A DNA stretch of 64,000 bases, taken from assembly GCA_947034895.1 (NCBI GenBank), contig OX344763.1, forward strand, positions 4,032,501 to 4,096,500, given 5' to 3'. A program made the position numbers and the translations under genes. Positions 1 through 64,000 of this stretch are shown here, in pieces. Under the pieces are notes generated by a model. It made no database searches. It saw nothing but the letters and a program-made list of their open reading frames with translations, and was not told where the DNA came from. Every line of letters starts with the position of its first letter. Positions within the stretch are counted from its first letter, which is position 1. The stretch is from Rhytidiadelphus loreus (Eukaryota > Streptophyta > Bryopsida > Hypnales > Hylocomiaceae).

Positions 1-103
1 GTAGCATTTCAGGGATTCAGTTTAAGAATTCATCAGGAGTCTTTGCCAGGGCTTCTGCAGTGCACAGTAGAGGGAAGGACACTGTATAAAAAGGATTTCA
101 CCT

Positions 104-181
104 TGATTGTTCATGAATGTTATGTATGTGCAATATATAGCCCACCATCATGATTGTTCATGAATGTTATGTATGTGCAAT
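104..181 (+). repeat. 31-bp direct duplication
   Basis: The 31 bases starting tgattgttcatgaatg occur at 104-134 and again, identical, at 151-181, separated by 16 bases. A recent local duplication in an intron. Confidence 0.85.
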
Positions 182-205
182 GCATTACATAATACTCTTG
201 AACAA

Positions 206-296
206 CGCTGACGAGACCTTCAAAGGGTTGACCTTCGTAACACCACAATGTTGTGTACTGCACCGTGAAGGTTAACCCTTTGAAGGTCTCGTCAGT
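206..296. repeat. Near-perfect inverted repeat / hairpin in intron
   Basis: The arm at 206-236 (cgctgacgagaccttcaaag...) is the reverse complement of 266-296 with two mismatches over 31 bases. Read as plus-strand RNA, the mismatches can be tolerated in a long stem. The loop of about 29 bases itself contains cacaatgttgtg. Part of the right arm (gaaggttaaccctttg) is repeated again at 303-318. It could be a small MITE, a foldback element or a hairpin precursor RNA. Confidence 0.75.
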
Positions 297-408
297 GTAA
301 TGAAGGTTAACCCTTTGTAGTCAGAACTGGTTCGTATGAGATCATCAAATCACCTGAACTCATTCTAGTTCAAAGCGGTTGAGAGAAATATGCTTGTTTG
401 TGTTTCAG

Positions 409-741
409 TGTTCCTGGGGAAGCAAGCCCACAGTACCCGGGTCTTCATCAGCTCCACTTCCTCCTCCGCCCCTACCCGTGAACCCTTATCAGCAGGGTCC
501 TATGTCTGGAGTAAATCTCGGCTACAGCGCTGCTGACCTTTTAGCATATCAACGCCAAATCAGCATGGCATCTCAAGGGGCTGGGCGTGCTCTTTTACCT
601 CTTCCCCACCACCAAAGCATGGGAGTGGGCTTGGGTCAAGGTCCACATTTGGGAGCTCCGGGGACCCGAGTCTACGAAAGTTTTCAGCCAGGAGCAGGTT
701 TAGTTTCAGGAGGGCTAGGGCAGCAGCACATATTCTACTAG
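409..741 (+). CDS. UBP1: Last exon of UBP1-like oligouridylate-binding protein
   Basis: This is the C-terminal exon (110 codons) of a plant oligouridylate-binding protein 1 (UBP1/TIA-1 type), a three-RRM protein that binds U-rich RNA in nuclei and stress granules. The exon begins at 409 after a clear AG acceptor with C-S-W-G-S-K-P, the motif that closes RRM3 in UBP1 proteins. It continues with a proline run (PLPPPPLP) and the typical Y-S-A-A-D-L-L-A-Y-x-R-Q motif, which follows RRM3 in the family. The tail rich in Gly, His and Gln ends QQHIFY, where the known plant proteins end in a similar aromatic tail. The stop TAG is at 739-741. The in-frame ATG at 379 lies in the intron and is not the start. 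Family and end assignment are recognised from motif memory; the upstream exons lie outside the window. Confidence 0.85.
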   Translation, partial: CSWGSKPTVPGSSSAPLPPPPLPVNPYQQGPMSGVNLGYSAADLLAYQRQISMASQGAGRALLPLPHHQSMGVGLGQGPHLGAPGTRVYESFQPGAGLVSGGLGQQHIFY

Positions 742-1520
742 GGCTGGCTTTTGAGGGCTTACAGAGCCAGGTTCAGTGATGACGATGCTATTGATGTCTT
801 TTGAGGGGCTGTCACAGTTTTCCAGGGAGGCTGAGTTAAATTATTCAAGTGACATGTAGATTTAACCTAGTTGGTGCTGAAATGGTCGCGTCTGATTTGC
901 ACTTGCCTCGAAGTTGAGAACTTCATGACAGGACTCTGCATGTTCGCAACATTGTGTGCTATAGGCCAAGATGTGTTGACTGCTCAAATCATGGAATAGC
1001 ATGGAACTGTGGGGAAGTCACCTTGCTCGGAGAAGCCTCGATATTGCAAGATACAGTATATTAAATACAGAAGCAGCTTCGATTTACACTTGGGGAGGAA
1101 GTTGATTGGGGAACAGGGAACCGCTTGCAGATTTGTCACCGAGGCTACTTAGTTCCATTGTCCAGTTTCTAACTTACCACTTGTTAGGATCAGGTTGTTG
1201 ATGAGTTATTTGCTAGACTTGATTTTTGGTTTACTTTCATCCTCGACTTTGGCTTGCAACTCTTCCATAACCCTGATATGTATGCCCTGGGGTTCTTCCA
1301 GATTAGGGAGATTTGTGAAAGTGTCTTCTGATTTTCAGCTTACACTGCCTCGGTTGACATTTTTGGACAAGTAAGCTTTGAATCCCTAAAACAATAACTA
1401 ATAAGGTATGCTTAAGTGCGTTTGAATTGCCTTGGAATTGCTAATAAGAAGAAAATTGGTCATTCTAATCGTTTACCAGTCTAGGAAATATAATCAATGT
1501 TTAAAGTGTTTAACCCCAAA
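742..1520 (+). other. 3' UTR and downstream flank of UBP1-like gene
   Basis: No second gene is visible. The stretch is less AT-rich than what follows and probably contains the 3' UTR; I could not place a poly(A) site. Confidence 0.4.
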
Positions 1521-2385
1521 GCGTCAAATAGGACATAAAGTGTCCTAGCAGTTTTTTGGGAGGATAGAACTTACAATTCGAGGTGTCAATTGAAAAAGTA
1601 TTCTACAAATGTCTGGTAGATCTTCGAGAGTTCTTCCCAATGCCATCTTCCATTCAGTAATCTGATGAATTCTCAATTTTTGGGATGCATTTGAATTTTA
1701 GGACTACCAAAAAACTAGTGTTGTGAGCCACGCCAAGTAAGCATTAGGGTTCATGAAGGAGTTTGGTAGTGTTGGGTGTTTTTTGTCCAAAAACTACAGA
1801 TCGGAGCGTCCAATTCACTTCAAATTTTTTTTCACTGCTTGTACTTGAAAGATTTTGAGTTGCACCGAAGCGATTATCCAAAATATGTGCTCTCCCTTTG
1901 TATTTTTTTTTTGAAATTCAAGGATGTGGAAGTCACCACATGGACATGCTTGTCTTACATCATTTGTGTGCAGCAAGGATTTGAAGTTTTTTCAATTTTC
2001 TCAAGTGGACTCAGTAGATTATGTTGCGGTCTAGAACTTTGTAGTTTATTGTTAGCACTATTTCAATGTCCTCCACAGGTGAAACGACCCTAACATGAAC
2101 TTTTGTGCCGAATCAGTGATTTTTTGTTGCACTGTACCATCCTAAACGGGAAGAAAAAAAAAACATGAAAGAGGAATTTACGGTTGATTTTTTTTGAAGA
2201 TGTATAGGTGCAAACGATCGATTGGATTGCATGGTCAGATGCATCTAGAAGTCCTCAGATGCTATCAAAGTAACGTTTATATTTGAGCAACTCTTTTCAA
2301 TTCTATGCCCGCTTGGAAATTGGATGTCACTTTGGGGTTAAAGCAGGGGTAGTTAGGAAATATAATCAATGTTTAAAGTGTTTAA
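1482..2385 (+). repeat. Dispersed 32-bp copy, second copy flanked by a 15-bp duplication
   Basis: The 32 bases beginning taggaaatataatcaat occur at 1482-1513 and again at 2354-2385. The second copy is bracketed by two copies of agcaggggtagttag. This looks like a templated filler insertion between duplicated flanks. Confidence 0.7.
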
Positions 2386-5300
2386 AGCAGGGGTAGTTAG
2401 AGAAAAACAAAATCCAGTCAATTAGAGGCTTGTGTAATTTAAGAGTTTGTTCATCTTGGGTCCCAAGGGTTAAGGAGTTATACTAAGAGTATATACATCT
2501 GTGTTAGAATGGAGAGTTCATGCAATTTTGTTTATAATTTGTCATTTATATTTTTATGTTTTTGAGTTGTCCATTGGTTATTCATTGTATGAAATCTAGT
2601 AGTACATGTTTGTAGTAGAATGTATGTGGAGTAGTTTATTATGATGTTGATTTGGTTTAGTGTTTGATTGATAGTCTGTGTTGGTGTGTTGGAATTTATA
2701 ATGTGTCATTCAATGTTGTGATGGATGGAACCTATTGTTCTTTTGGCATCCATTGTGATGACAATGAGGGGTTTGGTAGTTCCATCCTTTATCGGGATGG
2801 TATGATTTGATGGTTTGTCTTGGAATATTCTAATATTTACGAGTGAGACATCTAGTTTTTTGCATTAGACAAGAGTGGTTAGTATAATTCTTGTATTGCT
2901 TTATAATTATGTCTTTGTATTTGTAGGTTTTTGATGTGGGGTTATGTATACTATATTAATACAAGCGTTGATGTGTCTATTTGGTTTAGATTGTAGAGGG
3001 GTAATATTTTTTAGGGATTTTTTATGGAATAGGGGGTAGTCACTTTAACCCCTTTGTTGATTTCTTGCATATTTTTGCTTATATCTTTATAAATATGTAT
3101 TATTTACCTCAATTTCATCAAACTCATTGCACAAAATTATTTTTTTGATGATTTGGATGAATGAAAAGTTTTGTGGTCAAATAAGCCCCTATATCAAACC
3201 TCTTCATTCATTGTTCACATTTTGGACCTTGTAGTGCTAGGGGGTTAAGCAACTCCATTTTGTATTTCATTTAGTAGTTGTTTTCAATATTAAAAAGATC
3301 CATACATCTCCTGATGAGTAAATCAACAAAGATAGAACTTGTTATATTGGAGATTTAATGTAAGGACCTTGCTCACTCTAGTACCTTCTATTCTACTACA
3401 CAAGCCCTAATTAATTATTGTTGCAATCATTTTTAGATTTGCATTTGTTGTAATATACAAAGGTTTGTGTTTTACAATGGATTCATCCATCATGCATGGT
3501 ATTTTTGTTATATTTGATCTTTTCTATAGTCCAATTGGAGACATTTAAGGTCTTCTATCGAAGACATAATTTTTTCAAAATTTATTGAAAATATTGTTTA
3601 TCTAATTTTCTCTTAACATTATTGGTGAAAAGAACTCATTTATTAAATATGTTGAATACTCATTTTTATTCAAAGAGTCAAACCATATTCATATGTGGAT
3701 AGAATTTATGATTTCAAAGTTGTAGGAAGGTACTACAAGGTCCATAAAGTGCTCCAGCTTTATAAGCATCCTAACATTCAAAGACATTTTTCTCTCTCAT
3801 TGCACCAACAATGTACAGATAGTATACATTTCAAGAGGTGAATGCTTTTAGGGCTAGAAAAGAACCACTTTGTTTTAACTTTTAAAATTCATAACTAATC
3901 CACAAAGCTCCAGAAATTATGAAACAACTTGGATTAGATGCCAATTTCATTTGTCTTTCAAGGAAAATTTACTAAAAAATATATCAAGAAGTATAACCTC
4001 CTCAAATCAATTATCAAAACTTAAATTAGTCACTTTATGGACCTCCTACTTTAAAACAATATATCAAAAGATGCAGCATGACTACTAAAATGTCATTTGT
4101 AGTACGTCATTTTGCCAAGCCTCATATTTATTATGCATCATTCAAAATTCACATGATTTGAGAGGCTTATCACACTTGAGGAGAACTTGAGGCATGGCAA
4201 TTAATCAAATCAAAGCATGTTATTAGTTAAACAAAGCAAGTGGCTACCAATTTAAACAAGGGCAAGAAAGATTTCTGGAAGGGGGCTCATGTGTAGGTAC
4301 GTAGGCAACATACACACTAATAAGGTCACTGAAGGCTTTCTTTGGATGTGAACATTTCAAAAATTGGCCTTCACATGTTCTTGCCCAAATGTTGTAGTCC
4401 CTATTGATTAGAGTCAAGGATTGATTTTTGGTATGCTATTTTTTAGCACTTTGAAAATTCATAGATCATTTATATGGTATCCAAAAAATACATTCTAAGG
4501 AAAGATGAAGGCAGCTTGTGGTGGTTTGAGATTTGTTTTTACAATTCAAAGACATAAGTGCTATCCTTGTAATTGCATGACAAATCTATATTCCCTCTTT
4601 GCGCTAGTTGTTTGATCTGTTCATCTCTTATTCACATTGTTTTCTATACACAGCCAACAATCTTAAATAGTAGTTTATTACTTTTTGCTCTAGTATTGAA
4701 TAAAGGAGGAACATTCACCCTAAGAAGAACTTTGTAGGGATATATAGGTGTTGTTAGGGATTGTAACTATTATGTGTAGCAAGGCACTTAGTACACTATT
4801 GATAGAATTGTAGCCTTGGCGATTATTACAATGGTGGTCCAAGCTACAATGTTGTATGCAAACAAATTGAAGTGGATTTGATAGTTGGGAGATCCATTAG
4901 AAGAATATGATAGCGGTGATTTAAGAGGTCTACTTGATACACAACTAGATTTCACCCTCACTTATACACATGTTGAGATATAAACTAGGCAAATAGTTAC
5001 CTTGGGGTGGTCAAACAAGAAGTGGATTATTACACCCAATATGTTGTAATAATATGCTTTGTAGAGGCAAAATTGCTAGATTACTTTATGAATCAATGGT
5101 CAAGATCTCATAGGTACAAGTTGTAGTTAAGGAAGCAATGTCTTTAGGTCAAAATGTGGACAAGGTTTCTTCACTATTAAAGTTGTGCCTAATGCTAGAG
5201 TGTGCAACCTACTAGTGTGGATACTATATCAATTAAATTTGGGTTGTATTTATTTTAATAATGGATTTCTAGTTTTGATATCAACAAAGTTAGTCAAAAG

Positions 5301-5640
5301 ACACCTAAATGGTCATAAAAAATATTGGAATGAAAATTCCCCACATAAATTACCCTTGGACATATTCCAAACAATTTAATTTAGGAGTATAGTTCAATAA
5401 ATTGTTGAGGGCTTAGGAGAAGTGATAGGCTTAGACACAACCAATAGCGAACTTACCAACCCTAGGTATTGTGTTGCATTTAACAAAAAATGAAGTTAAA
5501 AATTGTTAGCTACAATGCCAAATTCCTTCACATGACATAAGGCATCCATCATCATAGACAACAACTTTCTTCCTATCAAATGCAAGTTTTTTTTTTAAAC
5601 AAGTCATTGTATCAGAGATTGCCCAATTTGTCCTAGATAG
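1521..5640. other. AT-rich intergenic DNA, no gene recognised
   Basis: All frames are broken by stops within short distances. The longest open stretches (for example 1776-2093 and 5185-5379 on +) have no recognisable domain and a composition like the surrounding spacer. The region probably contains old, decayed retroelement sequence, but I found no clear LTR pair or polymerase motif. Confidence 0.5.
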
Positions 5641-5646
5641 AGATGT

Positions 5647-5954
5647 CATTAGATGGGATTGGAGGGGATTGGAGGGTCGTTTCAGGCTGTTCTTAGCTCT
5701 ATTCCCCTGGGCCTCATCGAACGCGGCTACCAGATTTTAAAATAAATAAATAAATAAATTTAAAGTTTTTAAAATGAAAAACAAAGTTAATTTTTTTTTT
5801 TTAAATTTAAAAAACGACGTGGCAGTCGCTTGGCCAGGTCAGCAGAGCTCGTGAACGGCCAATTTCAGCCAGTTTTGGCTAGTTTCGGCCAGTTTTGGGG
5901 GGTTCCCCACTTGGGAATTCACGGCCCTTTCCAGTAGGGAAATCACATCTAATG
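5647..5954. mobile_element. Possible MITE
   Basis: A compact GC-richer island of about 308 bases starts CATTAGATG and ends CATCTAATG, giving a 9-bp terminal inverted repeat that continues imperfectly (gggatt / aatcac). The inside contains a poorly repeated gccagttttggc-like motif and an (aaat)n run at 5740. Flanking duplications are not evident, so the boundaries are uncertain. Confidence 0.35.
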
Positions 5955-5959
5955 TCTCT

Positions 5960-7420
5960 ACTAGAATGTAAGTTGGATTTTTCCTAGGCTCGGACAAACC
6001 CCAAGGTTACATGTATAGGGATTTGTTGGAAAAAAGGCTAAATAATAAGTCTATCATTTGAGTGTCTATGGTCACTTTTTAAATAAAAATGGTTTCAAAA
6101 CGTAATTGTTTCAGACTTTTCTTATTATTCCCAATTTTTCTCTTTCACCATCTATTACCAATGTATGCATAAACTATATTATTGTCTAAATCCTGTCTAG
6201 TCCCTATCTATAAGTGGACAAATATTCAAGCAAATCTTCTTGGTTGGGCAAATCTTCAAATGCATGATCTAAGATGGAAATTATAAAATATTTATAATTA
6301 TATTCATGGATTTATAGATTCCTTTATTAACAACTTTATATTTGGGCAAATATTCAATCTATCAATTACCTAACCTTATTACTAAGTTCATAACATTCAG
6401 TAGCAACACTGACGCCTACCCTCCATCTGATGGAATGGTGTGGAATATTCTACACCATCAGTAGCTAAAGAGCACGTTTCGATATTTGTCAAAGTGTGCC
6501 AAGTAGTGAGTCAAAAATGCAAAATGGTAATTAAAAACTTGGTTGGTGCATCTAACAACCACAAATGGTTGGATCTTCCCAACATGTAAACTAAATGAAA
6601 AGTAAAATTGTAAAAAAATTGCAACTCTATTAAACAAAATGGAAACCAATTTACTAAGATCAATATTCTCAATACTTGAATTACTCACTTTGATTTGGAA
6701 CCTATTCATGCTTGGTGATACAACTAAGAAGAGAATCTCTTTCTATTCACATAGGTTGGTAGGAGGTAGAATAACCCATGTGGGATATGTAAAGTAGAAT
6801 TAGTAGTTTCTCAACCGCTCATAGTAAAGTCAAAAGTAGGAATTGTGTTTGAAGTAGAATTTCATACCTCATTTAGTCATAGTAGAATATCTTTTTTCAA
6901 AAAACTTTGAACCAATAAAAGGTGATAAAGAAAGTTAAATTTCACATTCAAAAATCTGTTTGAGATTTTGAGTCTCCAGTCAAACATTATGGACAAATTT
7001 CAGAGAGGGGTTGGAAGGGACATTTTCTTTGAAATTTTCAAACATCCTCTTAGAATTTTGTCCATAGCGTTTTATTGGAGGCTTAAAAAGTATCAAAAGG
7101 ATTTTTGGATATGAAGTTTAATTTGATTTCTCACCTTTTTTTAGTTCAAATTTTTTTGAAAAAACAATTTTACTATGACTACACTATCTAGATGTTACAC
7201 TGGACGTTATTATTGACATAAAAACACAAGTTGTTTCTTTGGATGTCCACTAAAATCCTTCACGAAAAATGATGAAAATGTCACATAAAACATGGGGTTC
7301 TCATAGTATATGAATTTTTTCTTGAGAAGCATATTACACACACTAATCCAACATGTTTCCAAGTAACTATTTTTTGTGACTTGCTTAAGATGGTATGTGA
7401 GACCCATGGCATTATCATCT
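5960..7420. other. AT-rich flank left of element 1, no gene recognised
   Basis: No convincing ORF. A small imperfect palindrome (tggtgtggaatattctacacca) sits at about 6427-6461. Confidence 0.5.
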
Positions 7421-7428
7421 ATGTCAAT
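7421..7428 (+). other. 8-bp target-site duplication, left of element 1
   Basis: ATGTCAAT directly precedes CAGGGTTGTC. The identical 8 bases follow the right terminus at 48668-48675. An 8-bp duplication is diagnostic of hAT insertion. Confidence 0.85.
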
Positions 7429-7438
7429 CAGGGTTGTC
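7429..7438 (+). repeat. Left terminal inverted repeat of element 1
   Basis: CAGGGTTGTC, matching GACAACCCTG at 48658-48667 in inverted orientation. The next 70 bases contain GTCACGTCC and GTCCGGACGGACGTC motifs that recur inverted near the right end and at 62390. Confidence 0.85.
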
Positions 7439-7639
7439 CCCGTCACGTCCTGTCCGTCCGTCAGGATGTCCGGACGGACGTCAGGATTCAACCCCGGCGT
7501 CCATCAGGATGAAATCTGGACGAGAACTGTTCACAGAGGATGAAAACTACGGAACAGGATGGACGTTCTTCGTCGACGGGCGCGCCAGATGAGCGAGCTG
7601 GACGGGCGAGCTTCCGTCGACGGGCATGGAACGGGCGTG

Positions 7640-8055
7640 ATGGACGGGTATCTCAGTATCTGGATGGGCGGGATTTAAGGTATCTGGACGGTTTGGATGG
7701 ACGGGTATGTGGACGGAAAACTGGACGGGCGGGTGGACGGGCATCTGGACGGGAGGGTGGGCGGTTGTGTGGACGGGTATCTGGATGGGCGGGATGGACG
7801 GGTATGTGGACGAAAAACTGGACGGGCATCTGGACGAGCATGTGGACGGAAGGGTGGGTGGTTGTGTGGACGGGCGGGATGGACGGGTATTTGGACGGAA
7901 AACTGGACGGGCGGGTGGACGGGCATCTGGACGAGCATCTGGACAGGTAAGTGGACGGTTCTCTGGACGGGCATGTGGACGGGCGGGTGGACAGGTAACT
8001 AGACGGTTCTGTAGACGGAAAAATAGATGGGCATCTGGACGGGTGGGATTGGATT
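7640..8055 (+). repeat. 12-bp minisatellite, left subterminal repeats of element 1
   Basis: About 33 degenerate tandem copies of a 12-bp unit (consensus TGGACGGGCATC, with variants ending GTATG, AAAAC, GCGGG). Blocks of several units recur as a higher-order repeat of roughly 85-100 bp beginning near 7694, 7794 and 7878. Because 12 is a multiple of 3, overlapping ORFs stay open on both strands here; these are artefacts of the repeat. Confidence 0.9.
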
Positions 8056-8059
8056 TTTT

Positions 8060-9890
8060 GCCAAAATGCCCGAAGCACCCAAATTTGGTGTTGGCAAAAC
8101 TTCGAAGTTAAATAAAACCTAACCAAATTGCTATTTTTAGTAGTATCCAAGTTGCTATTTTTAGGAAGTTCTTCTTGAAGTCTAGTTTTAGCATCAATAG
8201 TCTATTCTTAAAAATAAATGATAGTGATTTATCGTTCCAAGACTTTGTGCAAGGGTACCCATTGCAATCTTGACTTTTTGTAGCATTGAGAGCTTTTGGA
8301 AATGTGCCTCGAAAACACAACAAGATCTTGGAGAAAACATCACATTCAAATTTGAAATTTAATTAAAAGAAAAATATGGAGTATACTTTTAAAAGCCATA
8401 AATTGTTTGGGGTTATACATGTTAGGCAATTTAACCTCATATTTTTTGGGTCTAAATTTTTTTAAATTTTCCTTGTGAAAACTGAAAAGAGGATTGGAAG
8501 ACTTCACATCATTTTTGTAGTTTTAACACCCTCATGTTCAAACATTATAATCTTTTACTCTATAAGTGATATTGTTGTGTTTTAGCAACCTATGAGATTG
8601 CTAACATGTCTTGTTTGAATTTATACGGTTACAATTTTTTGCAAATTGATACACCTAGTCTCCTAATAAAAAATGTTGACATTTTGTTCAATAATGCCAT
8701 AATGCCATTTGAGAAAAAATGGAAAATGTTAAATACTTTAATTTGTAAACTTTGGATTTTAAAAAAAAATGAGGGAGTAGTCAATCATGTGTCCAACTAA
8801 AAAAAGATTCAGACTAATAGAAAAGAAGTTACAAAATGTGAATTATTTAGGGTTTAATTCTAAAGACTTAAAGGAGATTTCATCAAATATGAAGCAATAG
8901 AGATTTTTGTTTATTATTTTAGGCTTTGGTAAAGAATTTCCATTGTTTTTATTTCTTAGACCCTAAAGTAACATACTCTCATTGTCCTTGCTGCAAGGGA
9001 CAAAATGGATTTTCGATAGGCGCCCATGATCTAATTTTTTACTCAAACTTTTGAAAACTTTTTCATAAGAATGATAAAATAGAATTATAGAATGATAGAT
9101 AAACTTATGAGTTTATTCATAATACAATTTTATTCCAATTGGTGCCTAGGAGCAAGGGGTTAGGGATATGCCACAAGAACAGAATAACCTCAAACAGGGG
9201 AGATCGGGACACTGGGCGGTCCAGGACTCCGGGTAGACAAAAAAATCCACAAAAAAATGAAATACAAATTTGTATATTTTTTTCTAGTTGCATTATATTT
9301 TCTTTTAAATGGGAGGCTTTCATTCATCCCATTTGGATTAGGAATGGAAAAGTTATGGATTTTTCTACGGAGCGGGCAATCCTAGCCACTTCTTTAAATA
9401 GATTTGGAGCTTTCACTTCGAATGCTAATAACTTTCAATCCATACGGTCAAACATCACAAATTTATGGTCACGTCATCTAAGACAAGTGCAGAACAAGAT
9501 CCTTTGGTTCGATTCAAAAAAAATTTGGAAAATTTAATTCATAGGTGAACATAGCAAAAGGGGTGGTTTAGGGTGGTTTGGGCCAAAAAATGGACTTCGG
9601 ACTTTAGGGCAACACCCAAAATAAAGATAGAACACTCTTTTACCTACCATCTAAGCATACAAGCTTCTTCTATACTATTACAAAAAGGTACAATAGATTA
9701 CAAAAATAGACAAAGGCGAAGCAACAATACACAAGGTGGAAAGAAAACAATAAATGTACATACTTTATAAATCCGCTGAAGTACATAGTAAACTAATAAA
9801 GGCTTTATATAATTACAAATGTTCGCTTTGTACAACTTCCGGTATTTAATTCTATACATCTATGTAGTTATACACAATCTAGTCCAAAAC
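8060..9890. other. AT-rich spacer of element 1
   Basis: No gene recognised. The segment 9390-9530 (tgctaataactttcaatcca...) is similar to 44466-44580, the spacer next to the element 1 transposase, so it is a repeated part of the element family rather than unique DNA. Confidence 0.5.
9390..9530 (+). repeat. Spacer repeat, copy 1
   Basis: Shares the order gaatgctaat, ctttcaatc, cggtcaaac, acaagatc with 44466-44580 in the same orientation, at clearly reduced identity. Confidence 0.6.
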
Positions 9891-9893
9891 TAT

Positions 9894-10163
9894 CTATTCT
9901 ACTTCTTCAATTACAGCGCCTCGTGCTATGCTGTTTCTCAAAAATTGTTGCAATTCTCGTCGCGATTGCAAAGTCGTCAAAAGCTGAAATGCGTCGATGT
10001 CGTATCTATTATGTAAGTGGGAATAAATGGCACTCACGAGAGCTGGCTCATGGAAGGTATTGTCTTCAATGTACGTCATTTGTTCCTCAAAACTCAGTTC
10101 ACCCTCAAATCCGACTGGCGCGCCTTGAGAGTTAAACATGATGCGCTGTGGATGTGGCGCACG
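9894..10163 (-). pseudogene. 3' end of element 1 RING/coiled-coil gene (fragment 3 of 3)
   Basis: Minus-strand ORF ending at 9894. Its translation (…FEEQMTYIEDNT…YDIDAFQLLTTLQ…FLRNSIARG…) aligns position by position with the C-terminus of the intact RING protein of element 2 (10825-13332), which has …ALDYLLELHSPQTKR…. The fragment is cut at its upstream side by element 2, whose terminus begins at 10164. Removing element 2 and one target duplication joins it in frame to the fragment at 32623-33194 through R-V-P-H-P-Q-R. Confidence 0.85.
10156..10163 (+). other. Target-site duplication, left of element 2
   Basis: GGCGCACG; the partner at 32623-32630 is GGCACACG (7 of 8 identical). Confidence 0.75.
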
Positions 10164-10324
10164 CAGGGTTGTTCGCTGCGACAGCGCGACACCGCGACAG
10201 ACAGACGTCGCGCGATGTCTAGTAGAGCCCGCGCGACGTCACGAAAAGTCAAATTTACCTTTGACTTTACAGGAAATTACCCCCCTCCAGGTGGATGCCA
10301 CATGGCATCCACTTGGCAAACTAG

Positions 10325-10640
10325 AGGGCGCGTACGGGTAGGAGAGTGCGGGTAGGGGTGACTGCGGGTGGGCGACTGCGGGTGGACGAGGGCGACTGCG
10401 GGTGGGCGACTGCGGATTTCTGAGGGAGACCGCGGGTGGGTGACTGCGGGTTTGGCAGGGAGACCGCGGGTTCAGGAAGTGTTCTTAGGTGGGCAACCGT
10501 GGGTGCGCAAAAGGTACCTAGACCCGGTGGTGGACCCGAAGTCGCCCAATTTGGACCCGCTGTCGCCCACGTCGGACCCGCAGTCGCCCTACCCAGACCC
10601 GCAGTCGCTGGATACGCAGTTGTCCTATCCGTACTCGCCC
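10325..10640. repeat. GCAGTCGCCC repeat cluster, left end of element 2 and upstream of RING gene
   Basis: First about ten copies of GGGCGACTGCGGGT (plus orientation, to about 10500), then copies of the complement (GACCCGCAGTCGCCC, to about 10640), so the cluster has a head-to-head arrangement. A CTATATAG box follows at 10663-10670. Confidence 0.9.
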
Positions 10641-10662
10641 CCCTAGACCGAAGTCACTCGCC

Positions 10663-10670
10663 CTATATAG
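10663..10670 (+). promoter_or_regulatory. Probable TATA box of element 2 RING gene
   Basis: CTATATAG lies 155 bases before the ATG at 10825 and directly after the repeat cluster. Confidence 0.45.
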
Positions 10671-10824
10671 CCAGTAGCCCATCATCATGCTATCACCTTC
10701 ATTTTCCATTGAGGTTTTCTGTCTTGCAACCTTTGTTGGCTGCATGCGTGACCCTTTTGGATAATATATATACTATTTTTTGCTATCATTTGGTTCTTAG
10801 AATTTTGCGACGTCCGCAAATGTC

Positions 10825-13332
10825 ATGGCAATTGGAGGTAGCAGTGATGGGTCCCTTCCGGTTTTTTCCACTGTACGCACTCCTGGTGCATTTAGGAAGG
10901 CTGCCAAAGACAAGACTAGAAAAAGGAGGGGTAACATTCACAAGAAGCGATGGCATGTGTTGAACGATGATAACCACCTAGCTTTCAAAGAGTGGAACGA
11001 GGAGCCAGAGCCTTGGAGTATGCAGGTGTGCGAAGACTACATTGAATGGTGTCACATCGGGAAGTTCTTTCCGGTATGGCGCCATCATCACAACCGACAC
11101 AATAACAAGGCAAATTTGAAGTATTGTGAAAATCCAGCTTTCATACGAAGGTGTTTAGAATTGTGGCAGGTCCTCTACAAAACCCCTTTTGTAGATAGGA
11201 ATGAGGCCCCTTTGTTCATTGCTAGAGGTGCCTATACTGAGGTCGCCTTGAACAAACAAGTTGACTGGACCACGATTAAAGAAAGTACCTACGTGGAGCG
11301 TCCAGAAGTTGGAATAATTCCAAGAGGGGTTCTCAAATTTCCGGAGGGTGGACTTGGGCCTTTTCGAAGTGATCCACAAAACAAAGAAACTCAAGAGGTG
11401 GACACGGAAGAATCAGAAGAGGATAATGATTCAGATGGCACACGGATTCCTAAGCTTGTACGAGTGAAGGAGCAGATTATCACCCCCGTCCAAGTTCCAG
11501 TTCCAGTTCCAGTTCCAGATCCAAATGTTCAAGCCGCTTCATCATCGCGGGGAAAGAAGATGAAACATCCTGCGAAGGTGCGACGGTCCACCACGAAAAT
11601 TAGATTGGCATCAGCCTCAACCACAATTGCGACTCCAATCTTGCCACCACAAGACGCCAGCAACGTCTTCGACTTTGCTTTAAGTGACGACTCACCCGTA
11701 TGTGCCACAAGTCACATTCCCATTCCACAGTCTGAATCTGATGTTGTTCACAATGCGATGACGTTGGCGAAGGCTCTCGACCTCTTGAAGACCAAGGATG
11801 CACAAATTGCAACCTTAGAAGGTGATGTGAAGAAATGGCGGTCTACATGTGAACAAAAAAATGCTCTCATTTCTCAACAATCCAAAGAATTACAAGGCCT
11901 TCGAGAAAAAGAGCGTCAGACTTTCACATTGTCGGACATGGACGAAACCTTTGTTGAGCAGGATCCACATCACTTGGACAAGCTTGTTGGGGACCTCACC
12001 AGCGATGTCATTCACCTTTCTCCCCCTGCCAAGCGTACAAAGCATTCTTCAATTCTTCCAATGGCACCACTTCCGTTCGTCTCAAGAGATTCTAGCAATC
12101 CGCACGTTGATGGTTTGCAAGGGACTCAGGATTCACTTTCGTTTCCTGCCATTCCACATCTACAATCATCAAAGGAACTTGATTTGGCTGAGGAAAATAG
12201 AATGCTTCGAGAGAAGTTGGCAGTGTTGGCAGCGACATACTATCATTGGAAGGTCGCGTGCATTCTCTCCGTGGATCGATCTCAACAAGTTGCGAAAGAG
12301 CTAGACAAAGTTTCGAAGAACTTTGTAGCAAATGCCCCTAAACGAGAGAATGGATTGACATCATGGGCATTGATGGAGGACATGTTTCCGGATAACATGT
12401 CCATGCTTGACGTGGCGGAAAAAAATGTCATAGACTGGGCACAAAATGGTTGGGACCATGGAAATCAGATGTCTAGTCACTTCAACGAAAAAGACCAAAG
12501 TCTATTGTGGCCAAAGCCAGCTCATTTCGTCTTGGATCATACCAAATGCCCCATATGTCTAGAACAATTTGGGCCAGAAGGAGGATGGGCACTTGGATCA
12601 TGTACACATGTGTACCATCCTCAGTGTCTCATCACTCAATGTCTGATTAGACGACGATGTGTGATTTGTGCAGCACCATTCCATGATCGCTTGTATACCA
12701 TGTTCAACTTGATGACTTACATGCCACCTTCTTGGGAACACAATAGAGACACGACGGTAGAGACACGATTTTGGGGACGAGACTTGCTTTGGAGTTGGCG
12801 AGAAGGCCTACATGATCAAGAAATGGGAGCTGCTGCCTCACAATTGAATTGGGAAACGGACCTGCGTGAAATTCTAAGAGTGGCATTCAACCTTATGGGA
12901 AAAGGAGCTCACAATGTAGGGAAGAGGGCGTTTTTTTTTCAATGCCTTGGTGGATATTTTGATAAGACATCCCAAACCTTCAAGTGGGGTGCTCATCCGG
13001 AAGGACACCGTTGGAATTTTGAAGGTGAACAAGGGGCTAATCGTGATGAAAATGTCACTCCAGAAGACTTGAATAGTATGGCTTACCTCGACTCAACATA
13101 CGGGCCTTATTATCAAAGCCAAGCACTCGATTATCTATTGGAGTTACACTCTCCGCAAACTAAAAGGACACTTGAAGCTCTCAAGAACTCCAATGTCTTG
13201 GAATCTATTTTAGAAGCAGATGGACCTGCTTCAAGGACTCGTGCTAAGAAGAAACTCGTTGTTGGAGAGTCCAATGATTACGAACAAGGTGCAACGAGTG
13301 GTTCTCATAACAATCCAATGGACTTGAACTAA
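10825..13332 (+). CDS. RING-H2 E3-ligase-like protein with unrecognised N-terminal domain and coiled coils (element 2)
   Basis: Intact single-exon ORF of 835 residues. Order: basic nuclear-localisation-like stretch (about 25-42, FRKAAKDKTRKRRG), a conserved domain at about 50-155 shared with three other proteins in this window (W-C-H-I at 75-78, N-K-A-N-L, V-D-W-T-T at 147-151), an acidic linker, a short Pro-Val repeat (223-231), coiled coil (about 310-365 and 455-500), then a RING-H2 finger: C575-x2-C578-x14-C593-x-H595-x2-H598-x2-C601-x10-C612-x2-C615. About 220 residues follow the RING and are conserved in the element 1 copy. RING-H2 fingers usually recruit E2 ubiquitin-conjugating enzymes, so ubiquitin ligase activity is likely; the substrate is unknown. 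A nuclear role is inferred. The first ATG in frame after the TATA box is used as start. Confidence 0.85.
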   Translation: MAIGGSSDGSLPVFSTVRTPGAFRKAAKDKTRKRRGNIHKKRWHVLNDDNHLAFKEWNEEPEPWSMQVCEDYIEWCHIGKFFPVWRHHHNRHNNKANLKYCENPAFIRRCLELWQVLYKTPFVDRNEAPLFIARGAYTEVALNKQVDWTTIKESTYVERPEVGIIPRGVLKFPEGGLGPFRSDPQNKETQEVDTEESEEDNDSDGTRIPKLVRVKEQIITPVQVPVPVPVPDPNVQAASSSRGKKMKHPAKVRRSTTKIRLASASTTIATPILPPQDASNVFDFALSDDSPVCATSHIPIPQSESDVVHNAMTLAKALDLLKTKDAQIATLEGDVKKWRSTCEQKNALISQQSKELQGLREKERQTFTLSDMDETFVEQDPHHLDKLVGDLTSDVIHLSPPAKRTKHSSILPMAPLPFVSRDSSNPHVDGLQGTQDSLSFPAIPHLQSSKELDLAEENRMLREKLAVLAATYYHWKVACILSVDRSQQVAKELDKVSKNFVANAPKRENGLTSWALMEDMFPDNMSMLDVAEKNVIDWAQNGWDHGNQMSSHFNEKDQSLLWPKPAHFVLDHTKCPICLEQFGPEGGWALGSCTHVYHPQCLITQCLIRRRCVICAAPFHDRLYTMFNLMTYMPPSWEHNRDTTVETRFWGRDLLWSWREGLHDQEMGAAASQLNWETDLREILRVAFNLMGKGAHNVGKRAFFFQCLGGYFDKTSQTFKWGAHPEGHRWNFEGEQGANRDENVTPEDLNSMAYLDSTYGPYYQSQALDYLLELHSPQTKRTLEALKNSNVLESILEADGPASRTRAKKKLVVGESNDYEQGATSGSHNNPMDLN

Positions 13333-15004
13333 ATATTTCTATGAGATACTTACTTCAACGGTGGTTCTAGTTAATCGTAGTAGTATACAAGATGTAAGGC
13401 CCATAGTATAAGGGCCATAGTATATCCATACTCGCACAATGTAGTACTCTAGCAAAAGTTAGGGTTCAGATGTTGGCTTCTAAAACTATACCGCCTTGGC
13501 TGTGTATTGTACTACTATGCTTATGGACAACAACCTTCTATTGCTTTGGTTTTGAAGGTTTGGGCATACTTATACATTTGTAGCCTAAAATGTAATTGGT
13601 GAAATGCAAATACATTTGTTGTAATGCCTCGCACAATGATTCCATACACGGTCCCCACAAAATTGCTATCTTCAAATCTTTTAATGAATTTTTTCCTTTT
13701 GGATTTTTTTCTCATACAACATGTATTTGTTTACATGGAAAAATTTGATTCATTCCATTCAGATTTTTTATGAGAAAGTTATGGACCATTTTGTTTGGTG
13801 GGCAACTTGAGTCTACAGCTTCTTCTTTTAAAAGTTGCTTGTAGGATTTGTTTCTCCAAGCAATTTCTACAATCTAAAAAAAAATTAGGTCCGGTCACAT
13901 AGTTAACTTCACTTGATAGCACACTCTCACCATTTTCATTTCATTTTAGAGATATTCATTATTTAAATTCTACAACTACATCTTACCTACTTCTACTCAA
14001 CAATTTCTTAAAGTATCCAAAATTGTTTTTGAAAATTGTTTTTTTCCCACACATAACCATAGGATCTTACACCTTACTAGTATGAGAATGTGTGGAAAAA
14101 ATTTCAGAATTTTTCATCTTACAGATTGCAAGATATCCGCATTTAGAGTGAAAAAAACAATTTTTTCAGCACATTGCTGGACTACATTATTTGACTTTTA
14201 ACATTTTTCACTTTAATTTCTTGCACTACAGAGTTTTGAGCTTTAAACAAATATAGTGGAGAATTGAGTTGAGAGTCTAAATAAAAAAAAGGTTTTCAAA
14301 AAAACTTAATTTTCATTCTTAAAAAACTTGTAGAATAGAAGTACATATGAGATTGAATGAAAATCTATTTTCTTTCTAAGATAGAATTAAAATGCACTAA
14401 TCCCCATGGTCAAATTGTTGTTGCAAGCAAACTAAACCATGTCAAACTTCTTTTCTTGAACAATTGCCAAAATTGCGTTCCTAAATTAATCTTACAAGGT
14501 ATTTTTCCCACCAGAAGCTCTAATTGCCGAATAAACAAGATTGTCCATAACTTTCTCATAAAATATCCAAATGAAATGAAAAAAAGCTTTCCGGATAGAC
14601 AAAATTATAATCTATGAGGGAAAAAAACTTAGAAAAATAAATTCAAATGCTTGTCACATTTTTTTGCTGCCCATTCTCCCCTGCTTTGGAGTTTGGACTA
14701 TATGGGCATAACTTTTGTTCCCGGGCACCGATTGGAAAAAAAGTTATATTACCACAAAGGTAATCGTTTTTTCTATCTTCAAATAAAGTTTCAAAAATTC
14801 AGTCCCAAATTTCAGCCCGTAGGTACCATCTCTGACATCCATTCTTGCAAAGACACCAAATTCATAGCCCTCGTATTCAAAATATAATAAAAACATATGT
14901 ACATTTCAAAAACAAAGGTGTGAATTTCTTTATTCCACAAAACCTTTGGAAAATCAAAAATTGGAAGGCCAAATTGTTTTTTTCTACCACACTAGATCCA
15001 ACCA
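13333..15004. other. AT-rich convergent spacer between RING gene and RING-less paralogue
   Basis: The 3' ends of the two convergent genes face each other here. No further gene is supported; ORFs such as 14357-14617 (+) are short and have no recognisable motif. Confidence 0.5.
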
Positions 15005-16504
15005 CTAAGCATTTTTTTCACTATTCACAAAGTCACTTTCTTTGGGCTCTGGTCTCATTCTTTGAAGTTCTGCACGGGTGGCACCTATGCCTTCATAGGC
15101 CCACTTGCGCCATTCCTTAAAATAAAGGATGTGGCGCTCCAAGTCCAATATGCCCTCGTGCAACAACTCTTGTTTTTTCTCCAGTAGCTTCACCAAATAA
15201 AAAAGCATTGCTCTTTCTTCTGTATTGCTACCATAATCCGGAGCTAAAGCCAAGATGCCCTCTTTTTTGGCTTCTTTTAAGGCATCATCATTATATTCCA
15301 TCTCTAGCTCACGTATTTGAAGATTCAAGCTTCTCCTTTCGCTTTGATGGGACCATTTATCACGTTGCAAAAGATCAAGTTTATTTTGAAGCACCGCTAA
15401 ATCATCGGAAATGTGTGCTCGCCCGTCTTCGATCTTCTTGAAATAATTTACTCTACTTTTGTTTAACTTAGAGTAAATCTTCTCATTTTCAGCAACGGCG
15501 TTTTCAGTCGCCTCTAACTCCTTCTTCAACCCATCCACAACAGTTGGATTCACTGGAAGATGTTGTACCTTCTCTTTCAAATTCATAAGATCCGCTACTG
15601 TTGAAGTCAAAGCTGCTCGTGCACTTTCGATCTTAGTGCCCAACATCTCCAAATTGTCTTCCGAATCATTGTCACTACTTCCGCTAGACCCAATGTCTGC
15701 ACCAGAACGGTCCACATTGATCGGTACATGAACATCTTCGCTTTGTTTTTGAATCTTGGACAATGATTGCGGCTCCTCAAGCTTCCTCTTGCCCTTCTTG
15801 TCAACTTGAACGTCTTCAGCCGCCTCTTGTTTTTCTTTGCCAATGTCTTCGTCGTCACTCTCAAAAGAATATCCATCGTATTCGTGAGTATGCTCATCTG
15901 AGCTAGAAGTTGAAGACCATTGAACTTGGTCATCACCAACAGCCAACTTGCCAGGCTTTGCCTCTAAAAGCTTCTGATTTGCTTGAAGAAGTCCTTCTTC
16001 ATCCAGCACTATCGGTCTGTCCGGGCGGTCACCGATAGGAAGCTCCTTCAAGGTTGTCCAATCTACCTTTTTCTTCAATTGAACTTCAACGTACACCATT
16101 TGCACAAGATAGAAAGAGAAGTTGTCATTTCGATAAGGCTGGGACTCCAAATAGAGTTGCTGCCATACCTCCAAACACCTTCGCTGGAAGACAACACTCT
16201 TGCAGTAAGCCAAATTTGCCTTATTAGACTTCACGTGCAAAGGGTGTTGCCAAAACGGGAACAACTTGTTGATGTGGCACTAATCCACATATTTGTTTAC
16301 AGTTTCATATGTCCAAGGCTCTGGTTCTACTTCCCATCCCCAAAAGGCCTTCATCTTTGGATGCAACAAGATGGGTACACGCTTCTTGCGAGGTTTGCCG
16401 CTCCTCTTACGATCCTTGTCACGAACCGCCTTTTTGTTGAGCCGAAGTCGGTATCTTGACATACCGTGTGGCGGTTGAGAGTCCTCGCCCTCCATAACGA
16501 TCAC
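15005..16504 (-). pseudogene. RING-less coiled-coil paralogue with one in-frame stop (element 2)
   Basis: Continuous minus-strand reading frame of about 499 codons from ATG at 16504 to 15005, broken only by TAG at 16280-16282. N-terminal basic stretch (KKAVRDKDRKRSGKPRKKR), then the shared domain (W-G-W-E-V-E-P-E-P-W, C-H-I-N-K-L-F-P, N-K-A-N-L, V-D-W-T-T-L), an acidic Ser/Asp-rich linker, and a long coiled coil that fills most of the C-terminal half. There is no RING. The stop falls exactly where the paralogues have Trp (W-C-H), so TGG to TAG is the simplest cause. If translation restarted downstream, the product would lack the basic region and the first part of the domain. Role unknown; it could dimerise with the RING proteins through coiled coils (inference). 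Upstream lie the conserved promoter block and a repeat cluster. Confidence 0.8.
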
Positions 16505-16717
16505 TTCGTCTCAAAAGTAGCCAACTAAGTACTATGCGGTTTAGGGTTGCAAGCCTAAACCGTAGGTGTAAAAAATGCTAAATGTAATCCTATCACATTT
16601 AACATTTACAAAAATACAATGTTCTCGTGAAACACCCTATGTCATCCAAGCGTGAATAAAATGAGCCGTGCAAAGGGACAAAAATCCCCCCCCACAACTC
16701 AAACCCCTAGCTTCTGT

Positions 16718-16758
16718 GCACGCATTCAGCCACGTCAGCAGGTGAAAGACAGTGCGCA
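16718..16758 (-). promoter_or_regulatory. Conserved promoter block, copy 1
   Basis: The plus strand reads gcacgcattcagccac, five variable bases, then aggtgaaagacagtgcgca. The same block occurs at 20626-20668 and, inverted, at 25481-25523, each time between a repeat cluster and a cargo-gene start and in the same orientation relative to the gene. Confidence 0.65.
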
Positions 16759-16782
16759 GAATGCCAGGGAAAATTTAATGGC

Positions 16783-17185
16783 GACTGCGGGTGGAGGAGA
16801 ACGCTGATGTACCCGAGGTCGCCCCTGGGGCGCGTGCGGGTCCTGAAGTGGGGCAAGTGCGGGTCAGCCCAGTGCTCCAGGGTGACCGCGAGTCCGGAAG
16901 TGGGGCGACTGCGGGTCAGCGCAAGTGCTCCAGGGTGACTGCGGGTCCTAGAGTGGGGCGACTGCGGGTCTGGACAGGTGCTCCAACGCGACCGCAGGTC
17001 GAAGGAGCCCGGGCGAGTGGGCGACCGCGGGTCCAGGGCGACTACGGGTCCTAGGCGACCGCGGGTCCAGGACGACCACGGGTCCACTTTGCGAAGGCGA
17101 CCGCGGGTCTTGGGCGACAGCGAGTCCTGGGCGACAGCGGGTCCTGGGCGACCTCGGGTCCCAGGCGACCGGGGGTCCATCTATT
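16783..17185 (+). repeat. GCAGTCGCCC repeat cluster upstream of RING-less paralogue
   Basis: Roughly twenty copies related to GGGCGACTGCGGGTCC, all in plus orientation, spaced irregularly by 10-30 bases. Confidence 0.9.
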
Positions 17186-17189
17186 AATG

Positions 17190-18940
17190 CATGGACTTTT
17201 CTTTTCTTTCTTAGTACATGTTTATAGATTGTGATATTTTTTTCCATTTTTCCTTGCGCTGGGAAAGTGGCGATACTAAATGTTACGGAGGGGCTCCAAG
17301 CTTCAACATTCATCCACGTACTGGATAGAAAATGTGATACTAAGTATCTAAAATTCTATTTTCATTTACATTGTGGCGATTTCATCGAAGACTTTTCTAG
17401 AAGTTGAAGTTTTTCTAGCAATTTCATCCAAAATTTTCCTAAAAAATTCCTATAGCTTATAGCTAGCCTAAATTTTTTGTTGCTTTTGAGCACCAAATCT
17501 CAAGGGAAAAAAAAAGGATTGTGAGCTCAATCCCATTTGTGTTGCAAAATTTATGGAATACTAGTTTATACTTTATACTATATTTGGGGAGCCATTAGGG
17601 TTGAGGTCGGTTGTGGTACAAATGGATTCCTTATTGATTATCTGAACAAAAGTTAAATCTTTGCAATTGTTTTAGAAGAAGTTCTTGTTAACTAATTTTT
17701 TTCTTATTAATTAATTTCATTGTTAATGACTAATTTTATTGTAAATGACTTATTTCATTGTTAATGACTAATTTTATTGTTAATAACTAATTCAATTGTT
17801 AATAACCAATGTTATGATTATTAAGTATTAACCATTGCAATTGTAACAATAATGTCTTTGTAATTGTTTTGACATGAGATGTTCATTATGTATTTTTGGA
17901 TGTAGACTCAAATTACATACTATGTTACACACACTAATTTTGGTAAATTACATGCCTAATAACTAAATTTCTTGTACGGACACAAATCTATAAATGAAAG
18001 TCATTGTTGGACTTATATCATACTCCAACCATCTATGAAAGAATGTGTGTTTTTATCAATTTGGATGACATATACCAAAAAAAAGAATATGGTAGGAAAA
18101 CATTATGCTACTAGGAATAATATATATGGTAAAACCAGATTTACATTTATTATTGAATTCATCCAAGTTTTCTCGAATTGCGTGTTTAATAAATGACAAA
18201 GATTATGGCTACATATCTTTTTTGCAATATCCACTCTTGTTTCATTGTCTCAAAAAAAAAAAGGGGTCGCAAGAAGTCAATGAACTTCCTTTTTCCAAAT
18301 AAAATAAATAGGAAGAGAGCGAAAAAGGTTAAATAAATAAATAAAAACATCTCTCATCTATTTTGAAATAGGTAAAGTACGAATAAAAAGGAAAAGTCTA
18401 AAAAAGTCTAAAATGTATGTTTCCTATATTTGAATTAGAATAAATAGGAAAAAAAAACCAACTTGCTTTTATTTTTGGAAATAGAAAAAATAATAAGAGA
18501 ATGTAAATGATGTATGGCTTACATTTTTTTAGAGATTGAAAAAACAACTATTTGAATTCAATGACCATGAAAGTAAAACTCCTTTCAAGTGCATACTAGC
18601 ACATTTTATTCAAGAAATAATACAAGTCTTCAACATCAATTACCAACTAATTTATTTTCATTTTCTTATTTTCCTTGCGTCCATTATATACTACGGAATC
18701 AAAAAGGACCAAGGACATTTGAATTCAAAAGTTGTTATACTTTGCATAACAATGTGTAAAAGGCCATATTCAATATATACAATTTGACAAATAGCCCATT
18801 GAGTAATTGTTTTTCTAAAGACAAGGCGCGTAGCATAAAATTCCTTCATATATTATAGGAAAATATTACAAAGTAAGCAACACATAATTGGCCACCAAGC
18901 TCATTGCTTGCAGCACTAAACTCTTGCTCTAGACTATCCT
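17190..18940. other. AT-rich spacer of element 2
   Basis: Very AT-rich, with a short internally repeated tract at about 17690-17830 (ttaatgactaattt variants). No gene supported. Confidence 0.5.
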
Positions 18941-18941
18941 A

Positions 18942-20534
18942 TTACAAAGGTGAGTCTCGGAACACCAATTCGGGGGGCATCATGGACCATGGTGGAGACA
19001 TAAGGGAATTTGTGATCTCTATACACGTTGGTCTCTTCTTTGGGTCAGTGTTCACGAGTTCACGCAACTTCATTCCAAAGTACATTGATCCCTCGCGGTT
19101 CTTGAACAAATCCTTGTCCCAATCGTCCATATCACCAATTCTCATCCATTCGGTCAACTTCCCAATAGAATACGAGTCTGACTGTTGCGTATATTTATAC
19201 CGTTGTTGCATGATCGGTATGCTTGTATCGGAATTTGGAGGTCCATATGCATAAAACAACTCCGGGGCAACCCACCAACGACCTTCTCGGTATTGATCCC
19301 TCTCGGCCTCAGATGGCTTTCCAAAATGTGAAGGCGCGTTTTCGTCAAAACGACTTGATATTCCAAAATCACAAATTCCAATGTTGATTATGTCGTTTGA
19401 ATAATCCGGAAAATGCAACATGATGTTCATGGGAGACAAGTCATTGTGTAGCACGCGGCACTTGTGCATGAGATTTGTCACATATACTAAAGCCCATGCC
19501 AACTTTGCCTTGTGCCTTCGGAAGAGACCAAGTTCTTTTTGTTTCTCTTCAGGAAGTCTTGTGGCTTTTTGCATTTCATGCCAGTCAATGGTTGGTGATA
19601 CAGAACGATCTAAATGCCTCAACTCATTCAAATGGCCCCCATTCCACCACAAAGTGTACGCTTCATTCGTGCGAGAATGAATGGCAAAAAACTTAATGAT
19701 GCCAAGGTGGTTCAAGGGGCATGCAAGGGCCTCCATGGATCGTTGCGCTCTCCCCTCGCGCTGGTTTATTGCCTTGGATACTTTCCCAGCAAAAGCGATG
19801 TAGCTTGGAATTGTATCCATTCCTTCAATGCGTACCTTACGCACTTTTGCATACCCCCCTTCACGTTCAAAAGCACTAAGGGGCACCACTTTCGCCGTAT
19901 CGGGGATCCACGTGATACACAATCCACCATCTCGTGCAAATGCTGCCTGCACCGCTGCATTTTTCCACTTAAAACCCCTTGCCGAGCCTCTTGCCAATTT
20001 CTTCACTGCGCTGGACCACCACTCCATTTTTTGGCGGAATGCCTTGATGTCTTCTGATTCCTCTACTATCGGAAGAAACGGTCGATGTTCCTCCATCAAT
20101 TTCTTGGTATTGAACATCACTGCTTTCAATGTGTTATCAAGCCATTCAAATAGTCTCGAAGAATATGTCAAGTCAATGTCTGCGAAATCATCGGATCCCT
20201 TTAGCTTGGTTAAAATCCGTGCTTGTAAATCGTTTGGCAAGGCCACACTACCAGTTGTAGGACACCTCAAATAGCTTGCCTCCAAGAATTGTACACTTTT
20301 CCCTGCGTACCACTGGAGACACGCTTCGTATGCATATCGGGTATAACTCGGGGGAGGATAGTTGGAGTCCTTGTCATGTGCTGACTTCTGCTTCTTGCCC
20401 TTCCGTCGCTCTTGACTCCCTCCTTCTTCATTTTCATTTACAGCTATCGGAACCTCGAAAAAAATTGGATCATCGAGGTCCAGATCCCATAAAGACTTTC
20501 TCCTTGTAGTGTTGCCTTCATGTGGAAAAGCCAT
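18942..20534 (-). CDS. Atypical protein kinase (element 2 cargo)
   Basis: Intact single-exon ORF of 530 residues. The N-terminal 200 residues are unrecognised apart from a basic patch (ERRKGKKQK, 42-50). The kinase domain spans about 215-505: Gly-loop-like E-G-G-Y-A-K-V (225-231), catalytic loop H363-N-D365-L-S-P-M-N370, D389-F-G, A423-P-E425, D-S-Y-S-I-G (453-458) and the final conserved Arg (R501). The catalytic Asp, Asn and DFG are all present, so phosphotransfer is plausible; H-N-D instead of H-R-D and the family as a whole are unusual. A homologue (41766-43441) sits in element 1, so the kinase is a standing component of these elements. No membrane segment or signal peptide is visible. 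Substrate unknown; the transposase or RING proteins are candidates (inference). Confidence 0.85.
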   Translation of the reverse strand: MAFPHEGNTTRRKSLWDLDLDDPIFFEVPIAVNENEEGGSQERRKGKKQKSAHDKDSNYPPPSYTRYAYEACLQWYAGKSVQFLEASYLRCPTTGSVALPNDLQARILTKLKGSDDFADIDLTYSSRLFEWLDNTLKAVMFNTKKLMEEHRPFLPIVEESEDIKAFRQKMEWWSSAVKKLARGSARGFKWKNAAVQAAFARDGGLCITWIPDTAKVVPLSAFEREGGYAKVRKVRIEGMDTIPSYIAFAGKVSKAINQREGRAQRSMEALACPLNHLGIIKFFAIHSRTNEAYTLWWNGGHLNELRHLDRSVSPTIDWHEMQKATRLPEEKQKELGLFRRHKAKLAWALVYVTNLMHKCRVLHNDLSPMNIMLHFPDYSNDIINIGICDFGISSRFDENAPSHFGKPSEAERDQYREGRWWVAPELFYAYGPPNSDTSIPIMQQRYKYTQQSDSYSIGKLTEWMRIGDMDDWDKDLFKNREGSMYFGMKLRELVNTDPKKRPTCIEITNSLMSPPWSMMPPELVFRDSPL

Positions 20535-20625
20535 GTTGTACTTAGGAACAATTCAAAACCGTAGTTCAAAATTCGTAGATTGAAAGGGTAAAAATTCCCC
20601 CCCCAATTGAAACCCCAGCCCACGG

Positions 20626-20668
20626 GCACGCATCCAGCCACCTGAAGGTAGGTGAAAGACAGTGCGCA
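20626..20668 (-). promoter_or_regulatory. Conserved promoter block, copy 2 (kinase gene)
   Basis: gcacgcatccagccac, then aggtgaaagacagtgcgca, about 90-130 bases before the kinase start, between the start and the repeat cluster. Confidence 0.65.
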
Positions 20669-20689
20669 AGGCTAAAGTAAGGTGAGAAT

Positions 20690-21030
20690 CGAAAGTGGGG
20701 CTAACGCTTAAGTACCCGAAGTCGCCTCAGGGCGCGTGCATTTGGGTGACTGCGGGTCGGGAGGGGGCGACTGCGGGTCTAAAGACAGCGGGAATGGGCG
20801 ACTGCGCGTTTTTGGAGCGCTGAAATGGGCGACTGCGCATCAAGGGCGACTGCGGATCGTGGGCGACCGCGGGTACCAACTAAACCATCCCGAAACTTGC
20901 ACACGCGGTCGCCCACAAAGAAGTCTCTTCGACCCGCAGTCGCCCCCTACGCGCAGTCGCCCTGATTCAAATGTGTTTTTTGCTTCGTCGATGACCCGCG
21001 GTCGCCCCTGACCCGAGGTCGCCTTAAACC
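20690..21030. repeat. GCAGTCGCCC repeat cluster upstream of kinase gene
   Basis: Copies of GGGCGACTGCGGGT to about 20875, then copies of the complement (GACCCGCAGTCGCCC) to about 21025, again head-to-head. Confidence 0.9.
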
Positions 21031-21059
21031 AACAACCAATCTGACCCAACACTAATTAG

Positions 21060-21650
21060 CATCTGCAGCATATTCTAATTGATTTTTCCTTATCTCACAT
21101 CCAAAATTGGTAATAAATGTTAGGCGTCAGTTCATATCAAAGACATAGCAAGGCAATGGAAGAATTATTCTCACAATGTGAAGGGTTTCCCAAACCCTAA
21201 ACCCTAGACCCTAGACCTTGGAAAACAATAATACAACTTTTATCTAGAATCAAATCCTTAAACCTACATAAAATACTTACACATCCTACACGAGATGTAG
21301 TGTTTTAGACCTAAAACAGAATCATGTCTTTTTTGTCTTGTTGAATTTGTAAACAAAATGGAGGAAGTAACATATGATTAAAGGGAATTAGAAACAATAA
21401 GGGAGAGGTCCCAAAAAAAACACCATCTCGTGAATCATGCCCAAATAAATCTAATTACACCTCCCCACTATTAGAATGTACATAAAACTTTCATTTGGAA
21501 CTTCTTGCCAAAGGAGTGTTGGAGAGCTAATGCAAAACCTAGGATTTGTTTGTCTTGTTGAATTTGTAAACAAAATGGAGGAAGTAACATATGATTAAAG
21601 GGAATTAGAAACAATAAGGGAGAGGGGTCCCAAAAAAAAAATTAATCTTG
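21060..21650. other. Spacer between repeat clusters
   Basis: AT-rich. It holds a local duplication: the stretch from about 21335 (tcttgttgaatttgtaaaca...) to 21415 is repeated from about 21551 to 21630. Degenerate telomere-like units (ccctaaaccctagaccctag) occur at 21193-21217. No gene. Confidence 0.6.
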
Positions 21651-21659
21651 TGAAACATG

Positions 21660-22340
21660 CCCATACCCGCAGTCGCCCAAAGCGCAGTCGCCCTAGAACC
21701 CCAGGTCTGATTTTGGAAGTGATCTGGGGACCCGCAGTCGCCCCCTACGCGCAGTTGCCCTGATGGAAGGGGGGAGATTGCATTTTCGAAATTTCTGGTG
21801 TCTCCCACCTTGACCCGCACTCGCCCCCTATGCGTAGTCGCCCTGATTGAAGGGGGGAGATTGCATTTTGAAATAGTTAGGTTGCTCCCACCTTGACCCG
21901 TAGTCGCCCCCTACGCGCAGTCGCCCTGATGGAAGGGGGAGATTGCATTTTCGAAATTTTTGGTGTCTCCCACCTTGACCCGTAGTCGCTCCCTACGCGC
22001 AGTCGCCCTGATAGAGGGCGGAAAAGTATTTGGTGTCTCCCTCCCCTTCCATATGGGCGACTGCGCGTAGGGGGCGACTGCGGGTCAAGGAGTTTGCATT
22101 TTCTCCTTGACCTGTAGTCGCCCCCTATGCGCAGTCGCCCTGATGGAGGGGGGATTTTGAAATGTGTTTCCCCCTCGAGGACCCGAGGTCGCCCTGACCC
22201 GCAGTCGCCCTGATCCGAGGTCGCCCTTGAAAGACACGAGGGATCCTTGGACCGGACCCGCGGTCGCCCCACGCGTAGTCGCCCTAGTATCCGTGTTAGG
22301 GTTAGCGCATGCGCCCCTGGCGACCGCGGGTATTTCATGG
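21660..22340. repeat. Large GCAGTCGCCC repeat cluster with a higher-order unit
   Basis: Pairs of repeat units alternate with a spacer (tgatggaaggggggagattgcattttcgaaat and close variants) at about 21758, 21850, 21928 and 22012, giving a composite unit of roughly 75-95 bp. A promoter-block-like sequence (ttcacctaccttgtagtggctga) follows at 22387-22409. Confidence 0.85.
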
Positions 22341-22386
22341 GTTGTTCCAGCCTGTGGTCCATAATTTTCATAACTACGCCTTGTAG

Positions 22387-22409
22387 TTCACCTACCTTGT
22401 AGTGGCTGA
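22387..22409 (+). promoter_or_regulatory. Diverged conserved promoter block, copy 4
   Basis: ttcacctaccttgtagtggctga resembles the block at 25481-25523 and lies between a repeat cluster and the multi-exon gene that follows, in the expected orientation. Confidence 0.45.
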
Positions 22410-22527
22410 ATGTGGGCCCAATGTTGTGGAGGTCTCGTGGTTTTTTTGGTTTCCCACAAACAACCAACAATACAGCAGACACTTCTTGTATACTTCAATG
22501 AACCCAAAATCTTTTCCATTAGTTTAG

Positions 22528-23847
22528 GATAGTGAGAATATCAAAGCCATTTGATGTAGAGGGCCTTGAAACGGCAATTGCATTCATTGTGGCAAAGTTG
22601 TTGAATAATAAGGATGCACACACAAATGGGTGTGAAGTCACCGAAAAAGGGTACACTAAATTCACATTTAAAACAATTAGCAATTCAAATGAAAATGATT
22701 CATTTGGTTCTTCATTGATTCTCTTTCATTTTTGGGTGTTATAGTAACGTAGGGGGGCCTCAATTGTTATGTAGCCTATTCAAATTTAATCTTCTTGCAT
22801 TGCTAATGATTATTTATTTGGCTCCTTACAAGCTTAATGGCAGGTGTTCAATTTAGCAAGTGCTCAGAGGAAGTCATAATTATTCTCGACCATGAATATT
22901 TCCGGTAAAAATTTGTTTAGTTTGCGTTTGACTTCCTTATTGTCATCCACTTGTATTGTAGACAATGTCTTTTTAATAGGTGGGAGAATCACCATGACAA
23001 TGACTATTCTATTGGAATTGATTTGTGATCTTTGAAATAGGATTAAGGACTTTTGGAAAGGCTACAAATTGTATTGCTTTGCTCATTATGGCCAATGCAA
23101 TGAGTCCAAAGGCCATTTCCAAGCCAGCAAAATGGGTGAGTAAAATATTGCCCTTCATTTTGTATAGGTGATTTGAATCCTTGAATAATGAAATGAACAT
23201 GTATTAATGAACATTTCTAGTTGGATAGTTAGTGGTGGACATTTCATCTCACTATTAGTGCTTATTTGCTGCAGGACGAGTGATGTGTTTGATACAAAAC
23301 ACACACGATATTGTTTGGGGAGCCAAATTTGATGAGGCCATTAGGGAGGGGTGGGCCATGATGGAAGAATATGTGTGGGTTCGGCAAGGAAAAGATTGCA
23401 CAAACCTCAGGTTCGGTTGTTCTAGTATAGAACTTGTATTATAAGATTATATGCTAAAAATACCCATATGTAGTTGTTATGTTTTAATATTCATTGATAT
23501 GGGGGGCCGGGAGATGCAGGGCTTTATTAGAAGAATTTGAGGATGTCGAGAAACTTTTCGAGTCTGAGAATGGATGCTTATTGTTACAACTCATTAAGGT
23601 TAGTGCAATACCACAACACGAGTTAATATACTTGCTAGGTTAGTATTGTTTGTACCCCATTCTGTGAATATCATATGTACTAATGACAATTCCACCTTAG
23701 GATGATGAGCACGGGACGGAACGCGCATTTACACAATCTCTGAGCGTTCAAATCAACACCACGGATATCTTTGAGCAGACCAATAATAGGTTAAACCAAG
23801 CTTGCGCAAACTTGGACAACCTTGTGCCACGGGCAAATCGTTCGTGA
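22528..23847 (+). CDS. Unrecognised multi-exon gene (element 2 cargo)
   Basis: The last exons are well supported by GT-AG borders and matching phases: about 23040-23135, 23275-23410, 23520-23598 and 23701-23847 (stop TGA 23845-23847). Readable protein pieces are …KDFWKGYKLYCFAHYGQC…, …DIVWGAKFDEAIREGW…, …LLEEFEDVEKLFESENG… and …TNNRLNQACANLDNLV…. Upstream candidate exons are 22528-22620, 22844-22904 and 22980-23024. Between 23024 and 23040 a 16-base gt…ag stretch with stops separates two phase-compatible pieces; it is too short for a known intron, so a lesion is possible. I do not recognise the family. The introns set this gene apart from the other cargo, which looks intron-free. Position after a repeat cluster and a promoter-like block suggests it is expressed with them. 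Confidence 0.6.
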
Positions 23848-23849
23848 CT

Positions 23850-25090
23850 AGAGACATTGTTGTGGTGCATCAAACGGCAGCCTTGTACCATGGCATAAGA
23901 CCCTATTTTGATTTTTGAGTTGGGATCATAAAAAGAAATAAGTTATTTATGAAGATAATAGTACTAAAGTCATGCTAGACATGTGAAATAGCAATGTGCT
24001 TGACAAAGAACTTCATTTTACATTTCTATACTATGATTTTGCTAAACAATGCATGGATTGTTTATCTCAGATGGATGATCATATTTTGCTAAACAGTCCA
24101 TGGTATATGAATGTTTAATTGATTAGTGCCCAATACTTTAATGGTTTACATATGTGACCCCTCCCAAAAAATATATACCCATAAATGTGACCCCCCCAAT
24201 AAAATATATACCCATAAATGTTGTGGCTTGTTATTCTTGGTTCACAAGTTTGAAATCCCCAAATATTGAAAATGTACAAATGTATGCCCTTGATTTAATC
24301 CCTTTGTTTGTAAATATGATGGCTACACTTTTAATTAATATGAAACAAGTTTTATTGTTTGGATACCTATGAATGTACAGATAAATAAAATTTGAACAAA
24401 ACCATGAAATCAGCTGGGAAATAGCTATGACAATTAATTGTGACAATTAGTTCCCAACTACACCTTCACGGTGCTTGATGAAGCACATGATGAAAGTTAT
24501 ATGGGAGCTCATGCTGTCACACCCAATCCTTATGAGATATTTGAACAACCATCTTACTACACCTATCCTATGCATTGTATAATTGATTATATTGAGTTTT
24601 GTTCTCTCACGCAATTTATAATGTGTCAATCACACTTGACCATAAATGAATAAAAGGTATTTATTCCTCAATTCCCAAACCCCTTCTTTTGGAGCTCTCC
24701 GAAAGTGGTCTACATTGATCAAGAATCCCACATTCTTCATAATTGGATCTTGTTTTACAATGGATTCACCATACAAATTCAAACTAAACATAATAGAGAT
24801 TGCATTGGAAAATAAAACGCAACCATGTGAATCATGGATGGTAAATTTCTTATGTTTGATTATTTTCTTATTGAAATTGCAGAAGTGATGTTAGGGTGGG
24901 AATCCTCTTTTTGCATGTCAAATCTAATAAGTTGCAACAATAATTAATAAAATGGCTAAAGATGCATAACCCAAATTTTTAAATAAAAGATGAAAAGGTG
25001 CAATACATTTTTATGAAGTGCATTGGTAACTAAAATTTATGTCCACAATTTTGTGTAAGAGAACTTCAAAGTGAAAGTCTTAGAGGTTCA
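23850..25090. other. AT-rich spacer of element 2
   Basis: A short tandem duplication lies at about 24156-24219 (aaaatatatacccataaatg twice). No gene supported. Confidence 0.5.
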
Positions 25091-25094
25091 GAAA

Positions 25095-25440
25095 TTCAAA
25101 ATCCCGCCCTGTACCCGTAGTCGCCCACCCGCGGTCGCCCCACTATAGGGGTCCAGAAATTACTCTGTGGTGCCCCACACGCGGTCGCCCATCCCCAGTA
25201 GCCCCAGACCCGCAGTCGCCCTACCCGCAGTCGTCCTACCCGCAATCGCGCAGGACCCCAGTACTTCTATAGCCATCGACTCGCGGTCGCCCATCCCCAG
25301 TAGCCCCAGACCCGCAGTCGCCCTACCCGCAGTCGCCTTCGCAGTCGGCCCCTTAGACCCGCAGTCGCCCTACCCGTGGTCGCTCTCAGACCTGCATGCA
25401 CCCCTTCCCGCACTCGCCCCAGGGCGATTGCGGGTTAATT
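25095..25440. repeat. GCAGTCGCCC repeat cluster upstream of 544-residue gene
   Basis: About fifteen copies of the ACCCGCAGTCGCCC type, including a longer direct duplication (catccccagtagccccagac at about 25189 and 25291). Confidence 0.9.
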
Positions 25441-25480
25441 AGCTGTCTCCCCACCCGACTTCGCCACTTTCCCTTCTTGC

Positions 25481-25523
25481 TGCGTACTGCCTTTCACCTA
25501 CTTTACAGTGGCTGATTGCGTGC
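25481..25523 (+). promoter_or_regulatory. Conserved promoter block, copy 3
   Basis: tgcgtactgcctttcaccta, then gtggctgattgcgtgc: the inverted form of the blocks at 16718-16758 and 20626-20668, matching the opposite direction of the gene it precedes. Confidence 0.65.
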
Positions 25524-25597
25524 TCGGGAGCTTGGGTTTTGAGTTTCACTTACATGTGGCTCATGTTCTTGATTTTACTCCATCACTCACTAATCGC

Positions 25598-25665
25598 TAG
25601 ATAATACTTTGCGGTTTAGGGTTAACTTTAGTTAGATAATACTTTGCAGTTTAGGGTTAAGTTTA
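25598..25665 (+). repeat. 35-bp tandem duplication before the 544-residue gene
   Basis: Two near-identical copies of tagataatactttgcggtt… with agggttaa… lie just before the start codon. A related gcggtttagggtt motif lies upstream of the gene at 15005-16504. Confidence 0.8.
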
Positions 25666-25671
25666 GATTCC

Positions 25672-27306
25672 TTGCCCCAAATCTCAAGAGCATCTCCAAT
25701 GGCGGACCACAAGAAGAAGACCAAGGCAAAAGGAGCCATGCACCCTAGGCAACGACGCATCCTTTTGGACCCAGCGTGTGTGGCCTACCGAGGTTGGGAT
25801 CGAATTACGGGCCACTGGACCGCCAAGACTTGTAAGTCCTTCGTGGGGTGGTGCCACATCGACAAGTTATTCCCCTATCATCGGCACTACATGAATCGGC
25901 GCAACAATACGGCCAATTTGCATCCATGCCGTAATGATGCATTTGTGCAATGTTGTATCGAAATTTATCGATACTTGTATGGCACATATTCAGTGCTTAG
26001 GAGCGAAGTCCTGTATTTCATATGTGCAATGGTGTATGCGGAACTCATTTTGTTTCGAAGCGTGGATTGGAGTTCAATCAAGGGAGTGAAGCATGCTCGC
26101 CTTCCACCGACAAAAGACATCCCAAGGGCGGCTCTATCTGCCAATCCACGTGAAGGGCTAGGCCAGAAGAAAAACTTGAAGGAGGGAGTGCCCAATGAGC
26201 AGTTTCATTGGACGTCATCTGATTCATCTTCGGGAGAGGAAGACAACCTTGGTGAAGACCCTCCAATGCAGCCCCAAAACATGGCGATGGTGGCTTCTAC
26301 TTCACAAAATTTACCTCCCCCGAGAATGGAAGAAGAGGGTGAACCAGCTAGGCAACCACAAAATCTTGATATTTTGCCTCTTGCTATGGTGAATCCGATT
26401 ACAGTCCCTCGCACTAAAGAAGACGAAGTTTTGCAGTATGTGCTTGCATGCATGCAAGAAGCAGAAGATGATGTTTTTTGGACAGAGATGGAAACAGAAG
26501 AAGATGTGAAGCCTTCTTTGTTCCAATTGGATTGTGTTGATGACATGTACCGAAGTGAGGAATTTGTTGAAGATGGAACTGTCCCTGACACAGTAATGTT
26601 GGACACCAAAGTTGTTTACAAAGCTCAACTCAAGAAGCTTCTAAATGAGTTGGATGAAAAGCATCTAGAATGTGAGAAGCTTCGCAATCAAGAAACGCAA
26701 ACTTTGAGTGGAGATATTGTGAATAGTTTACGTGCTGAACTTGAAAGTCGGCAAGTTCTTTTGTCAACGCAAATAACAAAGATTTTAGACTTGGAAGCAT
26801 TTTACCTTAGATTCTCTTCTCGGCATGCTGGAGGATCTAGTTCTTCTAGCAATGAGTTTGCAAAAGAACGGCTTGCCAAAATTATGGAAGCATGCAAGCT
26901 GGAGGAAGATCAGATAGACTTGGAGAAGCGAGGGGTGGAAGAAGCACGATCAAGATTAAATTCCTTGAAAGCATTAAAGGACAAAGCCCCCCTTGACCGT
27001 GTTGCAGAAATGTGTGGTTGGAAAGACGTGGCTACTAAACAAGCATTGTCTCTTACGGAAGTAGTTGACTTGAAAAAGAAGCTTGGGGTTTCTTTGTCAT
27101 TGGATCCAAAATTGGAAGAACATCGGGATGCACTGAAGGCGCTTTTGAAGTTCCAAAAATCATACAAGCAATTTTGGTTGGAAAAGAAGTTGGGGAAGGA
27201 TGACCGATACCTTAGGAATTTGCAGTTGGAAGGTAGGAAAGTCTTGTATGAGATGGAACGTGAGGCTCATGACCGCAAAGAAAAGGCCAAAATGGATGTT
27301 GAATGA
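25672..27306 (+). CDS. RING-less coiled-coil protein with the shared N-terminal domain (element 2)
   Basis: Intact single-exon ORF of 544 residues; the second Met (residue 10, 25699, M-A-D-H-K-K-K) may be the real start. Basic N-terminus, then the shared domain at about 38-140: G-W-D-R, V-G-W-C-H-I-D-K-L-F-P, N-N-T-A-N-L, Cys-rich helix, V-D-W-S-S-I-K. A long acidic linker (about 180-310) follows, and from about 315 to the end the sequence is mostly heptad-like Leu/Lys/Glu, i.e. coiled coil. No RING and no known catalytic motif. It resembles the gene at 15005-16504 in layout but differs much in sequence outside the domain, so element 2 carries one RING and two RING-less members. Nuclear adaptor or DNA-binding role is an inference only. 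Confidence 0.8.
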   Translation: MPQISRASPMADHKKKTKAKGAMHPRQRRILLDPACVAYRGWDRITGHWTAKTCKSFVGWCHIDKLFPYHRHYMNRRNNTANLHPCRNDAFVQCCIEIYRYLYGTYSVLRSEVLYFICAMVYAELILFRSVDWSSIKGVKHARLPPTKDIPRAALSANPREGLGQKKNLKEGVPNEQFHWTSSDSSSGEEDNLGEDPPMQPQNMAMVASTSQNLPPPRMEEEGEPARQPQNLDILPLAMVNPITVPRTKEDEVLQYVLACMQEAEDDVFWTEMETEEDVKPSLFQLDCVDDMYRSEEFVEDGTVPDTVMLDTKVVYKAQLKKLLNELDEKHLECEKLRNQETQTLSGDIVNSLRAELESRQVLLSTQITKILDLEAFYLRFSSRHAGGSSSSSNEFAKERLAKIMEACKLEEDQIDLEKRGVEEARSRLNSLKALKDKAPLDRVAEMCGWKDVATKQALSLTEVVDLKKKLGVSLSLDPKLEEHRDALKALLKFQKSYKQFWLEKKLGKDDRYLRNLQLEGRKVLYEMEREAHDRKEKAKMDVE

Positions 27307-27309
27307 TTT

Positions 27310-27775
27310 TCATTTTTAGCACATTTTTGAGGACTATGTATATTCCATCTTATGTATATATAAAAGGATATTATCCATTTTGAACATTTTAATGCAAGCA
27401 CATTGAATTCTATGTAGTTCCTTGACAAGAGTACATAAATATAGATATGAATTTTTGGTTATTTATGTTTGCAATGTTGTGAATACTTGAATATTCTAGG
27501 AATTTTGGCAGGAAAATGACCTTGGGAGTTCGGACTTTCGGAATTAAAAGAGAATTAAAAAAAAAAGGAAAATTAAAAACTTGCCGGATTGGAAAAGAAC
27601 TTGTTATTGAAGTTCAGAGCAATTGTCACGGCTAGGGTGAATTGACCTACTCATTGCCACTCCAGGGCAAACACTAGAATTTTTTATTTTCAAGGCTTAT
27701 TTTTTTAGTGGAAATTCTGAATTCATAGTTTCAATTATAGGCCCCAAATTACCCAGGGGATGCAAGAATTATCCA
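27310..27775. other. Spacer between 544-residue gene and repeat cluster
   Basis: AT-rich 3' flank; no gene. Confidence 0.5.
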
Positions 27776-27779
27776 AACA

Positions 27780-28060
27780 AATGGCAGTCGCCCGTTCCTG
27801 GACCCGCAGTCGCCCATTACTGGACCCGCAGTCGCCCGTTCCTGACCCGCAGTCGCCTGTTTCTGGACCCGCAGTCGCCTATTACTGGACCCGTAGCGCC
27901 CACTTCTGGACCCGCAGTCGCCCACTCCTGGACCCGCAGTCGTCCACTTCTGGACCCGCTGTCGCCCAATCTTGGACCCGCAGTCGCCCATCACCTGACT
28001 GATTTCAAGTTTTTGGACCCGCATTCTCTCATGGGGCGACCGCGGGTCCAAGGAGTTTTC
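27780..28060. repeat. GCAGTCGCCC repeat cluster upstream of element 2 transposase
   Basis: About ten regular copies of CTGGACCCGCAGTCGCCC with a period of roughly 20-24 bases, then one inverted copy at 28035-28049. Confidence 0.9.
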
Positions 28061-28063
28061 TTG

Positions 28064-28069
28064 TATAAA
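28064..28069 (+). promoter_or_regulatory. Probable TATA box of element 2 transposase
   Basis: TATAAA directly after the repeat cluster, 235 bases before the likely ATG at 28299. Confidence 0.45.
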
Positions 28070-28298
28070 GTTCTAGGGGTACCCCTTGTTTTATCACCTT
28101 GGCTCCGTTGATAAAACTCTTGTCTTGGACCTTCGAAAGAGGCTTCATGCGGACGTTTAACTTCTTCGGAGGGCAACAACCGTGTTTAGAAGGGTTTACA
28201 AGACCACTCTAAGCGGGTTGCTTTGTCATTACATCTTCCATAGTATTAGTGTGATTATTGTAGTCATTTTCTTTGAAGACCCAGTGTTGATCTACTAC

Positions 28299-31200
28299 AT
28301 GGCTGGACAAGGTGTTGGGAGGGGGGGGACCATGAATGATACGCGGAGGTCCACAAAGGATTGGGACCCTTGGCTAGTACCGTGTACCCCAATTGATAAT
28401 TCCCCCCATGCTCGAAAATGCGTGTTTTGTGGGTGGAGCAAAGCATTTGTACGAAAGAGAGCATTGATTCACTTTGGCTATGGCGGCTCGACTACATCGG
28501 AGCGTTGTAAGGAGATCCCTAGAATTGTACGAGAAAAGTTTCGGACTGGCGAGGGGCAAGTTCCAAGGTCCATGAGTTACGAAGAGATGTATGATGCACC
28601 GGCTAGACATGATGCACCAGTTAATGTTGCAGAGTCTATTGTCGCACCTGCGTTGGATGTCGAAGAAGAAGGGTCTCTCAATCCCTTTGAATCAAATGCA
28701 AGACCAAATCCTACGCCTGATTCAGTAGATTCTACTGGAACAACGCTTGAGAGAAGGAGGAACATGCCATCTGTTTCTCGGCAAAGAAGCATGGATGAAT
28801 CATTACAGACGGGCCGCAGACAAGAGTTGGATAGGTTGTGGGCTTCTTTCTTTTACGAGGCGAACATTTCATTTAATGTTGTGCGCCACCCGACCTTCGT
28901 GAATGCTGTTAAACAAACTGCAGCAGCTGGATTCGTGTACCAACCGCCACCGTATAATGCGATTCGCACGAAAATGATAGATGTTAAGAAGGCATCGGTT
29001 GAAGCCATGGTCTCGGAGCGGACGAGGGTTTCAATAAGTCAGTATGGAGCGACAATTTGTTCAGATGGTTGGTCCGATACTAATTTGCGGCCATTACTAA
29101 ATATGATGTTGGTGTGTCCCGCCGGGGATGTCTTTTTGGGATCAATGGATAGTACTGGGGAAAAGAAGGATATATCTTACACGACTGAGACGATGGCACG
29201 ATACATTGAGGAAGTTGGGCCTACCAACGTTGTGCAATTGTGTACGGACAATGCTGCAGTCATGACGGGGGCGATGGCAAGGTTGGAAGAAAGGTACCCT
29301 CACATTTATAGGCAGGGTTGTGCGGCACACATTTTGGACTTACTCTTAGAAGACTGGGGAAAGGATCAGAGAGTAAAGGAGTTGGTAAAAAAGGCTTCAT
29401 CAATTGTGAAGTTCATCAAGAAATACCAACATACTTTGGCGTTGTTTCGGAGATTTTCACCAAACAAAGTGTTGAGACTTCCAAGCAAAACACGTTTTGC
29501 CACAAATTTCTTGATGATTGATCGTTTGGTAGACTGCAAGCAAGCAGTGCACAACGTGACACTGGATGAGACATACATGACGTTCGAGTTGAGTTTGCAA
29601 AACCGCAGAAATGGACATTTCATTATGGGCAAGGCCAAACTTGCAAGGCAAGATATCCGTTCAGAAGAGTTCTGGGTTCAGTGCGACAATTTCCTCCATA
29701 TGGTAGAGCCCGTGCTGCTTTGTCTTCGTCATTTTGATGGAAAAGTCCCGGCAATGCCGAAAGCTTTAGTAATGATGATAGCCTTGAAGGAGCACATTTA
29801 TTCTCTCAAGAATGCTCCATTTTTCCTTGATCCAGTGGTGGCAACACGATATGAGAAACAATTTGATGCTCGCTGGAAGTTGATGATTACTGACCTATAC
29901 TATGCGGGGGCACTACTAAATTCATACTTGAGTGACGTGGAGGCTATTCATAACAATGGCTACGCGAAGGGAGCTTTGAATCGAGTCATACGAAAACTGA
30001 GCGTACCATTGAATGTGTCAGTGGTGGAAGCAATGCAGGAGCTAACTCAATTTGAAGAGAAGACAGGTGCATTCGATCCTTTACATGAGGCTCCCGATAT
30101 CATTGAATGTCAATTATTGCCTCATCAATGGTGGAATCGTGTGGGGGGCAATGCTCTTCCAAAAGTTGCAAAGCGAATTCTCGGTTTGACGTGCTCTGCA
30201 TCTTCCTGTGAAAGGAATTGGAGCATGTATTCCTTTGTGCACAATAAAGTGCGAAACCGCTTGGCCACGACAAAGGCAGAGACATTGGTGTATATCTACG
30301 CGAACAGCAAACTTGAACGTCAAAAACGTGGACACAACCCAGCCATTTTTTACGACCAGATGCTTGCAGATGGAGACGATGAGGACGAGCGTGATGGGCC
30401 TTTGTCTTCAGGGGAAGAAGACGACGTTGTTCCTGATTTTATGAGAGAACGCGAGAACCGCAGGGATGAAGAGGATCGGTTGCGCAACAATCCTTGGAAT
30501 GCAATGGTTAGGCCGCCACATAGTCCTCCACGACCAATATACGGGAATACATTTGATTTTAGTGACGATGGGTATGTTTCTCCGGGAAATTCACCTGTAC
30601 GCAGTCCACCGCAGAACGTCGTGCACAATATGGATGCAATTTCGCCGGCACATGCATCACTGAGGAGGGAAAGCACCCCCGACAACAACGATGAAAGCGT
30701 ACCTATTCCCATGGCACCCGTAGAGGAAGAAGCTAGATCTCCAATATCAACTAGTTCGCCTCCAAATATGGCCCGCAATTTAAGAAGCAGTGCACAAGTT
30801 CCAATGAGAAGCGAACATGAAGAAGAGGCCATCAAAGTCAATGAAGTTGTACACGAGGGAATACCAAATCCCGTTGTATTGAACGCATCTACCCTCGGAA
30901 CAACTGTTACTACAGATGATGATGATGATGTGCCATTGGCATATGTTATGAATCGAAGTCGGAATGTGCCGTTGAATTCAGAGACGACTACAAATGTGGC
31001 AACAGTGAGGAGGTCTATCCCAACCCTTCCAACAAGGCCACCGGTGCGTGGAGGTGCTCTACGGACGATTGATGAAGAGGTTCACGGCTCAGCTCCACAA
31101 CCCACTCAACCTTCATCCGTGTCTGGCCCTGGCGAATCATCATTAGGAATCTAGGGGCGCAACAATAGAGGCCAGAAAAGGCGTATTAGGAGGGTTGACG

Positions 31201-31573
31201 AGAGGGGACCTCGAAATCCTAAACGACCCACTCAAATTGTCCAACGGTGTACCATTGGAGCGGGATGTTCCACCCAGAATGTTGGACAATCAAGTAGAGG
31301 AGGGCGACACCCTGCATCCAACATGGATGGAACTACGGATGCGTTGAGGCTCACGAAACGACTTGTGCAAACTGAAGGGTTCAGTGGTGTAGATACAGAA
31401 GTCGAAATCTGAACTCAGAGGTAGAGCGTGAGGTACAAATCGAAGTAGTAACAAGGGAAGATGATGAAATCGAAAGCTCGGGCGACAACAGGAGCAACGA
31501 AGAGTCTTACGAAGATACAGACCCTAATGCTGATGAGGTGCCAAGCGATTCCACATTCACGCCTGGTGACTAG
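28299..31573 (+). CDS. hAT transposase, DUF659/hAT-C type (element 2)
   Basis: The frame is open from 28182, but the start is more likely ATG 28299 (M-A-G-Q-G-V), because the 39 residues before it are hydrophobic and unlike a transposase. Numbering from 28182: zinc-finger (BED-like) at about 60-110 (W-D-P-W, C80-x2-C83, H97); DUF659 RNase-H-like core with the first catalytic D295 in C-S-D-G-W and second D356 in C-T-D-N-A; C-x-A-H-I-L-D-L-L at about 380; hAT C-terminal dimerisation region from W649, with C-E677-R-N-W-S. The core is intact. The frame meets TAG at 31152-31154, but reading continues in the same frame to 31410 and then, after a one-base shift, to TAG at 31571-31573, matching the acidic tail of the element 1 transposase. 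So the C-terminal tail is broken or the protein ends early; the catalytic core is not affected. It should bind the CAGGGTTG ends and move element 2. Confidence 0.88.
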
Positions 31574-31594
31574 AGTACTAGAGAAGTAGACAAT

Positions 31595-31644
31595 AATTAT
31601 AGTTATAGTTATAGTTATAATTATAGTTATAATTATAGTTATAA
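31595..31644 (+). repeat. (TTATAG)n microsatellite
   Basis: About eight units of attatag/gttata hexamer just after the transposase stop. Confidence 0.9.
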
Positions 31645-31649
31645 GGTTT

Positions 31650-32095
31650 TAGCTTATATGTTAGGTAGCAAATCTTTGTAGTTCAAGCTTTGAGCCTTCA
31701 TCCTGATGTGTAAGGATTTTGTAATGCTTCATCAAGCATATGAGCATATTAGAGTGAGGGACAGATTACTGGTTTTAAAATATATGTTGAGTTCTAATTG
31801 GTAGGTAGTTAGGTGATGACTGCAACGTGGTTATAAAAGTGCAATGCAAGTATGGCTACATTTGAAGTCCGCCTCAAAGCAATATCGATGACTAATTAAT
31901 ATAATCCTTGTTGACATTATTATTGTAGCCTTATATTGGGTGAATTTTTGGGATTAGAGAAGTTTGTCCAATTTACATTTCATGGGCTCTATTATTTGCA
32001 CTTGTAAATTGTAAACCCCAATATAACGTAGTACCTAATTCTGCGCTTATAAAACACCTATGTGACGTGTTACTTCAAAGACTGAATATGCCAAA
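31650..32095. other. 3' flank of transposase
   Basis: No gene. Probably 3' UTR and spacer before the right-end repeats. Confidence 0.5.
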
Positions 32096-32099
32096 CTGA

Positions 32100-32445
32100 A
32101 ATCCTAAACTGAACCTGCGGTCGCCCTGGAACACGCGGTCGCTGTCTGCTGCTCCGACCCGCAGTCGCCCCTACCTGTCGGACCCGCGGTCGCCCTCAGT
32201 ACCCGAAGCCGCGGTCGCCCCTTCACCCGAAGTCGCCCTAAAGCCCCTGACCCGCAGTCGCCTTCAAGCCTAAACCCACAGTCACCTCTATTTTTTCCAC
32301 CCGCGGTCGCCCCTTCACCCGAAGTCGCCCTAGCGCCCCAGACTCGCAGTCGCCCCTTCACCCGTAGTCGCCTCAATTTTTCCACCCGAGGTCGCCCAAG
32401 GTAGACCTGCACGTGCCCACACCCGCAGTCGCCCACGTTGGCTGT
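32100..32445. repeat. GCAGTCGCCC repeat cluster, right subterminal region of element 2
   Basis: About eighteen copies of the ACCCGCAGTCGCCC type, 180-520 bases from the right terminus; orientation is opposite to the first part of the left-end cluster (10325-10500), as expected for inverted subterminal repeats. Confidence 0.9.
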
Positions 32446-32622
32446 CCACGTCAGTTTTGAAGCCCTGCCATGTAGGCAAAATCTATTTACCATGGGGTAA
32501 AATTTTTTACCCCTCCGCGACGCGATGTCAAGTAAACTCGACACTTCGTGACACGCGACACGCGACGTCAGACGTCATACACGACGCCTAAACCCAAAAA
32601 TATGTCAGACAAGACAACCCTG

Positions 32623-32630
32623 GGCACACG
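32623..32630 (+). other. Target-site duplication, right of element 2
   Basis: GGCACACG, partner of GGCGCACG at 10156-10163. Confidence 0.75.
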
Positions 32631-33186
32631 CACAAAAATGGAGCGGTCTTGGTCCCAATGTCCACCCGCAATCTGACCAAAATATAGTCGACGCCTTGGA
32701 TCACCCTCTCCAAACACCCTCCTGATCACCTCTGTTACTTGGGCATCACTCTGCCAATGTATCTCATCGACCGTTCCTGCTGGGAGGTGTCAGTTGTCGT
32801 GGCCCCACTTCCAAAGCCATGTCACGTCTGAACCCCAATGTACTCTATTACCGAGGCCCGGTAAATTTTCTTCATTGTACTCGTAATGTGCAGGCATGTG
32901 GTCTTGAAGGCCAAACGTTTTGTACAGTCGTGCATGAAATGGAGCTCTACATTGCGCACATCTCTTTCTGGTGACCATGTGAGGAATGAGACACCCGGGT
33001 GGTATAGATGGCCACATGTACCAAGATTCCATCCACCTTCTGGGCCAAATGGTTCTTGGCAAATTATACATGTTGTTCCATCTTGTACAAAAGCTGGAAC
33101 GGACGGCCACACTAGTGGTGTAATGCCATCGCGGTTGGGTGGCCCATACTGTCGCAGCACAGGATACGCAACTCCCATGTTATACT

Positions 33187-33194
33187 ACCAAAAA
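33187..33194 (+). other. Target-site duplication, left of element 3
   Basis: ACCAAAAA; identical bases follow element 3 at 36669-36676. Confidence 0.65.
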
Positions 33195-33309
33195 CCACTC
33201 TAAAGTATAACAAAAGTGACTTTAAAGATCGAACCCACGAGATTCTGTGAAGTATTCACCCTATTTACGATTCTAAGCTAAGTCAGTCTCCAACAACACC
33301 TTTCCGGTC

Positions 33310-33660
33310 CTACTCCTACAACCGGAAACAACAAAACCCACAGAAACAACTACTAGACTTCCTACAATCTTCCGGTTCCGGACCTAATCCGGACCAGGAA
33401 GTAATCCGGTCCGTCAATCTGCAACAAAACCAAGACCTTTACACTTCCGGTCCTGGGTACAACTCTTAGACCTATAACTTCCGGTCTACTCCCACTCGAT
33501 CCAGTAACCAATCCGGTTTAATTTTGCCTCTGTTTTACCATCAGAGGGATCGCCGCTTGAATTTGAGAGTGGCAGGCCCGCCGCTCCTTCCGTGACTTAT
33601 AGTGGCTGAAGACCCACTTCTTCTACTCTACTCTCCTACTCTAATCCGGATCCGGTTTGA
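33310..33660. repeat. CCGGTCC/CCGGATT repeats, element 3 subterminal
   Basis: More than fifteen short motifs of the types CTTCCGGT, AATCCGGT and CCGGACC with irregular spacing. Confidence 0.75.
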
Positions 33661-34431
33661 TCTTTCACAGTAATCCAGAAAACAATCCAGATCACAGGTC
33701 ACACAAAGACCCCCCGTACGATCCACACATACTACAATGACCTCGATGCCAAGTTCCGGCCGTACTAAGGTAGGTGTCTGCAAGTACAACCGTCCATACC
33801 AACATCAACTAAGACTCTTCCGTTTGCCACTACAGCAATGAGGCCTCACAACAGTTCGGACACTCGACCGGATTTCCTATCCAGGAGTTCTAGCGCGCCT
33901 AAGGACTCCTTCCCTATACGCCTAGCCTAGCAATGGCTTCTTCAACCGGAATACTGAATTCTAGCAGTGCTGAGGCACTAGAAAGTACTTCCAACTCTTA
34001 CTACCTGCCTTCATGTACTCAAAACCAAAACAAGAACACAAAGGGGAGAAATCCCAATCCAAACTCTAAATGCGCTCCTAACTCCTCACAAATCTGCCCT
34101 GCCAACTGCGGGAGAACACACAAACAAGGCGCCAATAGAATACAAAAGAAGTTTGAACAAAAGAAGACTCCCATTCTCCTCCGCAGAGAATGAATTTATA
34201 TACACTGTAAAGCGCCAAAAAGCGAAAAGCGCCCCAGAAAATCCTCGCAGGCAACCCACGCTGGATTTCCGGGATAAGCCTCGCTGGCAAAACTGGAATG
34301 CTAACCCGGTTCAAAACCCTAGCCGACCGGAATACTAATCCGGTTCCTAACTATCAGACCGGGATCCAATCCGGTCCGGTTCCTAACTACAATCCGGTCA
34401 TAACACCCGGTATTTACAAAACTACTTTACA

Positions 34432-36111
34432 CTAAGACCCCATGCCCATCTTCAATGTAACGCTGACGGTCTTAGGCGGAAGCTCGTCGAAGACCTCCTG
34501 CAAGTTCCTGGCCCTCTCACCAGTAGGAGGATCCGGTCGCTCTGGCGATGAATCCAACTCGATGTGCTCAACAGATCCGGTCCCTCTCGGCTTCCGCTCC
34601 TTCTTCGACTGGGGAGTAATATCCTTCCCCCGGTTTAACTCTGTTCCTCCCGGAAATGACTCAGGAAAGGAAATATCCGAAAGACGGATATTCCTTGAGA
34701 GTACAGTTCCGGTCAGCTTCACGCTGCTCATCTCCATCCGGTCCGCAGCTTCCCGAGCTTCCCTCATAACTGCCTCAACCTTCTCGGCGAAGTCTATCAG
34801 GATCCGGACCATCCGGGAACCGGATAGCTTCTTGTCCACCAGAAACCCTTCATCAAACAGCTTTGCTTTGGCGACCATCGTTCCGGATTCTCCGAACGTC
34901 TCCTTCATCATCTTCGCTGTCTTCTGGGTCGCATCCGCCATCTCCCTAGTGGCGGCCAAATCTTCTTTGAAGGTGACGATCTCCCCCTTCAACGAGTCGA
35001 CTTCATCCTGCAGTCGACGATTCTCCTCTCTCAGTTTCCGGTTCTCCTCCGGATTACTGATGCAGTCTGCTACCTTTTCGGGTAACAGACTATCCGGTTG
35101 GGCTCCAACTAGTTTCCCAATACTCTCCAGCGTGATCCTCTTACACTCCCAGTCTCCCCGGATCATGGAGAGGTTCTCCACCAATTCACCGAAAGGGTCA
35201 GCCGGATTACTTCCTTCTGCGACTGGCTTCTTATCCGGTCGGCATTCCGGTTCTGAAGTCTCGCCCCGCGGCATTCCTCTTCCGTGTGGAGGTGTCGTCT
35301 TCTACCGTTTCGTCCTCTTCAACGACTCCTCTTCTTCATCTGTCTCGTCATCTTCCGGTTCCGTTCCAGAACCTTCTTCTTCGGGTTCATCATCCGTCTC
35401 CGACTCTCCATACTTCAAAATCGACTCCTGAGATCGCCAGGTCTTCTCCTCCGTATCAGTCAGGACTTGATCGTGATGATACATGTGAAACAGGTAGGGG
35501 GACAGAGGCGTGGGCCTACTCTTCCCTACCCGAGGCACCAAATTGGAAACCAAGTCACTGATGATCCGCGCCCAATCCGCTTTCCGCTCTCTGGTTAGCG
35601 CACCAAAGATTGTGTTGCCGAGAGTCACCGTCACTCTTGTCGGCTTCTCCGGGTGGAAGATCGGAATCAGGAACTTGAGTATGTTCCGGTTCCGGTCATC
35701 CTCACAATCATCCACCGCGTATCCATCCTTCGGGTTCGCTGGTCCCGAGAACTTGTCCTTGATGTACTCGTCCTTCCGGCTGGCCATCCCTGAGCCCCCC
35801 GACCGGAACTTGTAGACTTCCCTCCACTTCTCTTCTGTCCAGCGACCCGGGCTTCCTCTAACCGTATTATCGAACTAGTTCGATAGCTTCCCCAACAGCT
35901 CGCGGACGACCCGCTCTTCCTTGAAACCCCATGGCTTCTCAGCCAGACCAGCGCACCCCATCTTCGCGAGATCCTCCATCAGCGCGGTCTTTTCCGATTC
36001 TGTCGAAGGAATAACCGGAACCACCTTTCGGAGTTTAACTTCTGTCAAGACCGGGCTAAATCTTGACCTGCGTAGCTGCGGCATGGACGCGTTCCTGAGG
36101 CGCTCAAGCAC
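34432..36111 (-). pseudogene. Unrecognised coiled-coil gene of element 3, two in-frame stops
   Basis: One continuous minus-strand frame of about 560 codons from ATG 36111 to 34432, interrupted by TAG at 35875-35877 and TAG at 35302-35304. Between the stops lies a globular part (…FHPEKPTRVTVTLGNTIFG…, …RKADWARIISDLV…, …LSPYLFHMYHHDQVL…) followed by a very acidic stretch (about 35302-35400). The C-terminal third has a strong coiled coil (…EENRKLREENRRLQDEVDSL…). I do not recognise the family; the globular part recalls uncharacterised proteins found in plant transposable elements, but no named domain can be claimed. The intact frame on both sides of each stop suggests recent inactivation. Confidence 0.65.
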
Positions 36112-36367
36112 CTCCCAGAGACTACCTCACTTCCACTCCTAGCCGCACGTCCCGTTCCTTACTTTCCCTCCTGGTCCTGACCGGAAAGTAACAAATTGCA
36201 ACTGTGGATGTCCAACCCCACAGCGCCCAAAAGAACTACTCACTAATGACGCCCTACCTCACAAATCTGAAGAGAAATCACAAAGAGGAAACACAAAACA
36301 GCCCCAAGCGTGAAAACAAGCCTCAGCGCTCAAGGTAGAAAAGGGGTACTAACTGGCAAGGCCTCTC

Positions 36368-36375
36368 CTTATATA
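36368..36375 (-). promoter_or_regulatory. Possible TATA box of element 3 gene
   Basis: The plus strand reads ccttatatagtc, i.e. CTATATAAGG on the minus strand, about 260 bases before the ATG at 36111 and next to the 36415-36620 repeats. Confidence 0.4.
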
Positions 36376-36414
36376 GTCCCAGGCTCTCAGCGCCGCCAGA
36401 AATTAGGTCAAATG

Positions 36415-36620
36415 ACCTAATCCGGTTAACCCTAATCCGCTCCTGACCTAATCCGGTCCTCCAGATCTGATCCGGACAGAACCAATCCGGTTCGGACTGC
36501 CCAATCCGATCCAAACTAATCCGGTCAAAACAGATTCCGTAACAGACTAGAATCCGGTTAGTTCCTTAACTGCATTCCTCAACTAATTTCCGATTCTAAC
36601 TTATCCCTAAACCGGATTGG
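36415..36620. repeat. AATCCGGT repeats, right subterminal region of element 3
   Basis: About ten copies of AATCCGGT/GATCCGGAC motifs in 200 bases. Confidence 0.8.
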
Positions 36621-36668
36621 TGTTCCTGCAGAGAACTTCCGCTCCTAATTTTAAGATAACTTAACAAA

Positions 36669-38149
36669 ACCAAAAATTCACGCTGCGACACGTACCGTTG
36701 GCGCTCGATATTGTACTGGAATTCCAAGTTTGCACGGGAATTCCAATCGATGCTTGAATTCTCGGCGAACACTGGCAAATTGTCGGTGAACATTTCTTCC
36801 ACCCGAGGCCACGAGGTCAAGCCAAAATAACGTTGACCGCCATCATTGAATTCCACAGCCACTCTCCTCACTTCACGCTGCATTTGCTCAGCCTCGTTTA
36901 GCGCCATGCTGCATGTCAACTTCATGTTGCACATTTGAAGCAGCATCTGTTCCTTTTGAGGATTGTGGACCAACCGCATGTTTTGAGCACTCATTGCGGT
37001 CATGGTCTATTCCATGTCAGTTTGAGTTGCAGTCAACACCGCCACATCTGCCTCAGCGTTGTTGGCACGGAGTTCCAAAGCACGCATGGCGCTTGTTAAT
37101 TCTTCCATGCTTGTGCGAGTACTTCCAACCTCTGCTTCATCCCGCTCAGCACGTGCACGCATAATATCCAACGTGGCACTTTCTGCACTTGGAAAAATGG
37201 CCCGTGGTCGTACCACAAACTCAGGTGTATTGCTTGGGCCTGCTCTGTATTCGTCTGCCCCGTATGTAGTATGTTCCACTACAACATCGAGTGGTGGAAC
37301 TGAGTCTGTGTTGAACCGCCTGTTGCGCTCTACTGCCTCTACAAGCTCTACTTCACGTGCGATGAGGCGCACATTTTCATCTACAAGGGCCCGCATCCTT
37401 GCACTTTGAACTTCAAACTCTACTGCATGAAGTCGTAGCGCTTCTTCTTTTTCCGCTTGTAGTGTTTGTACTAATTGGCGCAAGCGAATTAGTTCTTCAC
37501 TGTCAACTTGGGCTCCACCAATCACATTTTGTTGGTTGACATTTGCACCGCTGCTCTGACCAACTTCTACTTCCATCAACTCCGTCCTTGGCTGCTCCAC
37601 GGGTGGAACCACATCCATTTGCACATTTTGAGTACCAACCAATGGCACGGCAGGAATTGGTGCATTGTCCAATGGCACGGCAGGATTTGTTGGAATGTGG
37701 CGAGTTCTATTTGGAAACTTGTTATCCCGTTGTCTGCCCAAAAAGCTTCTCCAATCCACATCCTTGCCAAGAAAAACCTCCGCATATGCCATTTGGCACA
37801 ATGAAAGTGTCCCGTCCTTCTTCGATCTTGAACCCCAAAGTGCCAATGACACTTCAATCATCCTCTTCTTGAAGTGCGGATGGGTGCACTGGTCAATATT
37901 CACCACACCAGATTTCACGTGCACCTCGTACCGGTCGTGTGGCCAATGGCGGTTGATGTGGGCCCAATCTATAAACCGCCGACATGTCGCTCTTGTCCAT
38001 GGTGATTCTGCCTCCAACTACCCAAGGTGTGCCATAATCGCTGGGGCATTAAGTGTGCCCCAATCCAAAGTTGCTCTATTTCCTCTCTTCTTTCTACCGC
38101 TTCCCTCACCTCCAGGTCCCTCACCTCCTGCTACATCCTCTGCATCCAT
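36669..38149 (-). pseudogene. 5' part of element 1 RING/coiled-coil gene (fragment 1 of 3)
   Basis: Minus-strand frame from ATG 38149 (M-D-A-E-D-V-A-G-G) to the element 3 border, with stops TAG at 38018-38020 and TAG at 37007-37009 but no frame change between them. Basic stretch G-R-K-K-R-G-N-R, then the shared domain (W-T-R-A-T-C-R-R-F-I-D-W-A-H-I-N, V-D-W-R-S-F), an acidic/hydrophobic linker, long coiled coil (about 37050-37500) and a block (…LTSWPRVEEMFTDNLPVF…) that aligns to residues 511-530 of the element 2 RING protein. The first stop sits where paralogues have G-W before the E-x-E/P-x-W motif. A repeat cluster (38440-38890) and a TATAAGT on the minus strand (38356-38362) lie upstream. 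Confidence 0.85.
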
Positions 38150-38439
38150 TCTTGATACCTGCACAATGACACACACGATATTGTATGCGAATACAATGAC
38201 AATTTGTTTTGCCTTCTGTTGCGTGAAGGCAACTGAAATGTGGCAAAACAATGTCAAATGTATAACACTTCCCCTCAAATTGCAATGCGAAGCTTTCTCA
38301 AGCTAGGATAGTGCAATTCAAAAGAGGAAGCAAGGGCAAATGTGAAAAAAATGTCACTTATACCCCCCAATTACCGACCCGGTTAGCAAGGGTAATTAAC
38401 ACCTAATCAGCCCGTCCCCCCCAAATCCAGACCGTCTAG

Positions 38440-38890
38440 GGCGGGGGACAGCCCTGGAATGGACGGCCGATCCATCCACGGACGTCCGGCCTCGGGTCGG
38501 AACGCCGTCAACAAGTTTGGGGCGCCGTCTCTAAGTTCGGGGAATGATTACACCGCCGCCCGAGAGTTCGACGGACAGCCTTTCCGTCCTCTAGACGGGC
38601 TGCCCGTCCCCTCGACGGCCTTTCCATGGAAGGGGACGGGCTTTCCGTCCCCTAGATGGCCTGGATGTGGGAGGAGACGGGCATTCCGTCCCCTCGACGG
38701 CCTGGATGTGGGAGGGGACGGGCTTTCCGTCCCCTCGACGGCCTGCCCGTCTCTTCGATGGAAAGCCCGTCCAGGAGGACGGTCTGCCTGTATCCTTGAC
38801 GGCCTGTCCCTGGTCGGGAACGACCTACCCATCCTCGCGACGGCCTGTTCGTGGTCTGGGACGGCCTTTCCGTCCTCTGGACGGCCCTTC
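38440..38890. repeat. CGTCC repeat cluster upstream of element 1 RING gene
   Basis: About twenty copies of a unit like CCGTCCCCTCGACGGCCTG, many of them imperfect palindromes (CCGTC…GACGG). A longer unit (ggatgtgggaggggacggg) is duplicated near 38663 and 38703. Same motif family as 41345-41560 and 48190-48620. Confidence 0.9.
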
Positions 38891-41340
<2,450 letters not shown>

Positions 41341-41344
41341 ACGT

Positions 41345-41560
41345 CTCGCTCGACGACCTTCCCGCCCTCTCGATGGCCTTTTCGTCTCTCGAGATTCTTC
41401 CTGTCCTCTCGACGACCTGTGCCGTCTCTCGAAAGTCTTCACGTCCTCTGGACGGCCTGGCCCCCTGGACGGCTGGTCCGTGGGGGGGGACGGCCTTCCC
41501 GTCCTCTGGACGCCCTGTTCGTCCTCTCGACGGCCTTTCCGTCGACGTGAAATGGGTATA
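41345..41560. repeat. CGTCC repeat cluster upstream of element 1 kinase
   Basis: About ten copies of CCGTCCTCTCGACGGCC-like units ending 10 bases before a TATATAAA box. Confidence 0.88.
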
Positions 41561-41564
41561 TAAA
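41557..41564 (+). promoter_or_regulatory. TATA box of element 1 kinase
   Basis: TATATAAA directly after the repeat cluster and about 200 bases before the ATG at 41766. Confidence 0.6.
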
Positions 41565-41765
41565 GACTGTTTTTAGGGTACTTTCGCCACAGTCTCTTCT
41601 GCTCTGACGGTGCTCTCTTGTCTTGGATTGGTTGCAGTCCTTGCTTGCGAGCGCGGGTGCTGGGTAGAGGCTGGTTTGAGGAATAAGGGGGGCGGTTTTT
41701 CACTTTGTGGAAGCCGAATTCCTAATTCCTATCATTTTGATTATTTGTTACTTGTTACTGTCACG

Positions 41766-43441
41766 ATGGCTGGTCAAGATTTCTCAAAGAGAAAAGTTGA
41801 TGATTGGTACACAGGTATTGGAAATGCACCGATGATGGACCCGGATGCAGAATCACCAGAGCCCGTTTCAGAGGCCGTAGTTGCAGAAGGGTCCGTAGCT
41901 GCAGAAGGGGCCACAGCTGCTGGGGGGGCGGAGAGTCTTCGAAGGGGAAAAAAAAACGAAGGAGGCACAAGGCTACAAATCCGGAGAAGTGGCCAAGCAA
42001 GGGTGCAACGCAAAAATTGCATGAAGTGGCGTTGGATTTTTTTGAGCAGTATTCGATTTCGCAGTTGAACACAACATACGTCTCGCGCGGATTACAGGGA
42101 GTGGATGTCATAAAACAAAAGTTCCACCACATGTTTTGGACAACAATGAGCGCGGATGAGTGGCATGAAGACTGCACGAAAGAATGCTTCGATCATTGGT
42201 TGGAGTCACAAGTACAAACGTGTATCTTCAACCTTGCCCAAGTTGCGGAAAAAATAAAAGGCTTTCAGAAGAGTGTAGTGCCCAGACAACAAGCATTGAA
42301 TTTGTTGCACAAGAAGGTGTATTGGTGGCATGAAGCAATGCGTGGACTATCTTCAAACAACATCCGTTCCACTCCGTGGTTTCAACGAAGTCAAAATTTG
42401 GCCTTTGGTCAACAGGCTGCAGGAGGAGTGGTTTTTCTTGAACGCGGAGTGGTGGTGGTTCCTTTGTCTGGCCATAGCAAACAAGGGGGGCATGGGAGGG
42501 TGCGCAAAGTATGTGTTCAAAATTCAAAATATATTCCGGAGAATATGGAATTAGCTGGGAAGTCAGCTTTGCGCGTGGATGAATTGAAGAAGTCCAGGGA
42601 GAAGTTGTCCATCGAGGCATTGGTATGTCCATGCGAGCATCCAGGGGTCATCAAATTCTTTGCTATAAATGATATGACCATGGAGTGTTATTTGCAGTGG
42701 TGGAATGGCGGTACTCTCGGCGCCATGTTTACACTGGATGAGAAGAACCGAGATCCAGATGAAATTGGAGAGGTGGCTTACGATGCAACTCCACAAACAA
42801 TGCAAGCCATGAAACGACTCATGGCATATAGACCCAAGCGCACTGAACTTGCGTGGGCAATGATTTGCATTGTGGATGCAGTGCAACAATGCTCTGTATT
42901 GCACAACGACATCACACCGGAGAACATTATGCTTCATTTTCCGAATAATGATGGCAGAACCGTGTGGATTGGTCTATGTGATTGGGGAATGGGTAGCCAC
43001 ATCAACGAAGAAATCCCTTCTCTTTACCAATTCAATTGTCCAAGGAAGTTGCAGGCAACCCGAGCGCAACGTTGGTGGGTGGCTCCTGAGTTGATGTACT
43101 TGACTGGAGAGACAGGAACTTCATCATCTCCTACTCGCAGGGTTAAGCCACCGTGTGTTAGTATACACACAGATGAATACTCCATAGGCAAATTGGCTAT
43201 GAAGGTATGGAAAAAAGATCGCGGAAATCTAGAGATGATTCCGGACCATACGGCATTTGGTGCATTTCAAACTATGTTGGGTGAATTGTGCAAGGTGGAG
43301 CCACTACAACGACGCTCGGTGACATACGTCGTGCAACGTCTAAGTGGTGCTCCAACGTTTTGGACACCAGCTGTGGATTGCTATCGCGAGGCTCGCAAAG
43401 AACAAGACCTTCAAGAAGAGCAAGCGCGCAATGAAGATTAG
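41766..43441 (+). CDS. Atypical protein kinase (element 1 cargo), one frameshift in a G7 run
   Basis: The best start is ATG 41766 (M-A-G-Q-D-F-S-K-R-K); its frame runs to the run of seven G at 41922-41928, after which the real frame is the one open from 41804 to 43441 (545 residues if counted from 41804). A one-base indel in the G run, or a sequencing error, explains this. Numbering from 41804: basic patch 47-56 (K-G-K-K-K-R-R-R-H-K), Gly-loop G228-G-H-G-R-V, possible Lys in A-G-K253, catalytic loop H367-N-D369-I-T-P-E-N374, D393-W-G in place of DFG, A427-P-E429, D-E-Y-S-I-G (457-462). The catalytic Asp and Asn are kept. Homologous over the kinase domain to the element 2 kinase, with the same W-W-N-G-G and R-W-W-V-A-P-E-L motifs. 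Confidence 0.82.
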
Positions 43442-43444
43442 ATA

Positions 43445-44785
43445 ATAGTGTATTACCATATAGTTGCAAAGTTAGTGTTTACTTAGCACATGCGGTTATT
43501 ATAATGTAGGCTTGAGGACATACGTAGCAATGTAGCACACTTTGTGGCTTCAATGCATTTTGTACTCATTTTGGTTTATATAAAGATATAAAAGTATTTT
43601 ACCTAAACATTGAGTTGTAAAGAACTTATTGTCTTTCCTAACTTTATCATTTAAATTGAGTTTAAACAAAAATCTTATATCTTTAGTACTAAAAACTCTG
43701 AATTGTATATCATTATAAGAAATTCCAATTAGTTTTGTGCACAATTGTAATTGTCATCATTTTTGTTGCACTTCGTGCCATAAATAAGTAAAAATAGAAA
43801 AAACAACTCACGAGATTCTAAATTTTTAGTTTTTTACAAGAGGTACAAATATCAATAGAGATTTCTAGTCGAACCAATTTTCAATTGGTTATTTTAGTTT
43901 TCACACCCGAAACTAATAAACAACCACAAAGACGGGCTTGAAGTCAAATTTCACTATCAAACCAAATTTATATTTTTATTGAAAATCAGCATAATATTTT
44001 AATATTTCTCCCCACTCGTAAGAATTTATTTTAAATTTATTTTATTTTTTTCAGAAAAATTAATGGAAAAATGAATTTATTGTGATTTTATAAAGCTAAA
44101 CGTGGAAATCAAATTTTATCAATTAGAATATGTATCAGAATAACCGGAAACTCTTATCATAAAGTCATAAACGAAGGAATGAATGAAAAACATAGTTTTA
44201 GAATTTTAATTTTAATTAAATTTGAAAAAAAGAAAACATACATGAAAAAAACACCAAACTGTCTGACTGTGTTATTTGGATTTTAACACCTGGAGTTTTC
44301 AATTGCAATAACTCTTTCAAATTTTGACCTCGATTCTTTCGTATTCACAAAAAAAAATTCAAAAACAATATTGCTCCAAACTCCAAAGGCCTAATTTTCC
44401 ATAAATCGTAGTGAAAGTTAATTTGAAATTGCAAAGCCCGCATTCAGAAAACTAGTTCTTCCAAGTTTGAATGCTAATATCTTTCAATCTATTCGGTCAA
44501 ACTTCATGAAATTTTTTCCACGTGATAAAAAACATGTGAAGTACAAGATCTTACGGTTAGATGTTGTAAAAAACATTTTTTTCCACATGTTGAGGCAAAT
44601 GCAAGAGAAAAAACAGTTTTGCGTCCCTTTTTGTGTAATGACTTTGGGACTTTAGGGGTAAATAGTTCCATGAGAATGAAAGGAACCTAAGTCATATTTC
44701 ATATTAATGCTGATTTCAATATGCAAGGTATTGAGCCTCTAAAAAATTTGCATTTGAAAATGTGAAGACCCTATTGTTTTTTCAA
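43445..44785. other. AT-rich convergent spacer between kinase and transposase of element 1
   Basis: No gene supported; includes the spacer repeat copy at 44466-44580. Confidence 0.5.
44466..44580 (+). repeat. Spacer repeat, copy 2
   Basis: Related to 9390-9530 in the same orientation (gaatgctaatatctttcaatc, cggtcaaac, acaagatctt). Confidence 0.6.
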
Positions 44786-44791
44786 AAACAT

Positions 44792-47700
44792 TCAACGTCT
44801 TCCATGCCTAAGAATGCGCACAGAAGTATTTGCATTTGCTTCTTGTACTATTGGTTCATTACCACCAATTTCTTCGAGTGGACCTTGTCGAGGCACCGGC
44901 CCCCTGTAATCACTATCTCCTGGAACCTCACCATCTTCACCTATAGTACCACCAATGGATGCACCATCATCATTGGAATGATTGGATGGTGCACTATCAC
45001 TTTCGCTGGAGGCCTCAGAATTGCGGTTTCGTTGTGGTCGAGCTATAGAAGACAACATCCAAAGAGGTCGTTGGCCCGTTGCGTCCATAATGCCATCTAT
45101 ATTGGGCCCTCCCGTTTGAACTTCTCTTAAAAATGGTTGCGAAGCCGCTTCTTCCCTCCTCAGCCTTCTACGTGCTCTAGTATTCACACGTTCACTGGTA
45201 GTACCTTGTGGTCGGGGACGCTTCCCTCGATTATTGGCATGTACAGGTGGCCGCAATGAATTCGTATTTCTACTCACACGTTGTGACACCATACCAGCCA
45301 ATCGTGTACCTACCAACGAAGTTGGTTCGCGTGGACGAACTTCGGAACTAGACGGCCTTGATGAACTTTGAATTTGTAGATTTTCCAATACTGGCATCTG
45401 CCGTTGTGCAACCGAGACTCGATTTGGAGGGGGCATATGTGCTTCTCCACCTTGAGGGGGCCCTTCTCTACGAGTGGTCCTCATAGGCAAGGACGGTGGT
45501 ACTACTACTTCTTCTTCACGTCCTCTTCCAACGTCAACCCCATCTCTGTCTATTGTGGCATCAATTTGTACATCCATAGGGTCTGGACTTAGTGGTCTCG
45601 GTGCCACAACGTCCTTATTTGTATTGCCCCCACTTGGCCCAGCATTCCACGTTTGTGGCATTCGTGGTGGACTTCCTTGATGTCCCTCGGAGGCATTGTC
45701 GTTATTATCCCCCTCTTCAAAGTCAAATACGGATGCATCAATTAGAGGACGCACTCCTCCAAACCCACGAAATCTATCAAATGGTGGCTCATCATCGTCA
45801 TTGGAACTATCATCTGAATCGTCATCATCTGGATCAGAGCGAACCGAACCACGGTCTAGACCATCAGATTCATCTGTCATGGAATCCTCTGACATCATGT
45901 TTTCAGTGTACCACCTTGTCGGATTTGCTGCAGCCCTTTCTCTTAGAGTCTTGGAATTGGTATAAATGTAAACCAATTCCTCAGCACGCTCAGATGTCAA
46001 TCTATTACGTGATTTGTTGTGGACAAACGAATACATGCTCCAATTGCGTTCACACGACGATGCAAAACACACTTGTGCGAGGATCTTTTTGGCAATCGGT
46101 ACAAGTGTATGAGCACCGGCTCCGAGAAGGTCCCACCATTCGTGAGGCTGCAGATTCAAGGTGTTTACATCAGGGAGTCCACTGAAAATGCCTCGCCGAT
46201 CTCTAAATGCTTGGTACTCAGACAAAGCTGACGCAAATGCTTGATCTCCAACCGCCAATTTGCGCAAAACCCTCAATATGGCTTCTCTTGCCTCATCATC
46301 ATCCATTAGCAAGACTTCGTCAAGTAAAAAGGGATTCAATAGAGCCCCGGCGTAATGCAAATCCGTCCTGAGCATGTCCCAGCGCTTGTAGAAATCATCG
46401 ATGGCGGAAATTGCATACCGTGGCTCTAATGAAAATGGTGGATCCCTCAAAGATAAAACATGCTTTTCCACCTTTTTCATCACAAGCCATGCCTTGTCCA
46501 AGCACGGGTGCTTTCCATCAAACTCTCGAAGAGCCATCAACACGGGCTCCACTATGTGCACAAAGTTTAAACATCTCCTCCAAAATTCATCCGTTCGCAC
46601 ATATCGTCGCACATCATTAGCTTTTCTTTGCTTTTGACTGGATGCCAATCTCCGCGTGTACTCATTCCACTGCGGATCGTGGACTGTCAATTCTACCGCT
46701 TCCCTCACCTCCACCAAACGTTCGATCATGAGGAACATGGTTGCAAAGCGTGTTTGAACGGGATTTTTCAAAACGTAATTAGGAGAATGTCGTCGAAAGA
46801 TTGCAAGTGGCATGTGATGCGTTCGAATGTATTTCACAATTGACTTGGCTTTCTTGACCATACTTGTAATCCAATCTTGTTTTCCCCAATCTTCAAGTAG
46901 AAGGTCAAGTGCAAGTGCTGAACACCCTTGAAAATATATGTGTGGAAATCTACGAATTAATAGAGCGCCAGCGGCCAACATGTTTGCTGCATTGTCTGTA
47001 CAAACTTGTACCACGTTTTGTGCCCCTACCTTGTCAATGTAATCACCCATGCAATTAGCCACGTAAGTAGCATCTTTGCATTCGCCTGTTGTGTCTATCG
47101 ATCCAAGAAATACCTCTCCACTTGTACATGCCAACATGACATTCATCAATGGTCGATGTGTCACATTATCCCATCCATTAGAGCATATTGTAACGCCATA
47201 CTTGTGGATTGGTGCCCTTGTCTTCTTTGCTACAATTGTTGCCACGTCATCTTTTGTAGATTTTATGAGCTTTGTACGAAGTGCATGGTATGCTGGAGGT
47301 TTGTAGCCAACTCTCGATTCCGATGTTGATTTCACTGCATCCAGAAAAGCAGGATGCCTCACTACATTGAATGGTATATTGGCTTCATAGAAAAACTTAG
47401 CCCACTTCTTGTCTAGTACTTGCTTGTTTGATGCGTTCATTCCATCTTGTACAGACAATTGCCTCATCGATCGATTGTGGGTCAAATTAGGAATGGGCGC
47501 CTCCGATGATCGTACTTGAGAGCTTTGCCCCCCAGTGTTTTCTCCTCCATCATTTACTGAGATTGAAGCATTAGGTTGTTGCTCGCCATGTACTACACTT
47601 GGTAGTATCGTTGATGGTGATGTCACTTCCACGTCGCGTCCAGGTCCATGTGAAGTGTCCGTAGGTATATGTCCTCCACAATTCCAAAACATTACCTTCA

Positions 47701-47992
47701 CGGTTGCATTGACTTTAGTGCACGCTCTCACTCCCTGGACGGTGTCGTTTCGTCTGTATCCCAAATGGAAAAGCAACCGATCCTTTCAGTAGCTTAGCAA
47801 AGTTTCGCAAAACTTGCAAGCAATTTTTCCATCTAGCCGTAGTGTGTACCAAGGTTCCCACTGTGATCTTCCTCCACCCATTGCTCTTATCTGTCCTCCT
47901 CTACTTGCCCCTGCACCAGAAAAAAGATTAGTATTCTGTTTGAAATGTAATGTGGCAACAACACTTGTTGCTCTCACAACAAGTGCCACCAC
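44792..47992 (-). pseudogene. hAT transposase, DUF659/hAT-C type (element 1), inactivated
   Basis: One minus-strand frame of about 1067 codons from 47992 to 44792, broken by TGA at 47786-47788 inside the BED-like zinc finger (W-E-P-W-Y-T-L, C-K-F-C before the stop, H-L-G-Y after). Downstream of the stop, 994 codons are open. The DUF659 core matches the element 2 transposase (V-T-I-C-S-x-G-W, V-C-T-D-N-A-A, L-L-L-E-D-W-G), but the first catalytic aspartate is replaced: C-S-N-G-W-D-N here against C-S-D-G-W-S-D. The hAT-C block is present (W-W-D-L-L, S-S-C-E-R-N-W-S-M-Y, H-N-K-S-R-N-R-L). The C-terminal 350 residues are acidic and low in complexity. With a stop and a lost catalytic residue, this copy is probably not active; the element would depend on a relative. 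Confidence 0.85.
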
Positions 47993-48096
47993 AACACACT
48001 CTTCTTGGACTTCGCTCTACCGCAATGGTTGTACTCCAACCAAGACATGAAAGGCAAAATCAGCAAGGGAAAGTAATCTTGAATAGGCGGAAGTCC

Positions 48097-48104
48097 TTAA
48101 TATA
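48097..48104 (-). promoter_or_regulatory. Possible TATA box of element 1 transposase
   Basis: TATATTAA on the minus strand, between the gene start (47992) and the right-end repeat cluster. Confidence 0.4.
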
Positions 48105-48189
48105 CACCTTGAAGCCCTCCCTAAAACCCTAAACCCTAAACCTAGCTAGACGGACATCCGGCTGATGGGGTGGACCCTAAACCCGCAGC

Positions 48190-48620
48190 CCCGCACCCTA
48201 AACCGTCCAAGTGGCGACTGTCCCGTCCAGCGATATTCCGGTCCAGGGGATGGGACAGATTCCCGTCCTATGGACGGTTTCCCATTCAGAGGACGGATTC
48301 GCGTCCAGGGGACGGATTACCATCCTGGAGACGAGAATTCCGTCCAGGAGACGACCTCTTCGTCCAGAGACGGGCTCTCCGTCCAGGGAACGGCTTACCG
48401 TCCAGGGGATGGCTTATCGTCCAAGGGACGGCTTACCGTCCAAGGGACGGATGGGCTCTCCGTCCAAGAGACGGATGTCCATTCGGCGACGGAATGACCG
48501 TCCAGGAGACGGCCCGACGCCGTCGCAAACTGGACAGACTTCATCCGCGCCGCGGATGGTCCTGTCAATATCGGCGACGGGCTGTGACGCGTCAGGTTGC
48601 GTCCGGACGGACGCGTCATG
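48190..48620. repeat. CGTCCAGGGGACGG repeat cluster, right end of element 1 and upstream of its transposase
   Basis: About twenty copies of CCGTCCAGGGGACGG-type imperfect palindromes with a period near 18-20 bases. Confidence 0.9.
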
Positions 48621-48657
48621 ACATTCGGACGTAAAAAGCCAACGTCACGTCCGGATA

Positions 48658-48667
48658 GACAACCCTG
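48658..48667 (-). repeat. Right terminal inverted repeat of element 1
   Basis: GACAACCCTG, exact complement of 7429-7438. Confidence 0.85.
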
Positions 48668-48675
48668 ATGTCAAT
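48668..48675 (+). other. 8-bp target-site duplication, right of element 1
   Basis: ATGTCAAT, identical to 7421-7428. Confidence 0.85.
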
Positions 48676-49530
48676 AGGTTTGAAATTTTACAATTAAAGT
48701 TTAGATCTTGATAAAGTTGCCCAAGATGCTAGAAAGCTACAATATGGATTTGACATCTTCTTCTATGAAGTATAATCTAATTCCTCAAGTAGGGGTTTTC
48801 CACCACCAAGAGTTGCACACCCTCAAGAAACACTTCCCCTGAAATTGAATGAAAATAATTTATTTTGAATAAGTTATGGCACCATTTGACCATCCATCAA
48901 CCACAAAATGGATACTTAGGTGTTCAAAGTTTATTAATGATAGAATCTATGATATTGTGTGGAAACCTAATATCTTCACCAAAGGTGATGACTTTGGATG
49001 ACCATTAAGGTAAGTACTCCTAATTGTAACTTGTTTACAAAATTGTCCCATCTAGATTCTTGCCTAAAATGTGAGCCCTTTGAACATAAGAACTTAGGGA
49101 CAATTTTGGGTACACCTATTTTCAACACTCTTAAAATTATAATTGATTCATATGTTGTCCAAAAAATATGTAAAAAACATCTTGAATCTCTTTTTTTTAT
49201 CAATGACCTAGACCTAATGAAAAAAAATAGACATTTGAATCATGAGAACCATGTTCACATGCTTATTTGGGTGCTCTTAGATGCAATTACCGTAACCCTA
49301 AGCGTTACAAAATTCATATTCTGAACGATGAAGCAACTGAAAGGCAATTATACATCGGGAAAAAGCCCCCCATTGTTTCAGTATTGTTTCAAAGTGTTCA
49401 CAATAGAGTATTGAACAATATTGAAACAAAGGGGGTTACTTTCCTGTCCAAATGTTTCATTCCAAAAAATCTCATTCATCCATCCAAAGTAACACTTGAA
49501 TCTTTTTCAGAAAACCTTTATTTGTGAACA
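48676..49530. other. AT-rich flank right of element 1
   Basis: Continuation of the DNA found left of 7421. An ORF at 48998-49324 (+, 108 codons) has no recognisable motif. Confidence 0.4.
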
Positions 49531-49536
49531 ATTTCA

Positions 49537-49650
49537 TGAAATTCAGGTACGTGCGAGTGCGATCAAGTTCTCGCCGACCGTCAGGGACCTTTTGCAATCA
49601 GTGCGAGAAAACGAAGTGCTACAGCAATTGCCGACCAGAATTAGCAGGTG
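49537..49650 (+). other. Possible upstream exon of the Tim17-family gene
   Basis: Between an acceptor-like ttcag (near 49545) and a donor-like AG|GTGATT (near 49647) one frame reads …IKFSPTVRDLLQSVRENEVLQ…, amphipathic and protein-like. It may be a separate upstream exon or 5' UTR open by chance. Confidence 0.3.
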
Positions 49651-49886
49651 ATTCGGAGATGGAATCGCTCTACCATTCTCAATGCAGTTGTTGGTTCTGT
49701 TGTCGGTCCAAATTTTGCAAATTTGGTACATTTTGCAAATTTTTCTGTGATTCAATTGATAGAAGCTTTCACATCAATCTTGAATTTGCAGATTCAGGGT
49801 GCTCCATCTCGGAGTTTTTCGGTAAGCTCCGTTGCAGAATTTTTTGTCACTCTAACTTCAGCTTGATAGATTGTTGAAGCCCTGCA

Positions 49887-51625
49887 ATGGACGAGAAGCA
49901 AGGGGAGTTTCGACAGGATTACGGACAGTCGCAGAGGCCGGAGAGAGGGACGATAGAAGATCAACGGCACCTGCATCAATCCTCCTCGCAGAGCTGCTTG
50001 GCGAAAGCTACCAATGGCTTCGTCAGTGGCACTGTGCTTGGGGCGACCATTTCGGGATTGACGGGCATGGCACGTGCTACTCAGATGCAAATTAGGTCAG
50101 CCTCTTCGCTTTCATCTTGCAAATTGGAAAATTCTGAAGCAGGGAAGGCTTTTTGTTGTTTTGAGCGTTTAGGTCTAGGGTTTAGGGTTTAGGGTTCAGA
50201 GTTTTGCGGGGTTCAATCAAAATTCTGTCTTGGTAAGTAGTGTCTGGTCACCTTTTCAGAATAGTGTTAACTAAGAGTTATTTAGAGTGCATTCATGCCA
50301 AAGCAGAGGATAGTAGGCGAAATGAAGTCCCTAACGTATTCCCCGTGTTAAAGACAATGGCTCATCCGCTTGAAAAGCTCTCGCTTGTTGGAATTGAACT
50401 CAACTTTGCTAAATGAGGTTTCAGGGATTCCTTTTCAGAGGGCAGTGGACAGGGATTCTCCATAATGTAATGTCAGGCAGGAAATCCTTTCGTAAGTTCA
50501 ATCGATTTGTTTCGTGTTTTTTTTCCAAAGAGAAAGTGATGTCAACCTGTTTTTAGGTTTCCTGCAGCGGTACAAGCAGTGATAGGAGCAACTATAGTTG
50601 GTGGCCTTTCCTTTGGAGTTGCATTAGGAACCTACCAAGCTGCAGTCTGTACCATTCGGCAAGTACGCGGTGATTCCCATTTCCCCAATCTTGCAAGTCC
50701 GACTCGATCTTGTCACTACGTTGCTGCCTGTTTTCTTTTCAAGTTGGGATTCTAATGCTCTGAGAGCAAGAACTGGAGTGGACGACATCAAAAACCCAAT
50801 GCTGGCAGGAGCGCTTGTAGGAGCTATGAGTGAAATTCCTGTATTCCTCCGTAGCATGGTTGTCACGAAAGCGGATGTGTTGTTAGCAGAACAGGTATGA
50901 AGCTATCCTTGCATCGGTATTGAACTTACAAGGTCGTCTTTATATAGGACAGACGACATAACGTACAGGATACAATTCAAGCATTTTATTATGTGTAGGA
51001 TTGTGATATTTGGGAGATCACTATAGAGCTGTGGAGTGGTCACTTTGGGTACGAGAGCCAAATCTGTGGAGTTCGAGTATTATCACTATGGATGGATTTC
51101 TTACGCAATTTCAAAGTGTGAGGTTGTGAAGGGGTGAGTTCCCGTTGGTAACAGGGGTCAGTATTGGAGTCCGGATGAGGTCTCTACCTTGTATATTGGA
51201 TGAATACTAATCTAGTTTTCGTGGTGCATATGATATCTGACAGGGTATGCATGTGATGAGACCTAGACCAAGATTCCTGACCAATGTAGTTGGTAAGAGC
51301 CTGTTTGGATTTCAAACTTGAGTTCCGGTTATGTAGCCGTACTTTGGTGGATGCGAACTTGATTTTTCTTGTGTATCCAGGTGGAGCAGTAGTCTGCGGT
51401 TTGTTTTACACAGTGGGAGACGCAATGAGATCAGCGCCGTTACCAAAGCCTCAAGGCAGTCCACAACCCCCTCAAGCACCCACAAGGCACCCTTTCGAAG
51501 GAGAACTTGCGACGTCGCATTCGTTGGAAAGTCAGGAAGACCGTGACACCGGTGAGTGGGTATTAACTGATCCACCCAGTGGAGAGGTGTTGGAAAGTGA
51601 GGACCTCAGATGGGGTTCGAAATAG
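49887..51625 (+). CDS. Tim17/Tim22/Tim23 (PRAT) family membrane protein, five exons
   Basis: Exon model with consistent phases: 49887-50095, 50557-50669, 50767-50894, 51244-51292, 51381-51625, giving 247 residues. The exon 2/3 junction could instead use a donor at 50663. The family occurs in mitochondrial inner-membrane protein import (Tim17, Tim22, Tim23) and in plastid/mitochondrial OEP16-like pores. Support: a hydrophilic Gln/Arg-rich start, then four Gly/Ala-rich hydrophobic segments (…NGFVSGTVLGATISGLTG…, …VIGATIVGGLSFGVALGTY…, …NPMLAGALVGAMSEIP…, …VVGGAVVCGLFYTVGDAM…), and the family signature between segments 2 and 3, C-T-I-R-Q-V-R-A-R followed by D-D-I-K-N. The C-terminus is a hydrophilic, Pro/Ser-rich tail of about 70 residues, longer than in most members. 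I cannot say which subfamily or organelle. Confidence 0.75.
50172..50192 (+). repeat. Short TTTAGGG run in intron 1
   Basis: About two and a half telomere-like units. Confidence 0.8.
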
Positions 51626-52380
51626 CCTGCGATAACGAGAGTTCTACAATGCCAAGAGGGATGGCGCGAGCACTGCTGTAATAGCTAATCAGATTCTTGC
51701 GGGTGAAGAGTTTCCTGTGCGATTTTTATTGCAGAAAACAGGAATCACTTGCTTCTTTTCACTGGAAATTTAGCTGCCACAGCAGCATAGTAGCTCTCCA
51801 GGAATCCTGCTACCGATGAATGTCTATTTTACGGGTAACCTAGTTCCATACAGCCTCTCTCTTACATTTGGTAAAGTGTTCAACATCCCGGCCAGAGTTT
51901 CTAGAAGCTTACATTTAGGTTCGGCAAAATTCCAGCTCTCCTGATGTCATCGTTGGATTGACGAATTGACGGGGTTAAGCTCTCTAGCTCGTAGTGCTAG
52001 TTCGGATACTACTTAATTCCATTCTTCAATAAATCGTTGCATTTTACAATGCATTCACTTAAGATTCTTTGTGACTGCTCTTGTTAGAAAATGATAACTC
52101 CCATGATTTTCACGTTTTCTGAGTCCAAGACATTTAACTTGCTCTGAACCAAGATCCCTCCTTACTCACCGAAGCGTCACAAATTGATCCCATTTGCATC
52201 GTGATGTTCACGAAAAAACAGTCAATCCAACCGTCACGTCTGTAAGATAGAATTGCACGAAACGGTTTGGGAGACAACAGCATTGGACAGATTGCACGAA
52301 GAGCGGTTTGTGCAACATTCATCTTCGGAGACTAGGGTTGAGGAACACCGTAAGTAAAGATTTCAGTGGTAGTGGTAGTG
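51626..52380. other. 3' flank of Tim17-family gene
   Basis: No gene seen. Probably 3' UTR and the intergenic region before the next gene. Confidence 0.5.
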
Positions 52381-52383
52381 AAG

Positions 52384-53318
52384 ATGACTAATACCCCGCA
52401 GAGAGGCTCCAGAACCTCGTCACCGACGAAGAATGATCAGGAAGCCCTCGTCACCGACGAACGAAGACCCTCCCCTTCTAGTTCGAAGCAAGCGACCAAA
52501 CCCACAAGTCCTGAGGAAGGGCAAGTCACACGGCCTTCATATCTAGGCAACCGAGAGCAGGGTAAGCAACCCGCTGCCATTTAACCCCTAAATGGCCAAG
52601 ACTTCGTGGTTTTAAAACGATTAATTTGATTGATTATATTGTGTGAATAACAGCACTCAGACATTGCACGTGTTAGCAAATTGCCATATCTCAAAATTAT
52701 GTAAATCGTGTCAGTGTCGGTCGATTCTGTAGGGCCCTGAGCACGATGGCGCTGATGTGAGTCATTTTCGTCAATATTCTGATACAACTTAGTTAGAGAA
52801 AACATAACCAAAACTCAACCCTCTCTCGGCACACTGCAACAGGGGACAGATGGGTTAATTAACGCATACTCAAAGTGTTCTCTCAACTTAGTTGACCACA
52901 TTTTATTTGTTCATTACTCAGATGTGCACACGACATGATAGATTCTCATGATTGTGCAAGTAAAGAGAGGATATAGTGTATTTACAGCAGAGAGATAAGT
53001 CTATTAACAGTGGAACATACAGGACGGAACAGTGGAAGAAGCAGCAACGTGAATTTCTTGAAGAAGAATCGTCAAGCTTGCAAGAAGTGCGAGAATTTTA
53101 CCGGAGTTCCGAGAATCGCTGGAGAGCCCAGCAAGGAGACGGAGGTGTTTCCACCCAGGACCAAACTCGGGCAGCCTCCTGTGATTGGCGATGAGCTTGG
53201 CACTTCCAGCATGTTTGGATCCAGCTTTTTCATGGGACCAGGCCACTATGGGGTGCGGGAGCCCCTCCACAAGAAGACTGTCAAAAAACGGTCAGACAAC
53301 AAATCGGACAGCGAATAA
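52384..53318 (+). CDS. Small two-exon gene of unknown function
   Basis: Exon 1 52384-52561 (ATG A-C-T-A-A-T) ends at a good donor (G|GTAAGC); exon 2 53023-53318 starts after catacag and ends with TAA. Phases match and give 157 residues. The first half is polar and Ser/Thr/Pro-rich (…RGSRTSSPTKNDQEAL…); the second has …VNFLKKNRQACKKCENFTG…, …RTKLGQPPVIGDELG…, …MFGSSFFMGPGHYGVREPL… and a basic end (K-K-T-V-K-K-R-S). The C-x2-C and the Gly/Phe-rich block look conserved in style, but I do not recognise the family. An upstream in-frame ATG at 52366 is possible. No signal peptide or membrane segment. Confidence 0.55.
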
Positions 53319-53319
53319 G

Positions 53320-54150
53320 CTCACACATCTCTCTCCATGTAAAAATCCTACCTCCTTAGTCACTTGAGATCAACTGAAGAGTATGGATCTCAAAGCAACA
53401 AGATTGAATATCACGGGTGTGTGGTACCTTTCAATTGTACATGTAACGAGAATGGCAACATACATTGGTGATAGGGTTAAACCCTGCCGATTGTCACTCA
53501 GCTAGGTTTTCTAGAATACCTTAGGGGGGTCAGTTTTCTACTACTGTCGGTGGAAACAGAAACATAGTACTTCTATGTCAGGTTTCGTGGAATTACATAA
53601 ACCCTGTCGTGAATTTGTATCAACCGTGTCACCGGCTACAGCCACTGATGACAAATAACGATCATAATAAAACAAAACGAAGTTGCTGTCCAGTGCTATA
53701 TATTAATCACCTCCCGGATTTCTCAGCTATTAAGCCAAATTTTTGCATCCTGTAATGTACGTCGTCACCGGCATTGGAAGTCAAACTCTGCTCCAAAGTG
53801 TTGTAATTAACTACACATTTCATTACTGTACCGCATATTTTTCACAAAGAAACGCCGGCTATCAAGAAACTGAACTTGTCGAAAAAGAGCAGCACTCGGA
53901 AAAGCCAAAGGTTCCACGAGTCGGTGGCAGGGTAAGGTCGGATGAAATTCCGGATCAACTTGATGTCCTGATGACGATGTTTCATTCAAAAGATCGTTAC
54001 CGCTTTATATGAATCATCATCTAAAAACAATCAAGTCATGAAAGGCTAGCTGTTATGACTTCTAGCCCTCAATGAGCCAACACATCAGAGGCCTAGTTTA
54101 GGAAATGCTTGCAATGTGATCAGCTTTGAAATAATCTCAAAAACCTTAGG
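53320..54150. other. Intergenic
   Basis: An 89-codon plus-strand ORF (53743-54012) has a polar C-terminal half but no recognised motif or splice context; not called as a gene. Confidence 0.4.
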
Positions 54151-54160
54151 ATTGATGTTC

Positions 54161-57100
54161 TTAGACCTGGGCCGCACATTTGGTGCGATGAAGAGCTTTC
54201 GCTCCATGTCGTTTTGCAGTCATGAGGGTGGTCTTGATGAAGGCTTCATCTGTTGTTTTTTCTGGCCCCACATTCTCTTTTGTACAAGTTTCACAAAATT
54301 TGTGATGAGAAATACACTTCGGTGTGCCACGAAAAATAACTGTAAAGAACATCAACTCGGTTGTCATAGGTCCCCAACAACGCAAAATCCTTTCTGTTCT
54401 GTTCTCAAAAATCAGCGACAATATCTTCATCAGGATCTGCAGAGGAAAAGTTGCTAAAATGATTAATCACCGGCAAACAAGTGACCTCATTTTCTTCTCG
54501 TGACTAAGTCTTGTAATTCAAACTTTATACTTTTGCACCGTATTATCGCTGTTCAGAACATAGGCTATACCAAATTTGCATCGGCTTCGTGATCTATTTC
54601 GAGCGAGACTTCTAGTGCGTTTTCTTCGTCTTCTCGGTGGCAGGGGGCATGGCTCAAGCACCACATGAGAAGGCTCCGCGACGACAACCTTCACCTTGTC
54701 GAGACAAGTTGGTTGATTGTCAAAATGTAAACACAAGCTTGTTGCAAGTCTGATCTGGAAAAAGACACAACATTCACAAAGTTTATACATGAGCATGGGG
54801 ATGCAGTCCTGGCAATATTGATCAAAACGATGGTCACTGAAGGCAAAGTCAATTGTGTCGGGAAAGAGGAACAAAATCGGTCAGTATACCTCGTCAAGGG
54901 TTGCGATCAGCCTCATAATGTAACCAGGGGCAACCACGACAATGATCTTCCAGTATTTTGAGTGCTTTAATCTTTGCATATCCAGTTTGGTTGGTCTGCT
55001 TTGCTGTAGCCATGTATCCCGATTGAGACAGGAGAATAGTCACTTTTTTGTGTTACAAATAAGTGATAAAGTAACCTCAAGAGAATGTAACCTCCCAGAG
55101 TGTTGAATAACCAAGCGTCAATGACTCCCTACTAAAAATAGGCTCTTCCATTCATGCCTTTGGGAAAAATCCCGATACGCACTCATGCAAGAACTGTTTA
55201 GGTGAATCTCATAATAGGACGGAAGACGCGCATGAAAGAGCGAGAAAACCAATGGAAGGTTGAGATTATTTACCTCCGATAACTCAAAAGACAAGAGATA
55301 AAGCGATATGTACATGACCTGCACCGGCCCAACACATGGCCCTGTCAGGACATGCTCTAGACACTTGATTTGCCTGTTAGAGTGTATGGCTTCGATCTTC
55401 CTCTCAGGCAGCAAGGTCATATATGAATTTAAATCAGGGTAGATCCCAAATACTTACTTCCTGACTGAGTGCACAAAATAGTCGGAAAAGAGGGTGAACA
55501 TAGAGAAAATTCTGATATTTCTCCAAGTGTTGACAATGACTTTTCTTGCTCATAACCTCACTGCATGTATCATCCACATCAGAAAGCATTCAGTTGGCAC
55601 TGTAGCAAGATCACAAAGCCCTCTCAGATCACAAAATGCGAAAGTCTGGCAAAAATGTTGTTTATTTCTCCATAATTCCAAACCAATCTAGGGCAATGTA
55701 ACTCGAAAATTTCAGATTCATGTCACAAATTCCCACTTTTCTAGATCACCAATAAAAACAAGGCCAGAAACTCCATCACTTGGAACGTTCTGCACTCCGA
55801 ATGCTCTCCAATAACATGCTTAAACTATGCCGGATTGTTTTATGAACGAGTAGATTAGGAGACTTTCGTCTTCTATTTCACTATGACTTAAACGGCCTGA
55901 ATACTTCGTGGTCAGGCCCAGAAGGTGTAAACATATGCTGTCACACCGGATAGGTTCAGGAAGTATCCTTACATGCGGTGTTTCCAATAATTAGTTGGTC
56001 CAGGACGTCGTTCACGAATAACCTCAGTTAGCAATCTAGGTGTTAAGGAAATTACGTAAGCAATATACCAATTGCAAGAAGAACGCACCAGAAAATCCTG
56101 AGCCAGTGACTGGCAATATCAAGTTCCAGAAGCAGAAGCAAAACTCTGTAATCCCTCCTGTAACCGAAATCAAGCAAGTACGCCAGCCGTTGCTTTAGTA
56201 TATCAACAAGCATTATAAGCTTTCAGAAACATAAGTTGCTCACATTACTCGCAAGAATTCGATTTCATACATGAGTGACGTTTCTTTACTTATGAACAGA
56301 AAGCATAAGCTCAACACAATTTAACTTCAGGGTGGCATACCTAAAAAGATGTGAGAGGATGAGCAAGAGGCCCGTGGTGCTGATCCTGTTTACAGCAATG
56401 AAAGTCTTATCCAAAATGAGATAAAGAGCACAGAATGTTAATTCTAAGATCAAGTATCTAATTATTCAACAAAGGTAGCACTGACGGTTTTGTTGACATA
56501 CAAGGACATGCAAACAATTGTGTGAAGCCACATAGACAAATAGCAATGGTCAAACAGAAATTGAGAATTGATTGTCGATACCTTGAAGAAACATGAACTA
56601 ACACGTCACCCAACGTTGAAGCTGCATCCAACCCAAAGTCCAACCCAAAGTCCAACCCAAACACATCAGAAATAAAAACCGATAAGGCTCAAATAAATTT
56701 TTTAGTCTTCTTCATTATCTTCAGAAATCGAGCGAAAGTAAAGGATCGGGGACCAAAAAAAAAGGTGCAAACTTCATCACTTACACAGGTTCATCAGTCT
56801 TGCAATGTATCTGCTCAATTCATTGCAAACAAAGCTGTGACCGACAACCCAAAATCGCCACAATCAGTGTATTATCTGGGAGCAGGTAAACCTTGATATC
56901 AGTAAAGCCAAACAATACTAAGCCATGTTAACCCTAAAGGACCACAGTTTAGAAATTACCAATCTCGATTGATCTTATTTTGAAATATATAATTCAGATG
57001 GGGGACAAATTTTTGTATCACCAGAATCCGTGAAGAACATTGCAAGTGCAGGTCAAAAATAAATAAAATTGGACTACAGTAAGTCCCCATATGACCCTCC

Positions 57101-57700
57101 CAAATCTGCTAAAACAATACTGCTAAGGGTGATTGTTAGCATACCAAAACAACCACAACACGGTGAACAACTTCTTGTCGGTGAAGGCCACTGTGAATGC
57201 CTTCCCGCATACTGCAATCCTCACGTAAGCTGCAGGCTGCAGAGTTGCTTAGAGACAAATTCATCATAAATTTTCAATGAAACACTAAAGATATAAATCA
57301 GGATAATAATGCTAAAGATTGATCAAAGCTGGAGGATTGGGTGTACAGTTACATACTACAGAGGTTGGGCAGCCACAAAGACACAGGCCAATGCCATTCG
57401 CCACCCATTTTGGAGCGAATTCGGCATGCGAGTGGACGGATGGAGAGTATGGATGATCGTTTCGGTCGGGTCATATTCACTCCACTTGATCAGATGATAC
57501 TACCATTCTCAGTTTCACGCCTCAGAAAATGCTTGTTGAACTCTCCAGGGTGGTCTAATTCCACAACTGCGCACTGATCGCAAAGAATTTTTGACTCAAC
57601 CACCAGAATTCCATTCATTACACGATGCATAGAAAGACATGATTCCGAATAAGTGAAATGAATGAAATAATCCCTATATTTGTGGATCATTCGGAAGCTC
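54161..57700 (-). other. Possible minus-strand multi-exon gene, not recognised
   Basis: Several minus-strand stretches look like exons: 57145-57229 (acceptor ctgcag, donor GTATGC), a segment ending at 57357 (donor GTATGT), 55274-55420 (…RKIEAIHSNRQIKCLEHVL…, donor GAG|GTAAAT), 54518-54874 (…CQDCIPMLMYKLCECC…, then an Arg/Ser-rich …PRRRRKRTRSLARNRSRSR…), and 54161-54332 (…HKFCETCTKENVGPEK…, stop at 54161). I could not connect them into one consistent frame, and none matches a family I know. Some may be chance. Confidence 0.3.
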
Positions 57701-59350
57701 TGAACTCATGAGCGTGAGTCAATTAGGATAACCACGAAAAAGGCCAAGGATTCATGACTTGAAAATGAATCAATATGACTGATCTCGTTGTGAAAAGCGT
57801 ACTTCAAAATGGGGCCAAGTTTTACATCATAAGAATCAATGAAGAACGTTCCATGTGTTGGTTACAAAACAAAAACGGAACAAACGGAAGCCCTCATATG
57901 ACCTACTCAAATCTGCTAAAAAACATAAGGCCAATCGATCTGGGATTATTGGTATTTAGGGATTAACCTCGATTGATTAGCGATCATGTGGAAATGCACT
58001 ACATTCAGAAGCCCTAACAGAGACTCCTCAAACTTAAACCGCAAACGCTCCCATGAAGGTTCAATACCCACCTCTCATAAGTCTGGTGCAGCTGCATACT
58101 TGCATTTCCTCAAATGCGTGATTCGGTGTCCAAGATTGGTGCGGTTTCATCGCTAGCTTCGTATTGCATGTAAGAGATGGTCGAGTTGAGGGAAGCTGAT
58201 CACCCATCCGCACAAACCATGATAGTTTGCTCATGAATTCTCAACTCAATTCTCAACAAGCCCCATGACCCAGGATTCATGGTTTTTAACTGCCCAATTC
58301 GATTAATTGTATAGTGTGAAAAAACAATAACTCAGATTGAGCTACGTCTTGAATCACCAAAAGTAATGATGAACATTGCAAAGAACAAATAAAATTGAAT
58401 GGAAAGGTGTCTCCATACGACCTAGTCAAAACTGCTGAAAAAACACATGTGGCATAGTTTTGGGGCTAGAAACAGAGCAAAAGCAAGCCTCATTGAGCAC
58501 CTGTTTCTAAACTCTTGGATACAACAAACCTAATGCACACTGAAGAATGGAATACTAGCCAGGACAGGGCATTTCGGATCATCAGAACAAACGTGAGTCA
58601 GAGCCCTAACCCTCATAATTTCTGGCCAAGAAAATGAAACTTCCCCATGAGAATCAGGTTGGTCATTTGCCACATTCGGTTGGTCATGAGCCGGAGACGA
58701 CGGCAGTCAAAAGAATGAGCACCAACACAGAGGAGGGTTATAGGCACACAATGCTTGCGAGCACAAATGCTGGAGCAAGCCTCTAGCAATCTCCGAATTG
58801 AAGTCCACAAAATGGTATTAAGGTGGGTACACCCAAACCCGTCACTTTTTCCTACTGAGCCTAGTTGCTATTATGAAACTGGTCAGATTTTCACATATTC
58901 ATGTTGGCAAGTGAAAGGAGGTTCCAACGCACCAAAGAACGCCACATCTTAATATTGTATGCAAAAGTTATTAAGGGTCAAAGTTCGTTTCTAAAAGCGC
59001 TCCATCCAAATAGGTACATAACTGAAATTCGAAATGTACAAACCTTCTAGATGGCGCTTTAAGGTCAGGTGCCATTTAACAACATACTACCTTAGACAAA
59101 ATCCTTGCCCACAGTCAGTTAAGAGCATCGCCACCAATTGCATGCCAAATAACCATTGTACCCAAAAGTGGCGAGGGCTTTGGAGTTCCGTGAGATGTGG
59201 TTGTGCTGTGATCACATAGTGATCCCCACCAACAAACCTCTAAAATTGGATTGAGCATAATTTTTCAAGTGCCACTAAGGCACCGGACAGTGTGGCTTAT
59301 TCTTGGAGCTAAAAATTTTAGCATTGAGTTTTTTGTTGGACATTGTAATG
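57700..59350. other. Gene-poor stretch
   Basis: Contains the dispersed repeat copies listed separately; no gene supported. Confidence 0.45.
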
Positions 59351-59355
59351 GATCT

Positions 59356-59582
59356 ATGGATTAAAAATAAAAACTTTATCTTGTACCACATGAACACATA
59401 GAAATGGATTAAAAATAAAAACTTTATCTTCTACCCCACATGAACACATAGTAATGGATTAAAAATAAAACTTTTTATCTTGTATCCTACATGAACACAT
59501 AGAAATGGATTAAAAATAAAGCTTTTTATCTTGTATCCCATATGAACATATACTAATGGATTAAAAATAAAAGGTTTATCTC
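59356..59582 (+). repeat. 50-bp tandem repeat, about 4.5 copies
   Basis: Units start atggattaaaaataaa at 59356, 59404, 59454, 59505 and 59556 (periods 48, 50, 51, 51), each containing ctttatcttgta and catgaacacata. Confidence 0.92.
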
Positions 59583-60896
59583 TTACATTAAAGGTATGTG
59601 CACATACTTGTTAATATTTATAGAACTTATAACTTTAAGAGTATGATGTGTGCATTGAAAAGTTTTGGTTTCAAAGTGTCTACACATTCTTGAGGGTACA
59701 CATGGAAAAAGGTTTGTTCCATTCTTTTGTTCAGTCCCTTGCTTCTCCTCCACCTCACAAAAGTTCTTCCCTTTCTTCACCACACACACCTTCCATTGCT
59801 TCCACGTCAACATCCATTGAGGGAATAGTCTACATTGACTAAGAATCTAAGATAGTGTGAGTTGTAATACTACCCTCTACAAAGGTCCTCCCTTGCCGTG
59901 GAAATGTGAATGGGATGGGATGGACGGCAAAATTTATAATGTGACGTGTTGTTGGTGTGGAGCCATTTGCCGCTAAAAAGCACGCCAAGGACCAAGTACC
60001 ATTGCCGAGACCGTCACACAGTATTGGTGGCGATGCTCTAAGCTTATACCTACAGAAGTAAATTGTACATACGACTATCAATGTGAGCATTTAACGAAAC
60101 CCTAAAACATAGCATTGAAGGTCGACCTATTTTAGTAAACAACCACCAGAATGGAAGCTCTTCCAAAGAATCTGCGAATGAAATCCGCAGATTCATACAA
60201 CTAGTTGGATATATTATCATCTGTTTGCAGTACTGGGTTCTTCAGTATGATGTCCAACTTCAAACAGATAGGCATATACCAAATTGAATTAATTGCCTTT
60301 AAAGTAGTTCTTTGATTGATACCTTTCTATCTACTTGGCACGAAGCAAATAGTACATGTTCTTGCTCCACAAGCAACTAAACTTCATTTACAACTCACTG
60401 CAATTCCCCTAGGGAACTTGTGTGAAATGACTACAACATTGTAGGATTATGGGATACTTACAATGCATTTCTAAAACAACTCATCAAGGAAGCCTCCGTC
60501 AACGCTGCCAAAAATGCATCAAACAATTACCACTACATCGCTAAGGCTAGAATTTTTCTGAATGCATTGACAAAACATGACAATTACATAGATCAAGGCA
60601 ATTCAAACTAAATGGAAATCCACACTCTAATAATGAAATTCAAGGCAGCGATTGCTGAAGTAGTTCTTGTCGTACCTTCGGAGTGCATACGATTTCTACA
60701 AAAGAAAAAACTAACTAGAAACTTCAACTAACTCCGGAAACAGAGCCAACAGCTATTCCTTAGCATCCTTTGTTGTTGCCCACCTACAATCCACCAGATT
60801 TTCACCCAGTTGCTTAAGCTCTGGGGGAGAGTTGTGACACCCTTTAATCACATGTTCACCCAACATGTATAAATTGTTCTTTACATCATAAGAATG
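59583..60896. other. Gene-poor stretch
   Basis: No gene supported. Small ORFs (for example 59839-60090 minus) lack motifs. Confidence 0.45.
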
Positions 60897-62389
60897 CTAA
60901 AACTTTGGATCCCACCCTAGGAAATGGAGTTCAAGTTTGATTTGCGAGTTGGTCTTTCCTACAAGCTCAAAATCTATGGCATAAAACTTCTGCTCCCATG
61001 AAATAATATTTGGCAGCCTCACGTCATAGTGGCAGAAGTCACGCTCATACAATGCCTCCAAGCACAGGAGCACCTCCAAGGTCATTTGAACCACTTTCTG
61101 TGAGCTTAGCATCTCTGGGTCTATTGGACAACCCATTGGTTCAATATGCAACTCTATGTTACATGCGATACTGTTATTCGTCTTCTGCCATTTTGATTTC
61201 CTTTCTTTCTTCTGTTGATGTCTTGATTTCTTTTCCTTCCTATATAATTGTACTCCATCTACAAATACCTTCTTTACCTTTATTGCATGGAGATTCACCT
61301 CACCGTGAAGATAGAAATACAATCTCTCAAAATCATCATACACTGAACTAGATAAAGAGAATTTCTTCATAACGTGATTTAGACCGATATGAATAGTTAT
61401 TGGATTAAGACTTTAAGGATCCGCCCTCTAAATACTCACTAATAACGGAATCCCTGTACTGCAGAGCATCTTTTAATTAGCTTAAAGAAATTGTGCATCC
61501 ACCTGAGGATATTTGTAACCACAATTGCAAACATTGTCCTATCTACATGTTGTCGCAGGTCCAGTTCTAGGAGCAATGGAGCCGAATCAATTCCTTCTTG
61601 CACCTGCAAAATGTAGAACTGAACTTTTGAGTCACCAGTTGCATATCCAAGAAGGTATCCCAGATCACCGTAAACAAAGGCATTTGACCCGCGATGCTTA
61701 CTTATCAAATCTGATTTGGTTTCTCTTAATGATTTATTCTTATGCTTGGCTAGTAGTACATGGACCCCTCTAGTTCCAGACTTTCTGTTCAAATTGATAA
61801 AAAGATCTATGCTCTTCTTTGCACTTCTTTGGATGATTTATTGAAGACGAAATATCTTCTGTGTCACCACAAATTGAAATGGGTAGCCCCAAATTCACCT
61901 TTCCAATCTACTCCATCTCCGAAAATATTGAGTTTCAATAAGTGTTGGCAATAATCTCACCCCTACTAGGATCTAGCAATAGGCCTGCAAGACACATCTC
62001 GAAAATGTGCAACAACTTTGGAGCAAATTCATCCTTCGAAGCCTCAAAAATCTCACCATACAACGAAACCATATCTAGATCTCCATATATGGGAATCTTT
62101 CTAACCAATAGGTGCTTCAATAACTCAGTTAGAAGGTTTAAGTCTTCTAGCGAAGTAGGTACCTAGTCAAACCTTCGAAGAGGTTCAACCTTTTCGAAGG
62201 TTGCTCGAACCTTCTCCCCACAACTACTCTTCCTTCCCTTGCAGCTTGTTTTTAAAACTCCACAGTTGCTCTTTAATACCCAGCAGCTTGATTTCCTTAT
62301 CTTGTAGGTAGGAGACATTGCCCTCTGACTCCAACAGACGCTGTTCCACTTTCTCGATATCTTTCTTTGTGGCCTTCTTCACTTTCTCA
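60897..62389 (-). pseudogene. Crinkler/FunK1-like kinase gene, interrupted upstream
   Basis: Minus strand. The last part, 60897-61348, holds a kinase C-lobe: …LEALYERDFC-H-Y-D-V-R-L-P-N-I-I… (H-x-D…N catalytic loop) and I-D-F-E in place of DFG, a form seen in fungal FunK1 and Crinkler-type kinases (known family feature). A likely intron is 61349-61439 (donor TA|GTGAGT, acceptor tatctag), joining in phase to 61440-61792 (…GDLGYLLGYATGDSKVQFY…, …LLELDLRQHVDRTMFA…), the N-lobe-like region of such proteins. Upstream, 61945-62140 (…VRKIPIYGDLDMVSL…, donor GTGAGA near 61958) and a coiled coil at about 62250-62389 (…KKDIEKVEQRLLESEGNVS…) probably belong to the same gene; a stop after the coiled coil and frame changes need introns or indicate decay. 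The gene is cut at 62389/62390 by a CAGGGTTG terminus. Confidence 0.6.
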
Positions 62390-62451
62390 CAGGGTTGACC
62401 CTGTCACGTCACGTCCGAATGGACATCAAGATTCATCCCCGGTGTCCATTG

Positions 62452-62511
<60 letters not shown>
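62390..62511 (+). mobile_element. Left terminus of another element related to element 1
   Basis: CAGGGTTGAC, GTCACGT and ATTCATCCCCGGTGTCCAT correspond in order to the left end of element 1 (7429-7515). It is followed by about 27 A and (AT)n to 62511, then a short ggacgactgg motif. No matching right end or second copy of the candidate duplication CTTTCTCA is visible up to 64000, so the element continues beyond the window or is truncated. Confidence 0.65.
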
Positions 62512-62513
<2 letters not shown>

Positions 62514-64000
62514 ACGACCTATTTGTCAATTGGACGACTGGTTTGTTCTAGGGTCACATTTATGCTGCCTAGACCACCTCATGTAACCTACAACCTCAGC
62601 AAAAATTTATCAAAACATCAGCATACGTAAACGCAGAACTCCGTTGAGCCAAACCAAACGCTAGTGTGATCTTTAGACGCACTCTTTTCAAAGGTACAGA
62701 CTCACTATGTGCACTCGCAACAAGCATCAACAAATTCTACAGTTCTAAAAGATTAGACTCTGCCTCAAGGGTTGATGATAATTTCTGACTAGAGTTGGTA
62801 CATGGTGTACTTTTTAGTTTCATTCTAACCCACTTTCAACGCTAATTGACCAGGCAAGCTAGCATAGGCTCAAAGACCAAGGAATTGCTTAGGAAAAAGT
62901 GAGGACAAAGCTAGGTAGCACTCCTTCGAACAAATAATTGTTGCATCAACAGAATGAGTGACACCGTATGCATCTGACAGCTTCAATCTTCTCGAATACT
63001 CTCATCTAAGCGAAGAAAGAGTTCTTTGCACTGATTAAGAAACTCAAACAACACAACCTCTGCAACTTCAAAGCATTGCTAAGCCTAGACCAACAGAAGT
63101 GTACCCAATGTCTGTACAACGTCAGTAAGCGGATTTGTGAACTTGTGGCATTACGTGCAAAGGATCTGCATGGAAAATACAACATTGCCCACAGAATGGA
63201 AGCATGTTTGAACAAATAGCACGGTGGCTACGGAAAAAGCTTTTTGTAAATTCTAAAACACTAACCAAAATCACTAAACCTGTGAAGTAAACCCTATTCA
63301 ATTTTTTTGATACCGGAAACAAAATCCCTGAAATGCGCAAAGCTGCAAATTAAGCCTTCATAAAACCTAATCGTGAATCCTAACCACACTTCCTAAACCT
63401 CAAAATCTGCAAATGAAAGAACACACTACCCAATCTTTATCCCCAAACCTTCAAATGAAACAATAAGCTGCCATATCTTGAAACCTTGACCTAAATCCTT
63501 TAATCTAGATAAACACAAATCTAACAACAAACAAAACCAAGTAGTTTGGAAGTAAATTCTTTGTTGCAATCTGGAACAATAGAAGCCAATCCATATGGAA
63601 GATTAATTTTTTATTGCAATCTGGAAGTTAATATTCTTGAACTTCTAGCAAGTGTAAGTTTAGGGTCGAATAATGAAATACTCAAAACCTTTGAAATCTA
63701 ACACGATTTACAGTTGATGACCCTCAGACCTAAACCCTAAAAATTTATTAGCTTCAAATCCTAAAAATACTTCGAAAATGAAACGCAACCCTTTCAAATT
63801 GAACTTCAGATGCGTTGCAATGTGGAAATTACTATTCATGAATTGGAACAATACTATTCAACAACATTTAGCTTCTAAGAACTCTACCTCTATAACATGA
63901 ATTGCTGGCCACAATTGCTGCCCTTAAACCATCAAATTCAAGTCCCTAAACCCTCAAAATCAATTCATGGACAAATTCAATAAAAAGGCCGTGAGCCAAA
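62512..64000. other. No gene recognised
   Basis: AT-rich with several aaaccctaaa-like pieces. Minus-strand ORFs at 63006-63340 have no motif. This may be the interior of the element starting at 62390 or plain intergenic DNA. Confidence 0.4.

What the first reader, a model, noticed from the sequence alone, without database searches (positions are those of the whole stretch)
10164..48667. Undescribed cargo system: transposase + atypical kinase + RING/coiled-coil protein, conserved in two elements
Two separate elements with different repeat families carry the same three protein types. Conservation of a kinase and a RING protein beside a transposase implies they serve the element, for instance by controlling transposase stability or phosphorylation, evading silencing or changing host chromatin. 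I know of no named transposon superfamily with this gene set; that is from memory, not a search.
Basis: partly seen in the sequence, partly recalled or inferred. Interest (0 to 1): 0.93.

Follow-up and report, generated by a model that had tools for sequence, protein, structure and literature searches.

The report
Giant plant transposons with kinase toolkit
Two giant transposons of the hAT type (predicted to move by cut-and-paste), one sitting inside the other in a plant genome, each carry a kinase gene and a RING-protein gene beside the transposase gene (broken in the outer one here), and these helpers are likely part of a private control system that keeps such elements expressed and moving.

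Summary
The window contains two giant hAT elements, nested rather than separate: element A (10164-32622) lies inside the RING gene of element B (7429-48667). Both have CAGGGTTG ends and 8-bp target duplications (B exact; A one mismatch, but exact in the two of six read sibling copies that show both ends). Both encode a DUF659/hAT transposase, an unusual protein kinase and a RING-H2 coiled-coil protein; A adds two RING-less paralogues. In the window B's RING and kinase genes are broken and its transposase has lost an acidic residue; another B copy has the whole RING gene but for one stop. A third family, C, shows the same kinase-transposase pairing. Among capped lists, kinase and transposase families match one to one (20, 40, 24 close pairs; mixed pairs 0-2); A's left end occurs 379 times. 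Family-private motif arrays precede every gene of A (91 motifs in A, 0 in B) and, more weakly, the genes of B. This resembles, without detected homology, VANC/VANDAL anti-silencing and fungal transposons carrying kinases or TET. Within-family variation looks neutral; selection is inferred only from deep conservation. Function is untested. Seven literature searches aimed at this gene set listed no description.

The parts
7429..48667 (.). Element B, giant hAT transposon, interrupted by element A and by a ~3.5-kb insertion (about 15.2 kb of its own sequence)
   Evidence: CAGGGTTG at 7429 (+) and CAACCCTG ending 48667; 8-bp TSD ATGTCAAT at 7421-7428 and 48668-48675; aligns to a clean 15.5-kb copy with TSD ATTCCGCT on both sides
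10164..32622 (.). Element A, giant hAT transposon (22.5 kb), nested in element B
   Evidence: CAGGGTTG / CAACCCTG ends; flanks GGCGCACG 10156-10163 and GGCACACG 32623-32630, one mismatch; of six sibling copies read, 5 show the left end, 3 the right end, 2 both, and those 2 have exact 8-bp TSDs
10825..13332 (+). A: RING-H2 / coiled-coil protein, 835 aa
   Evidence: Pfam zf-RING_11 2.2e-5, zf-RING_2 1.1e-4, both just below curated cut-off; RING match at E<=1 in 12 of 13 aligned members including this one
15005..16600 (-). A: coiled-coil protein 1; 15005-16099 is the open ATG frame, its N-terminal domain continues upstream (start near 16600, approximate) past one stop in this copy
   Evidence: six of six sibling copies have no stop at that codon
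18942..20534 (-). A: protein kinase, 530 aa
   Evidence: Pfam Pkinase 2.4e-11; AlphaFold2 model mean pLDDT 82.5, kinase fold at residues 202-519; 81 genomic copies listed, a lower bound
25699..27306 (+). A: coiled-coil protein 2, RING-less paralogue of the RING protein's N-terminal domain
   Evidence: 38% identity over 150 aa to the RING protein
28299..31154 (+). A: hAT/DUF659 transposase, 951 aa, SDGW / CTDNA / CERNW motifs present
   Evidence: PF04937 2.8e-35, PF05699 5.1e-5; motifs
10341..10609 (.). A motif array (12 ACCCGCAGTCGCC-like sites) before the RING gene and next to the left end
16780..17176 (.). A motif array (15 sites) 5' of coiled-coil gene 1
20714..22331 (.). A motif array (30 sites) 5' of the kinase gene
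25113..25435 (.). A motif array (12 sites) 5' of coiled-coil gene 2
27802..28047 (.). A motif array (9 sites) 5' of the transposase gene (and 3' of coiled-coil gene 2)
32113..32433 (.). A motif array (13 sites) at the right end
36692..38149 (-). B: RING/coiled-coil gene, first part (N-terminal domain, coiled coil); continues at 33154-32622 and 10166-9897
   Evidence: tblastn of the RING-protein pieces of a clean B copy, 91-98% identity over the pieces
32622..33154 (-). B: RING/coiled-coil gene, middle part with the RING (two frames)
9897..10166 (-). B: RING/coiled-coil gene, 3' part, separated by element A
33155..36691 (.). ~3.5-kb insertion in B's RING gene, ends TGTCGCAGC...GCTGCGACA, flanks CATAC / CGTAC
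41766..43441 (+). B: protein kinase gene; 42131-43441 is the open ATG frame, the likely start at 41766 lies in another frame (frameshift in this copy)
   Evidence: Pfam Pkinase 1.4e-8; 96 genomic copies listed, a lower bound
44792..47881 (-). B: hAT/DUF659 transposase (open ATG frame 44792-47692; start by comparison 47881); SNGW instead of SDGW in this copy
   Evidence: PF04937 1.5e-37, PF05699 2.2e-7
38573..38886 (.). B repeat array 5' of the RING gene
   Evidence: self-comparison and tandem-repeat finder; 14 motif sites in the matching place of the clean copy
41349..41543 (.). B repeat array 5' of the kinase gene
   Evidence: only 2 strict motif sites in the clean copy
48253..48512 (.). B repeat array between the transposase start and the right end
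   Evidence: 3 strict motif sites in the clean copy
7639..8044 (.). B repeat array next to the left end
   Evidence: 32 motif sites in the clean copy

Best explanation
The window holds two nested giant hAT transposons from families that each pair a transposase with its own kinase family and encode a RING protein, and these accessory proteins likely form a family-private control loop that keeps the element transcribed and its transposase active. Shown here: ends, target duplications, copy number, one-to-one pairing of kinase and transposase families among the listed copies, conserved kinase and RING residues, and motif arrays private to each family placed in front of all genes of A. Inferred: the transposase moves the element by cut-and-paste. 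One or more element proteins (most likely the RING/coiled-coil proteins with their shared N-terminal domain, or the transposase's own zinc-finger-like N-terminus) would bind the arrays. There the RING protein would act as an E3 ligase and the kinase would phosphorylate the bound complex or a host silencing factor, so that all genes of the family are switched on together and only for its own members.
For: Mobility: six A copies read outside the window align over their remaining length at about 93-99%; left end in 5, right end in 3, both in 2 of 6, and those 2 have exact 8-bp TSDs GTTAACGT and TTGAGGAC; B TSDs ATGTCAAT and ATTCCGCT exact in 2 of 2; left A end 379 times genome-wide with <=1 mismatch, reversed control 0. 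Core-gene status: listed kinase-transposase pairs within 15 kb A-A 20, B-B 40, C-C 24, mixed pairs 0-2; the 40 B pairs all lie 3.45-3.47 kb apart on opposite strands, random expectation 0.64; 19 of 20 transposase-chosen B copies carry the kinase. Deep conservation: A and B kinases are 30% identical, yet K251, E268, H363, N364, N370, D389 are invariant in 25 sequences and D365 is kept in 23; they fall in separate supported clades. RING proteins of A and B share N- and C-terminal parts at 30-31%; Pfam RING match in 12 of 13 aligned members. Control arrays: 91 A motifs, all in clusters 5' of the five genes or at the right end, none inside genes, 0 in B and 0 in 22.8 kb of flanks; sibling copies have clusters at the corresponding places as far as they are read, counts varying. 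Analogy: VANC binds a short motif accumulated as tandem repeats that differ between families (PMC5735166, passages seen).
Against: No binding, ligase, kinase or expression data. Variants among 20 kinase-B sequences look neutral (normalised N/S 1.01); the lower value for kinase A (0.50 normalised, 0.295 uncorrected) comes from copies chosen by kinase score. D365, the usual catalytic base, is N in 2 of 25 aligned kinases. The arrays of B are strong at the left end and before RING but weak before kinase (2 strict sites) and transposase (3); B's largest array is terminal, not in front of a gene. Arrays could be transposase-binding or promoter repeats only. Listed transposases lie within 30 kb of a listed kinase in only 23 of 48 (A) and 25 of 41 (C), partly because lists are capped, but truncated copies exist too. 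RING co-occurrence could not be counted genome-wide (tool busy), and family C's RING gene was not looked at. The RING model was poor (pLDDT 47).
Confidence: 0.5

Rival explanations
1. Autonomous giant hAT elements whose kinase and RING proteins regulate the transposase itself (phosphorylation, ubiquitin-dependent turnover, copy-number control), the arrays being ordinary transposase-binding subterminal and promoter repeats with no role against silencing.
For: Same anatomy and pairing data; arrays also lie at the ends in both elements, as in Ac- and Spm-type subterminal repeats (recalled).
Against: Arrays sit in front of all five A genes, also far inside the element, more than end recognition needs; transposon-borne sequence-specific anti-silencing has the same repeat logic.
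Confidence: 0.3
2. Passenger cargo: host kinase and RING genes captured once and carried along without helping the element.
For: Gene capture by plant DNA transposons is common (established knowledge); within-family variants of kinase B are neutral.
Against: Both types are kept in families whose kinases are 30% identical, with catalytic residues conserved; kinase lineage tracks transposase lineage; the profile search returned a closed set of 70 proteins, weakest E 2e-69, with no tail into host kinases at the sensitivity used.
Confidence: 0.12
3. Remnant of an endogenised large virus whose genes were taken over by a hAT end pair.
For: Multi-gene cargo with kinase and RING is typical of large DNA viruses (established knowledge).
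Against: No viral hallmark gene above a curated cut-off among the ten frames scanned; a scan of viral contigs with the kinase found nothing (close relatives only).
Confidence: 0.03

Closest known systems
hAT superfamily (Ac, Tam3, DUF659 type)
   Same: Transposase domains PF04937 and PF05699, 8-bp TSD, short CAGGG-type ends
   Different: 15-23 kb instead of a few kb (Ac 4.6 kb: start of abstract of PMC3260210 in the listing), and extra kinase and RING genes with array-type upstream regions
Arabidopsis VANDAL elements with VANC anti-silencing proteins (PMC5735166, passages seen; PMC10398659, listing only)
   Same: Multi-gene plant DNA transposon; short family-specific motifs multiplied as tandem repeats in noncoding parts
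   Different: Mutator-type elements (recalled); VANC is not a kinase or RING protein, and no DUF1985 match was detected in the window proteins scanned; binding and methylation loss are shown there, not here
Fungal IS3EU transposons with alpha-kinase and TET/JBP genes; hAT7 with TET/JBP (PMC12730594, passages seen)
   Same: DNA transposons carrying a kinase gene opposite to the transposase, or an epigenetic enzyme beside a hAT transposase
   Different: Fungal; alpha-kinase rather than PF00069-type kinase; IS3EU transposase; the word RING does not occur in that main text
Maize En/Spm (recalled)
   Same: Element protein binds subterminal motif repeats and controls the element's own promoter
   Different: CACTA superfamily; no kinase or RING

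Membership tests
hAT superfamily | Transposase with hAT dimerisation domain above curated cut-off | tested here: met
   PF05699 23.4 bits (A) and 31.0 bits (B), cut-off 21.4; PF04937 121.7 and 129.1 bits, cut-off 34.7
hAT superfamily | 8-bp target-site duplication | tested here: met
   B: exact in 2 of 2 copies with both ends read; A: exact in 2 of 2 sibling copies with both ends read, one mismatch in the window copy
hAT superfamily | Short terminal inverted repeats of CAGGG type | tested here: met
   CAGGGTTGT at both ends of A and B in the window; right end of the clean B copy CAAGGTTG
hAT superfamily | Catalytic acidic residues | tested here: inconclusive
   SDGW, CTDNA, CERNW present in A and in the clean B copy, SNGW in the window's B; which residues are catalytic is recalled
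VANDAL/VANC anti-silencing system | Mutator-type transposase | tested here: not met
   The transposases are DUF659/hAT
VANDAL/VANC anti-silencing system | VANC protein (DUF1985) | tested here: not met
   No DUF1985 match at E <= 1 in the ten window frames scanned, among them the five A proteins; B's RING protein was not scanned whole
VANDAL/VANC anti-silencing system | Family-specific motif multiplied in noncoding tandem repeats | tested here: met
   91/0 and 51/1 motif counts between A and B; location at gene starts and ends
VANDAL/VANC anti-silencing system | Element protein removes DNA methylation from family members | not testable with these tools
   No methylation or expression data
IS3EU with alpha-kinase | Alpha-kinase gene beside an IS3EU transposase | tested here: not met
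   Kinases match PF00069 in 24 of 25 aligned members, transposases are hAT
Eukaryotic protein kinase (PF00069) | Kinase fold with catalytic Lys, Glu, HxD, Asn, Asp | tested here: met
RING-H2 E3 ligase | C3H2C3 ligand set | tested here: met
   C575 C578 C593 H595 H598 C601 C612 C615 in A's protein; Pfam matches below curated cut-off; H595 is C in two aligned relatives, and one relative lacks most of the RING
RING-H2 E3 ligase | Ubiquitin transfer | not testable with these tools
   Needs biochemistry

The most novel reading that the evidence does not exclude
A plant transposon clade runs its own sequence-addressed signalling circuit: each family has a private DNA motif code in front of its genes, read by its own RING/coiled-coil proteins, and a dedicated kinase that tunes transposase or silencing machinery, so that related families multiply side by side in one genome without cross-talk.
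Probability: 0.3. Interest if true: 0.87.

Novelty: new variant of a known kind. Interest (0 to 1): 0.68.

Why it matters
A kinase and a ubiquitin-ligase-like protein as core genes of a plant cut-and-paste transposon would add signalling enzymes to the short list of means by which transposons handle host control. Two families with private motif codes and a third with the same kinase-transposase pairing, in one genome, with many copies and some open frames, make it testable how a mobile element stays active in a plant and how such codes diverge.

Tried and rejected
Rejected: two separate side-by-side elements (they are nested). Put low: passenger-only cargo, because of one-to-one pairing and deep conservation. 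Tried without use: purifying selection inside a family (neutral for kinase B; kinase A biased by choice of copies); viral contigs (none); AlphaFold of the RING protein (pLDDT 47) and its fold search (best of 4 matches E 5.6); an early guess from memory that the host is an angiosperm with five chromosomes, given up after the plastid psaB of the assembly scored best against PDB chains 8htu, 6l35, 7ksq (that these are from the moss Physcomitrium is recalled). Genome-wide count of the RING protein: asked, never answered. The kinase fold search lists only kinases; absence of other families there means nothing. Literature: 10 searches in an open-licence library, of which seven were aimed at this gene set and three at the host genome, VANC and KDZ elements. 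I saw listings with starts of abstracts; passages of PMC5735166 and PMC12730594; and a term search of PMC13317346 (a review of gene capture) that found none of kinase, hAT, RING, moss. No description of a hAT element with kinase and RING was seen, but subscription papers and Repbase are not held.

Dropped rows: the seventh fetched A copy (two of three stretches only, L027-L028) was left out; genes truncated in a copy give partial rows or none (6 or 7 sequences per gene). L034 (no kinase) is counted as the miss in 19 of 20. In one search only exact left ends on C1 below 76.5 Mb were used (40 of the 52 listed for C1), and 14 of 15 listed C kinases on C1, because the right-end list stops there. 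The kinase alignment and the tree each use 23 of the 61 relatives found.


Full report
Anatomy. The window is G000:C3:4032501-4096500 of a 407-Mb assembly that also holds a contig with plastid psaA and psaB; psaB scores best against PDB chains 8htu, 6l35 and 7ksq, recalled as moss photosystem I, so the host is a plant and likely bryophyte-like. Two hAT elements are present. Element B spans 7429-48667 with CAGGGTTG/CAACCCTG ends and ATGTCAAT on both sides; element A spans 10164-32622 with the same ends and GGCGCACG/GGCACACG. A lies inside B. Comparison with a clean B copy elsewhere (15.5 kb, ATTCCGCT on both sides) shows that A landed in B's RING gene, whose pieces now lie at 38149-36692, 33154-32622 and 10166-9897, a further 3.5-kb insertion separating the first two.

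Genes. A encodes a RING-H2/coiled-coil protein, two RING-less relatives sharing its N-terminal domain, a kinase and a DUF659/hAT transposase. B encodes RING protein, kinase and transposase. Between A and B: transposases 48% identical over 543 aa, kinases 30% over 401 aa, RING proteins 31% over 348 columns of the C-terminal part and 30% over 120 of the N-terminal domain. The window's B copy looks inactive: kinase frameshift, SNGW for SDGW, split RING gene. The clean B copy has one stop in RING and one in the kinase. A's frames are open except one stop in coiled-coil gene 1, a codon at which six of six sibling copies have no stop.

Copy number and pairing. Searches list the best copies only, so counts are lower bounds: 81 kinase A (98-100% identity), 48 transposase A, 47 transposase B, 96 kinase B. 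A third family C was found by a different kinase query (83 copies listed) and by its transposase nested in an A copy (41 copies listed; 59% to A, 44% to B). Listed pairs within 15 kb: kinase A with transposases A/B/C 20/0/1 (of 81), kinase B 2/40/0 (of 96), kinase C 0/0/24 (of 83). From the transposase, within 30 kb: 23 of 48 (A), 40 of 47 (B), 25 of 41 (C); random expectation 0.53 for A and 0.64 for B. Nineteen of 20 B copies chosen by transposase rank (ranks 2-21 of 47) have the kinase in place. On contig C1, 9 of 14 listed C kinases have the right-end sequence 11.96-14.42 kb away in the right orientation; 8 fall in the 12.0-14.5 kb range for which the chance per site is 0.0017, a range set after seeing the data. 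The A left end occurs 379 times (<=1 mismatch; reversed control 0), the right-end 20-mer 835 times (control 1), the excess being at least partly family C. Of 40 exact left ends on the usable part of C1, 6 have an exact right end at 22.5-23.7 kb, 10 at 5.3-6.6 kb, 12 at other distances up to 45 kb and 12 none within 60 kb: full-length elements and, by inference, internally deleted derivatives moved in trans.

Motif arrays. ACCCGCAGTCGCC (<=2 mismatches) occurs 91 times in A; dinucleotide-shuffle mean 0.2, largest 1 in 20 shuffles. Clusters of 12, 15, 30, 12 and 9 lie 5' of the RING, coiled-coil 1, kinase, coiled-coil 2 and transposase genes, and 13 at the right end; none lies inside a gene. The fifth cluster also lies 3' of coiled-coil 2, which precedes the transposase. 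The six sibling copies have clusters at the same places as far as they are read, with changing counts. In B, GCCCGTCCA (<=1 mismatch) occurs 51 times (shuffle mean 2.45, largest 7): 32 at the left end, 14 before RING, 2 before kinase, 3 before transposase, so the gene-by-gene pattern is clear in A and weaker in B. A's motif is absent from the clean B copy and from 22.8 kb of window flanks; B's occurs once in A and twice in the flanks. Arrays of family C were not looked at.

Selection. Uncorrected pN/pS over all pairs of A copies: RING 0.82, coiled-coil 1 0.55, kinase 0.30, coiled-coil 2 0.59, transposase 0.87. With a context-matched null, 20 kinase-B sequences (19 copies plus the window, chosen by transposase) give a normalised N/S of 1.01; A genes (6-7 sequences, chosen by kinase score) give RING 0.95, coiled-coil 1 0.84, kinase 0.50, coiled-coil 2 0.87, transposase 1.17; only kinase A is below its null (P 0.0165), and it is the gene by which those copies were chosen. 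So copies decay neutrally after insertion, and selection acts, if at all, on the lineage of active copies; the evidence for it is between-family conservation.

Mechanism. Shown: mobility marks, gene set, pairing, private arrays. Inferred: binding of arrays by an element protein, E3 activity of the RING protein, phosphorylation target, benefit against silencing. The nearest worked-out logic is VANC/VANDAL, where an element protein binds short motifs multiplied as tandem repeats that differ between families (PMC5735166, passages); no homology to VANC was detected. Fungal IS3EU elements with alpha-kinase genes and hAT7 elements with TET/JBP (PMC12730594, passages) show that kinases and epigenetic enzymes can ride on DNA transposons. 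Hence 'new variant of a known kind', with a bolder reading in the section on the most novel reading.

Limits. One genome; no expression or methylation data; capped copy lists; no genome-wide RING count; literature limited to an open library.

Noticed in passing
window 33155-36691: A ~3.5-kb insertion in B's RING gene with TGTCGCAGC...GCTGCGACA ends, CATAC/CGTAC flanks and two frames of gag-like or coiled-coil look (34432-35301, 35302-35874 -); element type not settled.
   Followed up: partly
window 60897-61837 (-): Fragments of a different kinase-like protein (Pfam Pkinase E 7e-4, below cut-off; FCHYDVRLPN motif), outside elements A and B.
   Followed up: no
window 62390-62450 (+): CAGGGTTGACCCTGTCACGTC... 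resembles the left end of element B; probably a relic or a further element cut by the window.
   Followed up: no
G000 C1, e.g. 972142-977624, 7254767-7261164, 18093789-18099294: Left and right A ends 5.3-6.6 kb apart (10 of 40 exact left ends on the usable part of C1): likely internally deleted, non-autonomous derivatives; their DNA could not be fetched.
   Followed up: partly
L011 2587-5973 (-), G000:C4:15930307-15933690: Transposase of a third family C nested inside an A copy, 1128-aa open frame; a distinct kinase family is paired with it in the genome lists.
   Followed up: yes
window 40185-40226: Six copies of GTTTAGG (plant-type telomere repeat, recalled) inside element B.
   Followed up: no
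L052-L054 (B copy at G000:C2:26049700-26070400), outside the element: Frames resembling exons of the plant mitochondrial processing peptidase alpha subunit (recognised from memory) lie about 2.5-4.4 kb from the element's left end.
   Followed up: no
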